Shown one piece after another: positions 1-64,000 of a stretch of 64,000 nt of DNA. Origin of the DNA: Paraflavisolibacter caeni (GTDB lineage: Bacteria; Bacteroidota; Bacteroidia; Chitinophagales; Chitinophagaceae); contig NZ_JAOTIF010000003.1 in the NCBI RefSeq assembly GCF_025628885.1, positions 1-64,000 of the forward strand. The letters are read 5' to 3'. Position 1 is the first letter of the stretch. The number at the start of each line of letters is the position of its first letter. The notes beneath the pieces are model-generated. The model was not told the origin of the DNA and made no database searches. It worked only from the letters and a program-made list of their open reading frames with translations. A program made the translations under genes and the position numbers.

Positions 1-64
1 AGCCCCAGAAGAAGAACACCGAAATCAGCACCCCAAATTGGGACCAGCGCGTTTGTTGTGACAT
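1..64 (-). CDS. FucP-like sugar MFS transporter, N-terminal fragment
   Basis: Read leftward from an ATG at 64, the frame stays open to the window edge and gives 21 residues, MSQQTRWSQFGVLISVFFFWG. The hydrophilic start followed by a first membrane helix with the FFFWG signature is typical of the FucP/GluP group of sugar:proton symporters, which import L-fucose, glucose or galactose through the inner membrane. The gene is divergent from the ROK regulator across a gene-free gap of about 820 bases. Only the first helix is visible, so the substrate cannot be assigned. A fucose or hexose importer would fit a locus with two GH29 fucosidases. Confidence 0.55.
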   Translation of the reverse strand, partial: MSQQTRWSQFGVLISVFFFWG

Positions 65-886
65 ATGGAAGTTATTTGTTTTAGTTCGTTAGAATAATGA
101 ATGATTGGTTTATTAGAATTGAAATTACCCGGACTTGGATAGCTTTTATACTATATAACTTTTTAGTGTCATGCCGGGGGATAGATAGTTAATTAAAAAA
201 TTGTTTATTGATTATATGTATTAATTGTCCGTTTTACTTTTTAAAAGGTTGATCCAGTTGCTTTTTATTAACGTTTTAGCAGATTTTAAGCGTATTAAAA
301 TGTGTAATTGACAAATATTTTATTGTATTAAAATATTTTTACAATGGTATCTCAATAAAAATCTGCTTATTAAAAGAATGTTATTATTGAATCAAGAAAT
401 TCTTAAAAGTTTTTTCAAAGTAAAACATAAAAATTGAAAAAGTTCATTACTTTAGCAATAAATTTAAAAAGTCTTATTAAGATTTTAAAATGTTAGCAGT
501 TCTTTGACAGGAAGTTTTCTTTATGCAATCATTAATTGGCTAGTAGAAGTGTGGGAAGTATGATTTATGGAGCTAGTATTAGTTGTGATTTTTATTATAA
601 AGAAGATAGTGATATTGGCCTTTGTTCGTATATGTATTTATTTTCTTTTTCTGAGGGTAGGATTAGAAGTAGGAGTCTGGCATTCAATCAAAATAGAGTT
701 ATTTTAAAATTCAATCTTTTTGATGTGTGATCATTAATAAAGTATGTAATAGATGAGATTGTATTTTTAAGATTGATTAAAAAGTACCTTTGGATTTTAA
801 ATAGTTTTAAAAAGACTAAGTAATTTTTTAACTATTTATCTTTTTATATAAAATTTTACTAATCATTTATATTTTAAGTAAACAGG
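65..886. other. AT-rich intergenic region between divergent transporter and ROK gene
   Basis: About 820 bases with no convincing gene. The sequence is very rich in A and T with many T and A runs. A 64-codon frame at 536-730 starts with TTG, has no recognisable domain and is not accepted. A Bacteroidota -7-like element (TACCTTTG) lies at 785-792. The region presumably carries the promoters of the leftward transporter and the rightward regulator. Confidence 0.5.
785..792 (+). promoter_or_regulatory. Possible -7 promoter element of the ROK gene
   Basis: TACCTTTG matches the Bacteroidota -7 consensus TAnnTTTG exactly. An ATTG about 23 bases upstream (758-761) is a weak candidate for the -33 TTTG. 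Transcription would start near 798 and leave a leader of about 90 bases before the GTG start at 887. Based on the motif only. Confidence 0.35.
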
Positions 887-2065
887 GTGGAAAAAAAGAA
901 ATTATATAAAGGTCAAATTGTAAAGGAACTATATTTTGCGAATACGCTCTCCTGTGCCGAATTAAGCTTAAAAATTAATAAGAGCCTGCCCTTAACAACG
1001 AAGATATTGGATGGATTAATTGAAGAGAATTGGGTGGTAGAAACAGGATATGCTCCTTCAACCGGTGGCCGTAGACCAATAATGTATTCATTGAAGCAGG
1101 ATGTGATGTACATTGTTGCTGTTTCAATGGATCAGTTTGTTACCAGGATTGCTATAATGGATATGCAAAACAATTATATCTCTGAAGTAGAGAAGTTTGA
1201 ATTGCCATTAGCAAAAAATTCAAAGGCTCTTTCCATACTGACAGACAAGATTAGTGAGGTTATTAAAGCATCTGGTATTCCAAAGTCCAGAATTGCTGGT
1301 ATTGGAGTTGGTATGCCTGGATTTGTAGATGTGAAAAAAGGTATTAATTATTCATATTTTGAAACAAACGGAAAGAACATTACTGAGAACATATCAGAAA
1401 AAGTTGGATTACCTGTATTCATAGATAATGATTCCAGCCTTATTGCTCTTGCTGAGTTCCGATTTGGTGCAGCACGAGGTGCAAAAGATGCAATGATTGT
1501 GAATATTGGTTGGGGTAGTGGTTTAGGGATGATTCTAAACGGCGAACTGTACAGGGGGCATAACGGTCTTGCAGGTGAATTCAGTCATATACCGCTCTTT
1601 TTGAATGGTAAGTTGTGTAGTTGCGGAAAAAGAGGGTGTTTGGAGACTGAATCCTCATTGCTGGTGGTACTTGAAAAAGCAAGAAATGGTTTAAGAGCTG
1701 GTCGTGAATCAATGTTGAGGAATTTGTTTACAGATAATTTGGAACAGGCTACTGAGTCGATCATTACCGCAGCACAAGAGGGAGATCAATTCGCAATAGA
1801 ATTACTATCTGAAGCAGGATATAATATCGGAAGAGGGGTTGCCATCCTGATTCATCTTTTAAATCCACGGGAAATTATACTGAGTGGAAGAGGGGCCCTG
1901 GCTGGAAAAATATGGCAGGCGCCAATTCAACAGGCAATTAATGAACATTGCATACCAAAACTTGCTACACATACTGTTATCGAAATATCAACATTAGGAT
2001 ATCAGGCAGAATTAATAGGGGCTGCTTCGCTCGTAATGGATAATTACGAAAAGAGCCTGCTATAA
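887..2065 (+). CDS. ROK-family transcriptional regulator (NagC/XylR type)
   Basis: A cytoplasmic DNA-binding protein of 392 residues, likely the sugar-responsive regulator of the adjacent SusC/SusD genes. Residues about 8-65 form a winged helix-turn-helix, including the wing-like segment TGGRRP. Residues about 72-390 are a ROK domain with the zinc motif C244-x-C246-G-K-R-G-C251-L-E and the DNDSS segment near the sugar site. The ROK kinase phosphate loop (DxGxT) is replaced by MDQFVT at 81-86, so sugar phosphorylation is unlikely and a pure sensor role is inferred. The start is GTG, chosen because the helix-turn-helix begins directly after it. ROK repressors of this type bind sugars such as GlcNAc, glucose or xylose; the inducer here is unknown. 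Confidence 0.85.
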   Translation: MEKKKLYKGQIVKELYFANTLSCAELSLKINKSLPLTTKILDGLIEENWVVETGYAPSTGGRRPIMYSLKQDVMYIVAVSMDQFVTRIAIMDMQNNYISEVEKFELPLAKNSKALSILTDKISEVIKASGIPKSRIAGIGVGMPGFVDVKKGINYSYFETNGKNITENISEKVGLPVFIDNDSSLIALAEFRFGAARGAKDAMIVNIGWGSGLGMILNGELYRGHNGLAGEFSHIPLFLNGKLCSCGKRGCLETESSLLVVLEKARNGLRAGRESMLRNLFTDNLEQATESIITAAQEGDQFAIELLSEAGYNIGRGVAILIHLLNPREIILSGRGALAGKIWQAPIQQAINEHCIPKLATHTVIEISTLGYQAELIGAASLVMDNYEKSLL

Positions 2066-2119
2066 AAAGTATTGCCACACAATTTCAAACAGCTTATAGT
2101 TTAATCAATATATATAGTA

Positions 2120-2146
2120 TACAATAAGAATTAATATCTTATTGTA
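2120..2146. promoter_or_regulatory. 10-bp perfect inverted repeat, candidate operator
   Basis: TACAATAAGA and TCTTATTGTA form a perfect 10-bp inverted repeat around a 7-base centre, between the ROK gene and SusC1. No T-run follows, so a terminator is less likely than a protein-binding site. Its place just upstream of the susC gene fits an operator for the neighbouring ROK regulator. The binding protein is inferred. Confidence 0.4.
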
Positions 2147-2159
2147 ATAATATCCTTTT

Positions 2160-2178
2160 CCTTAAAGAATCTTTAAGG
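2160..2178. promoter_or_regulatory. 8-bp perfect inverted repeat upstream of SusC1
   Basis: CCTTAAAG, a 3-base AAT centre, then CTTTAAGG: a perfect short inverted repeat 13 bases downstream of the larger palindrome at 2120-2146. It could be a second operator half or a small leader hairpin of the susC mRNA. There is no further evidence for either. Confidence 0.25.
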
Positions 2179-2334
2179 GACCTGAAAGCTTTTTCCTCAA
2201 AAAATTTTATCATCAAAATAATGCCATATGTGATCTATTAAAGTCATGATGCAGGACGATTGCGTCGAATAATCAATAGCTGTATTCAGTTAACGTTTGC
2301 CTTTTCAATTTTTAATCAACTAAAATTTAACCAG

Positions 2335-5300
2335 ATGAGGAAGTGTCTTCTGCTTTCTTTAGTACTGCTGCATGCGGTACTCTTTGTCGCGGCTCAAACC
2401 CGGCATGTTAGTGGTATTGTCATTGATGCTCAAAACAATCAACCATTAACAGGTGTAACCATTCAGATTCAAAATCAAAAAACATCTTCGCTTACCGGAT
2501 CGGATGGCCGGTTTACAATTGCAACACCACAGGGACGGGTAACCTTAATTTTTTCGTATGTGGGTTTTGGTACAAAAAACCTTACTGTTGAACCTGGACA
2601 GACAAATTTGTCTGTACCTATGGAGGCCTCAGTCGGTCAAATGAATGAAGTTGTAGTAACTGCATTAGGTATTTCCAAAAAGCAAAAGGCTATAGGATAT
2701 GCTACTTCAACCATTAAAGCCGAAGATTTAGTTCAGACTGGCTCACCCAACTTTGCATCTGCTTTGTATGGTAAAGCGCCTGGCGTGCGTATTGCTGCGG
2801 CTCCAGGTGGTGCCACCAGTGCTGTGAACATTCAAATTCGTGGTGTCAATTCGATTACTGGTAAAAACCAGCCATTGATTGTATTAGATGGTATGCCTAT
2901 TCGTAATGAAGAAGTAAACAATGGTAATTATTGGGGTGATCAACGCTTACGTGGTAATGGTTTGTTAGACATTAATCCTGAAGATATTGATAATGTTTCG
3001 ATCTTAAAAGGTGCCTCTGCTGCAGCCCTTTATGGATCAGAAGCTGTAAACGGTGTCGTATTGATTACCACTAAAAATGGCGCCAAAAGTAAAAAAGGAT
3101 TTTCAGTAGATGTGAATACGAACTATAGTGTTGATAAAGTTGCCTTTTTACCAAAATATCAGCATGTAAGAGGTGCTGGTGCTCCTTTAAATGTAAATAA
3201 CGCTGGTCAGGATGATGCTGGTTTTATTTATTATGACGTGGATGGTGATGGTGTTAAGGAAACAAGAGGAATTCTCAACTTCAGCATCAATTTTGGTCCC
3301 AAGTTCGACGGAAAGCCAACAATGGCTTGGGATGGCGTGATAAGACCATACTCAGATCAGGGTGATAATTATGCTGGTTTATTTCAAACGGCGCATAATC
3401 ATAATATAAATGTGGCTTTATCCCAAAGCTCTGAAAATTCAAGCACTCGTTTTTCTTTAACACGTCAGCAAAACCAGGGTGTGAGTTTAGGCGCTGAAAA
3501 TTCTAAGAATATTGCCAACTTGAACAGCTCTTTCAAATTGGGTAAGAAATTCACTACTGATCTTCTGGTAAATTTCATCAATCAGGAAGTGAAGAACCGT
3601 CCATATTCTATCGATAGGATGATGAATAACTTTACTGGTATGATGGGAAGGTTTGATAATGCAGACTGGTATCTGTCAAAATATAAAACCAGTAAAGGTT
3701 ACCGTTTTGTAACCGGTTCTAATCAAAGCTTGACACCAGATGAAAATATTAAATACAACGGGTTTAAGTCTGATATAGCCGACTATGTTTGGAGAGTGAA
3801 AGAACACAATGAAAGCGAGAAGAGTAACCGTGTAATTGCTAACTTGACAAATACCTGGCAAATTATCGATGCATTAAAACTCCGTGCAAGAGTTGCTACA
3901 GACTTTACTTCTCAAAAAACAGAAAGCAAAAAATCAACTGAAGTACCGTTGTCAATAGGAAATTCTGGATCTTTTGGTTTGGCACAATATCAGAATAGCA
4001 TCATTTATGGTGATGTGTTATTAACCTATACCAAAGAAATCACGCCTGATATCGATGTGAATGTTATGGGTGGCTACACAGCAACAAAAGAAACTGGAAC
4101 TTCTACTTTATTAGAAACTAAAGATGGTTTGAGTGTTGAAAACTGGTTTGATTTGGCTGCATCTGTTGATAAAGTCACTTACGATCCTACAAACAGGAGT
4201 TTTAATTACCGCAATGAATTAGTAAAAGATGCCTTTATTGGTACAATTAACGGTAGTTACAAAAGCTATTTGTTCCTGGAAGGTACTCTTCGTAGAGATA
4301 GAACTTCTACGATGAATCCAAACAATAATAGTTTTGTATATCCTTCAGTGAACTCCAGTTTTGTATTTACCGAAGCATTTAACCTGCCTTCCTTTATCAA
4401 TTTCGGTAAATTACGTGCTTCTTGGGGTATAGTTGGTAACTATCCGGATATTTACAGAGCGAATATAGCTTATGATCAAAATACATTAGGCGTACAGGCA
4501 GTTGGTGGAAAACCTGTTCTTTATACCACGCTTCCTGCAAACTTTGGCAATGATGCAATCAGGCCTGAGGAGAAGCATGAAATTGAGTTTGGTTTGGAAA
4601 CAAAATTCCTGAACAATCGTTTAGGTTTGGATGTTTCTTACTATAACGGTCAGATCAGGGATCAGATATTACCATTAACAATTCCTGCAAGTTCTGGAGC
4701 TACTACAGTTTTAACTAATATTGGTACATTAAGAAATAAAGGAATCGAGGTTGGTATTACTGGAGCGCCTGTAAGCAATTCAAATTTCAGATGGGATGCA
4801 GGAGTTAATTTCTCCATGAACAGAAACGTCGTTGAAAAACTGGCATCTGGTTCTGATGAATTGTTGCATCAAGATTATGATGGAAATGCAGCTACCCTAG
4901 TGTCCAAAGTGGGTCAACCAATGGGTGACTTCTATGCACATCCAATAGCAACAAATTCAAAAGGAGAAAAAATTGTAGATCCAAATGGTTTGTACAAAGT
5001 AGATCCGGACAAAATGGTGAAAGTAGGAAATGCGATGCCTAAGATGGTAGGTGGTGTTTTCAATACATTTACTTATAAAGGAATCTCTTTGGATGCCTTA
5101 GTTGATTTCCGATTCGGTGGTCATATTATGCCAACTGGTATCAACTGGATGATCAGTCGTGGATTATTGGAAGAAAGCTTAAACTATATGGATGCAGAAC
5201 ATGGAGGTTTAAGTTATTATGTCGATGCGAATGGAAAAGGTGTTCAGACAACCGCAGCTCAAGGTCCTAACGGAGAAAAAGTATACCATGATGGGATGCT

Positions 5301-5682
5301 CCTGGAAGGTGCAACTGCAGATGGCCAAAAAAACACAAACGTTACATCTCAAGCCAACTATTACTGGACAGTATATAACTGGGGCGGTCCTCAATATAGC
5401 CCCAATACCCGTTATGAACTTTATATCCAAAAGAACAGCTATGTTAAGTTTAGGGAAATTTCATTAGGCTATAAAATACCTGCTAGACTTGTTAGTAAAA
5501 TAGGAGCTAAAAATGTTCAATTGTCTGTATTCGGCCGTAACCTGTTCTATATCTACAGAACATTGAAAAATCTCGATGCTGAACAAACTACTGCTGGTTC
5601 AAGATGGTTCCAAACACTGAACAATGCGGGTACAAATCCATCAACCAGGAGCTTTGGTGTAATGCTTAGAGCTGGTTTCTAA
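2335..5682 (+). CDS. SusC/RagA family TonB-dependent outer-membrane transporter (SusC1)
   Basis: The outer-membrane barrel of a SusCD glycan importer, 1115 residues. It has a signal peptide (MRKCLLLSLVLLHAVLFVAAQ), then a carboxypeptidase-D-like beta-sandwich at about 25-110, a plug starting near NEVVVTALGISKKQ with the SusC-typical LIVLDGMPI and VSILKGASAAALYG segments, and a long barrel ending in aromatic-rich strands. The frame extends upstream to 2260 without an ATG; the ATG at 2335 is chosen because it starts the signal peptide. SusD1 follows after 32 bases. The pair probably imports oligosaccharides released by the PNGase and glycosidases encoded downstream. Substrate specificity is inferred from context. 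Confidence 0.92.
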   Translation: MRKCLLLSLVLLHAVLFVAAQTRHVSGIVIDAQNNQPLTGVTIQIQNQKTSSLTGSDGRFTIATPQGRVTLIFSYVGFGTKNLTVEPGQTNLSVPMEASVGQMNEVVVTALGISKKQKAIGYATSTIKAEDLVQTGSPNFASALYGKAPGVRIAAAPGGATSAVNIQIRGVNSITGKNQPLIVLDGMPIRNEEVNNGNYWGDQRLRGNGLLDINPEDIDNVSILKGASAAALYGSEAVNGVVLITTKNGAKSKKGFSVDVNTNYSVDKVAFLPKYQHVRGAGAPLNVNNAGQDDAGFIYYDVDGDGVKETRGILNFSINFGPKFDGKPTMAWDGVIRPYSDQGDNYAGLFQTAHNHNINVALSQSSENSSTRFSLTRQQNQGVSLGAENSKNIANLNSSFKLGKKFTTDLLVNFINQEVKNRPYSIDRMMNNFTGMMGRFDNADWYLSKYKTSKGYRFVTGSNQSLTPDENIKYNGFKSDIADYVWRVKEHNESEKSNRVIANLTNTWQIIDALKLRARVATDFTSQKTESKKSTEVPLSIGNSGSFGLAQYQNSIIYGDVLLTYTKEITPDIDVNVMGGYTATKETGTSTLLETKDGLSVENWFDLAASVDKVTYDPTNRSFNYRNELVKDAFIGTINGSYKSYLFLEGTLRRDRTSTMNPNNNSFVYPSVNSSFVFTEAFNLPSFINFGKLRASWGIVGNYPDIYRANIAYDQNTLGVQAVGGKPVLYTTLPANFGNDAIRPEEKHEIEFGLETKFLNNRLGLDVSYYNGQIRDQILPLTIPASSGATTVLTNIGTLRNKGIEVGITGAPVSNSNFRWDAGVNFSMNRNVVEKLASGSDELLHQDYDGNAATLVSKVGQPMGDFYAHPIATNSKGEKIVDPNGLYKVDPDKMVKVGNAMPKMVGGVFNTFTYKGISLDALVDFRFGGHIMPTGINWMISRGLLEESLNYMDAEHGGLSYYVDANGKGVQTTAAQGPNGEKVYHDGMLLEGATADGQKNTNVTSQANYYWTVYNWGGPQYSPNTRYELYIQKNSYVKFREISLGYKIPARLVSKIGAKNVQLSVFGRNLFYIYRTLKNLDAEQTTAGSRWFQTLNNAGTNPSTRSFGVMLRAGF

Positions 5683-5714
5683 AATAATTTAATGAAAAGC
5701 AATAAAAATATTGT

Positions 5715-7298
5715 ATGAAGAAAATATTGTTTATTCTGGTGGCAACAGGCGCCATTTCTTTGACCGCTTGCAAAAAATCAGACTTTGCAGATAGCTATGC
5801 GAATCCTTCAAGCGTTGCAAATTCAAATGTTGAAAAACAATTTGCAGGCTTTTTGGCCTCTAATCGTTGGTATGTATTGCCTGATTATTGGAATTATTTT
5901 GTTGTCCTGAGAACTACTTTGAACCATTACAATCAGGCTGTTGGTTGGGCAAACTCTGCTAACCAGTATGTTCCAGGTGCAGCAAGCATCACTGATCGTT
6001 GGAATAATTATTATAATTTCTTAGCACAGTTTAGGGAATTAGAAAACATATATGCTAAACTTCCTGAGGATGATCAAAAGGACAGGCGCATATTTATGAT
6101 CGCAGCAACCATCTATCTATATGATCATACACAAAAGGTGGTAGATCTGCATGGTGATATTCCATGGAGTGAAGCAGGGAAAATGAGTGCCAACGGTGGT
6201 GATTACGCTAATTCCCTTCCGAAATATGATAAAGCAGATGCTATCTATACTAAGATGCTTGATGATTTGAAGGGTTTCGCTGATGAATTGAATACCATAA
6301 GTATCAAGAACCCTATTCAGGAAGGATTTAAAAACCAGGACTTTGTTAATAATGGCGATCTGGCAATTTGGAAAAAATACTGCAACTCATTACGGTTAAG
6401 GATGTTAGCAAGAGTTTCTGGAGTAACTGCATTCCAGTCTAGGGTTGCAACGGAAACTGCTGCAATTTTAGGAGATCCTAATAAGTATCCGTTGATCACA
6501 GACAATGCTGACAATGTCTTAATTAATGTCTATAATCTCAATTCAGAAATTCATTCAAAGAATTTCAGAACAGGATTGGAAGATTGGGATGGTAACATTG
6601 CTGGTAAAGCCATGATTGACCACATGAAAACCAATAGCGATCCCAGGTTAAGAGCTATTTTTGAACCCGGAGCAAATGCAGGCGGAGTTTACAATGGTTT
6701 GGATCCAATGTTGAACTCTTCTACTCAAACTTCTTTGATTGCAGGTGGTACAATGTCTATTTATAATCGCTCTACTTTAAGCCGTAATCAATATTTCCCT
6801 GGTGTATTGATCACTGCTGCTGAAGTAAGTTACTTGGTTGCTGAAGCATATTTAAGAGCAGGTAATGATGCAGCAGCTAAAACAGCTTACAACAAAGGCA
6901 TTGCTCAATCAACTGAGTTTTATTATTGGTTAAGAACCCTGAGCAATGACAATGTATCTGGAACACTGGCTCCAACGAATGCTACAGAAATTGCGGCTTA
7001 TGTTGCTAGTCCAGGTGTAAAATGGGAGAACGCCACAACTACTGCTGAAAAGCTGAAGTTACTGGCAACCCAGAAGTGGATACATTTCAATGTTGTGCAG
7101 CCGGTTGAAAGTTGGGCAGAGATTAGGCGTTTTGATGCACCTGTATTCAACTTTGAAGTGGATAATGCGAATGCACAGAAGCAACCTCCTTATCGCTGGT
7201 TATATGCAACTGCAGAACAGACTTATAATACTGCAAATTATTCGACAGTAAAAGCTCAGGATAATCTAACGACTAAGATTTTCTGGGATACCAAATAA
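5715..7298 (+). CDS. SusD-like glycan-binding lipoprotein (SusD1)
   Basis: Surface lipoprotein of 527 residues that caps the SusC1 barrel and binds incoming glycan. The signal peptide ends in the lipobox LTAC with the lipidated cysteine at residue 19, followed by KKSDF. The body is of the helical TPR-containing SusD/RagB type, closest in style to the SusD-like subgroup with a long tryptophan- and tyrosine-rich N-terminal half. The C-terminal part carries the usual YLVAEAYLRAGN helix. It lies directly behind SusC1 and ends 22 bases before a strong hairpin terminator, so SusC1 and SusD1 form a transcription unit of their own. Confidence 0.9.
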   Translation: MKKILFILVATGAISLTACKKSDFADSYANPSSVANSNVEKQFAGFLASNRWYVLPDYWNYFVVLRTTLNHYNQAVGWANSANQYVPGAASITDRWNNYYNFLAQFRELENIYAKLPEDDQKDRRIFMIAATIYLYDHTQKVVDLHGDIPWSEAGKMSANGGDYANSLPKYDKADAIYTKMLDDLKGFADELNTISIKNPIQEGFKNQDFVNNGDLAIWKKYCNSLRLRMLARVSGVTAFQSRVATETAAILGDPNKYPLITDNADNVLINVYNLNSEIHSKNFRTGLEDWDGNIAGKAMIDHMKTNSDPRLRAIFEPGANAGGVYNGLDPMLNSSTQTSLIAGGTMSIYNRSTLSRNQYFPGVLITAAEVSYLVAEAYLRAGNDAAAKTAYNKGIAQSTEFYYWLRTLSNDNVSGTLAPTNATEIAAYVASPGVKWENATTTAEKLKLLATQKWIHFNVVQPVESWAEIRRFDAPVFNFEVDNANAQKQPPYRWLYATAEQTYNTANYSTVKAQDNLTTKIFWDTK

Positions 7299-7320
7299 GT
7301 TAAATTTTAAAATGCCTAAT

Positions 7321-7365
7321 TAATAAAAAGACCACGCTTAGGTATTAAGCGTGGTCTTTTTATTA
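7321..7365 (+). terminator. Strong intrinsic terminator after SusC1/SusD1
   Basis: Two 20-base arms (7321-7340 and 7346-7365) pair perfectly around the 5-base loop GGTAT. The stem has a GC core (ACCACGCTTA) with flanking A and T runs. The hairpin would end the susCD transcript and separate it from the enzyme genes, which may thus need their own promoter or depend on read-through. Confidence 0.85.
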
Positions 7366-7462
7366 AGTTTACAATGCTAACATTAAGAATTGTTCTTTAA
7401 TCCGGAATTGCTGCATCTCAATGTTGTGATAAACATGGTTCATTATTAGTCAACTAACAACT

Positions 7463-9922
7463 ATGAAGAAGATTTTTTGCTCATTGTTACTTGTCTCTTT
7501 TTGTATTGGGAAATCAACTTTAGCGCAGGAAGTTTATCAATTCACAAAGGCATTGACCATAACTTCTGTTCACCACTATGGCAGGGAGGCTATTTATACA
7601 GATCAATTGGCTTACCAGTATTTTGCAAATACTTTAAAAGCACCTGTTGCGGGTCAAACATTCGGGACCAACGATAGTGGGCAGACTGTAATTTGGAAGG
7701 CTCTTGAAGCTGACAGCCTGAACAGGTTTAGGACCAGGGAATTTGGAGGGGGTGGAACTTATTTGTATTTAACATATTCATCAGATAGGGATCGATCTGC
7801 CTTGCTTCATGTAAAAGGCAACAGTGCTCTTTTTTTCAATGGCGAACAACATACAGGTGATCCATATAGTTCCGGTTGGCTATATATTCCGGTTCAGGTA
7901 AAGAAAGGCTTGAACGAGATTTATTTACGCTCATTTGGTATGGTGCAAGCTCGGTTGCTGTTCCCGGAAAAACCAGTGATATTGAATGTTGAGGATCCAA
8001 CTATGCCCAGTATTGTATTGAATGAAAACAATAAAACTTTACAAGGTGCAGTTGTTGTGATCAATACTACTGCTCAAGCATTGAAAAATCTAAATATTAA
8101 AAGTAGGATAAATGGAAGTGAGCTAAACACGGCTTTACCTGTTGTTCCCGCACTTTCCATACGTAAAGTGAGTTTTGCATTGAATGCTGATGGCGTTGAT
8201 CAAAAAGGACAATTTGAATGTTCATTGGTTCTTTTACAAAATGCAAAGCCTATTGATGAGAAGAAAGTGACACTGGAGGCAGTCGGGCCTACCGAAAAGT
8301 ATAGCCAAACATTTATTAGTTATATTGATGGAAGTCTTCAGTATTATGCAGTAGCACCCCAAAATTCATCTTCTGATAACTCATCTCATGCACTATTTCT
8401 TTCTGTCCATGGAGCTGGGGTGGAAGCTATTGGCCAGGCAAAGGCTTACCAGTCAAAAGACTGGGGCACTTTAGTAGCAGCTACCAACCGGCGTCCTCGT
8501 GGCTTTAACTGGGAAGACTGGGGCCGTTTGGATGCACTGGAAGTATTACAATTAGCTAAAGATAGATTTAACCCTGACCCCAAACGGATCTATCTCACAG
8601 GCCATTCTATGGGCGGCCATGGCACCTGGTTCTTAGGAGCTACCTACCCGGATAAATGGGCCGCAATAGCCCCCTGTGCTGGCTATCCAACATTAAAAGA
8701 ATATGGTTCAGCTGATGGCAAGATCCCGGACAGTAGCAGGTCGCAAATGGAACAGATGTTACTAAGAGCAAGCAACCAAAGTGATGTTGTCAAACTTGTC
8801 AGCAATTACAAGCCCCTTGGCATTTACATTTTGCATGGAGATTCTGATAAAGTGGTTTCTGTGAATTATGCCAGGCAAATGAAAAAACAACTGGCTGATT
8901 TTCATGCTGATCTTAGTTACTATGAATATCCGGGAGGAGAACATTGGTATGGCAATGAAAGTGTAGACTGGAAGCCATTATTTGATTTTTTCAAATGGCA
9001 CCAAAAACTTCCTGATAGTTCATTGAATACGATTGATTTTATAACCTCTAATCCGGGCATTTCGCCTAGTAACCGCTGGGCATCAGTTCAACAGCAAATT
9101 CATCCATTACAATACAGCAGGATCAAACTAAACAGGAATAAGAATAAAAGAACAATCACAGGAACAACTGAAAATGTACAATTGCTTAAATTGGATCTTT
9201 CAAACTTTGGAATTCATACTACTGTAACAATTGATCTGGATAGCTTAAATAAAATAAGTTATACAACAAGTAGCGATCAGGATAGTTTGTACCTGCTGAA
9301 ACAAAATAATCAATGGGGTATTACAAATCAGCCTGGATTCGAACAAAAAGGCCCACATCGTTACGGAACCTTTAAAGAGGCCTTCAATTATAAAATGGTT
9401 TTCGTTTACGGTACAATAGGTTCAAAAGATGAAAATGAATGGAGCTTCAACAAAGCCCGTTATGATGCAGAAACATGGTATTATCGTGGCAACGGTGCAG
9501 TTGATGTAATATCAGATAAAGACTATTCACAGTCACTTTATAAAGGCCGGAATGTAATTATTTATGGAAATGCCAATTCAAATAGTGCTTATAAATTGTT
9601 ATTACAGTCGTGCCCTATTCAATTAGAACGTAATACAGTAAAAGCTGGCAACCATATTTGGAAAGGTGATGATTTAGCTGCTTATTTTATTTGGCCAATG
9701 AAAGGAACGAACAATAATTCAATAGGAGTAATTGGGGGAACAGGGCTGAAGGGAATGAATGCTGCAACTGGCAACCAATACTTTGCTGGAGGCAGTGGAT
9801 TCCCTGATTTTATGGTATTCAGTCTTGGTATGTTGCGCACAGGTGGAAATGAGGTGAAATTGGCCGGCTTTTTTGATAATGCTTGGAAACTTTCTGAAAG
9901 TGAAATGATTCAAAATAAATAA
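7463..9922 (+). CDS. Secreted alpha/beta-hydrolase, putative esterase or prolyl-oligopeptidase-like peptidase
   Basis: A large exported protein (819 residues) with a signal peptide ending near STLAQ. The centre, about residues 300-520, is an alpha/beta-hydrolase: the nucleophile elbow GHSMGG puts Ser382 at the active site, HGDSD gives Asp460 or Asp462, and GGEHWYG gives His494. The N-terminal 280 residues resemble beta-sandwich modules and the last 300 residues have no recognised domain. Such proteins remove acyl groups from glycans or cleave peptides; no substrate can be read here. It is the first gene after the terminator and precedes GH125, so a role in exposing glycans or cutting glycopeptides is inferred. 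Confidence 0.7.
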   Translation: MKKIFCSLLLVSFCIGKSTLAQEVYQFTKALTITSVHHYGREAIYTDQLAYQYFANTLKAPVAGQTFGTNDSGQTVIWKALEADSLNRFRTREFGGGGTYLYLTYSSDRDRSALLHVKGNSALFFNGEQHTGDPYSSGWLYIPVQVKKGLNEIYLRSFGMVQARLLFPEKPVILNVEDPTMPSIVLNENNKTLQGAVVVINTTAQALKNLNIKSRINGSELNTALPVVPALSIRKVSFALNADGVDQKGQFECSLVLLQNAKPIDEKKVTLEAVGPTEKYSQTFISYIDGSLQYYAVAPQNSSSDNSSHALFLSVHGAGVEAIGQAKAYQSKDWGTLVAATNRRPRGFNWEDWGRLDALEVLQLAKDRFNPDPKRIYLTGHSMGGHGTWFLGATYPDKWAAIAPCAGYPTLKEYGSADGKIPDSSRSQMEQMLLRASNQSDVVKLVSNYKPLGIYILHGDSDKVVSVNYARQMKKQLADFHADLSYYEYPGGEHWYGNESVDWKPLFDFFKWHQKLPDSSLNTIDFITSNPGISPSNRWASVQQQIHPLQYSRIKLNRNKNKRTITGTTENVQLLKLDLSNFGIHTTVTIDLDSLNKISYTTSSDQDSLYLLKQNNQWGITNQPGFEQKGPHRYGTFKEAFNYKMVFVYGTIGSKDENEWSFNKARYDAETWYYRGNGAVDVISDKDYSQSLYKGRNVIIYGNANSNSAYKLLLQSCPIQLERNTVKAGNHIWKGDDLAAYFIWPMKGTNNNSIGVIGGTGLKGMNAATGNQYFAGGSGFPDFMVFSLGMLRTGGNEVKLAGFFDNAWKLSESEMIQNK

Positions 9923-10000
9923 ATATCAGGCCTCAAGTAGAATCATTAAAGAGGCACTTTTTCAATTCTAATGTAAAAACCAAAAATGCATAATTGACAT

Positions 10001-11416
10001 ATGAACAGAAATGAATTTATCCGCAATACAGGTTTATTAGGAACAGGATTATTGTTAAGGAATTTTTCTTTTGCAAAAACATATGGAGAATTTCCCGAGG
10101 TCCGTACACCTCTCGATCAAAGGAAGTTTCACAGCAAGGCAATTGAAGATGCCATAGTTGAATTTAAAAATAATGTAAAGAATAAGGAATTAGGCTGGTT
10201 GTTTGAAAACTGCTTTCCCAATACTTTGGATACTACAGTAGAATTTGAAATGAAAAGTGGGAAGCCTGACACTTATGTGATTACTGGAGATATTGATGCA
10301 ATGTGGCTGCGCGACAGTACCGCCCAGGTTTGGCCTTACTTGAGTTTTATTAAGAAGGATAAAGATTTACAGCAACTCATTGCAGGTGTTATTAACCGGC
10401 AAACTAATTGTATCCTGAAGGATCCTTATGCGAATGCTTTTTACAAGGATGAAAATAAAATTAGTGAATGGAAGAGTGATCTAACTACCATGAAGCCTGG
10501 CATTCACGAACGCAAATGGGAAATTGATTCATTATGTTATCCTATCCGGTTGGCCTACCATTACTGGAAGATCAGTAGGGATACAACTCCTTTTGATGAA
10601 GAATGGCAACAGGCTATTAAAGCAACACTGAAAACCTTTAAAGAGCAACAGCGTAAACAAGGTAATGGACCTTACACATTTCAAAGAACTACAGCCTGGG
10701 CTACAGACGGCGTTCCTTTAGCAGGATACGGTTATCCGGTTAAACCTGTTGGATTAATTTGTTCTATGTTTAGGCCCAGTGATGATGCTACAATTTATCC
10801 TTTCCTCATTCCTTCCAATTTTTTTGCTGTCATAAGCTTAAAGCAAGCTGCTGAAATGATAAAGACGATGGCGAAAAATAACCAACTGGCAAGTGAACTG
10901 CTAAGCCTGGCTATTGAGGTTGAAACAGCATTACAGAAGTATGCGATCATCAATCATCCTCAGTATGGAAAGATCTATGCTTATGAAGTGAATGGCTTTG
11001 GTAGTTACAACTTGATGGATGACGCTAATCTTCCCAGTTTGTTGTCATTACCATATCTGGGAGCTATTCCTAATACAGATCCTATTTATATGAATACACG
11101 TAAGATGCTTTTATCTGAAAATAATCCTTTCTTCTTCAAAGGAAAGGCTGGCGAGGGCATTGGCGGACCGCATGCCGGTATGCATATGATCTGGCCATTA
11201 AGCATTATCACTCGTGGATTGACCAGCAATAATGTGCAGGAAATTAATAAATGTATCGAGACGCTGCGTAAGACACATGCAGATACGGGCTTTATGCATG
11301 AATCCTTTCATATGGACGATCCCTCGAAGTTTACCCGCAAATGGTTCGCTTGGGCAAATACCATATTCGGGGAGTTTTTATGGAAAGTATATCAGGAAAG
11401 GAAAATAGAAATTTAA
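10001..11416 (+). CDS. GH125 exo-alpha-1,6-mannosidase
   Basis: Metal-independent mannosidase of family GH125 (formerly DUF1237), 471 residues, the usual length. The family hallmark GDIDAMWLRDSTAQVWPY is at residues 96-113, followed by the GIHERKWEIDSLCYP segment, and by GEGIGGPHAGMHMIWPLSII near the C-terminus. The N-terminus (MNRNEFIRNTGLLGTG) looks like an export signal with an incomplete twin-arginine motif. Family enzymes remove non-reducing alpha-1,6-linked mannose from N-glycan arms after GH92 has taken alpha-1,2 residues. A GH92 gene follows after 17 bases, so the two are likely co-transcribed. Confidence 0.9.
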   Translation: MNRNEFIRNTGLLGTGLLLRNFSFAKTYGEFPEVRTPLDQRKFHSKAIEDAIVEFKNNVKNKELGWLFENCFPNTLDTTVEFEMKSGKPDTYVITGDIDAMWLRDSTAQVWPYLSFIKKDKDLQQLIAGVINRQTNCILKDPYANAFYKDENKISEWKSDLTTMKPGIHERKWEIDSLCYPIRLAYHYWKISRDTTPFDEEWQQAIKATLKTFKEQQRKQGNGPYTFQRTTAWATDGVPLAGYGYPVKPVGLICSMFRPSDDATIYPFLIPSNFFAVISLKQAAEMIKTMAKNNQLASELLSLAIEVETALQKYAIINHPQYGKIYAYEVNGFGSYNLMDDANLPSLLSLPYLGAIPNTDPIYMNTRKMLLSENNPFFFKGKAGEGIGGPHAGMHMIWPLSIITRGLTSNNVQEINKCIETLRKTHADTGFMHESFHMDDPSKFTRKWFAWANTIFGEFLWKVYQERKIEI

Positions 11417-11433
11417 GATTTAAAAACCGTCAA

Positions 11434-13746
11434 ATGTTGCTTGCTTTAAAATACTGTAAAAGAGCTTTTATATCACTGATACTTTGTTTGTTATTACTGG
11501 ATGCTGCTTCCCAGGTTTCGAACGCTGCCAGCTTGATTGATATGGTAAATCCTTTAATGGGCACTGCATCTAAGAATAGCTTATCAACAGGTAATACTTA
11601 TCCGGCTATCGCATTGCCTTGGGGTATGAACTTCTGGGTGCCGCAAACCGGCAAAATGGGGGATGGGTGGGTATATACCTACGATGCTGAAAAGATCCGC
11701 GGTTTTAAACAAACTCACCAGCCTTCTCCCTGGATCAATGATTATGGCCAGTTTTCTTTAATGCCGGTTACGGGTAAATTGAAGTTCAGGGAAGATGAGC
11801 GGGCAAGTTGGTTTTCTCATAAAGCAGAAACTGCAAAGCCATATTTTTACAGTGTTTACCTTGCCGATCATGATGTTGTTACTGAGATTGCGCCTACAGA
11901 GCGTGCTGCATCATTTCGTTTCACCTTTCCGCAAACAGACAGTGCTTTTGTTGTTTTAGATGCATTTGACAAAGGGTCCTTTGTCAAAATCATTCCTTCG
12001 GAAAATAAAATTATAGGATACACCACGAAAAATAGCGGTGGAGTACCCACAAACTTTAGGAACTATTTTGTGCTCTATTTTGATAAGTCTTTTGATATTA
12101 CCTATGTCTGGCACGACAGTATTCTAGTAAAGGATGCCTTGGAAATCATGACAGATCATGCAGGAGCAGCAGTCGGTTTCAAAACACGGAAAGGAGAAAG
12201 AGTAAATGTTAGAGCAGCGTCTTCTTTTGTCAGCTATGAGCAGGCAGAACTGAATTTACAGAGGGAATTAGGTAAAAATGAATTTGAAACAGTAAAGCAA
12301 AAGGCTAAAAATGTCTGGGAAAAGGAGTTTTCCAGGATTAAAGTGGAAGGTGGTACAGATGACCAGATACGAACATTCTATTCCTGTCTTTATCGAACCA
12401 TGCTATTTCCCAGGAAGTTTTATGAGCTTGATGCCAATGGGAAAGTGATTCATTACAGTCCCTACAATGGTAAAGTTTTGCCTGGCTATATGTTCACTGA
12501 TAATGGCTTTTGGGATACCTTCCGGGCAGTTTTTCCCCTTTTTAATCTCATATTCCCTTCCTTGAATGCACAGATTCAGGAGGGTTTGGTGAATGCCTAC
12601 AAGGAAAGTGGCTGGCTGCCAGAATGGGCAAGTCCTGGTCACAGGGATTGTATGATTGGCTCTAACTCTGCATCAATAATTACTGATGCTTATCTGAAAG
12701 GTATTAGAGGCTATGACATCAATATTTTGTACGAAGCGCTTTTGAAGAATTCTGAGAATGAAGGACCGTTAGGTTCTGTTGGACGAAAGGGAGTGGGTTA
12801 TTACAACCAACTTGGTTATGTACCTTATAATGTAGGGATCAATGAGAACGCAGCTCGTACACTCGAGTATGCCTATGCTGATTACTGCCTTTACCTATTG
12901 GCCAAGGAGCTAAAAAGACCTGCAGAAGAAATAGAAAGGTTTGCAAAACGTGCTCAGAACTACCGCAATCTTTTCGACCCGTCCCATAACTTGATGCGTG
13001 GGAAAAATAGTGATGGTGCTTTTATGTCTCCATTCAATCCGTTTAAGTGGGGTGATGCTTTTACCGAAGGGAATAGTTGGCACTATACATGGAGTGTGTT
13101 TCATGATGTGCAAGGACTAATTAGTTTAATGGGAGGTGAAAAGTCATTTGTAAAAATGCTCGACTCCGTATTTAAGGTGCCTCCCATTTTTGATGCAACA
13201 TATTATGGCTCTGTGATCCATGAGATTCGGGAAATGCAGATCATGAACATGGGAAATTATGCCCATGGAAATCAGCCGATACAACACATGATCTATTTGT
13301 ATAACTATGCTGGCGAGCCCTGGAAGACACAATATTGGGTTCGTGAGGTCATGAGCCGGCTATACTCGCCAACACCAGATGGCTATTGTGGCGATGAAGA
13401 TAATGGGCAGACATCGGCCTGGTATGTGTTTTCTGCTTTAGGGTTTTATCCTGTTTGTCCTGGTACGGACCAATATATTTTAGGGACGCCGCTGTTCCCA
13501 AAAGTAACTTTAAAACTGGAAAGTGGAAAAACAATAGCCATTACTGCACCATCCAATAATAAAGAAAACAAATACATTCAATCTCTATCAGTAAATGGCC
13601 GGTTATATAGGAAGAATTGGATTAGCCACAAGACTTTAATGCAAGGAGCTACATTGAATTTTTCCATGACAGCTTTACCCAATAAGGAAAGGGGGGCGAA
13701 TACTGATGCCTATCCCTACTCCTTTTCAGGAAAAAAGGAATTTTAA
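11434..13746 (+). CDS. GH92 alpha-mannosidase (first copy)
   Basis: Calcium-dependent exo-alpha-mannosidase of family GH92, 770 residues from the chosen ATG. That ATG begins a hydrophobic signal peptide (ALKYCKRAFISLILCLLLLD); the frame also extends back into the GH125 gene, but that part is highly charged and unlikely to be used. Family segments are present: VNPLMGTASKNSLSTGNTYP near the mature N-terminus, MFTDNGFWDTFRAVFPL, and the active-site stretch GDEDNGQTSAWYVFSALGFY near the end. GH92 enzymes remove alpha-1,2, 1,3 or 1,4-linked mannose; this gene's linkage cannot be decided. The pair with GH125 suggests high-mannose arm trimming in the periplasm. Confidence 0.92.
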   Translation: MLLALKYCKRAFISLILCLLLLDAASQVSNAASLIDMVNPLMGTASKNSLSTGNTYPAIALPWGMNFWVPQTGKMGDGWVYTYDAEKIRGFKQTHQPSPWINDYGQFSLMPVTGKLKFREDERASWFSHKAETAKPYFYSVYLADHDVVTEIAPTERAASFRFTFPQTDSAFVVLDAFDKGSFVKIIPSENKIIGYTTKNSGGVPTNFRNYFVLYFDKSFDITYVWHDSILVKDALEIMTDHAGAAVGFKTRKGERVNVRAASSFVSYEQAELNLQRELGKNEFETVKQKAKNVWEKEFSRIKVEGGTDDQIRTFYSCLYRTMLFPRKFYELDANGKVIHYSPYNGKVLPGYMFTDNGFWDTFRAVFPLFNLIFPSLNAQIQEGLVNAYKESGWLPEWASPGHRDCMIGSNSASIITDAYLKGIRGYDINILYEALLKNSENEGPLGSVGRKGVGYYNQLGYVPYNVGINENAARTLEYAYADYCLYLLAKELKRPAEEIERFAKRAQNYRNLFDPSHNLMRGKNSDGAFMSPFNPFKWGDAFTEGNSWHYTWSVFHDVQGLISLMGGEKSFVKMLDSVFKVPPIFDATYYGSVIHEIREMQIMNMGNYAHGNQPIQHMIYLYNYAGEPWKTQYWVREVMSRLYSPTPDGYCGDEDNGQTSAWYVFSALGFYPVCPGTDQYILGTPLFPKVTLKLESGKTIAITAPSNNKENKYIQSLSVNGRLYRKNWISHKTLMQGATLNFSMTALPNKERGANTDAYPYSFSGKKEF

Positions 13747-14027
13747 AATTCTGTCTAAGTGAAAATGCTTAGCAATAATTATTAAACTTTTGTCTTTTTT
13801 TTAAAAAGTTAATTAAATTTTTAAATAAGTTTCTATCTTAGTCGGGCATTTTATAAAGCTTTGCTGTTCTAAATATTGCAATTATGCAACATGGCTAATA
13901 AATGGCCGACAAGAGCTAAATTTCTGATGATTTATAACTGTTGAAATGGTTTTAGATCAAATTGTGCGTTCGACTTGTGGCAATCTGAAATAGGGTAGCT
14001 TAATTTATTTATAAACAATATATAAAG
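13747..14027. other. Intergenic region before CutC, probable promoter region
   Basis: 281 AT-rich bases with no gene. TATCTTAG at 13834-13841 is a near match to the Bacteroidota -7 element, but no good -33 partner was found. No terminator-like hairpin with a T-run was seen; GAATTTTAAAATTC at 13738-13751 is a loopless palindrome over the GH92 stop. A new transcription unit for CutC and GH29 probably begins here. Confidence 0.4.
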
Positions 14028-14756
14028 TTGGATTATACAATTGAAATAGCAACTACAGATTTCATTACTACTGAATCTGCTGTGAAAGGAGGGGCAGATC
14101 GAATAGAATTATGTAGTGCAATATCTGAAGGTGGGTTAACTCCTTCTATGGGTCACATCAGGAAATGCAGAGAAATGTTTGATCTACCTATTTTCCCAAT
14201 TATTCGTCCAAGAAGTGGTGATTTTCTATACACTGATGAGGAATTTGATCTGATGATGAGTGATGTAAAACTATGTAAAGAATTAGGATGTAATGGTGTG
14301 GTTATAGGGTTTTTATTAAATGATGGCATGATTGACAAGGTTAGGATTGAAACAGTTGTTCGTGCTGCTTATCCAATGGAAGTAACATTTCACCGTGCTT
14401 TCGATCGTTGTAAAGATCCTTTTATAGCTTTAGAAGAGTTGATAGAAGCAGGTTGCCAACGAATTCTCACTTCGGGTCAGCAAATAAAGGCCACAGACGG
14501 TCTTGATCTGATCAAACAATTAATTGAGGCTGCAGGTGATAGAATAATTATTATGCCGGGAAGTGGATTGAATCCAGCTAATATTAAGTATGTAGCTGAA
14601 GCAACAGGAGCAAGAGAATTTCATGGCGCATTGCGCAGTTCAGCTGAAAGTAAAATGGAATTTATGCTTCCGTCTTTCGCGGCTATAGGAGATTATATAA
14701 ACCCGGCTATTAAAGAAAATGATGTAAGGGAATTTAAAAAAGCATTGATGCTGTAG
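14028..14756 (+). CDS. cutC: CutC family protein
   Basis: Cytoplasmic TIM-barrel protein of the CutC family, 242 residues, the normal length. Conserved segments include GGADRIELC near residue 22, RPRSGDFLYTDEE, VTFHRAFDR, RILTSGQ and IIMPGSGLNPANI. The start is TTG: the family N-terminus begins there and no ATG lies close upstream in frame. CutC was named for copper homeostasis, but its biochemical role remains unclear and it often sits among carbohydrate genes in Bacteroidota. Here it heads a unit with a GH29 fucosidase 54 bases downstream, so a link to sugar metabolism is inferred. Confidence 0.85.
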   Translation: MDYTIEIATTDFITTESAVKGGADRIELCSAISEGGLTPSMGHIRKCREMFDLPIFPIIRPRSGDFLYTDEEFDLMMSDVKLCKELGCNGVVIGFLLNDGMIDKVRIETVVRAAYPMEVTFHRAFDRCKDPFIALEELIEAGCQRILTSGQQIKATDGLDLIKQLIEAAGDRIIIMPGSGLNPANIKYVAEATGAREFHGALRSSAESKMEFMLPSFAAIGDYINPAIKENDVREFKKALML

Positions 14757-14810
14757 ATCATATGCTTTTGTGATGTAGTCTTTAAAAACAAACAGTATAA
14801 TTTTTTCAAA

Positions 14811-16265
14811 ATGCGTCATATGAAGTTCTTATATGCTATTTTTCTTTGGAGCTTTATTATAGGATTTAATAATTGTATAGTAGCTCAGGAAAATGTTCAT
14901 CCTCAATCTTCAAAATATGAATGGCCTGAAGAAGCTGCTGTAAGAGCGAAACTTGAAAAATGGCAGGACCAAAAGTTTGGTATCATCATTCACTGGGGGT
15001 TATATGCTGTACCTGGTATTATGGAGTCCTGGAATCTTTGTTCAGAAGAATGGATTGACCGGGATAGCAATGTAACTTATGAAGACTATAAGCAATGGTA
15101 TTGGGGCCAAAAGGATAAATTTAATCCAGTAAACTTTAATCCTGATGATTGGGCTAAATACGCTAAAGAGGCGGGCATGCGTTATTTAGTGTTTACGACC
15201 AAGCATCATGATGGCTTCAATATGTTTGATACCAAGCAAACTGACTTTAAAATATCCAACGGTCCTTTTAAGAACAATGCCAAAGCAGATGTTGCTAAAT
15301 ATGTTTTTGAAGCATTCCGGAAAAAAGACTTCATGATTGGTGCATATTTTTCTAAGCCCGATTGGCATTCAGAATATTATTGGTGGCCGAAATATGCAAC
15401 CTCAGACCGTAACAATAACTATGATATTCGTAAGTTCCCGTGGCGCTGGAATAAATTCAAGGAATTTACTTATAACCAGATAAGCGAACTAATGCATGAT
15501 TATGGCTCTATCGATATTCTCTGGCTCGATGGAGGTTGGGTAAGGCCACGTGAAACTGTGAATGCAGAAGTGTTATCCTGGGGTGCGCGCATACCTGAAT
15601 GGAGTCAGGATATTGATATGCCAAAGATCGCTTCAATGGCAAGAACGGCTCAACCTGGTTTGCTAATGGTTGACCGGACCGTACATGGACCTTATGAAAA
15701 TTATCAAACACCGGAGCAAAGAATCCCCGAACAACAACTTGACCACCCTTGGGAAAGTTGTATGACACTTGCCAATAACTGGGGTTATGTACCAAATGAT
15801 CGGTATAAAACTTCTGCTAAGGTTATTCAGGTTCTTATAGAAGTGGTAGCTAAAGGAGGAAGCCTATTATTAGGCGTTGGCCCTAAACCAGATGGTACTT
15901 TGCCCGACGAAGCCGTTCAGCGGATGAAGGAAATTGGCCAATGGATGAACAAAAATGGAAAGGCTATTTACAATACCCGTACTACTAAGAATTTTCATGA
16001 AGGCAATGTCTGGTTTACACAAAATGTGAAAGAAGGCGTCCGGTATGCCCTGGTTTGTTTACCTGATCAGCAGCAAGTTGCCAAGGAAATCTCTTGGCAT
16101 AATAACCTGCCTAAAAAAGGCAGTAAAGTAAAGCTATTAGCTACCGGGGAAACAGTAAAGTGGAAAGCGGAAGAAAGCAAAGTAACTGTATACCTGCCTT
16201 CTTCCATCATTAATTCAAAAGAAACCTATCCGGCATTGGCCTTTTCGTTTACACCAGCTGATTGA
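14811..16265 (+). CDS. GH29 alpha-L-fucosidase (first copy)
   Basis: Exported retaining alpha-L-fucosidase, 484 residues. A signal peptide ends near NNCIVAQ. The catalytic barrel shows the family landmarks FGIIIHWGLYAVPG, TKHHDGFNMFDTK and DILWLDGGW, whose Asp240 is the predicted nucleophile. A short beta-sandwich closes the C-terminus. A second ATG at 14820 could be the true start; both lie before the signal peptide. It removes terminal or branching fucose from glycans, and in this locus N-glycan core or antenna fucose is the likely target. It differs clearly from the second GH29 at 29831 (SEEWIDRDSN versus SWSFHNKKIS segments), suggesting different linkages. Confidence 0.92.
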   Translation: MRHMKFLYAIFLWSFIIGFNNCIVAQENVHPQSSKYEWPEEAAVRAKLEKWQDQKFGIIIHWGLYAVPGIMESWNLCSEEWIDRDSNVTYEDYKQWYWGQKDKFNPVNFNPDDWAKYAKEAGMRYLVFTTKHHDGFNMFDTKQTDFKISNGPFKNNAKADVAKYVFEAFRKKDFMIGAYFSKPDWHSEYYWWPKYATSDRNNNYDIRKFPWRWNKFKEFTYNQISELMHDYGSIDILWLDGGWVRPRETVNAEVLSWGARIPEWSQDIDMPKIASMARTAQPGLLMVDRTVHGPYENYQTPEQRIPEQQLDHPWESCMTLANNWGYVPNDRYKTSAKVIQVLIEVVAKGGSLLLGVGPKPDGTLPDEAVQRMKEIGQWMNKNGKAIYNTRTTKNFHEGNVWFTQNVKEGVRYALVCLPDQQQVAKEISWHNNLPKKGSKVKLLATGETVKWKAEESKVTVYLPSSIINSKETYPALAFSFTPAD

Positions 16266-16312
16266 TTTTCTTGAACTGTTGAATTATTGTAATGAACAAT
16301 TAAATAACTCTG

Positions 16313-18511
16313 ATGTTTCTGAATATAAAAAAAATATCACGTTGTGTAACAATCTTTTGTATTTGCTTTGGAATAACTATTCTGGGTAGGGTATATGCAC
16401 AGGGACAAAGTGCAGTGCCGGTTTTTCGAAATGCTAAAGAGCCATTGCAAAAAAGGGTGGCTGATTTGTTGAGCCGGTTAACGGTGGAAGAAAAAATATC
16501 CTTATTGGGTTATAGAAGCAAAGCTGTTCCAAGGCTGGGTATACCTGCTTATAACTGGTGGAATGAGGCCTTACACGGTGTTGCCAGAGCTGGCAAGGCA
16601 ACAGTATTTCCGCAAGCTATTGCCATGGCTGCTACTTTCAATGATAGTCTTGTTGAGCAGGTGGCTAATGTGATTTCGACGGAAGCCCGTGCCAAATATA
16701 ATTTGTCGACATCAATGGATAGACGTCAGCAATATATGGGACTTACATTCTGGTCGCCAAACATCAATATCTTTCGCGATCCACGCTGGGGCAGAGGCCA
16801 GGAAACTTATGGAGAAGATCCTTTCCTGACAGCTTCAATGGGGGTGGCCTTTGTAAAAGGCATGCAAGGTAATGATCCCAATTACCTGAAAACAGCAGCC
16901 TGTGCCAAGCATTTTGCTGTGCACAGTGGTCCAGAAGCTGGACGCCATTCCTTTAATGCTGTAGTTGATGAAAAAGATCTCCGAGAGACTTATTTATGTG
17001 CGTTTAAAAAGTTGGTAGATGCTGGTGTAGAATCAGTAATGTGCGCTTATAATCGGCTGAATGATCAGCCTTGCTGCACCAATAACGAGTTGCTTCGTCA
17101 AATACTTCGTAATGAATGGAAGTTTAAAGGTCATTTAGTTACTGATTGTTGGGCGTTGGAAGATATCTGGAGATCGCATAAGGTCATGAATAGTAGTGTA
17201 GAAGTCGCAGCTGCAGCAATAAAAGCTGGTGTCAATCTGGACTGCTCTAATATGCTGCAGGATGATCTTATCAAAGCCTTTCAGAGAAAACTTGTTACTG
17301 AAAAAGAAATCGATTCCTCTTTATCCGGAATTCTCCGCACCCAATTCAAACTGGGATTTTTTGATGAAAAAACCAGTATTCCTTTCAGTACTCTGGGCGC
17401 CGAAAGTGTACATACCTCTAAGAACATAGAATTTGCAAGAATTGCCGCTCAGCAGAGCATGGTGCTTTTGAAAAATGATAAAGGTTTATTACCGTTGAAT
17501 AAAGACCAATTCAAATCTATTATGGTACTCGGCCCCAATGCTGGTGCTTTAGATCCCTTGGTGGCCAACTATCATGGCATGTCGGGTAATATGGTCACCT
17601 TTGCAGAAGGTATCACTGAGGCTGCTGGCCCTGAAACAGCAGTGCAATACGATCAGGGTAGTGATTATACGGACACAGTACATTTTGGAGGTTTATGGGC
17701 TGCCGGGGAAAGTGATCTTGCTATAGCTGTAATAGGCTTGACGCCGGTTTTGGAAGGTGAAGAAGGCGATGCTTTTTTAGCTGCAAACGGTGGGGATAAG
17801 CTGAGTCTTGATCTGCCTGCTGCGCATATAAAGTTCTTAAAGGAATTGCGCAAGAAGAACAAGCCAGTGGTTGTGGTTGTAACTGCTGGGAGTGCTGTAG
17901 ATATTGCAGCTATAGAACCATATGCAGATGCAATTATTTTAGCCTGGTATCCGGGTGAACAAGGGGGCAATGCTCTTGCAGACATTTTGTTTGGAAAGAT
18001 TTCACCCTCCGGTCGCCTGCCGGTAACATTTTATAAATCGCTTAATGATCTACCTCCTTATGAAAGCTATAATGTAGCAGGAAGGACTTATCGTTATTTC
18101 AATGGAAAAGTACAATATCCTTTTGGTTATGGATTGAGTTATACTTCATTTGATTATTCTTGGGCAAAACAACCGGATAAGGTTCGTTCGTTGCAAGATT
18201 CGATTGTTTTTTCAGTCGCAATAAAGAATTCCGGAGATATGGAGGGGGATGAAGTAGCCCAAACTTATATTCAATATCCAAATTTGGAGCGGATGCCGAT
18301 TAAAGAATTGAAAGGTTTTAAAAGAGTGCATGTTCAAAGATGCGGAGAAAGCATTGTGAGATTTGCCATTCCTGTGAAAGAACTGCAGAAGTGGGATATC
18401 AAACAAAAGCAGTGGAAACTTTATCCTGGAATTTACCGCATTCTAGTGGGCTCCAGTTCTCAGGACATCCGGCTACAAACTTCTTTAAAAATTGAACAGG
18501 GTATTAAATGA
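16313..18511 (+). CDS. GH3 beta-glycosidase (beta-xylosidase or beta-glucosidase type)
   Basis: Exported retaining beta-glycosidase of family GH3, 732 residues, with a signal peptide ending near GRVYAQ. The first domain includes YNWWNEALHGVA, FWSPNINIFRDPRWGRGQE, KHFAVHSGPE and the nucleophile motif VTDCWALED with Asp278. The second domain contains GEEGDAF and the C-terminal fibronectin-III-like domain begins after YPFGYGLSYTSFDYS. The segments resemble beta-xylosidase-type GH3 proteins, but specificity cannot be fixed by eye. Its stop overlaps the next start (ATGA), so it is translationally coupled to the CBM9-like gene. Removal of beta-1,2-xylose from plant-type N-glycans is one possibility. 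Confidence 0.88.
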   Translation: MFLNIKKISRCVTIFCICFGITILGRVYAQGQSAVPVFRNAKEPLQKRVADLLSRLTVEEKISLLGYRSKAVPRLGIPAYNWWNEALHGVARAGKATVFPQAIAMAATFNDSLVEQVANVISTEARAKYNLSTSMDRRQQYMGLTFWSPNINIFRDPRWGRGQETYGEDPFLTASMGVAFVKGMQGNDPNYLKTAACAKHFAVHSGPEAGRHSFNAVVDEKDLRETYLCAFKKLVDAGVESVMCAYNRLNDQPCCTNNELLRQILRNEWKFKGHLVTDCWALEDIWRSHKVMNSSVEVAAAAIKAGVNLDCSNMLQDDLIKAFQRKLVTEKEIDSSLSGILRTQFKLGFFDEKTSIPFSTLGAESVHTSKNIEFARIAAQQSMVLLKNDKGLLPLNKDQFKSIMVLGPNAGALDPLVANYHGMSGNMVTFAEGITEAAGPETAVQYDQGSDYTDTVHFGGLWAAGESDLAIAVIGLTPVLEGEEGDAFLAANGGDKLSLDLPAAHIKFLKELRKKNKPVVVVVTAGSAVDIAAIEPYADAIILAWYPGEQGGNALADILFGKISPSGRLPVTFYKSLNDLPPYESYNVAGRTYRYFNGKVQYPFGYGLSYTSFDYSWAKQPDKVRSLQDSIVFSVAIKNSGDMEGDEVAQTYIQYPNLERMPIKELKGFKRVHVQRCGESIVRFAIPVKELQKWDIKQKQWKLYPGIYRILVGSSSQDIRLQTSLKIEQGIK

Positions 18512-19632
18512 GTTTGATCAAGACCAAAAAGTTGTTATTAAAGATCACGGTTGTTTTGACTTTCACTGTCTTGACTCAAAGCAGTGAAAGTCAAACAATG
18601 TATAATGGCCCTGAATCTTTCGTATGGCAACCCAGAGGTTATATTACCCATTTTGCTACTAATGCTCCTATTATAGATGGAAATATAAGCGATGCTGTAT
18701 GGCAACAAGCTGACTGGTCAGATAATTTTATAGACATTGAAGGTGCATCAAAGCCGGAGCCACGTCTGAAAACGAAAGTTAAAATGCTTTGGAATGATTC
18801 CTGTCTTTTTATTGCAGCAGCTTTAGAAGAATCCCATTTATGGGCATCAATTCAAAAGCATGATGCCATCGTTTATCAAGATAATGACTTTGAAGTTTTT
18901 CTGGACCCTGATAACAATGCTCATGATTATTTTGAAATTGAGGTAAATGCTTTTAATACCATATTCGACCTGTTTCTGACGAAGCCATACAGGAATGGGG
19001 GCAAAGCATTGATACCTTTTGAAATCGTTTCTCTTCAATCTGTTGTAAAAGTACAGGGCACTCTGAATGATCCTACCGACAAAGACAGTGGATGGACTGT
19101 TGAGATGGCCATCCCATTTCGTTCTGTGACCTTTGGCAATTATGGGAAGGTGCCTGAAGAAGAAACTACTTGGCGAATTAATTTTTCTCGGGTACAATGG
19201 GATTTGGATATTGTGAATAATTCTTACATCAAAAGGAAGAATAGTTTAGGAAAAGATCTTCCAGAACATAATTGGGTATGGTCGCCACAAGGCATCATTA
19301 ATATGCATTTTCCAGAACGATGGGGTTACCTCCAATTTACCCGTGATCCTCAAAAAAATAAAGTTTTTACACTTCCTTATACCGAAAAGCAGAAACAATA
19401 TTTATGGTCTGTATACTATCGGCAGAAAGAATACTTTGCTAGAAATGGGAAGTATGCAATGAGCTTGAAAGATTTAGGCTGGGATACACCCGCTTTAGAA
19501 GTAGACGGGATCAAAAACAAAATAATGGTTGAAGCCTCTGGCCACCAATTTGCCGCATTTATCGGCGATGAGCATCATAACTGGTCTATCAATAATGAAG
19601 GATATGTTAATCAAATAAAACAAATCCAATGA
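18508..19632 (+). CDS. CBM9-like carbohydrate-binding protein
   Basis: An exported protein of 374 residues with a signal peptide (residues 1-29). Most of it is a beta-sandwich of the CBM9-like/DOMON type: APIIDGNISDAVWQQADW, a metal-site-like DNDFEVFLDPDNN segment and GWTVEMAIPF are the usual landmarks of that fold. A C-terminal extension (residues about 295-374) is helical at first and ends in a possible small sensor-like fold. No catalytic signature is visible, so it probably binds glycan in the periplasm or at the cell surface. It overlaps the genes on both sides by four bases, which ties it to GH3 and the TIM-barrel protein as one unit. Confidence 0.75.
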   Translation: MSLIKTKKLLLKITVVLTFTVLTQSSESQTMYNGPESFVWQPRGYITHFATNAPIIDGNISDAVWQQADWSDNFIDIEGASKPEPRLKTKVKMLWNDSCLFIAAALEESHLWASIQKHDAIVYQDNDFEVFLDPDNNAHDYFEIEVNAFNTIFDLFLTKPYRNGGKALIPFEIVSLQSVVKVQGTLNDPTDKDSGWTVEMAIPFRSVTFGNYGKVPEEETTWRINFSRVQWDLDIVNNSYIKRKNSLGKDLPEHNWVWSPQGIINMHFPERWGYLQFTRDPQKNKVFTLPYTEKQKQYLWSVYYRQKEYFARNGKYAMSLKDLGWDTPALEVDGIKNKIMVEASGHQFAAFIGDEHHNWSINNEGYVNQIKQIQ

Positions 19633-20717
19633 CGAACAGAAGAAACTTCTTTAAAAACTCTTTGTTGGTTTCATTATCTCCAGCTATTCAGTCATTTGCG
19701 TTGCCGCCCATTCATTCTGAACGAAAAACTCAATTGAAGCATTGGGCATGGATTCATCCAAAAGCTGAAGATTCGGACGAAACACTGAAAAATAGGTATA
19801 AAAGTTACTATGAAGCAGGTATTCGAGGCATTTTTTTCGAAGCTGATGTTGAAAAGCATTTCCGTATAGCAAAAGGGGAAGGCTTGGAGACCCATCGCTG
19901 GATATGGACGCTAAACAGAGGAGAGCAATCTTTACTTCAGACGCATCCTGAATGGTACAGCATTAATCGTAAAGGTGAATCCTGTGCAGACAAGCCGCCT
20001 TATGTAAATTATTATCGTTGGTTATGTCCTTCAAGGGAAGAGGTGATTCAGTACCTTGAAAATGAGGTGAGGCAGATCCTCGATAAGGAATACGTGGATG
20101 GCATCCATTTGGATTATGTACGTTTCTGCGATGTGATACTGCCTGTTAATCTGTGGAGTAAATATGGTATTGAGCAAACTAAAGAATTGCCTCAATATGA
20201 TTATTGTTATTGTTCTGTTTGTCGCGAAAAATTCAAGGAGTGGAAAGGAATGGATATTGCCCAGACAGAATATCCTGAAGCGAATTTGTCATGGCGGCTA
20301 TTCCGCTATCAGGCAGTAACCAAGGTCGTAAACAGGTTGTCTGCCATAGCGCATGCTCGCAGGAAACCCATTACAGCTGCTGTTTTTCCTACTCCGGAAG
20401 TTGCCCGCCGTAATGTGCGTCAGGACTGGGTATCCTGGAATCTCTCCGGCATTTGTCCTATGATCTATCATGGTTTCTATAAAGAAAATATTTCCTGGAT
20501 TGGAGATGCAGTAGGGGAAGGTATTGCCGCTTTACATCATAAGTTCCCTTTGTATGCCGGGTTGTATCTGCCCGATTTCAAAGATCAAACTGAGATAAGG
20601 CAAGGCATCAAAAACGCATTGGAAAGAGGCGCTTCAGGAGTTTCATTGTTTGGTAACATCACTGATGAAGTCCTGTCTTCTTTAAAACAGGCTTCTGCAG
20701 TATCAAAAAAAATATAG
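19629..20717 (+). CDS. Putative glycoside hydrolase, GHL10-like TIM barrel
   Basis: A 362-residue exported protein of uncertain family. The N-terminus MTNRRNFFKNSLL carries a twin-arginine motif. The rest looks like a TIM barrel related to GHL10/DUF187-type putative hydrolases: GIRGIFFEADVEKHF early, then DGIHLDYVRF at 157-166, a strand-end acidic motif typical of catalytic barrels, a YCSVCREKFKEW segment as in related proteins, and GICPMIYHGFY and GASGVSLFGN near the later strands. No characterised GH family could be named. The 4-base overlap with the CBM9-like gene and the 3-base gap to GH92 argue for a role on the same glycan. Substrate unknown. Confidence 0.6.
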   Translation: MTNRRNFFKNSLLVSLSPAIQSFALPPIHSERKTQLKHWAWIHPKAEDSDETLKNRYKSYYEAGIRGIFFEADVEKHFRIAKGEGLETHRWIWTLNRGEQSLLQTHPEWYSINRKGESCADKPPYVNYYRWLCPSREEVIQYLENEVRQILDKEYVDGIHLDYVRFCDVILPVNLWSKYGIEQTKELPQYDYCYCSVCREKFKEWKGMDIAQTEYPEANLSWRLFRYQAVTKVVNRLSAIAHARRKPITAAVFPTPEVARRNVRQDWVSWNLSGICPMIYHGFYKENISWIGDAVGEGIAALHHKFPLYAGLYLPDFKDQTEIRQGIKNALERGASGVSLFGNITDEVLSSLKQASAVSKKI

Positions 20718-20720
20718 TTT

Positions 20721-23048
20721 ATGCTTTTGAGAAAAGTACATTCGAAATTGCTTGTTTGCAGTAAGTACATAGGGAGTTTTCTACTAGTAAATTTTCTGGG
20801 ATTACTTGCTTTTGGTCAGCAAAAGAAAGCACAATCTGTTCTTGTTTCCGGATTGTCCAACTTAACGCAGTATGTTGACCCATATATTGGTACAGGTTTC
20901 CATGGCCATGTATTTATGGGGGCGAATGTCCCATTTGGTGCTGTTCAATTAGGACCCGTTAATATGTCCGAAGGCTGGGATTGGTGTTCAGGTTATCACA
21001 TTTCTGATTCTACTATTATAGGTTTTTCGCATACTCACCTGAGTGGTACAGGCATTGGTGATCTGGGAGATATTTTGGTGATGCCAGCAACAGGCACAGT
21101 AATGCCCAGGAAAGGGAAATTAGGTAAGCCCGAAAGTGGCTATTATTCTCTTTTTTCACACAGAGATGAAAAAGCGCAACCAGGGTATTATTCTGTGAAT
21201 TTAAAAAGGTACAATATAAAGGCAGAACTAACAGCAACGCAACGGGTAGGGTTTCACCAATATACCTTTCCTGCGTCGGATAGTGCACAGTTGATCTTCG
21301 ATCTAAAGGAAGGAATTGGATGGGATGGTTCTGTTGAGACAATGATTCAAAAAATAAATGATACTACTATTGCGGGCTATCGTTATTCCAAGGGATGGGC
21401 CCCTGATCAGCGTATTTATTTTACTGCAATTTTTTCAAAACCTTTAAAAGGCTTTGCCATCTATGAAGATTCTATAGTTCAAAAAGGGAACTCATATACA
21501 GGAAAAAGGACAAAAGGGGTCGTTTCTTTCACTACCAAAAGGGATGAAAAGATACTTGTAAAGGTGGGTATCTCACCAGTTAGTATAGAAAACTCATTCA
21601 AGAATATAATGGCTGAACTTCCTCATTGGAAATTTGACACTGTTGTGGCGAAAGCAGATGCAGCATGGAATCTTGAACTAAATAAGGTTAGGATCGAAGC
21701 CAATGATCTTTCAAGGATGCGTACATTTTATACAGCCTTGTATCACACAATGATAGCTCCTTCAATTTATAATGACCATAATGGAGACTATCTGGGAACA
21801 GATAAAAAAGTGTATAAAAATGCGCCTTTCAATAACCTGACAACTTTTTCACTTTGGGATACTTACCGCGCCGCCCATCCACTATTTACTATTCTTCAAT
21901 CTGAGAAGGTAAATGATATGGTCAATTCTATGCTAGCCATTTACAAACAGCAGGGTACGCTTCCTATATGGCACTTGATGGGTAATGAAACCTATTGTAT
22001 GCCCGGATACAGTTCAGTACAAGTAGTGGCTGATGCATATTTAAAAGGATTTCGTGGTTTTGATACCGCACTGGCATTTGAGGCAGTAAAAGCCACAGCG
22101 ATGCAGAATGATAGAGGGGTAGCATTTGTAAAGAAGTATGGCTTCATTCCAGCTGATAGTATGGTGGAATCCGTAGCCATGGGTATGGAGTATTCAATTG
22201 CTGATTGGGGTATAGCCCAAATGGCCAAAAGAATGGGTAAGGATGAAGATTACCAATATTTCTCTAAACGGGCTAAAAATTATAGTCATTACTTTGATCC
22301 GGAAACTCGTTTCATGAGGGGAAAGATTTCTGATACTGCCTGGCGTACACCCTTTAGTCCTTTTGAATCTCGCCATAGAAAAGATGATTTTGCAGAAGGT
22401 AATTCCTGGCAATACACCTGGATGGTTCCACATGATGTGGAAGGTTTAATCGCTCTATTAGGGGGAGAAAAGGCATTTGCCAAAAAGCTTGACTCTCTTT
22501 TTATGCTGAAGGCACATATGGGAGGAGAAGCATCCAGTGATATCACTGGATTGATAGGTCAATATGCTCATGGCAATGAGCCTAGTCACCACGTAACTTA
22601 CTTATATGCTTTTGTTGGTGAACCCTGGAAAACAGCTGATAAAGTAAGATATATACTTGATAGCCTGTATTCAGACAAACCTGATGGTTTATGTGGAAAC
22701 GAAGACGTAGGCCAGATGTCTGCGTGGTATTTATTTTCTGCTTTAGGATTCTATCCTGTTAATCCATGTAATGGACTTTATGTATTCGGAAGCCCTGTGA
22801 TCAATAAGGCAACACTTGTTTTGGAAAAGGGAAAAGTTCTTCAAATAAATGTAAAGAATAATGGATCTGGCAATAAGTATATTCAGCGGATGAGTTTGAA
22901 TGGGAAGCCATTTACCAGGTCTTATATCACTCACCAGGAGTTAATGAATGGGGGCAAATTAGAAATTGAAATGGGCAGCAAACCCTCTAAGACATGGGGT
23001 GTCAACAAAAAAGACTGGCCCTATTCCGAGAACAATAAAAGTATTTGA
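20721..23048 (+). CDS. GH92 alpha-mannosidase (second copy)
   Basis: Second calcium-dependent alpha-mannosidase of family GH92, 775 residues, with a signal peptide ending near LLAFGQ. It starts the mature part with YVDPYIGTGFHGHVFMGANV, the canonical form of the family, and shows FSLWDTYRAAHPLF, YAHGNEPSHHVTYLYAF and CGNEDVGQMSAWYLFSALGF. It is distinct from the first copy, which has NPLMGTASKNSL at the same place, so the two likely take different mannose linkages (for example alpha-1,2 versus alpha-1,3). The gene begins three bases after the TIM-barrel gene and is followed by the glycosylasparaginase gene after 53 bases. Confidence 0.93.
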   Translation: MLLRKVHSKLLVCSKYIGSFLLVNFLGLLAFGQQKKAQSVLVSGLSNLTQYVDPYIGTGFHGHVFMGANVPFGAVQLGPVNMSEGWDWCSGYHISDSTIIGFSHTHLSGTGIGDLGDILVMPATGTVMPRKGKLGKPESGYYSLFSHRDEKAQPGYYSVNLKRYNIKAELTATQRVGFHQYTFPASDSAQLIFDLKEGIGWDGSVETMIQKINDTTIAGYRYSKGWAPDQRIYFTAIFSKPLKGFAIYEDSIVQKGNSYTGKRTKGVVSFTTKRDEKILVKVGISPVSIENSFKNIMAELPHWKFDTVVAKADAAWNLELNKVRIEANDLSRMRTFYTALYHTMIAPSIYNDHNGDYLGTDKKVYKNAPFNNLTTFSLWDTYRAAHPLFTILQSEKVNDMVNSMLAIYKQQGTLPIWHLMGNETYCMPGYSSVQVVADAYLKGFRGFDTALAFEAVKATAMQNDRGVAFVKKYGFIPADSMVESVAMGMEYSIADWGIAQMAKRMGKDEDYQYFSKRAKNYSHYFDPETRFMRGKISDTAWRTPFSPFESRHRKDDFAEGNSWQYTWMVPHDVEGLIALLGGEKAFAKKLDSLFMLKAHMGGEASSDITGLIGQYAHGNEPSHHVTYLYAFVGEPWKTADKVRYILDSLYSDKPDGLCGNEDVGQMSAWYLFSALGFYPVNPCNGLYVFGSPVINKATLVLEKGKVLQINVKNNGSGNKYIQRMSLNGKPFTRSYITHQELMNGGKLEIEMGSKPSKTWGVNKKDWPYSENNKSI

Positions 23049-23101
23049 AATAATCATACAGTTGCTTTTAACTAAATATTCAAGAATTTAATTAGATCAG
23101 A

Positions 23102-24115
23102 ATGTTAAACAGAAGAAGCTTTCTTCAGTTCACTTCATTAGGCACAGCCAGTGTATTTACATCAAAACTGTTTGCAACAGAAAAAAAAGGCTTTCGTCCA
23201 ATTGTAATTTCTACCTGGAATGAAGGGATCAATGCCAATAAAGCTGCATGGAACATCTTACGCAGCAAGGGCAGAGCACTAGATGCTGTAGAAGCGGGTG
23301 TTATGGTTACTGAGGCATCACAAAACTGTTGTGTAGGTTTAGGTGCAAATCCGGACAGGGATGGAATTGTAACCTTAGATGCTTCCATTATGGACGAACA
23401 TGGTAATTGCGGTTGTGTAGGTGCACTGGAAAGAATTAAACATCCTATATCAGTTGCTAGAAGAGTGATGGAAAAGACTCCACATGTGATGCTGGTGGGA
23501 GAGGGTGCACAAAAGTTTGCCATTGCAGAAGGATTCCCTTTAGAGCCTCAGCAATTGTCTGCCGATGCAGAGAGGTCATACAAAGAATGGTTGAAGAAGT
23601 CTGAATATAAACCAGTGATCAACATCGAAAACAAAGGCCATGGACCTTTCGCTCCATTACATCTTGAGAATGGCGACTGGAATCACGATACCATTGGAAT
23701 GGTGGCACTAGATGCCATGAGCAATTTAAGTGGTAGTTGTACAACCAGTGGAATGGGCTTTAAGATGAGGGGAAGGCTTGGTGACTCGCCTATAATTGGA
23801 GCTGGCTTATATGTCGATAATGAAGTAGGGGCAGCAACAGCAACAGGTTTAGGTGAAGAAGTAATCAAAATATGCGGAACTCATTTAGTTGTTGAATTCA
23901 TGCGCCAGGGAAATAATCCGGAAACAGCCTGCAGAAAAGCGGTAGAACGTATCGTAAAACGCGACAAAGAAAAAGCAAAAAATACCCAAGTGGGCTTTAT
24001 AGCTATTAATAAGAAGGGTGAGTTTGGCGGTTATTGCCTGCAAAAAGGATTCAATTATGCTGTTTGCTATGGTGATGATACCAATTTTATGGTAGATGCA
24101 AAGCATTGGTTCTAG
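23102..24115 (+). CDS. N4-(beta-N-acetylglucosaminyl)-L-asparaginase (glycosylasparaginase)
   Basis: An Ntn-hydrolase that splits GlcNAc-Asn into aspartate and 1-amino-GlcNAc, 337 residues. The autocleavage site is HDTIGMVALD: Thr197 would become the N-terminal nucleophile of the beta chain. Other landmarks are STWNEG, ALDAVEAG, CCVGLGANPDRDG, MRGRLGDSPIIGAGLYVD and GAATATGLGE. The N-terminus MLNRRSFLQFTSLGTAS has a twin-arginine motif, so periplasmic export in folded form is predicted. The enzyme works on glycosyl-asparagine after peptide digestion and after most of the glycan is gone, so it completes N-glycopeptide breakdown beside the PNGase. Confidence 0.93.
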   Translation: MLNRRSFLQFTSLGTASVFTSKLFATEKKGFRPIVISTWNEGINANKAAWNILRSKGRALDAVEAGVMVTEASQNCCVGLGANPDRDGIVTLDASIMDEHGNCGCVGALERIKHPISVARRVMEKTPHVMLVGEGAQKFAIAEGFPLEPQQLSADAERSYKEWLKKSEYKPVINIENKGHGPFAPLHLENGDWNHDTIGMVALDAMSNLSGSCTTSGMGFKMRGRLGDSPIIGAGLYVDNEVGAATATGLGEEVIKICGTHLVVEFMRQGNNPETACRKAVERIVKRDKEKAKNTQVGFIAINKKGEFGGYCLQKGFNYAVCYGDDTNFMVDAKHWF

Positions 24116-24176
24116 TACATTCTCCTTTCTTGCGGATCAATAAAAAGTACTGTTTTAAATACGAAAATGAATAAAA

Positions 24177-26105
24177 ATGGCACGACTAAATCTTTTAGAA
24201 GAAACTCGTTATGAAAAATTACCAGTTACCGTATACCCCGATCAGTATCTTGCATCTAAGGAGGTTGCACAAAGAATTGCTGAATTGATTAAGAAAAAAA
24301 ATGAGGAAGGCAAGAAAGCCATTCTGGGTTTAGCTACTGGTACCACACCAATTTACGTTTATAAAGAGTTGGTGAGGATGCATAAAGAAGACGGGCTCAG
24401 TTTTAAAAACGTGGTCACTTTTAACTTGGATGAATATTACCCGATGAATCCTGCTGCGGTACAGAGCTATGTAACCTTCATGAATGAAAATTTGTTTAGC
24501 AAGGTTGACATTGACAAGAATAATATTCATATCCCAGATGGCTCTTTACCGTTGGATGATATAGAAGAATATTGCCGTGGATACGAGCAAAAAATAAATG
24601 AATATGGTGGTATTGACTTACAGATTCTGGGCATTGGGAGAACTGGCCACATTGGGTTTAATGAACCTGGTTCGGCTCCAAATTCTGGAACCCGCCTTGT
24701 AACACTTAATGATTTGACCAGGAGGGATGCTGCGCGTGATTTCGGAGGCAAGTCTAATGTGCCAATGAAAGCCATTACTATGGGTATCGGGACAATCTTT
24801 AAAGCCCGTGAAATCATACTGATGGCCTGGAGTAAACATAAGGCCTCCATTATCAAAAAATCAGTGGAAGAAGAAGTGTCTGCTGATGTGCCTGCAACAT
24901 TTTTACAATTATGCGATAATGTAGAATTCTTCCTAGATGAAGATGCAGCTTCTGAATTGACCCGGTTTGATACCCCTTGGCTTGTGAAGGACTGCACCTG
25001 GACAGACCAATTAGTAAAAAAGGCAGTTATCTGGCTAGCTCGTATTACCAATAAACCAATTCTGAAACTTACAGAAGAGGATTATAATAATCATGGCATG
25101 GCTCAACTGGCCACTCAACAAGGCCCGGTTTATAACATCAATATTAACATTTTTAATAAGGTGCAGCAAACCATTACAGGATGGCCTGGCGGTAAACCTG
25201 ATGCTGATGATAGCCAACGACCTGAAAGGGCAACTCCTGCACAAAAGAGAGTTGTTATTTTTTCACCGCATCCGGATGATGATGTGATTTCAATGGGAGG
25301 TACTTTTATCCGTTTAGCAGACCAAGGGCATGACGTACATGTTGCTTACCAAACTTCTGGTAATACAGCAGTATGGGATGATGATGTTTTAAGGTTTGTG
25401 GAGTTTTCCATAGATTTTTTACAATCGCAAGGACAAGATACCAAAGATCTTGCATGTACATATGATAAAATGAGGTCTTTTTTTGAAGGTAAAAAACCTA
25501 ATCAGGTGGATATCAAAGAAGCACAAACCATTAAAGGCTTAATCAGGAAGGGTGAGGCCATTGCCGGAGCTCGCTTTGCCGGACTAAGTGATGATCATAT
25601 TCACTTTATGGCACTGCCTTTTTATGATCGTATGAAAACGCAGAAGAATGTTGACTTTGAAGATGATATTCAGCAAACAATGGCTTTGCTGCAGCAAATC
25701 AAGCCACACCAGGTTTTTGCTGCAGGTGATTTCGCTGATCCCCATGGAACACATATCAAATGCTTCGATATTATATTACAGGCCTTGTTGAGGTTAAAGA
25801 AAACCGAAGATTGGGTTAAGGATTGCTGGCTATGGATGTACCGTGGTGCGTGGCACGAGTTTGAAACTCATGAAATTGAAATGGCCGTACCACTTTCTCC
25901 AAAAGAGGTGGAGCGTAAGCGCTTGGCAATATTCAAACACCAGTCACAAAAAGACAGACCCGTTTTTCCTGGTGATGATGCTCGTGAATTTTGGGTGAGG
26001 GCAGAGGACAGGAACAGGGAGACAGCAAAAGCATATGATCAACTAGGACTTGCAGAATATGAAGCTATGGAAGCTTTTGTAAAATGGGATCTAAGCAAAA
26101 ACTAG
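24177..26105 (+). CDS. Glucosamine-6-phosphate deaminase fused to a PIG-L deacetylase domain
   Basis: Cytoplasmic two-domain enzyme of 642 residues without a signal peptide. Residues about 15-290 are NagB-like: LATGTTP, TFNLDEYYP with Asp85, and LGIGRTGHIGFNEPGS with His158. The residue before GH is Thr where E. coli NagB has Asp, a variation in this subgroup. Residues about 355-620 are a PIG-L/LmbE deacetylase with HPDDD at 365-369 and DFADPHGTH near 550. The NagB half converts glucosamine 6-phosphate to fructose 6-phosphate; the PIG-L half may deacetylate the GlcNAc-type precursor. The fusion is known in Bacteroidota. The beta-mannosidase gene follows after eight bases. Confidence 0.85.
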   Translation: MARLNLLEETRYEKLPVTVYPDQYLASKEVAQRIAELIKKKNEEGKKAILGLATGTTPIYVYKELVRMHKEDGLSFKNVVTFNLDEYYPMNPAAVQSYVTFMNENLFSKVDIDKNNIHIPDGSLPLDDIEEYCRGYEQKINEYGGIDLQILGIGRTGHIGFNEPGSAPNSGTRLVTLNDLTRRDAARDFGGKSNVPMKAITMGIGTIFKAREIILMAWSKHKASIIKKSVEEEVSADVPATFLQLCDNVEFFLDEDAASELTRFDTPWLVKDCTWTDQLVKKAVIWLARITNKPILKLTEEDYNNHGMAQLATQQGPVYNININIFNKVQQTITGWPGGKPDADDSQRPERATPAQKRVVIFSPHPDDDVISMGGTFIRLADQGHDVHVAYQTSGNTAVWDDDVLRFVEFSIDFLQSQGQDTKDLACTYDKMRSFFEGKKPNQVDIKEAQTIKGLIRKGEAIAGARFAGLSDDHIHFMALPFYDRMKTQKNVDFEDDIQQTMALLQQIKPHQVFAAGDFADPHGTHIKCFDIILQALLRLKKTEDWVKDCWLWMYRGAWHEFETHEIEMAVPLSPKEVERKRLAIFKHQSQKDRPVFPGDDAREFWVRAEDRNRETAKAYDQLGLAEYEAMEAFVKWDLSKN

Positions 26106-26113
26106 CTGATAAA

Positions 26114-27844
26114 ATGAGAACTGCTTTTTATATTTTAATCTGCATTGCAATTCATTTTTCTGTAATTGCACAGGAATATTCAATGCCTCTTAACAAAGGC
26201 TGGAAGTTCAAAGAAACCACATCTCAAGAATGGTTGCCTGCAATCATTCCTGGAACTGTACATACCGACTTACTCAAGAATAGACGTATCCATGATCCAT
26301 TTTACAGGGATAATGAAAGTAAAGTGCAATGGGTTTCACAAAAGGATTGGGAGTACCAGGTAAGCTTTGATGTAGAAAAATCATTACTATCAAAGAAGCA
26401 TTTGGAACTTGTTTTCGAAGGATTGGATACCTATGCGGATGTCTACTTGAATGATCGGCTAATTCTACAGGCAAATAATATGTTCAGGACCTGGGTGGTA
26501 GATGTAAAGCAATTTGTTAGGAATGAGAAAAACAGGTTGCTGGTACATTTTTACAGTGCCGAGCACAAGGTTGATTCGTTGGCTAAAGCTGCTCTTCCTT
26601 TGGTCCGTCCATCTGATAATAACAGGCATTATGTTAGAAAAGCTCAGTATCATTTTGGCTGGGACTGGGGCCCAAGATTAATTACTTGTGGCATCTGGCG
26701 TAATGTTAAATTGAAAGGGTGGGATTTGCCTGAAACAGAAAATGTATCATGGAAGAAGCCGTTGAATAATAAAATTGAACTGATTCAAAAGCCCGATAGT
26801 GTTGGCCGCTCGTTTTACTTTACAGTTAATGGGCAGCCTGTTTTTATGAAAGGCGCAAATTGGATACCTGCTGATGTATTTCTTCCTCGAGTGACGAAAG
26901 CAAAATACCGGGAGTTACTTGTTGCTGCAAAAGAAGCCAATATCAATATGTTGCGTGTATGGGGCGGTGGTATTTATGAAGATGATGCCTTTTATGATCA
27001 ATGCGACAGTCTTGGGATAATGGTATGGCAGGACTTTATGTTCGCGGGTGCAATGTATCCGGGAGACGATGCCTTTATGGAAAATGTGAAGCAGGAGGTA
27101 ATCGACAATATCAAGCGTTTGCGTCATCATCATTGTATAGTAGTATGGTGTGGGAATAATGAGATGGATGAGGCCTGGCATAACTGGGGGTGGCAGAAGC
27201 AGTTCAATATTTCGAAAGAGGATTCTACACTGTTATGGAATGATTATAAAAAGCTTTTTCAGGAAATGCTGCCCCAACTGGTGCAGGAATATGATGGAAC
27301 TCGTCCCTATATTTCTACTTCACCAATGCATGGATGGGGGCGTAAGCAAAGCATGACAGAAGGAGACAGTCATTACTGGGGAGTATGGTGGGGACTGGAA
27401 CCTATTGAGAAGTATAAAGAGAAGGTGCCCCGGTTTATGAGTGAGTATGGTATGCAGGCAATGCCCAATTGGGAAACGATCACAAGGTTTTCTTTGCCAC
27501 AGGATTGGGATACATCATCTGTTGTCATGAAGGTACATCAAAAGCACCCGACTGGCTACAGAAATCTGGCAGTATACCTGGTGCAAAACGGGTATAAGCC
27601 TGCAACATTCAAAGCGTTTGTGGATGCTACACAGGATATACAGAAAAAGGCATTGGCTACTGCAATTACGGCTCATATGGATGCTGCACCATATTGCATG
27701 GGCACATTATTCTGGCAGTTTAACGATTGCTGGCCAGTAGCCAGTTGGAGTGTGGTCGATTATTATGGAAATAAGAAAAAAGCATATTACACTGTGAAGC
27801 AATTATTCAAACAACCAATTAAAAAGGATAAGTTACCTAAATGA
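26114..27844 (+). CDS. GH2 beta-mannosidase, shortened form
   Basis: Exo-beta-mannosidase, 576 residues from the ATG that starts a signal peptide (MRTAFYILICIAIHFSVIAQ). The N-terminal sugar-binding domain is complete (AIIPGTVHTDLL, YHFGWDWGP) and the catalytic barrel has VFMKGANWIPADVF, the acid/base CGNNE with Glu350 and the nucleophile MSEYGM with Glu444. Family members usually have about 850 residues in five domains. Here the Ig-like second domain is reduced to about 40 residues between GIWRNVKLKGWD and IELIQKPDSVG, and the two C-terminal domains are missing. It would remove the core beta-1,4-mannose of N-glycans if active. The stop overlaps the PNGase start (ATGA). Confidence 0.85.
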   Translation: MRTAFYILICIAIHFSVIAQEYSMPLNKGWKFKETTSQEWLPAIIPGTVHTDLLKNRRIHDPFYRDNESKVQWVSQKDWEYQVSFDVEKSLLSKKHLELVFEGLDTYADVYLNDRLILQANNMFRTWVVDVKQFVRNEKNRLLVHFYSAEHKVDSLAKAALPLVRPSDNNRHYVRKAQYHFGWDWGPRLITCGIWRNVKLKGWDLPETENVSWKKPLNNKIELIQKPDSVGRSFYFTVNGQPVFMKGANWIPADVFLPRVTKAKYRELLVAAKEANINMLRVWGGGIYEDDAFYDQCDSLGIMVWQDFMFAGAMYPGDDAFMENVKQEVIDNIKRLRHHHCIVVWCGNNEMDEAWHNWGWQKQFNISKEDSTLLWNDYKKLFQEMLPQLVQEYDGTRPYISTSPMHGWGRKQSMTEGDSHYWGVWWGLEPIEKYKEKVPRFMSEYGMQAMPNWETITRFSLPQDWDTSSVVMKVHQKHPTGYRNLAVYLVQNGYKPATFKAFVDATQDIQKKALATAITAHMDAAPYCMGTLFWQFNDCWPVASWSVVDYYGNKKKAYYTVKQLFKQPIKKDKLPK

Positions 27845-29781
27845 TTATTTTTAACGACTATAGATACTGGCAGTTCCTTATTCTTTTTACTTTTTTAATT
27901 TGTACGAGTAGAACCAGCAGTGCTGCAGATACACTGCATGTACAAACACATTACCAACAAACGGTTGTCACCGATCCTTCAAAAGGATTTAAAGTTTATA
28001 AAGCATGGGGAAAATTTCCAACAGCTGAAACACCCATCCGGAAAATAATCTTACGTCTTTTCTTAGGCTGTCCAGATGGCATGCGCTGTGCCGATTGGGA
28101 TTATAATGATCACATCAAGATCCGCCGTACAGGAGGTGTTGGTGGTACTTCGCAGGACTATGAAATCGCTCGTATGCTCACACCATATGGAGGTGCTTTT
28201 AGTAAAGAATGGAATTTTAACTGGGAAGTGGATGTGACTGATTTTAGCATGTTGTTGCGTGACAGTGTTGAGATAGAATATAACCACACAGGCTATGAGC
28301 CCAATGAAGACCGGGGATGGAGCGTTACACTTGACTTTGAGATTATAAAAGGGCAACCTGCATGGCAGCCCATTAGCATTCAAAAAGTGTATGACGATAC
28401 CTATCGTTATGGAGACGGTAATAATAATATTGAAAAAGCTTTGAAGCCGGTTGCATTCAAAGCTGACCCTCAGGCAGATTTCGCACGGTTGCGTGTTGTG
28501 CAAACTGGTCATGGAATGGATAAGCCGGATGGTTGCGGAGAATTTTGCAACAAATACCGTGAACTTTGGTATGATGGAAGATTATTGGAAACGAAAAATA
28601 TCTGGAAACAATGTGGCGATAATCCATTATATCCGCAAGCTGGCACATGGGTTTATGACCGTGCAAACTGGTGTCCGGGAAATTTGATGTTACCTGATAT
28701 TTATGATCTTAAAGTGAAAGCAGGCAATACGCATACTGTTGATATCAATATGCAGCCTTATGTTTCCCCCAACTCGAGTGCAGATGAAGTGATTTCTGCC
28801 TATCTTATTCAATACAAGAAAGCAATATCAGTTAATGATATTGCAATAGAGGATGTGATCAAGCCCTCTTTAAAACCTGTTTACAGGAGATTGAATCCTT
28901 CTGGCATTCAGCCGCAGATCGTAGTAAAGAATATTGGCAGAACAGACGTGAAGAGCATGCGTATTCAATATGGAACAAATGGTTTTGCCAAAAGAAGTTT
29001 TTACTGGAAAGGAACATTACCCGCAGGTGGAACTACTTCTATTATATTGCCCGGCATTATTGAAAGTAAAGCTGGACAAAATAATTTCGAAGCAGTTATT
29101 TCCCTGCCCAATGGGAAGCGGGATGCATTTCCGGCTGATAACAGGATAATTAGTCCTTTTGCAACAATGACAAAGCACGACAGTATGTTAGTTGTTTATT
29201 TGAAAACCAATAATCAGCCGTCGCAAAGTAGTTACATTATAACCAATAGTGAAGGGAAAGTTATTAGAGAAAAAGCATTTGGCTCTTTAAAAGAAAATAC
29301 TATTTACTGTGATACTTTGCTATTACCCAAAGACCGGTATCAGTTTGTTTTGCTTGACTCGGCTGGTAACGGTTTAGAATTCTGGGCTAATCCCCGCGGT
29401 GGAAGTGGTAAAGCTCGTCTGCTGAATAGCAAAGGACAAATGATCAAAGATTTTGAATCTGATTTTGGTTCTTCCATTCAGTACAACTTTGAAGTAGGAA
29501 CTCCTGCAACACCTATTGCCGCGCAAACTTCGTTCAGTTTGTATCCTACACGCACTAACGATAAAACCACCTTAGACTATTATGCTAACTTTCCGGATGA
29601 TGTTGTAGTACGTTTGATTGCCGACCCTGGCGGTGACGTAATGGAAGAACATCATTATAAGCAATTGAAAGAAGGCACATTCACATACGATTTGAGCCGT
29701 TTTCCCAAGGGGCGTTTTTATTTGAGCGTTTTGATTGGTGGTGAAGAAAAATTTAAAAAACGAATCCGGTTGAAAGAATGA
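27841..29781 (+). CDS. PNGase F-type peptide-N-glycosidase with type IX secretion tail
   Basis: Secreted peptide-N4-(N-acetyl-beta-glucosaminyl)asparagine amidase, 646 residues. After a signal peptide the PNGase F N-terminal domain shows GCPDGMRCADWDYNDHIKIR (acidic residues 85 and 87), then NHTGYEPNEDRGWSVTLDFE, and the C-terminal PNGase domain has TGHGMDKPDGCGEFCNKYRE and RANWCPG. Residues about 380-560 form extra beta-sandwich modules, and the last 85 residues (from SLYPTRTNDKTTL to EEKFKKRIRLKE) look like a type A T9SS sorting tail, so surface or extracellular display is predicted. It cleaves the glycan from protein asparagine. Translation is coupled to the beta-mannosidase by a 4-base overlap. 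Confidence 0.88.
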   Translation: MIIFNDYRYWQFLILFTFLICTSRTSSAADTLHVQTHYQQTVVTDPSKGFKVYKAWGKFPTAETPIRKIILRLFLGCPDGMRCADWDYNDHIKIRRTGGVGGTSQDYEIARMLTPYGGAFSKEWNFNWEVDVTDFSMLLRDSVEIEYNHTGYEPNEDRGWSVTLDFEIIKGQPAWQPISIQKVYDDTYRYGDGNNNIEKALKPVAFKADPQADFARLRVVQTGHGMDKPDGCGEFCNKYRELWYDGRLLETKNIWKQCGDNPLYPQAGTWVYDRANWCPGNLMLPDIYDLKVKAGNTHTVDINMQPYVSPNSSADEVISAYLIQYKKAISVNDIAIEDVIKPSLKPVYRRLNPSGIQPQIVVKNIGRTDVKSMRIQYGTNGFAKRSFYWKGTLPAGGTTSIILPGIIESKAGQNNFEAVISLPNGKRDAFPADNRIISPFATMTKHDSMLVVYLKTNNQPSQSSYIITNSEGKVIREKAFGSLKENTIYCDTLLLPKDRYQFVLLDSAGNGLEFWANPRGGSGKARLLNSKGQMIKDFESDFGSSIQYNFEVGTPATPIAAQTSFSLYPTRTNDKTTLDYYANFPDDVVVRLIADPGGDVMEEHHYKQLKEGTFTYDLSRFPKGRFYLSVLIGGEEKFKKRIRLKE

Positions 29782-29830
29782 GGCTTAATAAAATAATATT
29801 CAATACAATAAATCCAAATCAAAATAAACC

Positions 29831-31174
29831 ATGTTGAAAGAAAAGCTTTTTAAAGCAGTTTTGTTTATCTCGTCTTTTTGTTGCCTAACAACAGTTCAGG
29901 CGCAAACAAAAGTGAATCCTGATTCTATTCGCAACAAGATGCAATGGTTTGCCGATGCCAAGTTGGGCATTTTCATCCATTGGGGTATTTACGCAGTAAA
30001 CGGTATCGATGAAAGTTGGAGTTTTCACAATAAAAAGATTTCTCATGCTGATTATATGAAGCAGATGAAGGGATTTACAGCTTCCCGATATAATCCTGAA
30101 GAGTGGGCTGCTCTAATCAAAGAAAGTGGCGCACGCTATGCGGTAATTACCACAAAGCATCATGATGGCGTGGCGCTCTGGCCAACCAAGGAAAAGCACT
30201 ATAATGTTGTAAAGAACACGCCGGCGAAACGTGATCTGCTTACACCTTTTTACGCAGCTCTCAATAAACAGGGAATCAAGCGTGGAGCTTATTATTCTCT
30301 CATAGACTGGAGCTATCCGGATTATCCAGGTTTTCTTAAAGATAGTAACAGGTATAAAGTAGCTGATGAACCTCAGCGTTGGCAAAGGTTTCAGAAGTTT
30401 AATGAGAATCAAATAAATGAGATAAACGTAGCATTCAAACCTGATTTGTGGTGGTTTGATGGCGATTGGGAACATAGTGCGGAAGAATGGGATGCAGCCA
30501 ACATCCGAAAAAGCATCTTAAGTCTTAAACCTGATGCTATCATTAATGGCCGTTTGCAGGGTTATGGAGATTATGATACACCTGAGCAAAACTTTCCGGT
30601 CACTAGGCCAAAGTTCAACTGGTGGGAGCTTTGTATGACCTCCAACAGCAGCTGGGGCTACCAGCCGAAGGATACAGCCTGGAAAACGCCCTATGAAGTG
30701 ATCACCATATTTGCCGATGCGATTAGCAATGGTGGCAATTTGTTGTTGGATATAGGGCCAAAGGAGGATGGAACTATTCCGCCGCAACAGATTCATATCT
30801 TAAAAGAGTTAGGCAAGTGGAATCATAAACATGAGGAGGCTATCTTCAATACTTTAGGGGGAATGCCACAGGGACATTTTTATGGACCATCTACATTGTC
30901 CAAAGATTCATCAATACTTTATCTGTTTCTTCCCGGTAGGGTAAATGGTCAAGTTGTGGTAAAGGGTTTGAAGAATAAAATCAAAAATATAAGGGTAGTG
31001 GGCACATCTCAAACCTTGCAACATAAGATTGTAGGAAAGATCTCATGGAGTCCTGTACCCGGTTTGGTGTATATTAATGTTCCGCCTAGTGTACAGGATG
31101 AATATATGTCAGTGCTCGCAGTAGAACTTGATGGACCAATCAGTCTATACAAAGGGCAGGGTGGATTGAATTAG
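29831..31174 (+). CDS. GH29 alpha-L-fucosidase (second copy)
   Basis: Exported alpha-L-fucosidase of 447 residues with a signal peptide ending at VQAQ. Landmarks are LGIFIHWGIYAVNG, TTKHHDGVALWPTK and DLWWFDGDWE, which places the nucleophile at Asp210. The C-terminal beta-sandwich is short. The active-site neighbourhood (DESWSFHNKKISHADYM) differs from the first GH29, so a different fucose linkage is likely; core versus antenna fucose is the obvious split but is not proven. It follows the PNGase by 49 bases and is the last gene before a 466-base gap. Confidence 0.92.
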   Translation: MLKEKLFKAVLFISSFCCLTTVQAQTKVNPDSIRNKMQWFADAKLGIFIHWGIYAVNGIDESWSFHNKKISHADYMKQMKGFTASRYNPEEWAALIKESGARYAVITTKHHDGVALWPTKEKHYNVVKNTPAKRDLLTPFYAALNKQGIKRGAYYSLIDWSYPDYPGFLKDSNRYKVADEPQRWQRFQKFNENQINEINVAFKPDLWWFDGDWEHSAEEWDAANIRKSILSLKPDAIINGRLQGYGDYDTPEQNFPVTRPKFNWWELCMTSNSSWGYQPKDTAWKTPYEVITIFADAISNGGNLLLDIGPKEDGTIPPQQIHILKELGKWNHKHEEAIFNTLGGMPQGHFYGPSTLSKDSSILYLFLPGRVNGQVVVKGLKNKIKNIRVVGTSQTLQHKIVGKISWSPVPGLVYINVPPSVQDEYMSVLAVELDGPISLYKGQGGLN

Positions 31175-31640
31175 TATTGTAAAAAGAAAAATTGGTGTCT
31201 TTGTGCTGAAATGATGAGTTCTGTATAGAGGTTGTGAATAGTTATGACAAGTTTTCTTTTTATTCTTAAGAGGATAGTCCATATATGTCATCAATTACTC
31301 TATTGAAATTTTATTGTACCAAAATTACATTTGCAATGTAAGTTGCTAGGTACCAGTTTGTTTACAACTTCATTGTATTCGCCATTACCATTCATAACTT
31401 CAATACCGAACTCATCATTTTAAATTGATCTAAACAACGTTAATGATACCATCGTTCTACAAAGGAGACCTGATACACCAGAAGAAAATAATGAATGATC
31501 CAGGCAGAGGATAGACTTAAGTTTATGCTTCAATTATTTGCATTCTTTTTTGCGCAAACGATTGAATTGCAAAAGCTGTGTTTTCCTTTTTATGTTTAAT
31601 GCGCCAATCCCTTTCAGTTTAAAATATACAATAATATAAT
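31175..31640. other. Intergenic region between GH29 and GH20
   Basis: 466 bases without a convincing gene. No strong hairpin terminator was found after GH29. The right end holds a promoter-like pair (ATTG at 31566-31569 and TATGTTTA at 31591-31598). The rest shows no recognisable remnant of a gene or mobile element. Confidence 0.5.
31567..31598 (+). promoter_or_regulatory. Possible promoter of the GH20 unit
   Basis: TTG at 31567-31569 and TATGTTTA at 31591-31598 are 21 bases apart and resemble the Bacteroidota -33 TTTG and -7 TAnnTTTG elements, with one mismatch in the latter. Transcription would start about 35 bases before the GH20 ATG at 31641. Motif evidence only. Confidence 0.35.
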
Positions 31641-33521
31641 ATGTTGTTCCGATTCACACTTAAAAAAGTTTGCTTGTTGGCGATGGTTTTGATCTCACAT
31701 CAGACTTTTGCGCAACTCAGTATTATTCCTAAACCTGCGGAAGTTATAATGCCATCCACTACAGGCTCGTTTGTATTAACACCACAAACTATTTTGATTG
31801 TAAGTCAGGCTAATCTGCAACCTTCGGCTGACTTCCTGAATGAATACCTGAAGCAACTTTATGGTTTTGGTTTAAAGACAAGTAAAAAGCCAATTGCCTC
31901 CAATGCTGTTTATCTAGGTTTGAAAAAAGATAAGGGAGCAAATGGAGAATACAGCATGGATGTTAATAAAGAAAGCATTTCCATTGAGGGAGCTGATGAA
32001 AGTGGTGTGTTCTATGGTATGCAAACTTTATTGCAATTAATGCCGGCTCAAAAAGATGCTTCACTTTCTATTCCTTTTGTACGCATCAACGATGCTCCTC
32101 GATATCAGTACCGTGGCATCATGCTCGATGTGAGCCGCCATTTCTTCCCGGTTGATTTTGTGAAAAAGTATATTGATTATGCTGCTTTTCATAAATTAAA
32201 TCGTCTGCACTGGCATTTAACAGAAGACCAGGGCTGGCGAATTGAGATTAAAAAGTATCCTCAGCTTACACAGAAAGGAGCCTGGCGCAATGGAACCATT
32301 ATTGGCAATTATCCGGGAACGGGCAATGACAATAAACGCTATGGCGGCTTTTATACCCAAAAGGAGATCAAGGATATCATACAATATGCTGCAAAGCGCT
32401 ATATTACTATTGTACCTGAAATTGAAATGCCCGGTCATGCCTCTGCAGCCATTGCAGCATTCCCGTCTTTAAGTTGTTTTCCAGATGAGCCAACAAAGAT
32501 TTTTAAGAACGCCTCTCAGGTAAGCCAGCAAAGTGGAGGTAAGAAAGTTCAGGAAACCTGGGGTGTTCACGATGATGTGTTCTGTGCAGGCAATGACAGT
32601 GTTTTCACTGTTTTGCAGGGGGTGCTGGATGAAGTAATGACTTTATTTCCTTCACAGTATATACACATTGGAGGTGATGAGTGTCCAAAGTCAAACTGGA
32701 AAAAATGTGCACGCTGTCAAAAAGTTATAAAAGACAATAACCTTAAAGATGAACATGAACTTCAGAGTTATTTCATTCAGCGAATAGAGAAATATATCAA
32801 CAGCAAAGGCAAAACATTGGTAGGCTGGGATGAGATTCTGGAAGGAGGGTTGGCGCCAAATGCCGTGGTGATGAGCTGGCGGGGAGAAAAAGGCGGAATC
32901 GAAGCTGCGAAGCAAAGGCATGATGTCATCATGACTCCGAACTCGCATCTTTATTTCGATCATTTCCAGGGCAAGCCTTCTGATGAGCCTATGGCTATTG
33001 GAGGATACCTGACGTTGGAAAGAGTTTATTCCTACAACCCAACACCTGCTGCTTTAACAGCTGAAGAAGCTAAACATGTGCAGGGAGTTCAGGCTAACCT
33101 TTGGACAGAGTATATTCCTACAACTGAAAAAGTAGAATATATGACCATGCCTCGGCTTGCAGCTTTGTCTGAAGTGGCATGGACACGGCCGGAACTGAAA
33201 AATTGGGAAGATTTCAAGCAGCGAATGGAACAGCAGTATCAGCGCTATGATGCCAAAGGAATCAATTATGCAAAAAGCGTTTACAATGTGCGGCAAACTA
33301 TAGTTTTGGAATCATCTGCTTCCAAGGCCACTGTAACGTTTGCAACCGATTCCTTTGCACCACAGATCTATTATACATTGGATGGGGCTGAGCCTAATAC
33401 CAGTGCAAAACTGTACACAAAGCCGTTTGAACTGCGCAAATCTTCTATTATTAAGGCCGCTACATTCAAAGATGGCAAGCAAGTGGGAAAGACATCGGTG
33501 CAGCAGGTTGTGATCAACTAA
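31641..33521 (+). CDS. GH20 beta-N-acetylhexosaminidase
   Basis: Exported exo-beta-hexosaminidase, 626 residues, with a signal peptide ending near HQTFAQ. It has the N-terminal alpha/beta domain (residues about 23-150), the catalytic barrel starting at YRGIMLDVSRHFFPV, and the catalytic pair Asp346-Glu347 in HIGGDECPK. Other family landmarks are LHWHLTEDQGWRIEIK, VPEIEMPGHA and VVMSWRGEKGG. The last 75 residues form a small beta-rich domain (ATDSFAPQIYYTLDGAEPN) common in Bacteroidota GH20. It removes terminal GlcNAc or GalNAc, here most likely antenna GlcNAc of N-glycans. Confidence 0.94.
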   Translation: MLFRFTLKKVCLLAMVLISHQTFAQLSIIPKPAEVIMPSTTGSFVLTPQTILIVSQANLQPSADFLNEYLKQLYGFGLKTSKKPIASNAVYLGLKKDKGANGEYSMDVNKESISIEGADESGVFYGMQTLLQLMPAQKDASLSIPFVRINDAPRYQYRGIMLDVSRHFFPVDFVKKYIDYAAFHKLNRLHWHLTEDQGWRIEIKKYPQLTQKGAWRNGTIIGNYPGTGNDNKRYGGFYTQKEIKDIIQYAAKRYITIVPEIEMPGHASAAIAAFPSLSCFPDEPTKIFKNASQVSQQSGGKKVQETWGVHDDVFCAGNDSVFTVLQGVLDEVMTLFPSQYIHIGGDECPKSNWKKCARCQKVIKDNNLKDEHELQSYFIQRIEKYINSKGKTLVGWDEILEGGLAPNAVVMSWRGEKGGIEAAKQRHDVIMTPNSHLYFDHFQGKPSDEPMAIGGYLTLERVYSYNPTPAALTAEEAKHVQGVQANLWTEYIPTTEKVEYMTMPRLAALSEVAWTRPELKNWEDFKQRMEQQYQRYDAKGINYAKSVYNVRQTIVLESSASKATVTFATDSFAPQIYYTLDGAEPNTSAKLYTKPFELRKSSIIKAATFKDGKQVGKTSVQQVVIN

Positions 33522-33568
33522 GTTTACGTATGTTCTGATTTAATCACCTTCCGATCAAAAGAGTAAGA

Positions 33569-35779
33569 ATGAAACAAAACATTTTAGCTTCTATTTTAAA
33601 AACTACATATGTAGCTTCATTTGTTTTCGTTGGTATAACTGTTAATGCCCAGAATAAAGCAAATGTAAAATTGGATTATGCATTAAAGGATGGAACTAAA
33701 AGTGATTGGCTTGTAGACCCAGTAGCGAAAAAGGCTACTATTTATACCGAAGGAAAAAATATTATTCTTGATAATGGATTGGTGAAAAGGGTATTCAGGC
33801 TTCAACCCAATGTTGCTTGTATCGATTATTTAAACCTATCTAATGGACAACAATTGCTGCGTGCGGTAAAGCCTGAAGCAAAGATCACAATTAATGGTAA
33901 AGAGTATAATATTGGGGGATTGCATGGGCAAAAGGAATTAGCTTATTTATTGCCAGAATGGGTGGATAAAATGGAAGCAGGAAAAGAGGATTTTGTGATG
34001 GTGAACCATAGCATTAGCGATATAAAACCCTTTATCAACTGGAAACGCAACACCTGGGCAATGAATAAAAAGCAGGCCACGGGTAAACAATTGATATTTG
34101 AATATGCATCCTCTTTGCCATCGCTCAAGGGAATAGTGGTCAAAGTTAATTATGAGTTGTACGATGGCATGCCATTGATCGTAAAATGGGTGTCAGTTGA
34201 AAATAAGAACAGCACTGCTTTTAAGCTGGATATGGTAGTAAATGAAGTCTTGGGACTTGTAGAGGAGGAAAGTGCCGTTGTAGGCAGTCCGGAGCAAATG
34301 AAAAAGCAGCATGGGATTTATATTGAAACCAATTATGCATTTAATAATGCCATGCGTTATGATATCAGCGACCAAACCACTCACTGGAAAATTGATCGAG
34401 ACTATAGGTCGCAGGTAAACTATAATTATGAAACTCCTTGCCTGTTGGAAATTTATCCTGAAAAAGCACCAGGCATTGAACTTCAGCCTGGCGAAATATT
34501 TACATCTGTAAGGACGCACGAATTGTTAATGGATAGCTACGACCGTCAGCGCAGGGGCATGATGATCAGAAAGATGTACAGCACCATTGCACCCTGGACC
34601 ACGCAGAACCCCATTTTCATGCACTTGGTAAGCCGCAATGATGATGAAGTGCGCAGGGCCGTTGATCAATGTGCTGCTACGGGATATGAAGCTGTGATCC
34701 TTAGTTTTGGCAGCCACTTAAATATGGAAGACAGTTCCGGCAAAAATATAGCACGCTGGAAAGACCTGGCTGATTATGCTCATAGCAAAGGAATTCAAAT
34801 AGGTGGCTATTCTTTATTCAGCAGCCGCCGCATCAGCGATGAACATGATGTGATAGACCCTAAAACAGGAAAACCTGGTGGTGCTTTCTTTGGCCATGCA
34901 CCCTGCTTTGGCAGTAAATGGGGGCTGGCATATCGTGATAAGATCAAGTATTTTTTTGCACAAACCGGGTTTAATATATGGGAAAATGATGGACCTTATC
35001 CGGGTGATGTATGTGCGTCCACTACGCACCCTGGCCATAAAGGTTTGGATGATTCACAATGGCGTCAGATCAATATACAGAAGGAACTGTATCATTGGTT
35101 GAATGAAAGGGGCGTCTATATAAATGCTCCTGACTGGTATTTCCTGGATGGCACGCATAAAATAGCTATTGGATACCGGGAAGTAAACTTTTCCTTGTCC
35201 CGGGAACAACAACGAATTCTTAATCGCCAGAACATCCATGATGGCACTATTGAAAAGACCGCCTCTATGAGTTGGGGCTTTGTTCCGCTTACCAAATATC
35301 AGGGCGGTGGTCCGGAAGCCGTTTTAGAGCCATTAAATGAGCACTTGAAAGATTACGAGCAATTGATGGTGCAATATTATGGAGCAGGTGTACAGGCTTG
35401 TTATCGCGGCCCCCGCTTGTATGACACTGATGCTACAAGGCAATTAGTGGCCAATACGATTAGTTGGTATAAAAAGTACAGGGAAATCCTGAATTCGGAC
35501 ATGATCCAGTTAAGACGTGCCGATGGACGGGATTGGGATGGATTGATTCATGTAAACCCGCAATTGAAGCAAAAGGGTTTTGTGATGTTGTATAATCCAT
35601 TGAAAGAAAAAATCACAAGAACAATTAAGCTTCCATTGTATTATACAGGACTTACTACAGTAGCAACGCTGAAAGATAAGAATGGATCATTAAGGAAATA
35701 TAACCTCGACAGGAATCATGAAATTGAATTAACCTTCGCAATTGAGCCGGAAAATTATACGTGGTATATAGTGGAATGA
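33569..35779 (+). CDS. Putative alpha-galactosidase-like glycoside hydrolase
   Basis: Exported protein of 736 residues with a signal peptide ending near ITVNAQ. Residues about 30-330 are a large beta-sandwich as seen in GH36-like and GH97-like enzymes. From about 340 a TIM barrel follows: GYEAVILSFGS, KGIQIGGYSLFSSR and GFNIWENDGPYPGD, where Asp474 sits at the place of the GH-D clan nucleophile, although the usual Lys-x-Asp is not present. The C-terminal beta domain includes RRADGRDWDGLIHVNP. The family could not be named with certainty. It lies between GH20 and a GH95-like gene. Alpha-galactoside or another capping sugar is a guess from the fold. Confidence 0.55.
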   Translation: MKQNILASILKTTYVASFVFVGITVNAQNKANVKLDYALKDGTKSDWLVDPVAKKATIYTEGKNIILDNGLVKRVFRLQPNVACIDYLNLSNGQQLLRAVKPEAKITINGKEYNIGGLHGQKELAYLLPEWVDKMEAGKEDFVMVNHSISDIKPFINWKRNTWAMNKKQATGKQLIFEYASSLPSLKGIVVKVNYELYDGMPLIVKWVSVENKNSTAFKLDMVVNEVLGLVEEESAVVGSPEQMKKQHGIYIETNYAFNNAMRYDISDQTTHWKIDRDYRSQVNYNYETPCLLEIYPEKAPGIELQPGEIFTSVRTHELLMDSYDRQRRGMMIRKMYSTIAPWTTQNPIFMHLVSRNDDEVRRAVDQCAATGYEAVILSFGSHLNMEDSSGKNIARWKDLADYAHSKGIQIGGYSLFSSRRISDEHDVIDPKTGKPGGAFFGHAPCFGSKWGLAYRDKIKYFFAQTGFNIWENDGPYPGDVCASTTHPGHKGLDDSQWRQINIQKELYHWLNERGVYINAPDWYFLDGTHKIAIGYREVNFSLSREQQRILNRQNIHDGTIEKTASMSWGFVPLTKYQGGGPEAVLEPLNEHLKDYEQLMVQYYGAGVQACYRGPRLYDTDATRQLVANTISWYKKYREILNSDMIQLRRADGRDWDGLIHVNPQLKQKGFVMLYNPLKEKITRTIKLPLYYTGLTTVATLKDKNGSLRKYNLDRNHEIELTFAIEPENYTWYIVE

Positions 35780-35834
35780 TCTATAAGGTTTAGAGATTTC
35801 TATTCTTGAGATAAGTAAATAATAACTCAATTTA

Positions 35835-38027
35835 ATGAAAGCCTTATTCTTTATTGCATCATTGGTTTGTGTTTTTATCGCTGAAGGCAAAGGGCAACCG
35901 AATGCATGGAAAAATGTCAGTAAGTACAAAAATACATGGAACAAGCCTCCAAGCCGCATTCCAAACAGATTTTCAGTAGATGCCCCCCTAATGGGAAATG
36001 GCGATATGATGGTGTGCACAGGCTTTGATGGAAAAATATTACGCTACTATATTTCGAAAAATGATTTTTGGCGATTGAAATCACAGGGTGACGGATTGTC
36101 TGGTCCCCGACTTGCAGGTTGTGTGGATATTGCAGTGAAAGGTTTTGACAGCAGTAGCTTTTCTGCGCAACAACTTTTGAGTAATGGGACCACAACCTGT
36201 TTCCTAAAAATAGACGACCGCGGTGTTGAGGTTAGTTCATGGGTAGCTGCTACAGAGAATATTTTATTTATAGAGATCTATGCTAAAAAGAAGGCTGTTG
36301 AAATTTCATTGGATTTATCAGCTCCGCAAAATAACCAGGCTCAGATTTCTAAAAGAAGCGGTCCTGTTTCATGGCTTACCAGGTCTTTTGAAGGTGATGT
36401 TGATATGTCAACTGGTGTGGCTATTGCTTTTAAAATCCTAGGACGTAATACAAACTCCACACTTCTGCAAAAAGGCAAGAAAGTCGTTATAGCGGTTGCT
36501 ATAGAAAGTAAATTCAAAAAAGATAATCCTTTAAAATATGTTCAAGGTCATTTACAGACCATAACTCCCCATTACATAGATCAATTAAAAAAGAATCATG
36601 ATGATTGGTGGAAGGATTATTGGTCAAAGTCATCAGTTACGCTTTCTGATACTCTTTTAGAAAAAGCCTGGTATCAAGGGCTATATACCATGGGCGCTTG
36701 CAGTCGTGATCCGCGTTTCCCTCCTGGATTATTTGGCTGGACCACTAATGACCAGCCTGGATGGAATGGTGATTATCATTTGAACTATAATTTTCAGGCT
36801 CCATTTTATTGCCTTGCTTCGGCTAACCGCCTGAAACAGGCAGCACCTCACGATGCCCCTCTGCTCGACTTTATTTCGAGGGGAGAATGGTATGCCAGAA
36901 AAGTTACAAATACCAGGGGTATTTTATATCCAGTAGGGATTGGACCTTTAGGAATCGAAGTCACCCGGAATTTTCCAAATGATCATTATAAGAATCATGG
37001 CGATATTGAATCGGGAGGATTATTTTTTGGTCAGCGGTCAAACGCTATTTATGGCCTGGTGAATATGGCTCAGTATTGGCGATGTACTTACGACTCAATT
37101 TATGGTGAGAAAATTTATCCTTATGTCTTTAATGTGGTAGCTTTTTGGGAGGATTACCTTAGATTGGAAAACAACAGGCTTGTAATTTATGGTGATGCTA
37201 TACATGAAGGATCAGGAGCAAATAAAAACCCAATACTTACACTTGGCCTTCTTCGAAATGCATTGCAGTTAATAATAGACCTTAGTAAAGCATTGCAAAA
37301 AGATGAGCTCAAAAGAGATAAGTGGGAAAATATGCTGGTGCAATTAAGTACCTTTCCCATACAACAACGCAATGGAAAAAAAGTGTTCCGATATACCGAA
37401 GAAGGGGTTGACTGGTGGGACGGAAATGGTTTAGGTATCCAACATATTTACCCCGGCAACGTCATAACTCTGGACAGTGATCCTCAATTATTGGAAATAT
37501 CAAAAAATACAATAGACCAGATGCAGCGCTGGCACGATGCAAACACCAGCAATAGTTTTTTTATGGCAGCGATTCGGGTAGGCTATGATCCTGAAAAAAT
37601 TATACATGAACTCCGGAATTACAGTCTGCACACTTATCCCAATGGTTTTCAGTATGGAAACCCTCATGGAATTGAGAATAGTTGCACCGTTACCAATGCT
37701 GTGAATGAAATGCTGTGTATGAGTGTTGGAAATGTTATCCGGATCATGCAGGGATATCCTGTAAAATATGATGCACAATTCAGCAACATCAGGACTTGGG
37801 GTGCTTTTTTGGTTTCAGCCAAGCGAGTGTCTGGACATATTGGTCGGGTTACCATTATAAGCGAAATGGGAAATCCTTGTACAATTATGAACCCATGGGA
37901 CAAACGTAAAGTGAAAATCATCAGAAATGGAAAAAAAGCTGAATTGCAGGAAGGGGAGAGGCTAACATTTAATACTTATAAAAATGAGACCATTGAATTA
38001 GAACCTCTCGAGCCAAACAATGGATAA
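35835..38027 (+). CDS. GH95-like (alpha/alpha)6-barrel glycoside hydrolase
   Basis: Exported protein of 730 residues. After a short signal peptide comes a beta-sandwich domain (VDAPLMGNGDMMVCTGFDGK, about residues 40-240) and then a helical barrel containing GWTTNDQPGWNGDYHLNYNF, the counterpart of the WNGDYH(L/T)N motif of GH95 and relatives, and later GDAIHEGSGANKNPI. GH95 members are alpha-L-fucosidases or alpha-L-galactosidases; this protein is distant enough that family and substrate remain open (other (alpha/alpha)6 families such as GH65 or GH78 are alternatives). It lies between the alpha-galactosidase-like gene and GH38. Confidence 0.6.
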   Translation: MKALFFIASLVCVFIAEGKGQPNAWKNVSKYKNTWNKPPSRIPNRFSVDAPLMGNGDMMVCTGFDGKILRYYISKNDFWRLKSQGDGLSGPRLAGCVDIAVKGFDSSSFSAQQLLSNGTTTCFLKIDDRGVEVSSWVAATENILFIEIYAKKKAVEISLDLSAPQNNQAQISKRSGPVSWLTRSFEGDVDMSTGVAIAFKILGRNTNSTLLQKGKKVVIAVAIESKFKKDNPLKYVQGHLQTITPHYIDQLKKNHDDWWKDYWSKSSVTLSDTLLEKAWYQGLYTMGACSRDPRFPPGLFGWTTNDQPGWNGDYHLNYNFQAPFYCLASANRLKQAAPHDAPLLDFISRGEWYARKVTNTRGILYPVGIGPLGIEVTRNFPNDHYKNHGDIESGGLFFGQRSNAIYGLVNMAQYWRCTYDSIYGEKIYPYVFNVVAFWEDYLRLENNRLVIYGDAIHEGSGANKNPILTLGLLRNALQLIIDLSKALQKDELKRDKWENMLVQLSTFPIQQRNGKKVFRYTEEGVDWWDGNGLGIQHIYPGNVITLDSDPQLLEISKNTIDQMQRWHDANTSNSFFMAAIRVGYDPEKIIHELRNYSLHTYPNGFQYGNPHGIENSCTVTNAVNEMLCMSVGNVIRIMQGYPVKYDAQFSNIRTWGAFLVSAKRVSGHIGRVTIISEMGNPCTIMNPWDKRKVKIIRNGKKAELQEGERLTFNTYKNETIELEPLEPNNG

Positions 38028-38153
38028 CAATATAGAGCTATTGAACATAGACTGCCGATAAACAGCCTGGATACTGCTTAATCAAACAGATTTGATAATT
38101 GAAGTAAAAAGTTAAACTATAGTATTCTTTCATATACAGTAAAATTCCAAAAA

Positions 38154-41100
38154 GTGAAACATCATATTGCTTCCGTAATAAAAAAGGTAGGTCTGTCCTT
38201 TCTGGTAAATTTTGTGTTGTGCCTGATGTCTTCAGCGCAATTACATGTTCCTTATTTGGGTCAGATACAATGGGTGAATGGTTATTCAAAAGAGATTAAA
38301 GGTGAAAATATCAGCTATTTTTCAGCATATCCTGATTATGCTACTACTGCACTGTTAACCCGTTGTACGGATGGTAACAAAATTATAGAATGGGAAACTG
38401 CCCCTGTTCCGAAAAACATCAAAGGGAAGTATGTTTATTTCAGTTGGGTTGCGGCCCATTCATCAGGCACAAGCAAGGGGAAACGGAATTTTGATCTTTA
38501 TGTTAATGATAATAAGCTCTTGACTTTTACTACCTTACCTGACCATCAAATGCCCGACTGGACTGTAGCTACTCCTGACAGTTCAAGACTGGTATTTCAA
38601 CAGACCAAAAGAGACGCGGCAAATGACGCTCATGGTCTGGCATTTCTGAGATTGCCAGTAAGTAGTGTAAAGCCAGGCCTTCCTGTTAAGATAAAAGTTG
38701 TTGGACAGGCTCAAAACAGCAATGACTGGTACATGACATTTAAATTTTCTTTTGAAGAAAAAGTCGATGTCAACCCGATGCCTTTTATTCTGAAAAATGG
38801 AAAACAACCAGTGGTTTTTACTGCATTACATTTTGGAAAAGACCAGCAGGTTCGAGTTCAGGTAAATCGCAAAGAAACTTTTGCATTTGTATTGAAAAAT
38901 GGTGTGAATAGTTTTGATATACCCGTAAATGCTGTACAGAAGGATGATAGTGTATTGATACATGTTGCTGCAAACAATGTAATATTAGTGGATAAATATA
39001 TTCAGTTAAAACCGGTTACTTATCGTGTTCTGAATTTTATACATCACTCACATACCGATATTGGTTATTCTCATCTTCAGCCGGAGGTACTTCAAATTCA
39101 TATTAAGAATATAGATGATGCCTTGAGGATGATTGAAAAAACAAAAAATTTACCTACTGAAGCAAAGTTTAAATGGAATATAGAATCTATATGGGCCGTA
39201 GAAAATTATTTAAAGCAGGCATCTGCTACGCAAAAGGAAAAATTTATTAAAGCTGTAAAGGAAGGTAGTATCTGTTTGTCTGGCTTGTATGCCAATATTT
39301 TAACTGGTATCAGCGAACCTGAGGAAGTATTTCATTACACGGATTATGCAAATCAATTGCGAAAGGAATTTGGATTTAAGATCGAGAGTGCAATGATTTC
39401 AGATATTCCTGGTTATGCCTGGTCAACTGTAACTGGGCTCGTAAATGGTGGGATCAAATATTTTTCAAGTGGTCCTAATTTCATGGGTGAAAATCATCCT
39501 TATCTTGGCGACAGAGTTGGATATTTTGTAAAAACATGGGGTGATAAACCTGTGTGGTGGACATCACCATCCGGAGAAGAAAAAATCCTGTTCTGGACAG
39601 CTGGTAAAGGCTATTCTTCCTGGCATGGAACACCAGTTGGTGGCATATTCGATCGCGGACCTAAAAAAATTGCGGCCTATCTCAATGAATTGGCTGCAAA
39701 GAACTATCCTTATGAAATGGTTCAATGGAGGTATAATGTTGTTTCAGACAACGGTCCAATTGATACTGCCATTTCTGACTTCGTCGATCAATGGAATAAA
39801 AAATATGCTTCACCCAAAATAGTATTGAATACTACAGACAAACTTTTTGAGGAGTTTGAACAAAAATATGGAAGCAGCATTCCCGTTGTAAAAGGAGATA
39901 TAACACCTTACTGGGAAGATGGTGCAGTCTCGACTGCATATGAAGAAGGTAAAAACAGAAGTAACAGTTTGCGTTTACAGCAATTGACAACATTATATTC
40001 GATTCTGGATCCCAAAAAATATAATGCATCTGCTTTTTATGAAGCCTGGAAAAATATTCTCCTTTTTCATGAGCACACATGGGGTGCACACAACAGTATT
40101 ACACAACCCGATATTCCTTTTGTAACAGAACAGTGGCGTATTAAAAAGCAATTCATGCTGGACGCGGATGAAGAAATAAATTCGTTAGAAAATAGTTTAT
40201 TGCAGCAAGTAACAAATCCTAAGTCGAAAAGAATTGCGGTCATTAATACGGCATCATGGATGCGCAATGAGCCGGTATTTATACCTGCAACCGTTAACGG
40301 AAAATCTGTAAAAGATGCAACAGGTAAAAAGCAGCCTCTGCAAAAGTTAACCGATGGAAGTTATGTATTCATGGCAGAACGTGTGCCTGCACTGGGGACA
40401 GCTATTTATACCATTACCGATGAGGAAGTGAAAGCAAATCAGACGAACTTTATGCTTACAGACAGTTCGGTTTCCAATGGTAAAATCAGTTTGCAATGGG
40501 ATAAAAAAAATGGAAGTATCATCAAATTGGCTGATAATGGCGCATTCAATTATGCCGGTTCATACCAAAACCAGGGTTTAAACAGTTATTGGTATGTTCC
40601 AGGCTTAAATCCTTCTGAGGCCGAAACGAACAGCCAGGTTCAGGTGAAGGTTTTGGAAAAAGGACCTGTTGTTCTCACCATTGCGTTGATCAGTGAAGCT
40701 CCGGGTGTCAATCGATTAGAGAGAAGGATTTCAATTTTTGGAGGAAGTAACAATGTGTTGGTTTACAACATCGTTGATAAAAAAGCAATCAGGCAAAAAG
40801 AGGCAGTTCATTTTGGATTTCCATTCAATACTTCATTAAGCAAAGTATCATTGGATGCAGGTTATGGATCCATGCAATACCTATCAGATCAGTTACCTGG
40901 TTCAAACATGGATTATTTGTATGGCCGCCGCTGGTTGGACATCTCAAATACTGATAGAGGATTGCAGTGGATGCTGCTGGAAGCACCTCTGGTTGAACCG
41001 AATAATATGATCGATGAACGCCAAACGATCAACCAATCGCATAAAGAATGGAAAGTTGAAGGCAAACCGGCTACTACTTGGTTCAGCTATATTATGAACA

Positions 41101-41504
41101 ATTACTGGCATACCAACTATAAAGCCGATCAGGATGGGATCAGTAGTTATCGATATATACTGAAGCCACATGGAGATTTCAGTTATAGTGAAAATGAAAA
41201 AGCCGGAACAGGATTCACTCAGCCGTTGTTGGCCTTGCCTGTTAAGGAGAATGCTTTATTTTTTGACGGGTTATTTGAGTTGACGAATACACACATTGTT
41301 GTTACAAGTGTGACACCTCAGGATGATGGTGGGTTTATGATCAGACTTTACAATCCTGAAAATACAGCGGGACAAACAGGCTTCACCTGGAAGAAAATGA
41401 AGCCATCTTACTTAATGAACATGAAAACAGGTAATAAAGTTCAAAAGTCAGAAAACATTACTTTAGCAGGAATGGGTGTGATGGAGATTAAAATTGTTCA
41501 ATAG
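38154..41504 (+). CDS. GH38 alpha-mannosidase
   Basis: Large exported mannosidase, 1116 residues, starting at GTG just before a signal peptide that ends near LMSSAQ. An extra N-terminal beta domain (about 25-285) precedes the GH38 catalytic domain. That domain opens with HHSHTDIGYS (metal ligands His300 and Asp302) and has the nucleophile Asp417 in MISDIPGYAW, plus LLFHEHTWGAHNS. The C-terminal beta-sandwich regions are present (NGKISLQWDKKNGSI, NNVLVYNIVDKK). GH38 enzymes remove alpha-1,2, 1,3 or 1,6-linked mannose with a zinc ion. Together with GH92 and GH125 it completes removal of alpha-mannose. The NPCBM-like front domain may bind the substrate. Confidence 0.88.
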   Translation: MKHHIASVIKKVGLSFLVNFVLCLMSSAQLHVPYLGQIQWVNGYSKEIKGENISYFSAYPDYATTALLTRCTDGNKIIEWETAPVPKNIKGKYVYFSWVAAHSSGTSKGKRNFDLYVNDNKLLTFTTLPDHQMPDWTVATPDSSRLVFQQTKRDAANDAHGLAFLRLPVSSVKPGLPVKIKVVGQAQNSNDWYMTFKFSFEEKVDVNPMPFILKNGKQPVVFTALHFGKDQQVRVQVNRKETFAFVLKNGVNSFDIPVNAVQKDDSVLIHVAANNVILVDKYIQLKPVTYRVLNFIHHSHTDIGYSHLQPEVLQIHIKNIDDALRMIEKTKNLPTEAKFKWNIESIWAVENYLKQASATQKEKFIKAVKEGSICLSGLYANILTGISEPEEVFHYTDYANQLRKEFGFKIESAMISDIPGYAWSTVTGLVNGGIKYFSSGPNFMGENHPYLGDRVGYFVKTWGDKPVWWTSPSGEEKILFWTAGKGYSSWHGTPVGGIFDRGPKKIAAYLNELAAKNYPYEMVQWRYNVVSDNGPIDTAISDFVDQWNKKYASPKIVLNTTDKLFEEFEQKYGSSIPVVKGDITPYWEDGAVSTAYEEGKNRSNSLRLQQLTTLYSILDPKKYNASAFYEAWKNILLFHEHTWGAHNSITQPDIPFVTEQWRIKKQFMLDADEEINSLENSLLQQVTNPKSKRIAVINTASWMRNEPVFIPATVNGKSVKDATGKKQPLQKLTDGSYVFMAERVPALGTAIYTITDEEVKANQTNFMLTDSSVSNGKISLQWDKKNGSIIKLADNGAFNYAGSYQNQGLNSYWYVPGLNPSEAETNSQVQVKVLEKGPVVLTIALISEAPGVNRLERRISIFGGSNNVLVYNIVDKKAIRQKEAVHFGFPFNTSLSKVSLDAGYGSMQYLSDQLPGSNMDYLYGRRWLDISNTDRGLQWMLLEAPLVEPNNMIDERQTINQSHKEWKVEGKPATTWFSYIMNNYWHTNYKADQDGISSYRYILKPHGDFSYSENEKAGTGFTQPLLALPVKENALFFDGLFELTNTHIVVTSVTPQDDGGFMIRLYNPENTAGQTGFTWKKMKPSYLMNMKTGNKVQKSENITLAGMGVMEIKIVQ

Positions 41505-41542
41505 CAGATGAATAATAGTATTCAGAGCATATAAAAACGAAT

Positions 41543-44101
41543 ATGAAAAGGATGAAATATCAAAGTTATTATTCAAGGTTTGCATTTTTAATGTTGTTAT
41601 TAAGTGCTGTGGGTTTCTTTAAAGGATTTTCACAGCCAGGCCCCATTACCAGAATGGGATCAACGAATACGATTTCATTTGATGAAGGCTGGTTTTTTCA
41701 GCGTTATGGATTGCAACCAGATGGTACGCGAAAAGAAGAACCCTCTGGTTTAGAAAATACTACATTCAACGATGCTGCCTGGCAAAAACTAAAGCTTCCG
41801 CATGACTGGGCTATAACTGGTCCTTTTAGAATAGAGTTGGAAGGATCTACCGGTAAACTTCCATGGAAAGGCATTGGTTGGTACAGAAAGCATTTTACTG
41901 TACCAGTAACAGATGCAGGTAAACAAATTTTTGTTGATTTTGATGGTGTTATGGCGAATGCTAAAATCTGGCTCAATGGAAAATATGTTGGCACATGGCC
42001 TTACGGATACTCTTCTTTCCGCATGGATCTAACGCCTTACATTATGCCTGGTAAAGAAAACATACTGGCCGTTCGTCTTGATACTGAAAATTGGGATTCG
42101 AGATGGTATCCCGGTGCCGGGATTTACCGCCATGTTTGGTTGGTAAAGACTGCACCTGTTCATGTGGATCATTGGGGTACATACATTACTACTCCCCAAA
42201 TCAACGATCAACAGGCGCTTGTAAATGTTGCTGTAACCGTGAGCAATCAATCCCAACAAGCGGCAAAGGCTATAGCTCAGACAATATTGTTTGAATTAGA
42301 TCCATCGAACAAGCCAACTAAAAAAGTAGCTGTTACCAAAGAAACCATAATTGATTTGAATGCCGGAGAACGGAAAGTTGTTGAGTCGCAGGCAACTGTG
42401 TTCAATCCAAAACGCTGGGACATTGAATCGCCCAACAGGTATGTGGCACAAACAACCATCAGAATGAATGGTAAAGTTATTGATACGTACTATACTCCTT
42501 TTGGCATCCGGACACTGGAGTTTACTGCAAGGAACGGGTTCTTATTAAATGGCAAGCGTGTTCAGATAAATGGTACCTGTAATCACCATGATTTAGGCGC
42601 CCTTGGTGCAGCGTTTAATCAAAGTGCATTAATACGGCAACTAAAGATGTTGAAAGATATGGGTTGTAATTCATTACGTACCTCACACAATCCACCAGCA
42701 CCCGAATTACTGGAATTAGCAGACAAAATGGGATTCTTAGTTTGGGATGAAGCGTTTGATGCCTGGAAAAAGGGGAAGCGTAAAAATGATTACAATAAAA
42801 TCTTTGATGAATGGCATGAGAAAGATTTGAAAGCACTTGTACATCGTGACCGAAATCACCCATCTGTTTTCATTTGGTCGATTGGTAATGAAGTGATGGA
42901 GCAGCAAAATGTGGAACTTACCAAACATCTGGTGGAGATTGTACAACGGGAGGACCCTACACGACCAGTTTCAAATGGATACAATGATCCGGATGGCGGC
43001 CGTAATTCCGGAGCTGCTACAGCACTGGGGCTTATGGGTGTGAATTATTTCTTTGGACAGCAACCGAAATGGGACGCTGACCCCCGATATGCCAACAAGC
43101 CGACAATTGGTAGCGAAACTTCATCTTGCGTTAGTACAAGAGGAGAATATTTCTTTGGTTCGAAAGATTATCAGAACTGGCAAATCTCTTCGTACGATTA
43201 TGCAAAGCCCGGTTGGGGATGCTCGCCTGATGAGCAATTCAGAACTAATGCAAAATATCCTCATTTGCTTGGAGAGTATGTATGGACAGGTTTTGATTAT
43301 TTAGGTGAACCTACTCCTTATAATTCTGATGAAACAAACCTGCTCAACTTTAGAACCGATCCTGATAAAAAAGAAGAACTCGAAAAGCAACTCGAACTGA
43401 TTCGTAAAAATAATCCGCCTTCGAGAAGCAGTTATTTTGGAATTATTGATCTGGCAGGATTTCCCAAAGATCGTTTTTATAGTTACCAGGCGCACTGGCG
43501 ACCCGATTTTCCAATGGCACATATTTTCCCTCATTGGAACTGGCCGGAAAGAATAGATTCAATTACTCCTGTACATGTGTACACATCAGGGGATGAAGCT
43601 GAATTGTTTTTAAACGGGAAAAGTTTAGGACGAAAAATCAAAACACCGGGAAAGGACTTCCGTCTTGTTTGGGATAGTGTTCGATATGTACCCGGTGAAC
43701 TAAAGGTGGTTAGTTATAAAAATGGGAAACAGTGGGCAACTGATGTTGTCAAGACAACCGGTGAAATGTCTAAACTTGTTCTTTCTGCCGACCGCAGTGT
43801 ATTAAAAGCAGGCCAGGATGATTTGTGCTTTATTACAGTTAAAGTAACTGATAAAGATGAACTAATGGTACCACGTTCTCATCCTCTTATTCAATTTTCA
43901 ATTGAAGGAGCAGGAGAAATTGTAGCAACAGACAATGGTGATCCTACCAGCTTTGTTCCTTTTCAAAGTCATGAACGTCCAGCATTCAATGGAATGGCAT
44001 TAGTGATCGTGAAAGCAAAAGGGGGAGCAAAAGGTAAGTTTACAGTACATGCAAAAAGTGAAGGATTGACAGGAGCATCTATAAAAGTAGAAAGCAAATA
44101 A
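41543..44101 (+). CDS. GH2 beta-galactosidase
   Basis: Exported GH2 enzyme of 852 residues; an in-frame ATG at 41552 is an alternative start before the same signal peptide. It shows the jelly-roll domain (LPHDWAITGPF, WYRKHFTVP), an Ig-like domain, and a barrel with NGTCNHHDLGALGAAF, SLRTSHNPPAPELLE, the acid/base WSIGNE with Glu450 and the nucleophile IGSETSSC with Glu525. The C-terminal DUF4982-like and Ig-like domains follow (ITPVHVYTSGDEAELFLNG). This architecture is typical of Bacteroidota exo-beta-galactosidases. It would remove antenna galactose. It is the last gene before the hairpin terminator at 44110. Confidence 0.9.
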   Translation: MKRMKYQSYYSRFAFLMLLLSAVGFFKGFSQPGPITRMGSTNTISFDEGWFFQRYGLQPDGTRKEEPSGLENTTFNDAAWQKLKLPHDWAITGPFRIELEGSTGKLPWKGIGWYRKHFTVPVTDAGKQIFVDFDGVMANAKIWLNGKYVGTWPYGYSSFRMDLTPYIMPGKENILAVRLDTENWDSRWYPGAGIYRHVWLVKTAPVHVDHWGTYITTPQINDQQALVNVAVTVSNQSQQAAKAIAQTILFELDPSNKPTKKVAVTKETIIDLNAGERKVVESQATVFNPKRWDIESPNRYVAQTTIRMNGKVIDTYYTPFGIRTLEFTARNGFLLNGKRVQINGTCNHHDLGALGAAFNQSALIRQLKMLKDMGCNSLRTSHNPPAPELLELADKMGFLVWDEAFDAWKKGKRKNDYNKIFDEWHEKDLKALVHRDRNHPSVFIWSIGNEVMEQQNVELTKHLVEIVQREDPTRPVSNGYNDPDGGRNSGAATALGLMGVNYFFGQQPKWDADPRYANKPTIGSETSSCVSTRGEYFFGSKDYQNWQISSYDYAKPGWGCSPDEQFRTNAKYPHLLGEYVWTGFDYLGEPTPYNSDETNLLNFRTDPDKKEELEKQLELIRKNNPPSRSSYFGIIDLAGFPKDRFYSYQAHWRPDFPMAHIFPHWNWPERIDSITPVHVYTSGDEAELFLNGKSLGRKIKTPGKDFRLVWDSVRYVPGELKVVSYKNGKQWATDVVKTTGEMSKLVLSADRSVLKAGQDDLCFITVKVTDKDELMVPRSHPLIQFSIEGAGEIVATDNGDPTSFVPFQSHERPAFNGMALVIVKAKGGAKGKFTVHAKSEGLTGASIKVESK

Positions 44102-44109
44102 AATTAGTA

Positions 44110-44160
44110 TCACTAAAAATATAAAGCCCGCTTATTTAGCGGGCTTTATATTTTTAGTGA
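44110..44160. terminator. Bidirectional intrinsic terminator, 23-bp perfect stem
   Basis: Arms 44110-44132 and 44138-44160 pair perfectly over 23 bases with the 5-base loop TATTT. The GC core AAAGCCCGC is flanked by A and T runs on both strands, so it can stop transcription from the GH2 gene on its left and the MFS gene on its right. Confidence 0.9.
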
Positions 44161-44187
44161 AATCTGAAAGAAATGATGCACTAAGTA

Positions 44188-45585
44188 TTATTTATTATTC
44201 TTCCAGAAAAGCTCTATTTCTTCCAGAGTTTTACCTTTTGTTTCAGGGATTTTTTTCCATGAAAGGTAGAATGCATATAAACTGAATAATGCAAAAACCA
44301 GGAAAGTAATTGATGCTCCCACATTGTGCAACATTAATGGGAAGAATTGTCCTACGACCCAATTAGCGATCCATAAGCTAATTGTTGAAATGGCTACAGC
44401 TTCGCCCCGCATTTTTGTAGGGAAGATTTCAGTAATCACAACCCAGGTTACTGGGCCAAAAGAAAAGGCGAAACATGCTATGAACAATACAATAGGTACC
44501 AATACCAATTGAGATGTAATATTTAGTGCAAAAAACAAGGCAGCCAGCAATAATGATAATACTGCACCGCCTATTCCCCATTGTAACAGGGGTTTCCTGC
44601 CTTTTTTATCAATCATGTAGATTGCAACAAAAGTAAACAGTGTATTTACAATACCTATGGTTACCTGACCACCCAACGCCTCGCCTAATTGAAAACCTGC
44701 TTTTTCTAAAATAGAAGGCCCGTAATAAATAATTGCATTGATGCCACTAAACTGGGATAAGGCAGCAAGAAGAATTCCAATAAAGATTGGTTTTTTCATG
44801 TTTCCATTAAAGACGCTCCATTTATTGGTCTCTGTTGTCTCACTTTGCAGAGAAGCTTGAATCCCATTGATTTCAGTGTTTGCTTGTTGTGCGTTGAGAA
44901 TCTTAGTTAATACCTGTTTTGCTTCATCTGTTCTTTTCTTCATTGCCAGCCATCGCGGGCTTTCAGGAATAAAGGCAATCATTACAACGAAAATGAGTGC
45001 CGGGATGATACCTGCAGCAAACATGCCCCGCCAAAACTCCTGATGAAATAATAATTGCTGCCAGTCAATATGTGAATTGCTACTATTATGAGCATAAGAC
45101 TGGATGGTTGCATTTGAAAAATATGCCAGAAGGATGCCAATGGTAATTGCCAACTGGTAATATGTTACCAGTTTACCCCTGATATGAGAAGGAGCAAGTT
45201 CGGCTATATACATCGGACAGATAACGGACGCTACTCCAATTCCCAGTCCCCCAATCAATCTGAAGACAATTAAAAAGAACGCGTCCGGTGCAAATGCGCA
45301 GCCAATGGCAGAAATGCCAAATAACAGGGCTGATAAAAGCATGACCTTTTTACGCCCCCAACGATCGCCCAGCCAACCACTTATGGCTACACCAGCAATA
45401 GAGCCCAGCAAAGCAGAGCTTACATACCACCCTTCCATAAGCGCACTCAAATTGTACTGTTGTTTAACAGAAGCAATTGTGCCTGAGATAACAGCTGTAT
45501 CAAAACCGAATAAAAAGCCTCCCAGGGTTGCGGTTATGGTAATTAAAGCCAGAAAGCGTGTGTTTACACTTGAGGTATTTTGCAT
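44188..45585 (-). CDS. MFS sugar porter (XylE/GLUT-like)
   Basis: Inner-membrane sugar:proton symporter of the sugar porter family, 465 residues with about 12 helices. Landmarks are GGFLFGFDTAVISG in helix 1, GWLGDRWGRKKVM, RLIGGLGIGVASVICPMYIAELAP, PESPRWL, and the second-half QFSGINAIIYYGPSI and DKKGRKPLL. The ATG at 45585 is used; upstream codons overlap the preceding gene. Its start follows the stop of the ROK-PMI fusion by a single base (TAATATG), so the genes are co-transcribed. Pairing with a kinase-isomerase for mannose makes mannose the best guess; glucose, galactose or xylose are alternatives. Confidence 0.92.
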   Translation of the reverse strand: MQNTSSVNTRFLALITITATLGGFLFGFDTAVISGTIASVKQQYNLSALMEGWYVSSALLGSIAGVAISGWLGDRWGRKKVMLLSALLFGISAIGCAFAPDAFFLIVFRLIGGLGIGVASVICPMYIAELAPSHIRGKLVTYYQLAITIGILLAYFSNATIQSYAHNSSNSHIDWQQLLFHQEFWRGMFAAGIIPALIFVVMIAFIPESPRWLAMKKRTDEAKQVLTKILNAQQANTEINGIQASLQSETTETNKWSVFNGNMKKPIFIGILLAALSQFSGINAIIYYGPSILEKAGFQLGEALGGQVTIGIVNTLFTFVAIYMIDKKGRKPLLQWGIGGAVLSLLLAALFFALNITSQLVLVPIVLFIACFAFSFGPVTWVVITEIFPTKMRGEAVAISTISLWIANWVVGQFFPLMLHNVGASITFLVFALFSLYAFYLSWKKIPETKGKTLEEIELFWKNNK

Positions 45586-45586
45586 A

Positions 45587-48298
45587 TTAGTTTTGATTAG
45601 ATGTACAAGATTCATTTTTTACATACGCTACCAGCAAATATGCTTTTCCTCCCTTTTGATTGAGTACTTTGTATTCCTGAACTGATGCAGGGATAATAAA
45701 TGTCTCAGCGTATTTGAAGACAGTTGTTTTGCCATTAACTATTACTTCAATTTCTTCGCCTTCTACCAACATGCAACAATGGCATTGTCCATTGGTCTTA
45801 ATGGTTGTATCATTTGTAAACTCGTACCTGTCTACGGTATAGAAATGTTCCGGATGGGTAGGAAGTTTGACTACTCTGCCTTCATTCCATTCTTTAATTA
45901 CTTTAGGGTGGGAGATCAGGTTTGAGCTGACATAGTCGCCTTTACGGTCAAAGTATAAATTGTTAAAGGCATGCTCGATATTTATAGGTCTTGGTTGGCC
46001 GTTCAGGTCTAAGCGAAGCCAGTCGTACATCTTAAAAGTAAAGATGTACGGCGTACTGCTTATTTCAAGCACTAAGTTATTTTTACCTGAAGCATGAACA
46101 GTACCGTTGGGTATTAAGAATAAGTCGTGTTTTTGAGCAGTGAAAGACTGCACATATTCTTCAACTTTGATTTCCTCGTTGTTTTTCTGGGCGTTTATCA
46201 GCGCTGATTTAAATTTAGAAGGTTCAATGTCATCCTGAAAACCCAAGTATACTTTTGCATCATCTGCGCAATCCAAAATGTAATAGGTCTCATCCTGTGT
46301 AAAGTTTTCGCCGAATTTTTCTTTAATATAATTGGTACGTGGGTGGCATTGTATGGAAAGATTACCGCCATCGAACGTATCCAGGAAGTCAAAACGGATC
46401 GGGAACTCTGTGCCAAATCTTTCAGCTGCTTTACCTAATAGACTTACTTTATTATAGTATAAGAGAAAGTCGAAAGATACTTCGAGCAAAGTATTATTAT
46501 TTTCAAGAACGATGCCGTTTTCGGGGGTTATTAATTCAAATGACCAGGCATAGTTCACTTCATCTTGTCTAAGGCCTGTCAATTTCTTTTTCATCCACTG
46601 TCCGCCCCAGACACCGGCTTCAAACCAAGGCCTTGCTCTTATGGCTTGTTGCAACATTTGGTTTAATGCACTTCTGAAATCGTTGCCAGCCATCCAGGTA
46701 ATATCATCTATTCGTTGTTCGTCAACTATGATATCCATTGAAGGGAGCAATTGCTGTTTGTGTATATTCAAAACTGGCCAATCAACAAAATAAAAACGTT
46801 TGTAAGACTGGGTGTTTTCTGTAGTTTTTGTAGTGCCTAGATTGGTTATGCTTTTGGCACGCATCCGGTATTGAATTTCATTTTTGGGCACGTCCAAATA
46901 AATCAATAATCCATCCCAGTTGGCCAATGATGCTCCTGTGCCATAAAGAATACACATATCCGCTGATGTATCTTGTTGCAGGAGGGAGAGTTTATTAATA
47001 TCAAAGAAATCAATTAGGTTGCCCGTATAACGTTTGCCAAAAACCGGATCGTTTCCATTCATATTTTCCGCAATCATTTCATCAATAACATCTTCCGGTT
47101 TGAGGCATGATGTAATATCATACCATAAAGGTTTGATCCCTTCTGCAACCAAAGCAGCATGTAATTGTGCCCTGAAGTGATTCCAAAGTACCCCGGAGTA
47201 GCCATCTATGATTACAGTTTTTTGGAATCCCATACTTTTTGCAAGTGAGGTAAACCCTCTTTCAATCTTTTGATTGGATAACTCGAACGCAGGAAAAATG
47301 TCATATTCTGTCTGTCCGTTGCTTGTTTTCTGAACAGGCAGTAAAGGCTGAGAAGTTTTTCTTAGTGATTGGCTATTCATTTGTTTATTGTGTATTGTTT
47401 TTTCTTTAGCAAGTATTGCAGCTCCTGTTATAATGTGTGTTTCTGTTTCTCCAGCTATCAATACTTCTGTATTGTTATATAAATTAGAGAGGGTATTTTG
47501 GAAGCCTTCGCCAAATAAATTCCAGGCTTTGGCAATATTCCCGCCAATGATCAATATGTTACATTCAAATTTTGCAAGCCAGGGATGCAGGAAGTTTGCA
47601 AGGTTTTCTCCAAATTGAATAAAAATATTTCTAGCTTCTGCGTCGTGCGCCGCAAGAAGTGCCAATTCCTTAACTGATGATATGGTCTTGCCTGTTTCAG
47701 CCTGGTAGGTATTCAGGAACCATCGAGTTGAAAAATAGTCATCAGCTATTGAATCTTTAAAACGTTCGCAGTAAAATGCACCTGCGGAGGGGATATTATC
47801 ATGTTGTTCTATCAATTTGCCATCTTGAATAAATGCAGATCCAAAGCCGGTGCCTAATGTAAGGCAGATAACATTTCCTGATTCAGCCTTGAAGTGATGG
47901 CAAGCTCCAACTGCAAAACAATGTGCATCATTTACAAAATGTACTTCACTATCCTTAGGCAGAAGGGAAAAGGTCTTTAATGCTTCTGCCATATTCAAAC
48001 CAAACAAGTTGCTAAACTTTCCACCTACACCATGTATTTCACTAATGCCCTGGACATAATTGAAAGGGCCAGGCATTGCAATGCCAACAGATAAAGATTC
48101 CTGTGTTTCTATTGCCAGTTCTGTGATTACAGAACAGAGGGTTTGAACGATTGAAACTGCGTCAGCATTTGAATCAAGTGATTTGTGAATGATGGATTCA
48201 TTGCTGTTGTTTGTTTCAGATGTTTTCACCAATGCACCGGAGATGTGGCTCCCGCCTACATCAATGCCGATTTGATACTGATTACTAATTGATGACAT
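45587..48298 (-). CDS. ROK sugar kinase fused to class I mannose-6-phosphate isomerase
   Basis: Cytoplasmic fusion of 903 residues. Residues 8-300 form a ROK kinase with phosphate loop GIDVGGSHISG at 11-21, catalytic Asp124 in FVNDAH and LTLGTGFGS; the cysteine-rich zinc motif of ROK kinases is absent. Residues about 340-520 form a middle domain (VIIDGYSGVLWNHFRAQL) resembling the N-terminal part of long Bacteroidota PMI proteins. From about 555 comes class I PMI, with VWGGQWMK, IQCHPRTNY (Gln650, His652) and PNGTVHASG (His735) as zinc ligands. It would phosphorylate mannose and convert it to fructose 6-phosphate, using the product of the mannosidases. GntR gene lies 42 bases upstream. Confidence 0.88.
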   Translation of the reverse strand: MSSISNQYQIGIDVGGSHISGALVKTSETNNSNESIIHKSLDSNADAVSIVQTLCSVITELAIETQESLSVGIAMPGPFNYVQGISEIHGVGGKFSNLFGLNMAEALKTFSLLPKDSEVHFVNDAHCFAVGACHHFKAESGNVICLTLGTGFGSAFIQDGKLIEQHDNIPSAGAFYCERFKDSIADDYFSTRWFLNTYQAETGKTISSVKELALLAAHDAEARNIFIQFGENLANFLHPWLAKFECNILIIGGNIAKAWNLFGEGFQNTLSNLYNNTEVLIAGETETHIITGAAILAKEKTIHNKQMNSQSLRKTSQPLLPVQKTSNGQTEYDIFPAFELSNQKIERGFTSLAKSMGFQKTVIIDGYSGVLWNHFRAQLHAALVAEGIKPLWYDITSCLKPEDVIDEMIAENMNGNDPVFGKRYTGNLIDFFDINKLSLLQQDTSADMCILYGTGASLANWDGLLIYLDVPKNEIQYRMRAKSITNLGTTKTTENTQSYKRFYFVDWPVLNIHKQQLLPSMDIIVDEQRIDDITWMAGNDFRSALNQMLQQAIRARPWFEAGVWGGQWMKKKLTGLRQDEVNYAWSFELITPENGIVLENNNTLLEVSFDFLLYYNKVSLLGKAAERFGTEFPIRFDFLDTFDGGNLSIQCHPRTNYIKEKFGENFTQDETYYILDCADDAKVYLGFQDDIEPSKFKSALINAQKNNEEIKVEEYVQSFTAQKHDLFLIPNGTVHASGKNNLVLEISSTPYIFTFKMYDWLRLDLNGQPRPINIEHAFNNLYFDRKGDYVSSNLISHPKVIKEWNEGRVVKLPTHPEHFYTVDRYEFTNDTTIKTNGQCHCCMLVEGEEIEVIVNGKTTVFKYAETFIIPASVQEYKVLNQKGGKAYLLVAYVKNESCTSNQN

Positions 48299-48340
48299 GT
48301 TTAATTATTTCAAGGATATATAATGCAGTTTTGAGTTCGG

Positions 48341-49093
48341 TTAAAGCTCTCTTTTAATTTCAATGCTATAGGTAAACCAATCGCTTCTGTAGTAACAAAC
48401 ATTATATTCAATTGGGCGTTTGCCAGCATCTAACACTAAGCGTTTCCGTTCTAAAACAGGTTCACCTTTTTTTATTTTTAAAATATCAGCAATTCTTTGT
48501 GTGGCTGCAATAGCCCGTATTTCTTCCCTGGATATCAAGGGCACAATATGAAACTCTTCATCCAGCATTTCATATAATGGCTTTTCGAAATCTTCATTTC
48601 CTGTCAGGCCAATCCGTGGGTGAAACCATGATTCGAAATATACCATTGGATTTTTGCCTGTGCTGCGTATACGTTGAAGATATACTAACTGAGTGTCTTC
48701 TTTGATGTCTAAAAAGCCTTCCACTAATTTTGTGGCTTTTTTCATTTCGGCCTTTAATAGAAGGTTATGAAACGGAATGCCTTTGTCTTCCATCTCATGT
48801 GTAAAGCTGACCCAATTACTGAGGTTTGTTGAAATTTTTTTATCTGTAACCCTTGTTCCGCTTCGCTTTTTTCTTTCCAGCAATCCCTCATTGACGAGCT
48901 TATCAATAGCCTGCCGCAATGTGTTACGTGAAATGCCCCAACGTTTGGCCAGATCAGTTTCCTTAGGAAACAACTGCCCTTTTCTGTATTCCGGACTTTT
49001 CACAAGCAATCTAAGTTTCTCTTCAGCCTGCCGGTGTAATGGCCGTTCATCATTATGATCTAAAAGTGGTATTTTGTTCATATGTTCGAACAT
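48341..49093 (-). CDS. GntR-family regulator with UTRA domain (HutC type)
   Basis: Cytoplasmic transcription factor of 250 residues. The N-terminal winged helix (residues about 15-85) contains FPKETDLAKRWGISRNTLRQAID and the wing RKKRSGTRV. The UTRA effector domain follows (LVYLQRIRSTGKNPMVYFESWF to YYRSDWFTYSIEI). UTRA regulators of this group often sense sugar phosphates such as GlcN-6-P, so the neighbouring kinase-isomerase and porter are probable targets. ATGs at 49093 and 49081 are both possible starts; a palindrome at 49081-49094 overlaps them and may be its operator. Confidence 0.9.
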   Translation of the reverse strand: MFEHMNKIPLLDHNDERPLHRQAEEKLRLLVKSPEYRKGQLFPKETDLAKRWGISRNTLRQAIDKLVNEGLLERKKRSGTRVTDKKISTNLSNWVSFTHEMEDKGIPFHNLLLKAEMKKATKLVEGFLDIKEDTQLVYLQRIRSTGKNPMVYFESWFHPRIGLTGNEDFEKPLYEMLDEEFHIVPLISREEIRAIAATQRIADILKIKKGEPVLERKRLVLDAGKRPIEYNVCYYRSDWFTYSIEIKREL

Positions 49094-49094
49094 A
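49081..49094. promoter_or_regulatory. 14-bp perfect palindrome at the GntR start, candidate operator
   Basis: TATGTTCGAACATA is a perfect palindrome covering the first possible GntR start codon and ending at the second. GntR-type proteins bind short palindromes as dimers, so autoregulation through this site is plausible. The regulator-site link is inference from position. Confidence 0.4.
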
Positions 49095-49502
49095 ATGCGT
49101 AAAAGTATCGATTTCTCTTGTAGGTATAAAATTTAAAACTTTACTATTTCCTGAGGTCAATTAATTTTAATATTTTCTTTTAATGATCTGAGTAAAAACT
49201 GAATTAGTTAAAATTCCTGTATTGCTTTTAATGACTCCATGGACCACGTATTCTTCAATATGTTGTGTAATAAATTTTGTGCATACGATTGTGCAATTGT
49301 TAAACGGGGGTGATATTTATTTTTATGTATACTTAAATAAGCTGACCATAGTTCAAAAAGTGGTTCGTTTTCCCTGGCATGCAATAATAAAGTAGAAGGA
49401 AAACTTTTTATGTGATGATTATTTAGCTGAGCGGGAATTTAAAATAGAAGTGTGTTGAGCTTGTTTTACATTCATAATTATTCACTTGATATCGGATTTC
49501 TG
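49095..49502. other. Divergent intergenic region between GntR and sulfatase
   Basis: About 400 AT-rich bases with no accepted gene. It contains a direct repeat TTGTGCA at 49277-49283 and 49289-49295, spaced 12 bases start to start. It must carry promoters for the leftward GntR operon and the rightward sulfatase, but no clear TAnnTTTG element was found. Confidence 0.4.
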
Positions 49503-51029
49503 ATGAAAAAGTATTGCATTTTGTTTTTTCTTTTGTTCGGAACACTGTTCATATGGGGACAAACCAAGCCTAATGTTATCTTCATTTACGCGGATGACCT
49601 GGGGTATGGAGACCTGAGTTGCTATGGGGCTACGAAGATTGCCACGCCTCACCTGGATAAGCTGGCAAAGCAGGGTATTCGTTTCACCAATGGCCATACT
49701 ACTTCTGCAACTTGTACACCCTCTCGCTATGCATTAATGACAGGCAGTTATCCCTGGCGCCAACAGGGCACAGGCATACTGCCCGGAGATGCCGCCCTGA
49801 TCATTCCAACAGACAAAACTACATTGCCCTACCTCTTTCAAAAGGCAGGCTATAAAACCGGTATTGTAGGCAAGTGGCACCTAGGCTTAGGAGATGCGGT
49901 GGAAAAGAACTGGAATAACGACATCATGCCTGGACCTAATGAAGTAGGTTTTGATTATTCCTTTATTTTCCCGGCCACAGCCGACCGCGTGCCAAGTGTT
50001 TTCCTGGAAAATCATAGGGTATTGGCATTGGATAGTACTGATCCTATCCAGGTAAGCTATAGTAAGCAGGTAGGAAATGATCCAACCGGCAAAGACCATC
50101 CAGAACTCTTGAAGATGAAAGCATCGCCTGGTCATGGGCATGATCAGACCATCGTTAATGGGATAGGACGTATCGGTTATATGAGCGGGGGTACCAAAGC
50201 AAGATGGACTGATGAAGAAGTGCCGCTTACCTTTTTGAAAAAAGCGAAAGACTTCATAGAGGAGAATAAGAACAAACCTTTCTTTCTTTACTATGCACTA
50301 ACAGAGCCGCATGTGCCCCGCATGCCGTCTACTATTTTCAAGGATAAAAGTGGATTGGGCTACAGAGGGGATGTGATCCTGCAACTCGATTGGGCAGTTG
50401 GAGAGATCATGAAGCAATTACAACTGTTAGGCATTTCAAAGAACACGATGATTATTTTCAGTAGTGACAACGGCCCTGTGCTGGATGATGGCTACCAGGA
50501 TGAAGCTGTTACCAGGCAAAACGGTCATTTGCCCGCTGGTCCACTGCGGGGTGGTAAGTATAGTGCCTTTGAAGGAGGCACAAGGGTGCCCTGGATCGTT
50601 TGCTGGCCGGGTACTATTCAACCCTCCGTATCCGACGCGCTGGTTTGTCAGGTTGACCTGCTGGCTTCTTTTTCAAAGTTGTTAGGCCAATCCCTTGCAG
50701 CTTCTGACGCACCCGATAGTTATGACATCAGTAATGCTTTGCTGGGAAAAACAAAGCAGGGTAGGTGCGTGCTGGTTCAGCAAGGCGGTGCGCTATCTAT
50801 TGTAAAGGACAATTGGAAATATATTGTGCCAAATGGTAATCATTCTTTCGATAAATTAACAGGGATTGAAACAGGTAGTGCGCCTGTTCCCCAATTATAT
50901 GATCTCAGTAAGGACATAGGCGAGCAGGTAAACCTGGCAGAAAGTTACCCGGAAAAAGTTAAGGAGCTATCGCAATTGCTGCAGCAGATAAAGGAAGCTG
51001 GAAGGAGTAGGGTAGCTATTGGTAGATAA
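49503..51029 (+). CDS. Family S1 sulfatase (arylsulfatase A type)
   Basis: Exported sulfatase of 508 residues from the ATG that starts the signal peptide (MKKYCILFFLLFGTLFIWGQ); the frame is open 17 codons further upstream without one. The calcium ligands are Asp31-Asp32 in YADDLGYGD, and CTPSRYALMTG has Cys71, the residue converted to formylglycine. VGKWHLGLG and SSDNGP are further active-site segments. It hydrolyses sulfate esters of sugars or aryl compounds; the substrate cannot be read. Next to the glycan locus, sulfated GlcNAc or Gal of glycoprotein glycans is a possible target. It requires an anaerobic sulfatase-maturating enzyme, not seen here. Confidence 0.92.
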   Translation: MKKYCILFFLLFGTLFIWGQTKPNVIFIYADDLGYGDLSCYGATKIATPHLDKLAKQGIRFTNGHTTSATCTPSRYALMTGSYPWRQQGTGILPGDAALIIPTDKTTLPYLFQKAGYKTGIVGKWHLGLGDAVEKNWNNDIMPGPNEVGFDYSFIFPATADRVPSVFLENHRVLALDSTDPIQVSYSKQVGNDPTGKDHPELLKMKASPGHGHDQTIVNGIGRIGYMSGGTKARWTDEEVPLTFLKKAKDFIEENKNKPFFLYYALTEPHVPRMPSTIFKDKSGLGYRGDVILQLDWAVGEIMKQLQLLGISKNTMIIFSSDNGPVLDDGYQDEAVTRQNGHLPAGPLRGGKYSAFEGGTRVPWIVCWPGTIQPSVSDALVCQVDLLASFSKLLGQSLAASDAPDSYDISNALLGKTKQGRCVLVQQGGALSIVKDNWKYIVPNGNHSFDKLTGIETGSAPVPQLYDLSKDIGEQVNLAESYPEKVKELSQLLQQIKEAGRSRVAIGR

Positions 51030-51244
51030 ACTACCGTTTAGGAACGAAGGTGGCATACTGTTGTCATACTCTAGGTATACTGATGGTATGCTTCAAGTAT
51101 ACTTGATCTACGAAGGATCCCTACTTGAAAGCTGGAGGTGAAAAGGACAAAAGCGGTCATTTCCTGCCATTTCATGCCAAATCGGCCATAAGGTTTTTGG
51201 TTGTGGGTGGGGTGGAGTAGCTTTAGGGGGTAAATGGATGAGCA
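51030..51244. repeat. Region with repeated TATAC-like motifs and a palindrome
   Basis: 215 bases between the sulfatase and the basic protein. Near 51051-51107, CATACTG, CATACTC, GGTATACTG, GGTATGC and AGTATACTT recur within 60 bases, and TCAAGTATACTTGA at 51093-51106 is a perfect 14-bp palindrome. This resembles a cluster of protein-binding sites or a small hairpin. Confidence 0.3.
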
Positions 51245-51847
51245 ATGAAACAGGTCTATATCAATAGTAAAGAAAGGGTGGTGATCAAGGATGGTAAGCA
51301 GGTACCTAGACTCTTGTTGGGCATGATCCGGGGCTCGATTGGGAAGTGCTTTGTGGTGAAGCATTATAGGGGGAACAAGAAAAAGAAGTGGAAAAAAAGG
51401 ATCGTGATCACCAAGTACCCGGATATGAGTGGGATTGTAGCTTCTGAACAGCAAAGGGTAAGGAGGGATCTGTTTAAGGAGGCAGTGGTGTATGCAAGGT
51501 GGATTATTGGGGATGAGGAGCGGAAGAAGGAATTTAGGAAGACATTGCCCCGAAAGAAGCGGAAGCATGTCTACCAGGCGGCCATCCGGTTGTACATGAG
51601 CAGGCAGGGGGATAAGCAGTGGCTGAGGAAGCAGCTGGCGGTGAGGGGGATGATGAGCACGGGCAGAAGGGAAATAGCCGATATGAAAGTGGTGAAGGGG
51701 GAATTGTTCATGGGGAATGCTGGTGGGTTGAAGGGTTATGAGCAGGTGGAAGCCTGGAAGGTGGTGTGGCAGAAAGAGAACGTTGGACTTGGAATTGAAG
51801 ATAGTTGTATGATGAAGGACGATTGTTTAGCGGTATTGCGGATTTAG
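51245..51847 (+). CDS. Basic protein of unknown function
   Basis: A 200-residue strongly basic protein (NKKKKWKKR, PRKKRKH) without signal peptide or membrane helix. The pattern VITKYPDMSGI followed by RRDLFKEAVVYARWIIGDEE resembles short uncharacterised proteins that I recall as frequent in Chitinophagaceae genomes; no function is known to me. The coding strand is unusually rich in G and purines compared with its AT-rich neighbours, suggesting a different origin. A leftward frame at 51071-51568 overlaps it but lacks any recognisable character. Role in the glycan locus is doubtful. Confidence 0.5.
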   Translation: MKQVYINSKERVVIKDGKQVPRLLLGMIRGSIGKCFVVKHYRGNKKKKWKKRIVITKYPDMSGIVASEQQRVRRDLFKEAVVYARWIIGDEERKKEFRKTLPRKKRKHVYQAAIRLYMSRQGDKQWLRKQLAVRGMMSTGRREIADMKVVKGELFMGNAGGLKGYEQVEAWKVVWQKENVGLGIEDSCMMKDDCLAVLRI

Positions 51848-51974
51848 CAGATGGTGTTGAAGCAAATAGGTGGTTTTATTGTTTTCAGTCAAGTATTTAA
51901 CTTGATCCGGGATTTAGAGGATTGGGTGGAAATGGTGTTTTTCGTAGAGGGAGATTTTAATGGAAAATGTATGA

Positions 51975-52715
51975 TCAGGCCTTCCTGGTTTCGAGTAATT
52001 TAAAAAACTGTTCCTGGTAAGTGGTACCAATAGGTATCAACCGGTCTTTTATGTGTATTTGTTGCCGTTCTATGGAATTGATTTTATCTAAGGCTACGAT
52101 AAATGATTTGTGTATTCTAACAAAACGGTTGGGGGGTAAAATCTCTTCCAGTTGTTTCATGACCTGGAGGGTGACAATACGTTGGGTTTTGGTAAAAATA
52201 GAAACATAATTTTTAAGGCCTTCTATATAGAGTATATCATCCAGTTCAACCCTAATCATCTTGGTTTCTACTTTCACAAAAATATAGCCGCCGGTCTCAG
52301 GGTAAAATTTCTGCGATTTGTCAAGGGTCGCGGTAGGATTTTTCAGGTTATAAACTTTTTCTACTGCCCTGTAAAAGCGTTCAAATGAAACAGGTTTCAG
52401 CAGATAGTCAACCACGTTATGTTCATATCCTTCAATGGCATATTCCTGATAGGCAGATGTGATGATCACCATTGCCCTGTTTTGCAACAGTTTCATGAAT
52501 TGTATCCCTGTGATCTGAGGCATCTGAATGTCGAGGAAAATCAGGTCAACCGGCTTTGTTGTAATGCTGAGTAGTGCTTCAAGAGGATTGGTATATGTTT
52601 CGGTCAATTCCAAAAAAGATACCTTGCTGATATGAGTCCGCAGCAATTGAATAGCCAAATGCTCGTCGTCAATTATCATACATTTTAGCATATCAGCACT
52701 TGTTTGTTCGTTCAT
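51975..52715 (-). CDS. LytTR-family response regulator
   Basis: DNA-binding response regulator of 246 residues. The receiver (residues about 11-125) has the acidic pair Asp16-Asp17, phospho-acceptor Asp62 in LIFLDIQMP, the ITSAY switch and LLKP lysine. The LytTR domain (about 145-240) shows YIFVKVETKMIRVELDDILYI and NRFVRIHKSFIV. Its start overlaps the stop of the sensor kinase gene by four bases (ATGA). It is the likely regulator of the divergent SusC/SusD genes to the right. Confidence 0.95.
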   Translation of the reverse strand: MNEQTSADMLKCMIIDDEHLAIQLLRTHISKVSFLELTETYTNPLEALLSITTKPVDLIFLDIQMPQITGIQFMKLLQNRAMVIITSAYQEYAIEGYEHNVVDYLLKPVSFERFYRAVEKVYNLKNPTATLDKSQKFYPETGGYIFVKVETKMIRVELDDILYIEGLKNYVSIFTKTQRIVTLQVMKQLEEILPPNRFVRIHKSFIVALDKINSIERQQIHIKDRLIPIGTTYQEQFFKLLETRKA

Positions 52716-53833
52716 AAAGGTAAATGTAAATTGACAAAAAATTGATCTTCGGTTTCCTTGATATCCAATTTGTAACTGTTTTTATAGAGCAAGTCCAGCC
52801 GCTTACGCACATTGGGAATGCCAATGCCGCCATCCTTATCTTTTAGATAATTATTCTTAAAGTTCAGAATATAGAAATCCATATACTGATCATTAACCTT
52901 CATTTCGATCTGTACCGGTTTCTTTGGGTCGGTAAGTATGCCGTGTTTAAAAGCGTTTTCAATCAGTGGGAAAAGTAATAATGGTGCTATACGTTTATCG
53001 TAGGTAATTCCTTCGATTGAAAAATTGAGATAAATATCTTCTTCATGTCTCAATTTTTCCAAATCTATATAGTCATTGATATGTTTGATCTCGTTGTCTA
53101 ATCTGACTTTGTTTTCATTATCCTCTTTTTCATACAGCACATAGCGCATCAGATTTGCCAGTTTCATTATGCTGTCTCCTGTCTTCGGGCTTTCTTCCGT
53201 AATGGCCAATGAGTAAATGTTATTTAATGCATTAAACAGGAAATGGGGATTGACCTGCATTTTCAAATAAGACAATTCGGCCCGTAATTTCTGATTTTCC
53301 AGTTCCTTTCTGATCTTCTCCTGCTGGTACCAACTTAATGCAAGCCGGTAAGCGAAAGCGAGCACAATTATAGATACATTATTTAAGATATTAACTTGAA
53401 AATAGGTTCTGAATCGATAACTAAAAAAGCCAATGGGCTCATGTGCTATTTTCCTATGGTATTTTGGCTGTGGGAATTTTTGCAAGGCATGTTCAGCCCA
53501 GTACATATCAAGACGAAATTTCAGGAATGTAAAAAGTATAGCCAGCAATAAGGAAGTTACAATCACCCAGAGCCATCTTTTATGCATCATGGCCATACCT
53601 GGCATTACTAAAAAGGATACTATATAAAATAACAAAAAGCTAATGGTAGAAACTACCAGGTGTGCATAAACAAAGTACTCACCAACAATCCTTGAGCTAT
53701 TAACAAAAGTGGGGATGTAAGTAATAAAATGCAATAAAAGCCAGACTGCCCAATGCACTAAAAAATTAAGAAGAGTTCGTTTATTCAAAAAAGGCGTCCA
53801 AGTTAATTCGGTATTTAGATTAAATAGAGCCAA
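52712..53833 (-). CDS. LytS/YehU-type sensor histidine kinase
   Basis: Inner-membrane sensor kinase of 373 residues with four predicted helices (first two at about 22-75, third near 87-105, fourth near 143-165), then a coiled-coil and the His_kinase domain. The phospho-acceptor is His197 in QVNPHFLFNALNNIYSL; the ATP-binding part shows PLIENAFKHG. The start is TTG, preceded two codons upstream by an in-frame stop, and no ATG is available nearby. The partner regulator follows with a 4-base overlap. The input has no periplasmic domain of size, so the signal is unknown. Confidence 0.92.
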   Translation of the reverse strand: MALFNLNTELTWTPFLNKRTLLNFLVHWAVWLLLHFITYIPTFVNSSRIVGEYFVYAHLVVSTISFLLFYIVSFLVMPGMAMMHKRWLWVIVTSLLLAILFTFLKFRLDMYWAEHALQKFPQPKYHRKIAHEPIGFFSYRFRTYFQVNILNNVSIIVLAFAYRLALSWYQQEKIRKELENQKLRAELSYLKMQVNPHFLFNALNNIYSLAITEESPKTGDSIMKLANLMRYVLYEKEDNENKVRLDNEIKHINDYIDLEKLRHEEDIYLNFSIEGITYDKRIAPLLLFPLIENAFKHGILTDPKKPVQIEMKVNDQYMDFYILNFKNNYLKDKDGGIGIPNVRKRLDLLYKNSYKLDIKETEDQFFVNLHLPL

Positions 53834-53865
53834 ATTCTATTTTTTAGTGAAGTTATATTCTACTT

Positions 53866-53873
53866 CAAATTTA
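53866..53873 (-). promoter_or_regulatory. Possible -7 element of the LytS/LytTR operon
   Basis: Read leftward, TAAATTTG matches TAnnTTTG exactly. A TTTC about 23 bases upstream is a weak -33 element. Transcription would start near 53859, about 25 bases before the TTG start codon at 53833. Confidence 0.4.
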
Positions 53874-53945
53874 TAAAAGATGCGATATCTTATTATGAAA
53901 CTGGACAGATTGTATTAATTGAAGGATGAAAATTCATATTATCCT

Positions 53946-53959
53946 GACAAGTGCTTGTC
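53946..53959. repeat. Short palindrome between LytS and SusC2
   Basis: GACAAG, a 2-base centre TG, and CTTGTC form a palindrome in the divergent promoter region. It could be a binding site of the adjacent LytTR regulator or unrelated; LytTR proteins more often use direct repeats. Confidence 0.25.
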
Positions 53960-54269
53960 CTTTGTTTTTGATAGTTGGTCAATAGAACTGCCAAGTTTAT
54001 AAGAATTTAGAAAAGTTAGGGAAAAACGCTTCCTAATTTAGGGGGACAACATAAGCCCTTAGTGTGCTTTGAAAGGAGGAAGAAGATACGCAGTAACATT
54101 GTGAGGCAGGTTTTTATATGTGAAAGCAGGTAGCGTTTTGTCCTAGGAGCTTAATGTGTCCCTCATACATCTACGAAACGAGAACCCAGGCATTTAGCCA
54201 AACAAGCATTTAAAAAGTCTTGATTTTTTGTTTCAGCCTTGCCTTTATCTGAACAGCCCTGACTGGCAG

Positions 54270-54292
54270 CCTTTCATCCATATTATGAAAGG
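54270..54292. repeat. 8-bp inverted repeat in the SusC2 leader
   Basis: CCTTTCAT and ATGAAAGG pair perfectly around a 7-base centre about 100 bases before the SusC2 start codon. Candidate operator or leader hairpin; no T-run follows it. Confidence 0.25.
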
Positions 54293-54390
54293 AAATGAAT
54301 GCCGGCTGTTGAGGTTTTGGATTAGCTAAGCAATAAATAAATCAAAAAGCTGTAAGAAGTCTGTAAGAAATATTGAAAACTGTATTCACT

Positions 54391-57300
54391 ATGAGAATTG
54401 TACTTAGTACACAATTATCCAGGACTCGCTCCGTGTCCTTGTTGACGTCATTCCTCTGCTTTTCTCTTTGCCTTTGCAATAAAAGTTTTGCAGGAAATGG
54501 TTTCTTTTTTCAGAAACCGGCAAAAGATAGTGTTCCACAGAAGACAATTGCAAAACTGAAAATTTCCGTCAGGGATAGAAACGATGGGGGGGCGCTGGAT
54601 AGCGTATATGTATCTGTCGGTAATAAAAAGGGTTACACAGATCGTAATGGATATATCGAGTTTGACAGCGTGAAGGCAATTTACCCTGTTTCCTTCAGCA
54701 AATCGGGTTATTATTCCGATTGGAGGACTGCAAAGCCTTCGATTCTGTTGCATCTTTCGAAAAAAGAAGGTAAATCCCCCATTTCAACTATCAATAACGG
54801 TATGTATGAAAGACCGGGTGAGCACTTTTCCGGATCAGCTACTGTGGTTAGCGGGAGTGAGCTAAGGAAAATCAGCTCTTTGAGCTTTGCAGATGCGTTG
54901 CAGTTTTATGATCCTTCTGTAATTGTTACAAGGGATAATAATTACGGTGACAATCCGAACATTACTCCAGGTATAAAATTAAAAGGTGCAAATCATTTCC
55001 CGGCTTCTGCCACCATTGAAGCTAAGCCGGGCACAATTAATACCGGTGTGCAGGTGAATGCATCTTCCAATGATTTTATAGCCGATCAAATTGGAAACCC
55101 CAATCAGCCAGCCTTCTTTGTAAATGGTGTGCAGGTTGCCCTGCGTTCTGCACTGGATATTGATATCAACAGGATTCAAAAAATAACCATTTTAAAAGAT
55201 GCTGCGGCCACTGCAGTATATGGTGTACGCGGTGGGCAAGGGGTAATACTTATTGAAACGTTGCGTCCCCAGGAGGGCAAGTTGAGGGTGAGCTATAGCG
55301 GTCAGGTCCAGGTTGCTGAAGCGGATCTTTCTTCCTATCAAATCATGAGCGCAAAGGAGAAGCTGGCCTTTGAAATGGATAATGGTTTTTATGCTAACGC
55401 CCCGGAATTATATCAATCCCGTTTGAACCAGGTTAATAAAAGTGGGCAAACTGATTGGCTGAAACTGCCTTTGCGCCAGGCTATTGGCAGTAAACACTTG
55501 TTAGCCCTCGACGGTGGCAGTGAGAATATGAGTTATGGATTAGATTTCAGTTATAACGATGTGCAAGGAGCCATGAAAGGAGCTTTTAGGAAGACCACCA
55601 GCTTTGGCGGCTATATGAGTAGCAGGATCAAAAATGTTGAATTTAATAATCACCTGACCTATTATAATATAAATGCGACACAATCGCCTTATGGAAGCTT
55701 TGATCAATATACATGGCAAAATGGATACTGGAATCCTTACGATACAGTTACCGGAAAGATGACAAAACTGCTAGAAGAGGTTAACTACCTGGGTACCAAA
55801 AAACCTTTTTATAACCCTGCCTATAATGGCACTTTATCTACGAAAGATGCCACAGATTATTCCAGGATTGCAAATACTACCAATATTGACTGGAATATGG
55901 GGCATGGATTCAAAATCAATGGATTACTGGCTTACAGCAGGCAAGCAGAGCAGATCAATCAATTCCTGCCTCCTGGTCATACAGAATATGCAGATTATTC
56001 ACCTGCTAACTTTTTCAAGCGTGGAAATTATTTCCAGAATAACAGTGTGTTTACCAGCACAGAGGCTGCCTTAAGACTACATTATAACAAGAAAATTGGC
56101 CTGAACCAGATCTATGTTTCTGCAGGAGGATCGGCTATACAAACTGGAAGTGAGGCTGCCGGCATTTCAATATCTGGATTTACCAGTGATAAACTAACAG
56201 ATATTGCTTTTGGAAGTGGTTATGATACTAAGCGTCCAACAACTAATAAAGTTGTTACCCGCTTAGCCTCTGGCTTTGGCAACCTGACTTATAGCTATGA
56301 TAATCGTTACCAGGCTGAAGTTTCAGGGAATGCAGATGCTTCATCTCAATTTGGAAATAACCAGCAGGTAGCGCCACACTGGAGTGCTGGTGCAAGTTGG
56401 AACCTGCACCAGGAAAGGTTTTTCAGGACCAATAAGGTGGTTGACCTGTTCAGGTTGCGTGCCAGTATTGGTACTACAGGTGATTATTCTTTCCTGTCTT
56501 ACCTGGGCCGTACTTCGTTTAATTATTATACCGATAAACAATATATATTGGCTGGCAGTACTACTGGTACCAGGGGGATTGGACTGGGTGCCTTCCTTAC
56601 CGGATTTGCCAATGATAGTTTGAGCGCTCCTCAAACCTTTCAACAAAACATTGGCATTGATGCCCAATTATTGCAAAGCCGTTTGTCCATTCGCGTTGAT
56701 GCATATCGGCAAAAGACCAGCGAACTAATACTGCCAATAACATCACCAGCATATACTGGTTTTCAAGGCTTCTCTTATTATGATAACCTGGGTGCGATTG
56801 AAAATAAGGGTGTAGCATTTACAGTGAATTATGCCCTTATCCGCAATACCCCTAAATCTATTTACTGGAATATAAGTGTGAATGGACTACACAATGAAAA
56901 CCGGATTGCTGCTACCAGCAATTTTATAGATCAATTTAATGAAGCCAACAATGACATGGAAATAGACCAGACAAAACCCCAGGATAGATTTGTTGTTGGC
57001 CAGTCGCTTAGCGGTATATGGGCCGTTCGTTCGCTTGGTATCGATGCAAATACCGGAGAGGAGTTGTACGTGAAAGCTGATGGCTCTCAAACTTCTGACT
57101 GGAATGCTGCGGATAAAGTACTGATTGCTGACATGACGCCTAAATGGCAAGGGACTTTTGGTACTTCTGTAATCATTAAAAATATTTCTGCGGGTATTTA
57201 TTTCAATTATCAAATGGGTGCAGAGGGATATAACCAAACGTTGGCAGATAAAGTGGAAAATGCCAGTATGCTATATAATACAGATGAACGGGCAGCCGGT

Positions 57301-57600
57301 GGCCGTTGGAAACAGCCAAGGGACCAGGCAGCTTTTAAGCCGGTTTCCCTGGATGGATTGGTGACATCACCCACTTATGTTACCAGTCGTTTTGTTCAGG
57401 ACAATGATTTTGTCAATTGCTCGGCTGTTTCTATGAGTTATGCTCTGCCACAGGGATTTGCTGCAAAAATCCATGCACAAAGTTTAAGGATCGGATTGAT
57501 GGGTAATAATATTTTCCAATGGCAAGCTATGAAAGCTGAAAGAGGTATTTATTATCCATTCCAACGCCAGTATACATTTTCTATTAACACAACTTTTTAA
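54391..57600 (+). CDS. SusC/RagA family TonB-dependent transporter (SusC2)
   Basis: Outer-membrane barrel of 1069 residues from the ATG that opens the signal peptide (MRIVLSTQLSRTRSVSL...KSFAG). A TTG at 54373 is a longer alternative. A short carboxypeptidase-D-like domain (LKISVRDRNDGGALDSVYV) is followed by a plug with MYERPGEHFSGSATVVSG, NPNQPAFFVNGVQV and ITILKDAAATAVYG, and a barrel. This plug resembles SusC3 more than SusC1, so SusC2 and SusC3 are probably an old tandem duplication. SusD2 lies 11 bases downstream. The substrate is not evident, and no enzymes sit beside it in the window. Confidence 0.88.
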   Translation: MRIVLSTQLSRTRSVSLLTSFLCFSLCLCNKSFAGNGFFFQKPAKDSVPQKTIAKLKISVRDRNDGGALDSVYVSVGNKKGYTDRNGYIEFDSVKAIYPVSFSKSGYYSDWRTAKPSILLHLSKKEGKSPISTINNGMYERPGEHFSGSATVVSGSELRKISSLSFADALQFYDPSVIVTRDNNYGDNPNITPGIKLKGANHFPASATIEAKPGTINTGVQVNASSNDFIADQIGNPNQPAFFVNGVQVALRSALDIDINRIQKITILKDAAATAVYGVRGGQGVILIETLRPQEGKLRVSYSGQVQVAEADLSSYQIMSAKEKLAFEMDNGFYANAPELYQSRLNQVNKSGQTDWLKLPLRQAIGSKHLLALDGGSENMSYGLDFSYNDVQGAMKGAFRKTTSFGGYMSSRIKNVEFNNHLTYYNINATQSPYGSFDQYTWQNGYWNPYDTVTGKMTKLLEEVNYLGTKKPFYNPAYNGTLSTKDATDYSRIANTTNIDWNMGHGFKINGLLAYSRQAEQINQFLPPGHTEYADYSPANFFKRGNYFQNNSVFTSTEAALRLHYNKKIGLNQIYVSAGGSAIQTGSEAAGISISGFTSDKLTDIAFGSGYDTKRPTTNKVVTRLASGFGNLTYSYDNRYQAEVSGNADASSQFGNNQQVAPHWSAGASWNLHQERFFRTNKVVDLFRLRASIGTTGDYSFLSYLGRTSFNYYTDKQYILAGSTTGTRGIGLGAFLTGFANDSLSAPQTFQQNIGIDAQLLQSRLSIRVDAYRQKTSELILPITSPAYTGFQGFSYYDNLGAIENKGVAFTVNYALIRNTPKSIYWNISVNGLHNENRIAATSNFIDQFNEANNDMEIDQTKPQDRFVVGQSLSGIWAVRSLGIDANTGEELYVKADGSQTSDWNAADKVLIADMTPKWQGTFGTSVIIKNISAGIYFNYQMGAEGYNQTLADKVENASMLYNTDERAAGGRWKQPRDQAAFKPVSLDGLVTSPTYVTSRFVQDNDFVNCSAVSMSYALPQGFAAKIHAQSLRIGLMGNNIFQWQAMKAERGIYYPFQRQYTFSINTTF

Positions 57601-57611
57601 GCCTGAAATCA

Positions 57612-58988
57612 ATGAATAAAAGTATGAGGGTTACAAAGCTTTTTTATACAGTGACAGCGTTGTTGTTACTTTCATTAACTGCATGTAAAAAATGGCTTGA
57701 TCTAGAAACACCTTCACAGGTGGACCAGGATGCTATTTTTTCGAAAGAACAGGGGTTTGAAGATGTATTGAATGGTGTGTACCTGCAAATGGGAAGCCAG
57801 AACATGTACGGACGGGATATGAGCTATGGCCTCTTGTCTGTATTGGGAAGAAGTTATGATACTACTATTACAAGCGCAATCGGAAAGTTGTATTTCCAGG
57901 GAGCCCAGTACAATTTGCAAGATGATTCTGTAAGAATTATCGCTAGAAATATTTGGGCAGAGTCCTATAAATCTATTGGCAATATCAATAACCTGCTTGC
58001 CAATATGGATAGCCATAAACAATTGTTTACAGGCACCAATTACAATACAATAAAAGGAGAAGCCTTAGGACTGAGGGCGTTTTTACACTTCGAATTGTTG
58101 CGGTTGTTTGCTCCTTCTCCGGCTGCGGCAGGGTTTACGGTTGCAGCCATTCCCTACATGACCAAAATTAGTCCCTATAAAGTTGTTTCCGCAACAACAG
58201 GAGCGGTGCTGGATTCATGTATAGCTGATCTAAAAGTATCAGAAAGCCTGTTGAGTGAATCTAATCTCAAAACATACCGTTTTACAATTTGGGCTACAAG
58301 AGGTTTGCTGGCCAGGATCTATTTATATAAAGGGGATAAGGAGCATGCATTATCATATGCACGGGCATTGATCAATAGTCGCAAGTTCCCTTTAGCTGAT
58401 GGTAATAGTGATCTAATGTTTAGTAAGGAGCATTTGTTTTCTCTATATACATCTCAGAATAATATCACCAATTTATATCCAACCGTTTTCAATCCCGATT
58501 TATCCCTGGGCTTTTCGCCAGGCAATCAAACTTCCTTGTTTGTAGCGGGAAGCGGTCTTTCCTCTGACTGGAGAAAATCCTTTGTGGATCCTAAGACTGG
58601 GACTGCAATAGGTAATACAATTGCCCCCCGTAAATTTTATAACAATTCCACTTCACCCAATAATGCTAATACGGCAACTCCATTGATCAGGGTGACGGAG
58701 ATGTATTATATAGCGGCTGAGTGTGCTGCAGACAATAATGACATTGTTTATGCTACTGACCTGTTAGATTCAGTAAGGTGGCACCGCAATGTGAAAAAAG
58801 ATTTGACGGCAAACTTGAGCACTGATAGTCTTAATACGGAGATCAGGAAAGAATATCAAAAAGAGTTTTTAGGTGAAGGGCAAATGTTCTTCTTCTACAA
58901 GCGTAAAAACCAACCGTTCGCTTCCCTGCCCTATACGAGAGTGCCATTAGTGGCTGGAGCAACCTATGTCTTTGAAAAGCCTGAGTAA
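57612..58988 (+). CDS. RagB/SusD family lipoprotein (SusD2)
   Basis: Outer-membrane surface lipoprotein of 458 residues, partner of SusC2. The signal peptide ends in LTAC with lipidated Cys25, followed by KKWLDLETPSQVDQDAIFSKEQGFEDVLNGVY, the usual SusD start. The TPR region NIWAESYKSIGNINNLL and GEALGLRAFLHFELLRLF is present, and the end has EYQKEFLGEGQMFFFYKR. A second ATG at 57624 is possible. It binds and delivers the ligand to SusC2. Confidence 0.92.
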   Translation: MNKSMRVTKLFYTVTALLLLSLTACKKWLDLETPSQVDQDAIFSKEQGFEDVLNGVYLQMGSQNMYGRDMSYGLLSVLGRSYDTTITSAIGKLYFQGAQYNLQDDSVRIIARNIWAESYKSIGNINNLLANMDSHKQLFTGTNYNTIKGEALGLRAFLHFELLRLFAPSPAAAGFTVAAIPYMTKISPYKVVSATTGAVLDSCIADLKVSESLLSESNLKTYRFTIWATRGLLARIYLYKGDKEHALSYARALINSRKFPLADGNSDLMFSKEHLFSLYTSQNNITNLYPTVFNPDLSLGFSPGNQTSLFVAGSGLSSDWRKSFVDPKTGTAIGNTIAPRKFYNNSTSPNNANTATPLIRVTEMYYIAAECAADNNDIVYATDLLDSVRWHRNVKKDLTANLSTDSLNTEIRKEYQKEFLGEGQMFFFYKRKNQPFASLPYTRVPLVAGATYVFEKPE

Positions 58989-59037
58989 GCAAAGCTGCCA
59001 GGTTAAAAGAAATTAATAAACACATTGTATAGCATAA

Positions 59038-62000
59038 ATGATCCGTATGTTTCTCTGCAATAAAAAATTAAAAAGTAAGCCTCTTTTTTTCTCCGCTCTG
59101 ACCAGGTGTTACCTGTTGTTGCTCCCATTAGTGCTTGTGTTTGTTCAAGCCGGGGCACAGGAGCGAACCATTGAGGTACTTAATGGTGTAGTTAAAAGCG
59201 AAAGGGGTGAAATACTGACTGGGGCTACTGTGGTGGTTCGGAATACCAAGTTGGCTACCAGTACTGGTAAAGATGGTTCTTTTGTTTTGAAGAACGTTCC
59301 CTCCAATGCCACCTTAAGAGTTTCTTTCGTAGGTCACACGGCTAAAGAGGTTAAGCTGAAGGATGGGCAACGTTCAATAGAAATATTGTTGAGTTCTAAT
59401 TCCAATACATTAGCCGATGTTGTGGTCAACACTGGATTGTATAGACGTCCTACGGGGAACTTTACCGGTGCCGCAAAAAGCTTCAGCGGCGAACAACTGA
59501 AGTCCGTAAACCCTGCGAATGTATTGCAAGCCTTAGCTGTTGTAGAGCCAGCGTTACGCATCGTTGAAAACAATGCCATGGGTAACGATCCCAATCAATT
59601 GCCCATCATACAGTTGAGGGGCCAGAATAACCTGCCTGTATCCTCACAAGGGACATTGGAGGGCGCTACTCCTGTTTCAAATGGCGATATGATGTCGAGC
59701 TACCTTCTGAATCCCAACCAGCCATTGATCATTCTTGATGGATTTCAAACCACATTGCAGGCTATTAATGATATGGATATCAACCGCATTGCCAGCATTA
59801 CGGTGTTGAAAGACGCTGCTGCTACTGTGGCATATGGTTCAAAAGCAGCCAATGGCGTTATTGTGGTTGAAACGAAACAGCCCTTATCTGGGAAGATGAG
59901 GATTTCTTATGGCATTAATGCAAGTGTTGAATTACCTGATCTATCATCTTATCATTTGATGGATGCAAAACAATTCTTAGAAGCCCAGCGCCTTGCCGGA
60001 ATTTATGGCGATCCCGCTAATCACTATAATGATGTGGCACTTAAACAATGGTATGACTATCGATTGCAGCAGGTGCAAAGCGGTGTCAATACTTATTGGT
60101 TATCTCAGCCACTTAGAACAGGTTATGCATTGAATCATAGCTTAAACTTAGAAGGAGGCACAGGTAACATACGTCATAGCCTGTCATTAAATTATGGTTC
60201 TAACAATGGGGTCATGAAAGGATCTGGCCGAACTTCTTATGGTCTGAATTATAATCTTACTTATGTTTTTAAAAATATCCGGTTTTCAAATGTTACCTCA
60301 GTAAGCTCAGGCCGTGGTGATAATTCTCCATGGGGCAGTTTTTCTGAGTATGCAAAACAATACCCATATTTCAGGCCGTATAATTCGGAAGGGCAACTGA
60401 ATAAAATATTTGAGCCTTCTGCAGCAGAACTAGGTATTGCCTTGGCTGCGCCAGGCGGAATTATTACGAATGCCATGTATAATTCCACTTTAAATGTAGT
60501 TGATTATTCGAATTATTTGTCTTATTCCAATGCTACCAATTTTGATTGGAATGTGACCAGGGATTTAAGATTGAAAGCCAATGTCCGACTTTCCAATAAT
60601 TTGCCAGAAGGCGAACAATTTTTACCAGCGGATCATACTGTTTTTGTAAAAAGTGTTACCAGCCGTTTTGTAGACCTGGGTTCTTATTCTCAAATGAAAG
60701 GTAAAAACACTTCCGTGGATGGCCGAATCAGCCTGGATTATAATAAGCGTTTTGGCCGTCATACTATTTATTCTGCCCTGGGTTTTTCCGCCCAGCAGAC
60801 CAATAGTACATCCACTACTGTAAAGACAACGGGCATTCCTAACGACTTCCTGGGTGATTTGGGATTGGCCAATGGTTATGGCTTAAATTATAAGCCAACA
60901 AGCCTGGTCAATAATACCCGTAGTGTTTCCCAGTTTCTGAGTGTGAGTTACAATTACAATGACCGTTATACAGCTGAGGCAACTTTGAATTCCAGCGGCT
61001 CATCCCAATTTGGATCCAATAACCGATTTGCACCTTTCTGGGCAGGCGGTATTGCCTGGAATGTTGATAAAGAAAAGTTCTTTAAAAGGAATTTTATTAT
61101 TCAACAGTTGAGACTTAAGGCAAATACAGGGGTTACGGGTAACCAGAATTTTGCAGCTTCCATGGCACAACCATTTTACAATTATAATACACAAAACAAC
61201 TACCGCTTACAGTTGGGAAGTACCATAAACACCTATGCCAACCCCAATTTAAAATGGCAACAGACGCTTAAGAACAATCTGAGTGTACAGATGTCTTTGT
61301 TGAATGAACATGTAATGGTCGGGGCTGATTTTTACCTGGAAAAAACAAACAGCCTGATCTTACCACTTGACGTAGCGCCATCAACAGGTTTTGATTCTTA
61401 CCAGGATAATTTAGGGGCTGTTGAAAACAGGGGATACGAAGTATCTCTAGGTTTACCCATCATTCGCAACCGGGCAAAAAACATTTTCTGGTCATTGTCC
61501 TTTAATACCGGAAGCTATGAAAATGTTATTACAAAGCTTTCACCTGCAATAGAAGCCTATAACAAGGAAAATGACAAAATAGATAATTCTGAAGAAGGTA
61601 AGAAGAAACAACAGAAACCATTACCGCGCTTTGTTGTTGGACAGGCCATGAATACCATCTGGGCTGTACGTTCGCTAGGTATAGACCCGGCTACTGGTAA
61701 GGAAGTTTTCCTGAAACTGGATGGCAGCAAGACTTTCAATTGGGATCCGAATGACAAATTCCCGGTAGCTGTTGGAGACAGCAAGTTTAAAGGAATGATC
61801 GGGTCTAATTTGACTTTAAAATCATTCACTTTCAATTTTAACCTTGCTTACCAATTGGGAGGTTACAAGTATAATCAAACCCTGGCCGATAAAATTGAGA
61901 ATGTAAATCTGAATTTAACCAATGCAGATAGCAGGGTTTTAACGGACAGGTGGAAAAAGCCTGGTGATGTATCATCTTATAAGGCGTTGGTTACTGATGG

Positions 62001-62256
62001 CGGAGGAAATACACTATTAATGACACAGGCCACATCCCGTTTTGTGCAGCGTGATAACTTCATTGACGCATCTAGTGTTACAGTAGGATACAACTTCCCA
62101 GCCAATTTAAAATGGGTAAGACTATTGAAGTTGTCGACTCCTAAAATATTTATTACACAGAACCAGGTATTCCGTTTGGGAACTATTGAGGCTGAAAGGG
62201 GAACAGCTTATCCCTTTACCCGCCGATTCAATTTTGGTTTATCATCTACTTTTTAA
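59038..62256 (+). CDS. SusC/RagA family TonB-dependent transporter (SusC3)
   Basis: Outer-membrane barrel of 1072 residues, 49 bases after SusD2. After the signal peptide (ending near VQAGAQ) comes a carboxypeptidase-D-like domain (GEILTGATVVVRNTK, residues about 45-125), a plug with RRPTGNFTGAAKSFSGEQ and ITVLKDAAATVAYGSKAANGV, and a barrel ending in FGLSSTF. It is alignable with SusC2 throughout (NPNQP, DMDINRI, AVRSLGID, FNFNLAYQLGGYKYNQTLADKIEN), showing duplication of the whole SusCD unit. Its ligand is unknown. Confidence 0.92.
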   Translation: MIRMFLCNKKLKSKPLFFSALTRCYLLLLPLVLVFVQAGAQERTIEVLNGVVKSERGEILTGATVVVRNTKLATSTGKDGSFVLKNVPSNATLRVSFVGHTAKEVKLKDGQRSIEILLSSNSNTLADVVVNTGLYRRPTGNFTGAAKSFSGEQLKSVNPANVLQALAVVEPALRIVENNAMGNDPNQLPIIQLRGQNNLPVSSQGTLEGATPVSNGDMMSSYLLNPNQPLIILDGFQTTLQAINDMDINRIASITVLKDAAATVAYGSKAANGVIVVETKQPLSGKMRISYGINASVELPDLSSYHLMDAKQFLEAQRLAGIYGDPANHYNDVALKQWYDYRLQQVQSGVNTYWLSQPLRTGYALNHSLNLEGGTGNIRHSLSLNYGSNNGVMKGSGRTSYGLNYNLTYVFKNIRFSNVTSVSSGRGDNSPWGSFSEYAKQYPYFRPYNSEGQLNKIFEPSAAELGIALAAPGGIITNAMYNSTLNVVDYSNYLSYSNATNFDWNVTRDLRLKANVRLSNNLPEGEQFLPADHTVFVKSVTSRFVDLGSYSQMKGKNTSVDGRISLDYNKRFGRHTIYSALGFSAQQTNSTSTTVKTTGIPNDFLGDLGLANGYGLNYKPTSLVNNTRSVSQFLSVSYNYNDRYTAEATLNSSGSSQFGSNNRFAPFWAGGIAWNVDKEKFFKRNFIIQQLRLKANTGVTGNQNFAASMAQPFYNYNTQNNYRLQLGSTINTYANPNLKWQQTLKNNLSVQMSLLNEHVMVGADFYLEKTNSLILPLDVAPSTGFDSYQDNLGAVENRGYEVSLGLPIIRNRAKNIFWSLSFNTGSYENVITKLSPAIEAYNKENDKIDNSEEGKKKQQKPLPRFVVGQAMNTIWAVRSLGIDPATGKEVFLKLDGSKTFNWDPNDKFPVAVGDSKFKGMIGSNLTLKSFTFNFNLAYQLGGYKYNQTLADKIENVNLNLTNADSRVLTDRWKKPGDVSSYKALVTDGGGNTLLMTQATSRFVQRDNFIDASSVTVGYNFPANLKWVRLLKLSTPKIFITQNQVFRLGTIEAERGTAYPFTRRFNFGLSSTF

Positions 62257-62265
62257 TGTCTGAAT

Positions 62266-63765
62266 ATGATCAAAAGGAATTTTAATACAACCTCATTTCA
62301 AAACAAAGCTATTAGCCGTCATCTTTTAGTGGTGACGATAGGAGTTCTTTTGCTGATGCCTGGACTTACAGGATGTAAAAAATTCCTGGATATTCCCCCG
62401 AAAGACCGTGTACCTCAATCCATTCTGTTCAATGATGAACAAGGGTTTAAAGATGCCATGATTGGTGTTTACCTGGCTTTGGATAAGCCTAAGAGCGGAG
62501 GTGGGTCGTTTGGGATGTATACCCAAAATCTGTCGATGGGCATGCTTTCCGCATTGGCCTATAATTATGACAGTACAGCATCTTCTGCTAACATAGGTAA
62601 TGCAACATTTTACAATACTGTTGTACGGTATATCTATGCTGATGCAACAGTAAAGGCTGAGATCGCAGGCATTTGGGGCGGCATGTATAATACAATTGCT
62701 AACATCAATAACCTTTTAAGCCAGATCGATGGGAAAAAGCAGGTGTTTAGCGGGGATAATTATTATCGTGTAAAAGGCGAAGCTATTGGAGGCAGGGCAC
62801 TGCTGCATTTAGATCTGCTGCGCATGTTTGGGCCATTGCCTGCGACAGGTGCCAATTTAAAAGCAATTCCATATGTGCGGAGGTATGATATACGTTCAAC
62901 GCGCCTATCTACTTTGAACGAGGCCCTGGACTCCTGTATCCATGATCTGAATGAGGCGAAAAGCCTTTTGGCCCAAACAGATACATCCGCAATTTTACAG
63001 GGCGCACATGACCTGTTTGCAGCTTATACTCAAAACCATATTAATTACTGGACAGTAGAAGCCTTATTGGCAAGGGCACATTTGTATAAAGGCAATATGG
63101 ATAGCGCCAATTATTATGCTTCGGCTGTTATAGGAAGCAATAAATTTCCTTTGATCAGTTCAAACGTTGCCGCGGCCAATCCTGCAGACCGCCTGTTTTC
63201 GCAAGAGGTACTCTTTTCTGTTTATTCAGCTAATGTAAAAAATTATAACGCAGTGTTTCCGGTACAGAGTTCTGGACAGCCCCTTATGTTCAGAAAAACT
63301 ACTAAAAATGCATTGTTCACAACCGGAAGCGGGAGTGTAAATGATTACCGTTATACTTCCTGGTTCAATGTAAACCAGACGTTCACTAAATATACCCAGG
63401 ATGATAACCTGACTTATCATCTTCAAAATAATGTGCCAGTAGTAAGGGTTTCGGAAATGTATTACATAGCTGCAGAAGCTGCCAATTCCAAAGGTGATAT
63501 CAATACCGGCGTTACTATGCTGAACAAGGTTCGCCAGGGACGTGGCCTGAATGCACTGAATGCAAATGGGATCAGTACAACCGATAGTGTTTCAACAGAA
63601 ATCATGAAAGAGTATCAGAAAGAATTCCTCCAGGAAGGACAAACCTTTTTTTATTACAAGCGGTTGAATAAAGACTTAAGTAAGGTTACATCCTCAACGG
63701 TAGCTATACCTGCCAACGTATATGTTTTCCCGTTACCTGATAAAGAGTTAGAATATAATCATTGA
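62266..63765 (+). CDS. RagB/SusD family lipoprotein (SusD3)
   Basis: Surface lipoprotein of 499 residues, partner of SusC3, nine bases downstream of it. The signal peptide ends in LTGC with Cys37, followed by KKFLDIPPKDRVPQSILFNDEQGF. It shares GVYLALDK, NTIANINNLLSQID, GEAIGGRALLHLDLLRMFG and EYQKEFLQEGQTFFYYKR with SusD2 and is its paralogue. It is followed by a DUF4843-like lipoprotein gene, a neighbourhood common in Bacteroidota SusCD clusters. Confidence 0.92.
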   Translation: MIKRNFNTTSFQNKAISRHLLVVTIGVLLLMPGLTGCKKFLDIPPKDRVPQSILFNDEQGFKDAMIGVYLALDKPKSGGGSFGMYTQNLSMGMLSALAYNYDSTASSANIGNATFYNTVVRYIYADATVKAEIAGIWGGMYNTIANINNLLSQIDGKKQVFSGDNYYRVKGEAIGGRALLHLDLLRMFGPLPATGANLKAIPYVRRYDIRSTRLSTLNEALDSCIHDLNEAKSLLAQTDTSAILQGAHDLFAAYTQNHINYWTVEALLARAHLYKGNMDSANYYASAVIGSNKFPLISSNVAAANPADRLFSQEVLFSVYSANVKNYNAVFPVQSSGQPLMFRKTTKNALFTTGSGSVNDYRYTSWFNVNQTFTKYTQDDNLTYHLQNNVPVVRVSEMYYIAAEAANSKGDINTGVTMLNKVRQGRGLNALNANGISTTDSVSTEIMKEYQKEFLQEGQTFFYYKRLNKDLSKVTSSTVAIPANVYVFPLPDKELEYNH

Positions 63766-63802
63766 TCGATTTACCATTATTACGATGTTTAAAATATTTG
63801 AT

Positions 63803-64000
63803 ATGAAAAAATGGACTGGCTTTGTTTTGGTTGTTGCTGTACTTACAACCTTTTGGGCCTGCAAACCTGACGCACCATTACAATTCAACTCACCAGATGG
63901 TATTTATTTTAATGCGGCTAGCGATAGCATCTATTACACATTTGCCAAATATCCAAACAGGGTTGTGGATACGGTGAAGGTTCCAGTAAATGTTTTGGGA
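63803..64000 (+). CDS. DUF4843-like lipoprotein, N-terminal part
   Basis: The frame from ATG 63803 (an in-frame ATG at 63785 is an alternative) is open to the window edge, 66 codons. It begins MKKWTGFVLVVAVLTTFWAC, a lipoprotein signal with Cys20, and continues FNSPDGIYFNAASDSIYYTFAKYP with a TVKVPV strand, the style of DUF4843 proteins that follow SusC/SusD pairs. The rest lies outside the window. It probably is part of the SusC3/SusD3 surface complex. Confidence 0.65.
   Translation, partial: MKKWTGFVLVVAVLTTFWACKPDAPLQFNSPDGIYFNAASDSIYYTFAKYPNRVVDTVKVPVNVLG

Follow-up and report, generated by a model that had tools for sequence, protein, structure and literature searches.

The stretch analyzed here (the window) comprises 64,000 nucleotides, positions 1 to 64,000 of contig NZ_JAOTIF010000003.1 of Paraflavisolibacter caeni (assembly GCF_025628885.1). 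Judged by its gene content, the interval 887–49093 is a polysaccharide-utilization locus, in which a SusC/SusD pair (2260–7298) accompanies a long run of carbohydrate-active enzymes. Its genes are as follows, each with the match on which the label is based.

887..2065, +, ROK-family regulator, likely the transcriptional regulator of the locus (Pfam ROK, 1.3e-46)
2260..5682, +, SusC-like TonB-dependent transporter (Plug and carboxypeptidase-regulatory-like domains)
5715..7298, +, SusD-like lipoprotein (SusD-like_2, 1.7e-54; 73% identity in G398)
7463..9922, +, esterase/prolyl-oligopeptidase-like protein (Pfam Esterase, 6.9e-9; 61% homologue in the G403 PNGase locus)
10001..11416, +, GH125 alpha-1,6-mannosidase (Pfam GH125, 7.8e-173)
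11341..13746, +, GH92 alpha-mannosidase, GH92a (GH92 catalytic, 1.7e-182)
14028..14756, +, CutC-family protein (CutC, 1e-68; no evident signal peptide by eye)
14811..16265, +, GH29 alpha-L-fucosidase, GH29a (1.8e-98; 70% identity in G403)
16313..18511, +, GH3, beta-xylosidase type (Pfam GH3)
18508..19632, +, CBM9-like protein (CBM9_1, 7.2e-15; overlaps each neighbor by 4 bp)
19629..20717, +, GHL10-like hydrolase, twin-arginine-like start by eye (GHL10, 4.2e-8)
20721..23048, +, GH92 alpha-mannosidase, GH92b (2.7e-181)
23102..24115, +, glycosylasparaginase (GA), Tat-like RRxF start (1.4e-108 to Flavobacterium glycosylasparaginase 9gaa)
24177..26105, +, NagB-type glucosamine-6-phosphate deaminase with PIG-L deacetylase domain (PRK02122, 1032.7 bits; Pfam Glucosamine_iso, PIG-L)
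26084..27844, +, GH2 beta-mannosidase-like (Glyco_hydro_2_N2, 6.3e-64; no Pfam match to the catalytic domain)
27841..29781, +, predicted PNGase F-superfamily amidase, divergent clade (Pfam N-glycanase_C; PNGase F structure alignment)
29831..31174, +, GH29 alpha-L-fucosidase, GH29b (2.4e-87)
31641..33521, +, GH20 beta-N-acetylhexosaminidase (7.2e-124; HxGGDE motif)
33569..35779, +, possible GH36-like protein (no Pfam match; profile matches alpha-galactosidase 2xn0, 3.8e-5)
35835..38027, +, GH95-like protein (GH95 catalytic, 5e-20)
38154..41504, +, GH38-like alpha-mannosidase (17-sequence profile matches 3lvt, 6.6e-18)
41543..44101, +, GH2 beta-galactosidase-like (GH2 domains and DUF4982)
44188..45615, -, MFS sugar transporter (Sugar_tr, 4.4e-117)
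45587..48298, -, ROK kinase fused to a mannose-6-phosphate isomerase-like half (ROK, 1.9e-18; MPI cupin, 3.7e-5)
48341..49093, -, GntR/UTRA regulator (UTRA, 2e-28)

An earlier note on this DNA had described 7463–49093 as an N-glycan dismantling locus, and every gene it named is present in that interval by Pfam, PDB and profile matches. The locus also holds GH3, GH95-like, CutC, CBM9, GHL10 and esterase-like proteins beyond that list, and SusC/D sits just left of the interval. The note's GH38 assignment carries over in weakened form: neither Pfam nor NCBIfam models match the protein at E<=1e-3, but the label GH38-like is kept because the profile of its 17 relatives matches solved GH38 enzymes. 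Its gene is found in 16 of 298 genomes of the order, and that of the GH36-like protein in 31. For GH3, the seven top-ranking PDB entries among the matches listed carry the name xylosidase, with beta-glucosidases lower. The isomerase half of the ROK fusion scores 24.1 bits, below the Pfam cut-off of 27. Since the GH92a frame overlaps GH125 by 76 bp, its true start may lie further in.

The ten genes from GH29a to GH29b (14811–31174) are spaced by -22 to +61 bp, with 4-bp overlaps at GH3/CBM9/GHL10 and at GH2/PNGase, and from this spacing GA and PNGase are probably on one transcript. A promoter scan of positions 1–2400 gave 11 matches against 11.2 expected and was uninformative. Homologues of the ROK regulator at 887..2065, 58%–63% identical, adjoin SusC/D in the loci of genomes G047, G403, G398 and G401 and of Hymenobacter NBH84. 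SusC itself is 72% identical to its counterpart in the GA locus of G398 and only 29%–30% to those of the PNGase loci of G047, G403 and NBH84, which tells against the pathway proposed below.

The product of 27841..29781 is, by its sequence, a divergent member of the PNGase F superfamily, and amidase activity on glycopeptides is predicted for it. Its designation in the earlier note as a PNGase F-type amidase is borne out by the C-terminal domain N-glycanase_C (PF09113; E 3.6e-15, 56.4 bits, cut-off 25) and by residues 58–323, which align with PNGase F structures (E 3.6e-16; the 1pgs/3pms alignment spans both domains), but not by N-glycanase_N (PF09112), which is unmatched in this protein and in this genome finds only the C1 gene. 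The equivalents (D87, E234) of D60 and E206, which we take to be the key catalytic residues of PNGase F, are invariant in all 17 sequences compared (the window protein and 16 others). When the conserved aromatics are aligned, position 118 corresponds to Thr150 (certain relatives have Ala or Ser), adjacent to an invariant Gly151; the PDB profile alignment instead opens a gap and pairs E118 with E153. On the first of these alignments, the acid at E118 seems to be replaced by Thr. Type I PNGases have Glu or Asp at this position and type II enzymes, which accept core alpha-1,3-fucose, have Gly (PMC9522356). The window protein scores 61.9 bits with type I PNGase F versus 25 bits with PNGF-II, and the N-terminal bowl-like domain of type II is absent from it, as the PNGase F match begins at residue 58 and leaves no room; this domain is dispensable in PNGF-II (PMC9522356). 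An AlphaFold2 model made without an alignment (mean pLDDT 33.5) was discarded. We found no characterized member of the clade.

A PNGase of this clade occurs in three of the 18 genomes of the genus, a count that rests on the genome search (the genome-contig scan gave one relative only). Nine of the 11 neighborhoods of PNGase relatives read first had no other window homologue nearby, and the enzyme may therefore have another role.

GA has a quite different distribution. It is found in 17 of the 18 genus genomes (the sole genome without it is 62% complete), versus three for PNGase, and GA as the dedicated partner of PNGase was rejected on these counts. Its identity is well separated, with 366 bits to 9gaa versus 134 bits to the highest-scoring isoaspartyl peptidase/L-asparaginase, and both the autoproteolysis site H195-D196-T197 and the RRxF start are invariant in 17/17 genus sequences. 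The cutC gene directly follows GA in 16 of the 17 genomes; the window's CutC scores 225.7 bits, under the NCBIfam equivalog cut-off of 311. Outside the genus, 25 plasmid records match the GA family, and seven regions from these were read. CutC adjoins GA in three of them, all Hymenobacter, with a 4-bp overlap between the genes; in both Persicobacter regions and in those of Sphingomonas and Latilactobacillus, the 17–25 kb read contain no CutC homologue. CutC is matched in 56 plasmid records, and the two further regions read from these both lack GA: CutC adjoins ATP synthase genes in Parabacteroides, and a GH29 homologue of ~30% identity in Phocaeicola massiliensis. On this survey the pair is a lineage feature and not a rule. 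GA-CutC looks like an older, genus-wide module, with which the PNGase module occupies one locus here.

Relatives separate the two modules. The PNGase locus of G403 carries the esterase, GH29a, GH3, CBM9, GHL10, GH92b (71%), GH125 (74%) and PNGase at 55%–74% identity to the window, with GH3 beside GH29a as here and GH92b three genes on. The Hymenobacter NBH84 plasmid has PNGase-GH29b-ROK-SusCD, the GH29b gene immediately 3' of PNGase being 80% identical. GA is absent from the G403 PNGase locus and from the 25.9-kb NBH84 stretch. Beside GA-CutC, in turn, G367 has GH125 (71%) and a 68% homologue of GH92a, and three Hymenobacter plasmids have GH92b homologues (65%–68%) nearby. G047 combines PNGase-GA-CutC-GH92-GH29b-GH20, and G270 encodes a natural PNGase-GH29 fusion, the GH29 part being a 46% homologue of GH29a. 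GHL10, matched in 44 of 396 genomes, is a weakened candidate for the PNGase system: at 11 GHL10 loci read in other genomes, a PNGase homologue was nearby in none, CBM9 in ten and a GH92b homologue in two. G403, which is not among the 11, does carry GHL10 inside its PNGase locus.

From the gene content, spacing, retained catalytic residues and conserved co-location, we consider it probable that the locus serves PNGase-led degradation of complex N-glycans, for which a plant or insect type is the most likely. SusC/D would bind and import glycopeptides, on which the PNGase-superfamily enzyme would cleave the GlcNAc-Asn amide bond. Fucose would be removed by GH29, galactose by GH2, GlcNAc by GH20, mannose by GH92, GH125 and the GH38-like enzyme, and core xylose by GH3; the second GH29 would take the core fucose, and GH2 beta-mannosidase and GH20 would then complete the core. 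GA would act, after core fucose removal, on the single-residue glycan-Asn that PNGase cannot use, and mannose and GlcNAc would enter catabolism via the ROK kinase/isomerase and NagB. The earlier note likened this scheme to lysosomal degradation, a loose analogy because lysosomes use GA without a PNGase of the PNGase F kind. According to the available part of PMC6960285, PNGases require more than two residues and GA requires a single Asn, and in B. massiliensis plant N-glycans are the target of enzymes from these same families (PMC9522356). Linkage specificity is not readable from GH families, and the substrate assignments above are predictions at the family level.

The proposal that PNGase and GA stand in for an endoglycosidase (ENGase) holds for its first half: the locus has a relative of PNGase F and a nearly complete set of exo-enzymes, and no ENGase was found in it, but GA is not the special partner of PNGase, and GH18 is present in the GA loci of G401, G403 and H. 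tibetensis. As the earlier note had stated, GH18, GH85 and sialidase families are absent from the 33 window proteins scanned (E<=1e-3), so that the locus, as far as it is visible, lacks the GH18 or GH85 of the ENGase-led type (nix, B. thetaiotaomicron); the window begins at the contig's first base, which puts the left flank outside view. GH85 has no match anywhere in the genome. Two GH18 genes (C23 and C40) are present, however, either of which could supply ENGase activity, and the true releasing enzyme might be one of these or another endoglycosidase elsewhere, with the PNGase-like protein secondary. The GHL10 protein, a hydrolase without assigned activity, leaves room for this, as do the GH18-containing GA loci. 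The C40 GH18 scores 34.4 bits with an EndoS-type model, above its cut-off of 27, and is 33% identical to the G401 GH18, but its score with the general GH18 model is far higher (272 bits). The C23 GH18 lies on the same contig as the locus, 33.6 kb to its right; it is the nearest on that side, where no ENGase is adjacent, and its best PDB matches are named chitinases. Its identity to the GH18s of G401 and H. tibetensis is 22%–26%, it was ruled out as an H. tibetensis-type enzyme at only 26%, and it is under the EndoS cut-off. With neither gene inside the locus, we regard release by such an enzyme as improbable.

A possible though doubtful reading is that the main substrates of the locus are N-glycans of high-mannose or mammalian type, with GH3 and the fucosidases acting on other glycans. 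The large mannosidase set (GH125, two GH92, GH38-like) and the higher type I score of the PNGase would suit it, as would the related NBH84 plasmid locus, where an AGE-epimerase gene is present and a sialidase-family gene, which does not fit a plant glycan, lies ~10 kb from PNGase. But the GH3 is of xylosidase type and keeps its place beside GH29a in G403, the type I acid that blocks core alpha-1,3-fucose seems absent, and none of the 33 window proteins is of the sialidase family. Coincidental proximity of several carbohydrate loci, for plant cell-wall or fungal glycans, would account for the different gene subsets in G047 and G403, for GHL10-CBM9 occurring without PNGase, and for the presence of the GH36-like gene elsewhere in the order. 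Tight gene spacing and the recurrence of ROK-SusCD-PNGase-GH29 sets, both within the genus and in Hymenobacter, make this quite improbable, and according to the available part of PMC10154615, N-glycans are the only substrates of characterized PNGases.

PNGase loci of B. vulgatus and B. helcogenes and a plant N-glycan pathway of Bacteroides (Phocaeicola) massiliensis have been described (Crouch et al. 2022, PMC9522356). The PNGase-led strategy of gut Bacteroides is thus already known; what is new, on sequence evidence, is a fuller, one-locus version. As in B. massiliensis, release would be led by PNGase, with GH92, GH3 xylosidase, core GH29, GH2 galactosidase and GH20 used in order, and SusC/D accompanies some Bacteroides PNGase loci as it does here. 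Unlike that system, whose enzymes are spread over several loci, the window has them in one run that adds GH125, GH2 beta-mannosidase-like, GH38-like, NagB and GA; its PNGase is of a different clade, and the word glycosylasparaginase is absent from the text of PMC9522356. Xanthomonas nix, in the available part of PMC5700972, likewise combines one plant N-glycan enzyme cluster with a TonB-dependent receptor and has an asparaginase gene reported in its neighborhood, whereas its glycosyl hydrolase NixF reportedly cleaves the bond joining GlcNAc units and that part of the source does not mention PNGase for the cluster. The Lactobacillus casei fucosyl-GlcNAc-Asn pathway uses a fucosidase and a glycosylasparaginase in sequence, as is proposed here; its glycosylasparaginase lacks a signal peptide, its substrate is a small glycoamino acid, and PNGase is not part of the pathway as given in the available part of PMC6960285. 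Hymenobacter plasmids (NBH84, H. tibetensis, H. volaticus, DG25B) share PNGase-GH29b-ROK, or GA-CutC and GH92b, with the window at 41%–80% identity, but none of the four stretches read showed PNGase together with GA, and H. tibetensis has GH18 near GA.

The locus would thus provide a compact enzyme set for full removal of plant- or insect-type N-glycans, including the final steps on the core, for which the best-studied gut system relies on other loci, and it offers a PNGase clade in which no characterized member was found. Two easily confused modules, the genus-wide GA-CutC unit and the sporadic PNGase unit, can now be told apart. More tentatively, and on balance doubtfully, CutC might be a catabolic enzyme of glycan-Asn breakdown and not (or not only) a copper protein, and the window PNGase might represent a third PNGase F class, of which it would be the first studied member. 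As a concrete guess, the 1-amino-GlcNAc (glycosylamine) freed by GA and PNGase would be processed by CutC; if so, it would let nitrogen and sugar be used without a wait for spontaneous glycosylamine hydrolysis. The genus-wide GA-CutC unit gives a handle on what CutC does biochemically.

The window covers the opening 64,000 bases of contig C23 (297,347 bases; the genome is 7.01 Mb in 89 contigs), and the polysaccharide-utilisation locus in it is laid out as follows.

887-44101, plus strand, first half: ROK regulator, SusC, SusD, esterase-like, GH125, GH92a, CutC, GH29a, GH3, CBM9, GHL10
887-44101, plus strand, second half, after GHL10: GH92b, glycosylasparaginase (GA), NagB/PIG-L, GH2 beta-mannosidase-like, PNGase F relative, GH29b, GH20, GH36-like, GH95-like, GH38-like, GH2 beta-galactosidase-like
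44188-49093, minus strand: MFS sugar transporter, ROK kinase fused to an isomerase-like half, GntR regulator

The contig begins 886 bases ahead of the ROK gene, and the visible left flank stops there. Judging by its SusC/D genes, the host probably belongs to the Bacteroidota. The gene pairs GH3/CBM9, CBM9/GHL10 and GH2/PNGase each overlap by 4 bp, and the spacing across the ten genes from GH29a to GH29b is -22 to +61 bp, so 14811-31174 is likely a single transcript, which would carry GA and PNGase together. The GH2 beta-mannosidase-like gene (26084-27844) is short, at 586 residues, and Pfam recognises only its N-terminal GH2 domains. The protein at 33569-35779 has no Pfam match and a weak GH36 likeness by profile; homologues of up to 80% identity occur in 31 of 298 genomes of the order. 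To the right, 49452-63765 holds a sulfatase, a LytTR regulator with a histidine kinase and two further SusC/SusD pairs, probably a set separate from the locus. There, a 200-residue open frame (51245-51847), rich in lysine and arginine and with no Pfam match, may not be a gene.

GA (23102-24115) scores 366 bits against Flavobacterium glycosylasparaginase and 134 against the best isoaspartyl peptidase; all 17 genus sequences keep both its HDT site and its twin-arginine-like RRxF start unchanged. According to PMC6960285, PNGases require more than two amino acids and glycosylasparaginases act on single Asn, so the two enzymes would complement each other. That source also reports that core fucose blocks human glycosylasparaginase, because of which a fucosidase adjoining GA would make sense.

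In the PNGase (27841-29781), Pfam matches the C-terminal PNGase F domain only (3.6e-15). Residues 58-323 align with PNGase F structures (E 3.6e-16, improving to 3.9e-28 with a 17-sequence profile). The counterparts of PNGase F residues D60 and E206 are D87 and E234, and neither varies among the 17 sequences, which include the window's. The C-terminus is weakly type IX secretion tail-like, with a profile match to endonuclease I (E 0.0018), whose matched region is a tail of this kind. Among 396 genomes of the order, 71 have a match at E<=1e-60. Two more PNGase F-superfamily genes lie on other contigs of the host genome (coordinates within the stretches read, L008 and L010):

C1, L008:8153-9817: PNGF-II-like gene, 502 bits to 4r4x
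C34, L010:7338-9266: PNGase F-superfamily gene, 40% identical to the window PNGase

Position 118 of PNGases has been linked, in PMC9522356, to whether core alpha-1,3-fucose fits. It is Glu or Asp in type I and Gly in type II enzymes. Aligning on aromatic residues places Thr150 there, adjoined by an invariant Gly151; the automatic PDB alignment differs, leaving a gap in the loop and pairing E118 with E153. With Thr150/Gly151 there, the clade would match neither of the two signatures clearly. The window PNGase lacks the N-terminal bowl domain of type II enzymes.

The earlier note had called for a search of the flanks for GH18 or GH85 endoglycosidases. No GH85 match was found anywhere in the host genome, and two GH18 genes were. 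One (C23:82742-83761) lies 33.6 kb past the right edge of the locus, beyond a sulfatase, two-component genes, two SusCD pairs and others (read by eye beyond 64 kb). Among solved structures it matches named chitinases best, and it falls under the EndoS-type cut-off (20.9 vs 27 bits, with no ENGase sequence as positive control). The other, on contig C40, may have endo activity on N-glycans, because it matches the general GH18 model strongly (272 bits), is 33% identical to the GH18 of the GA locus in genome G401, and passes the EndoS-type cut-off (34.4 bits over partial length, again with no ENGase positive control).

As to substrate, the enzyme families favour complex N-glycans of plant or insect type. 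The best seven PDB matches of GH3 are named xylosidases, with beta-glucosidases lower (among the best 60 of 64 matches). Beta-1,2-xylose and core alpha-1,3-fucose are the marks of plant N-glycans, which Bacteroides massiliensis degrades with PNGase, GH92, GH3, GH29, GH2 and GH20 (PMC9522356); compared with that system, the window has GH125, GH2 beta-mannosidase-like and GH20 all within one locus. Against such a substrate, the window PNGase scores higher with type I than with type II structures, and a related locus on a Hymenobacter NBH84 plasmid has a sialidase-family gene ~10 kb from its PNGase. This sialidase and the EndoS-type match on C40 slightly lower our confidence in a plant- or insect-type N-glycan locus, and slightly raise it in two rivals: a mainly high-mannose or mammalian-type substrate, and release by a GH18 or another endoglycosidase elsewhere in the genome. 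Earlier work already covers, each on its own, plant N-glycan degradation led by a PNGase, SusCD loci carrying GH92/GH3/GH29, and catabolism by way of glycosylasparaginase; no description of a PNGase-glycosylasparaginase locus with such a make-up was found in the literature searched.

Genome G403 has, in one stretch, ROK, SusCD, four unrelated frames, esterase, GH29a, GH3, CBM9, GHL10, GH92b, GH125 and PNGase; from the esterase onward the enzymes are 55-74% identical to the window's, with one additional unmatched frame after the esterase. GA is absent from this stretch: it stands together with CutC, GH29b and GH18, ~90 kb from the PNGase. G047 combines ROK, SusCD, PNGase, GA, CutC, GH92, GH29b, a second GH29-type protein, GH27 (a label given to an alpha-galactosidase A match), GH95 and GH20, and the NBH84 plasmid has GH27, PNGase (67%), GH29b (80%), ROK and SusCD. 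The SusC proteins of these three loci are only 29-30% identical to the window's. In G270 a PNGase F-type domain and a GH29 fucosidase are naturally fused into a single protein of 1,112 residues (L067:1704-5042). No further window homologue lay nearby in 9 of the 11 PNGase neighbourhoods of relatives read first. Four Hymenobacter plasmids (L203-L205, L208) bear a PNGase or GA module, which suggests plasmid-borne spread. The CBM9-GHL10 pair (18508-20717) recurs as a unit, adjoining in 10 of 11 loci in other genomes; none of the 11 GHL10 loci read there has a PNGase homologue nearby.

Within the genus, GA is constant (17 of 18 genomes) and window-type PNGase variable (3 of 18). The earlier note's reading, PNGase and GA instead of an endoglycosidase, fits the window locus; given these counts, and GH18 within the GA loci of G401, G403 and H. 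tibetensis, it is no general rule. In 16 of the 17 GA-bearing genomes CutC comes directly after GA in the same orientation. Frame calling shows this in 14 (gap -92 to 330 bp, with no intervening frame); in G400 and G407 it overlooked CutC, which tblastn located. The sole exception is the window, where CutC (14028-14756) lies 8.3 kb upstream of GA in the same locus. G367, without a window-type PNGase, has the row GA, CutC, GH125, GH92a, like the window's GH125-GH92a-CutC. Three Hymenobacter plasmids show a 4-bp overlap between GA and CutC; in four other plasmid regions that carry GA, no CutC was found nearby. The GA-CutC pairing is the first lead to follow. In a Phocaeicola massiliensis plasmid record (L212), CutC adjoins a GH29 homologue of ~30% identity.
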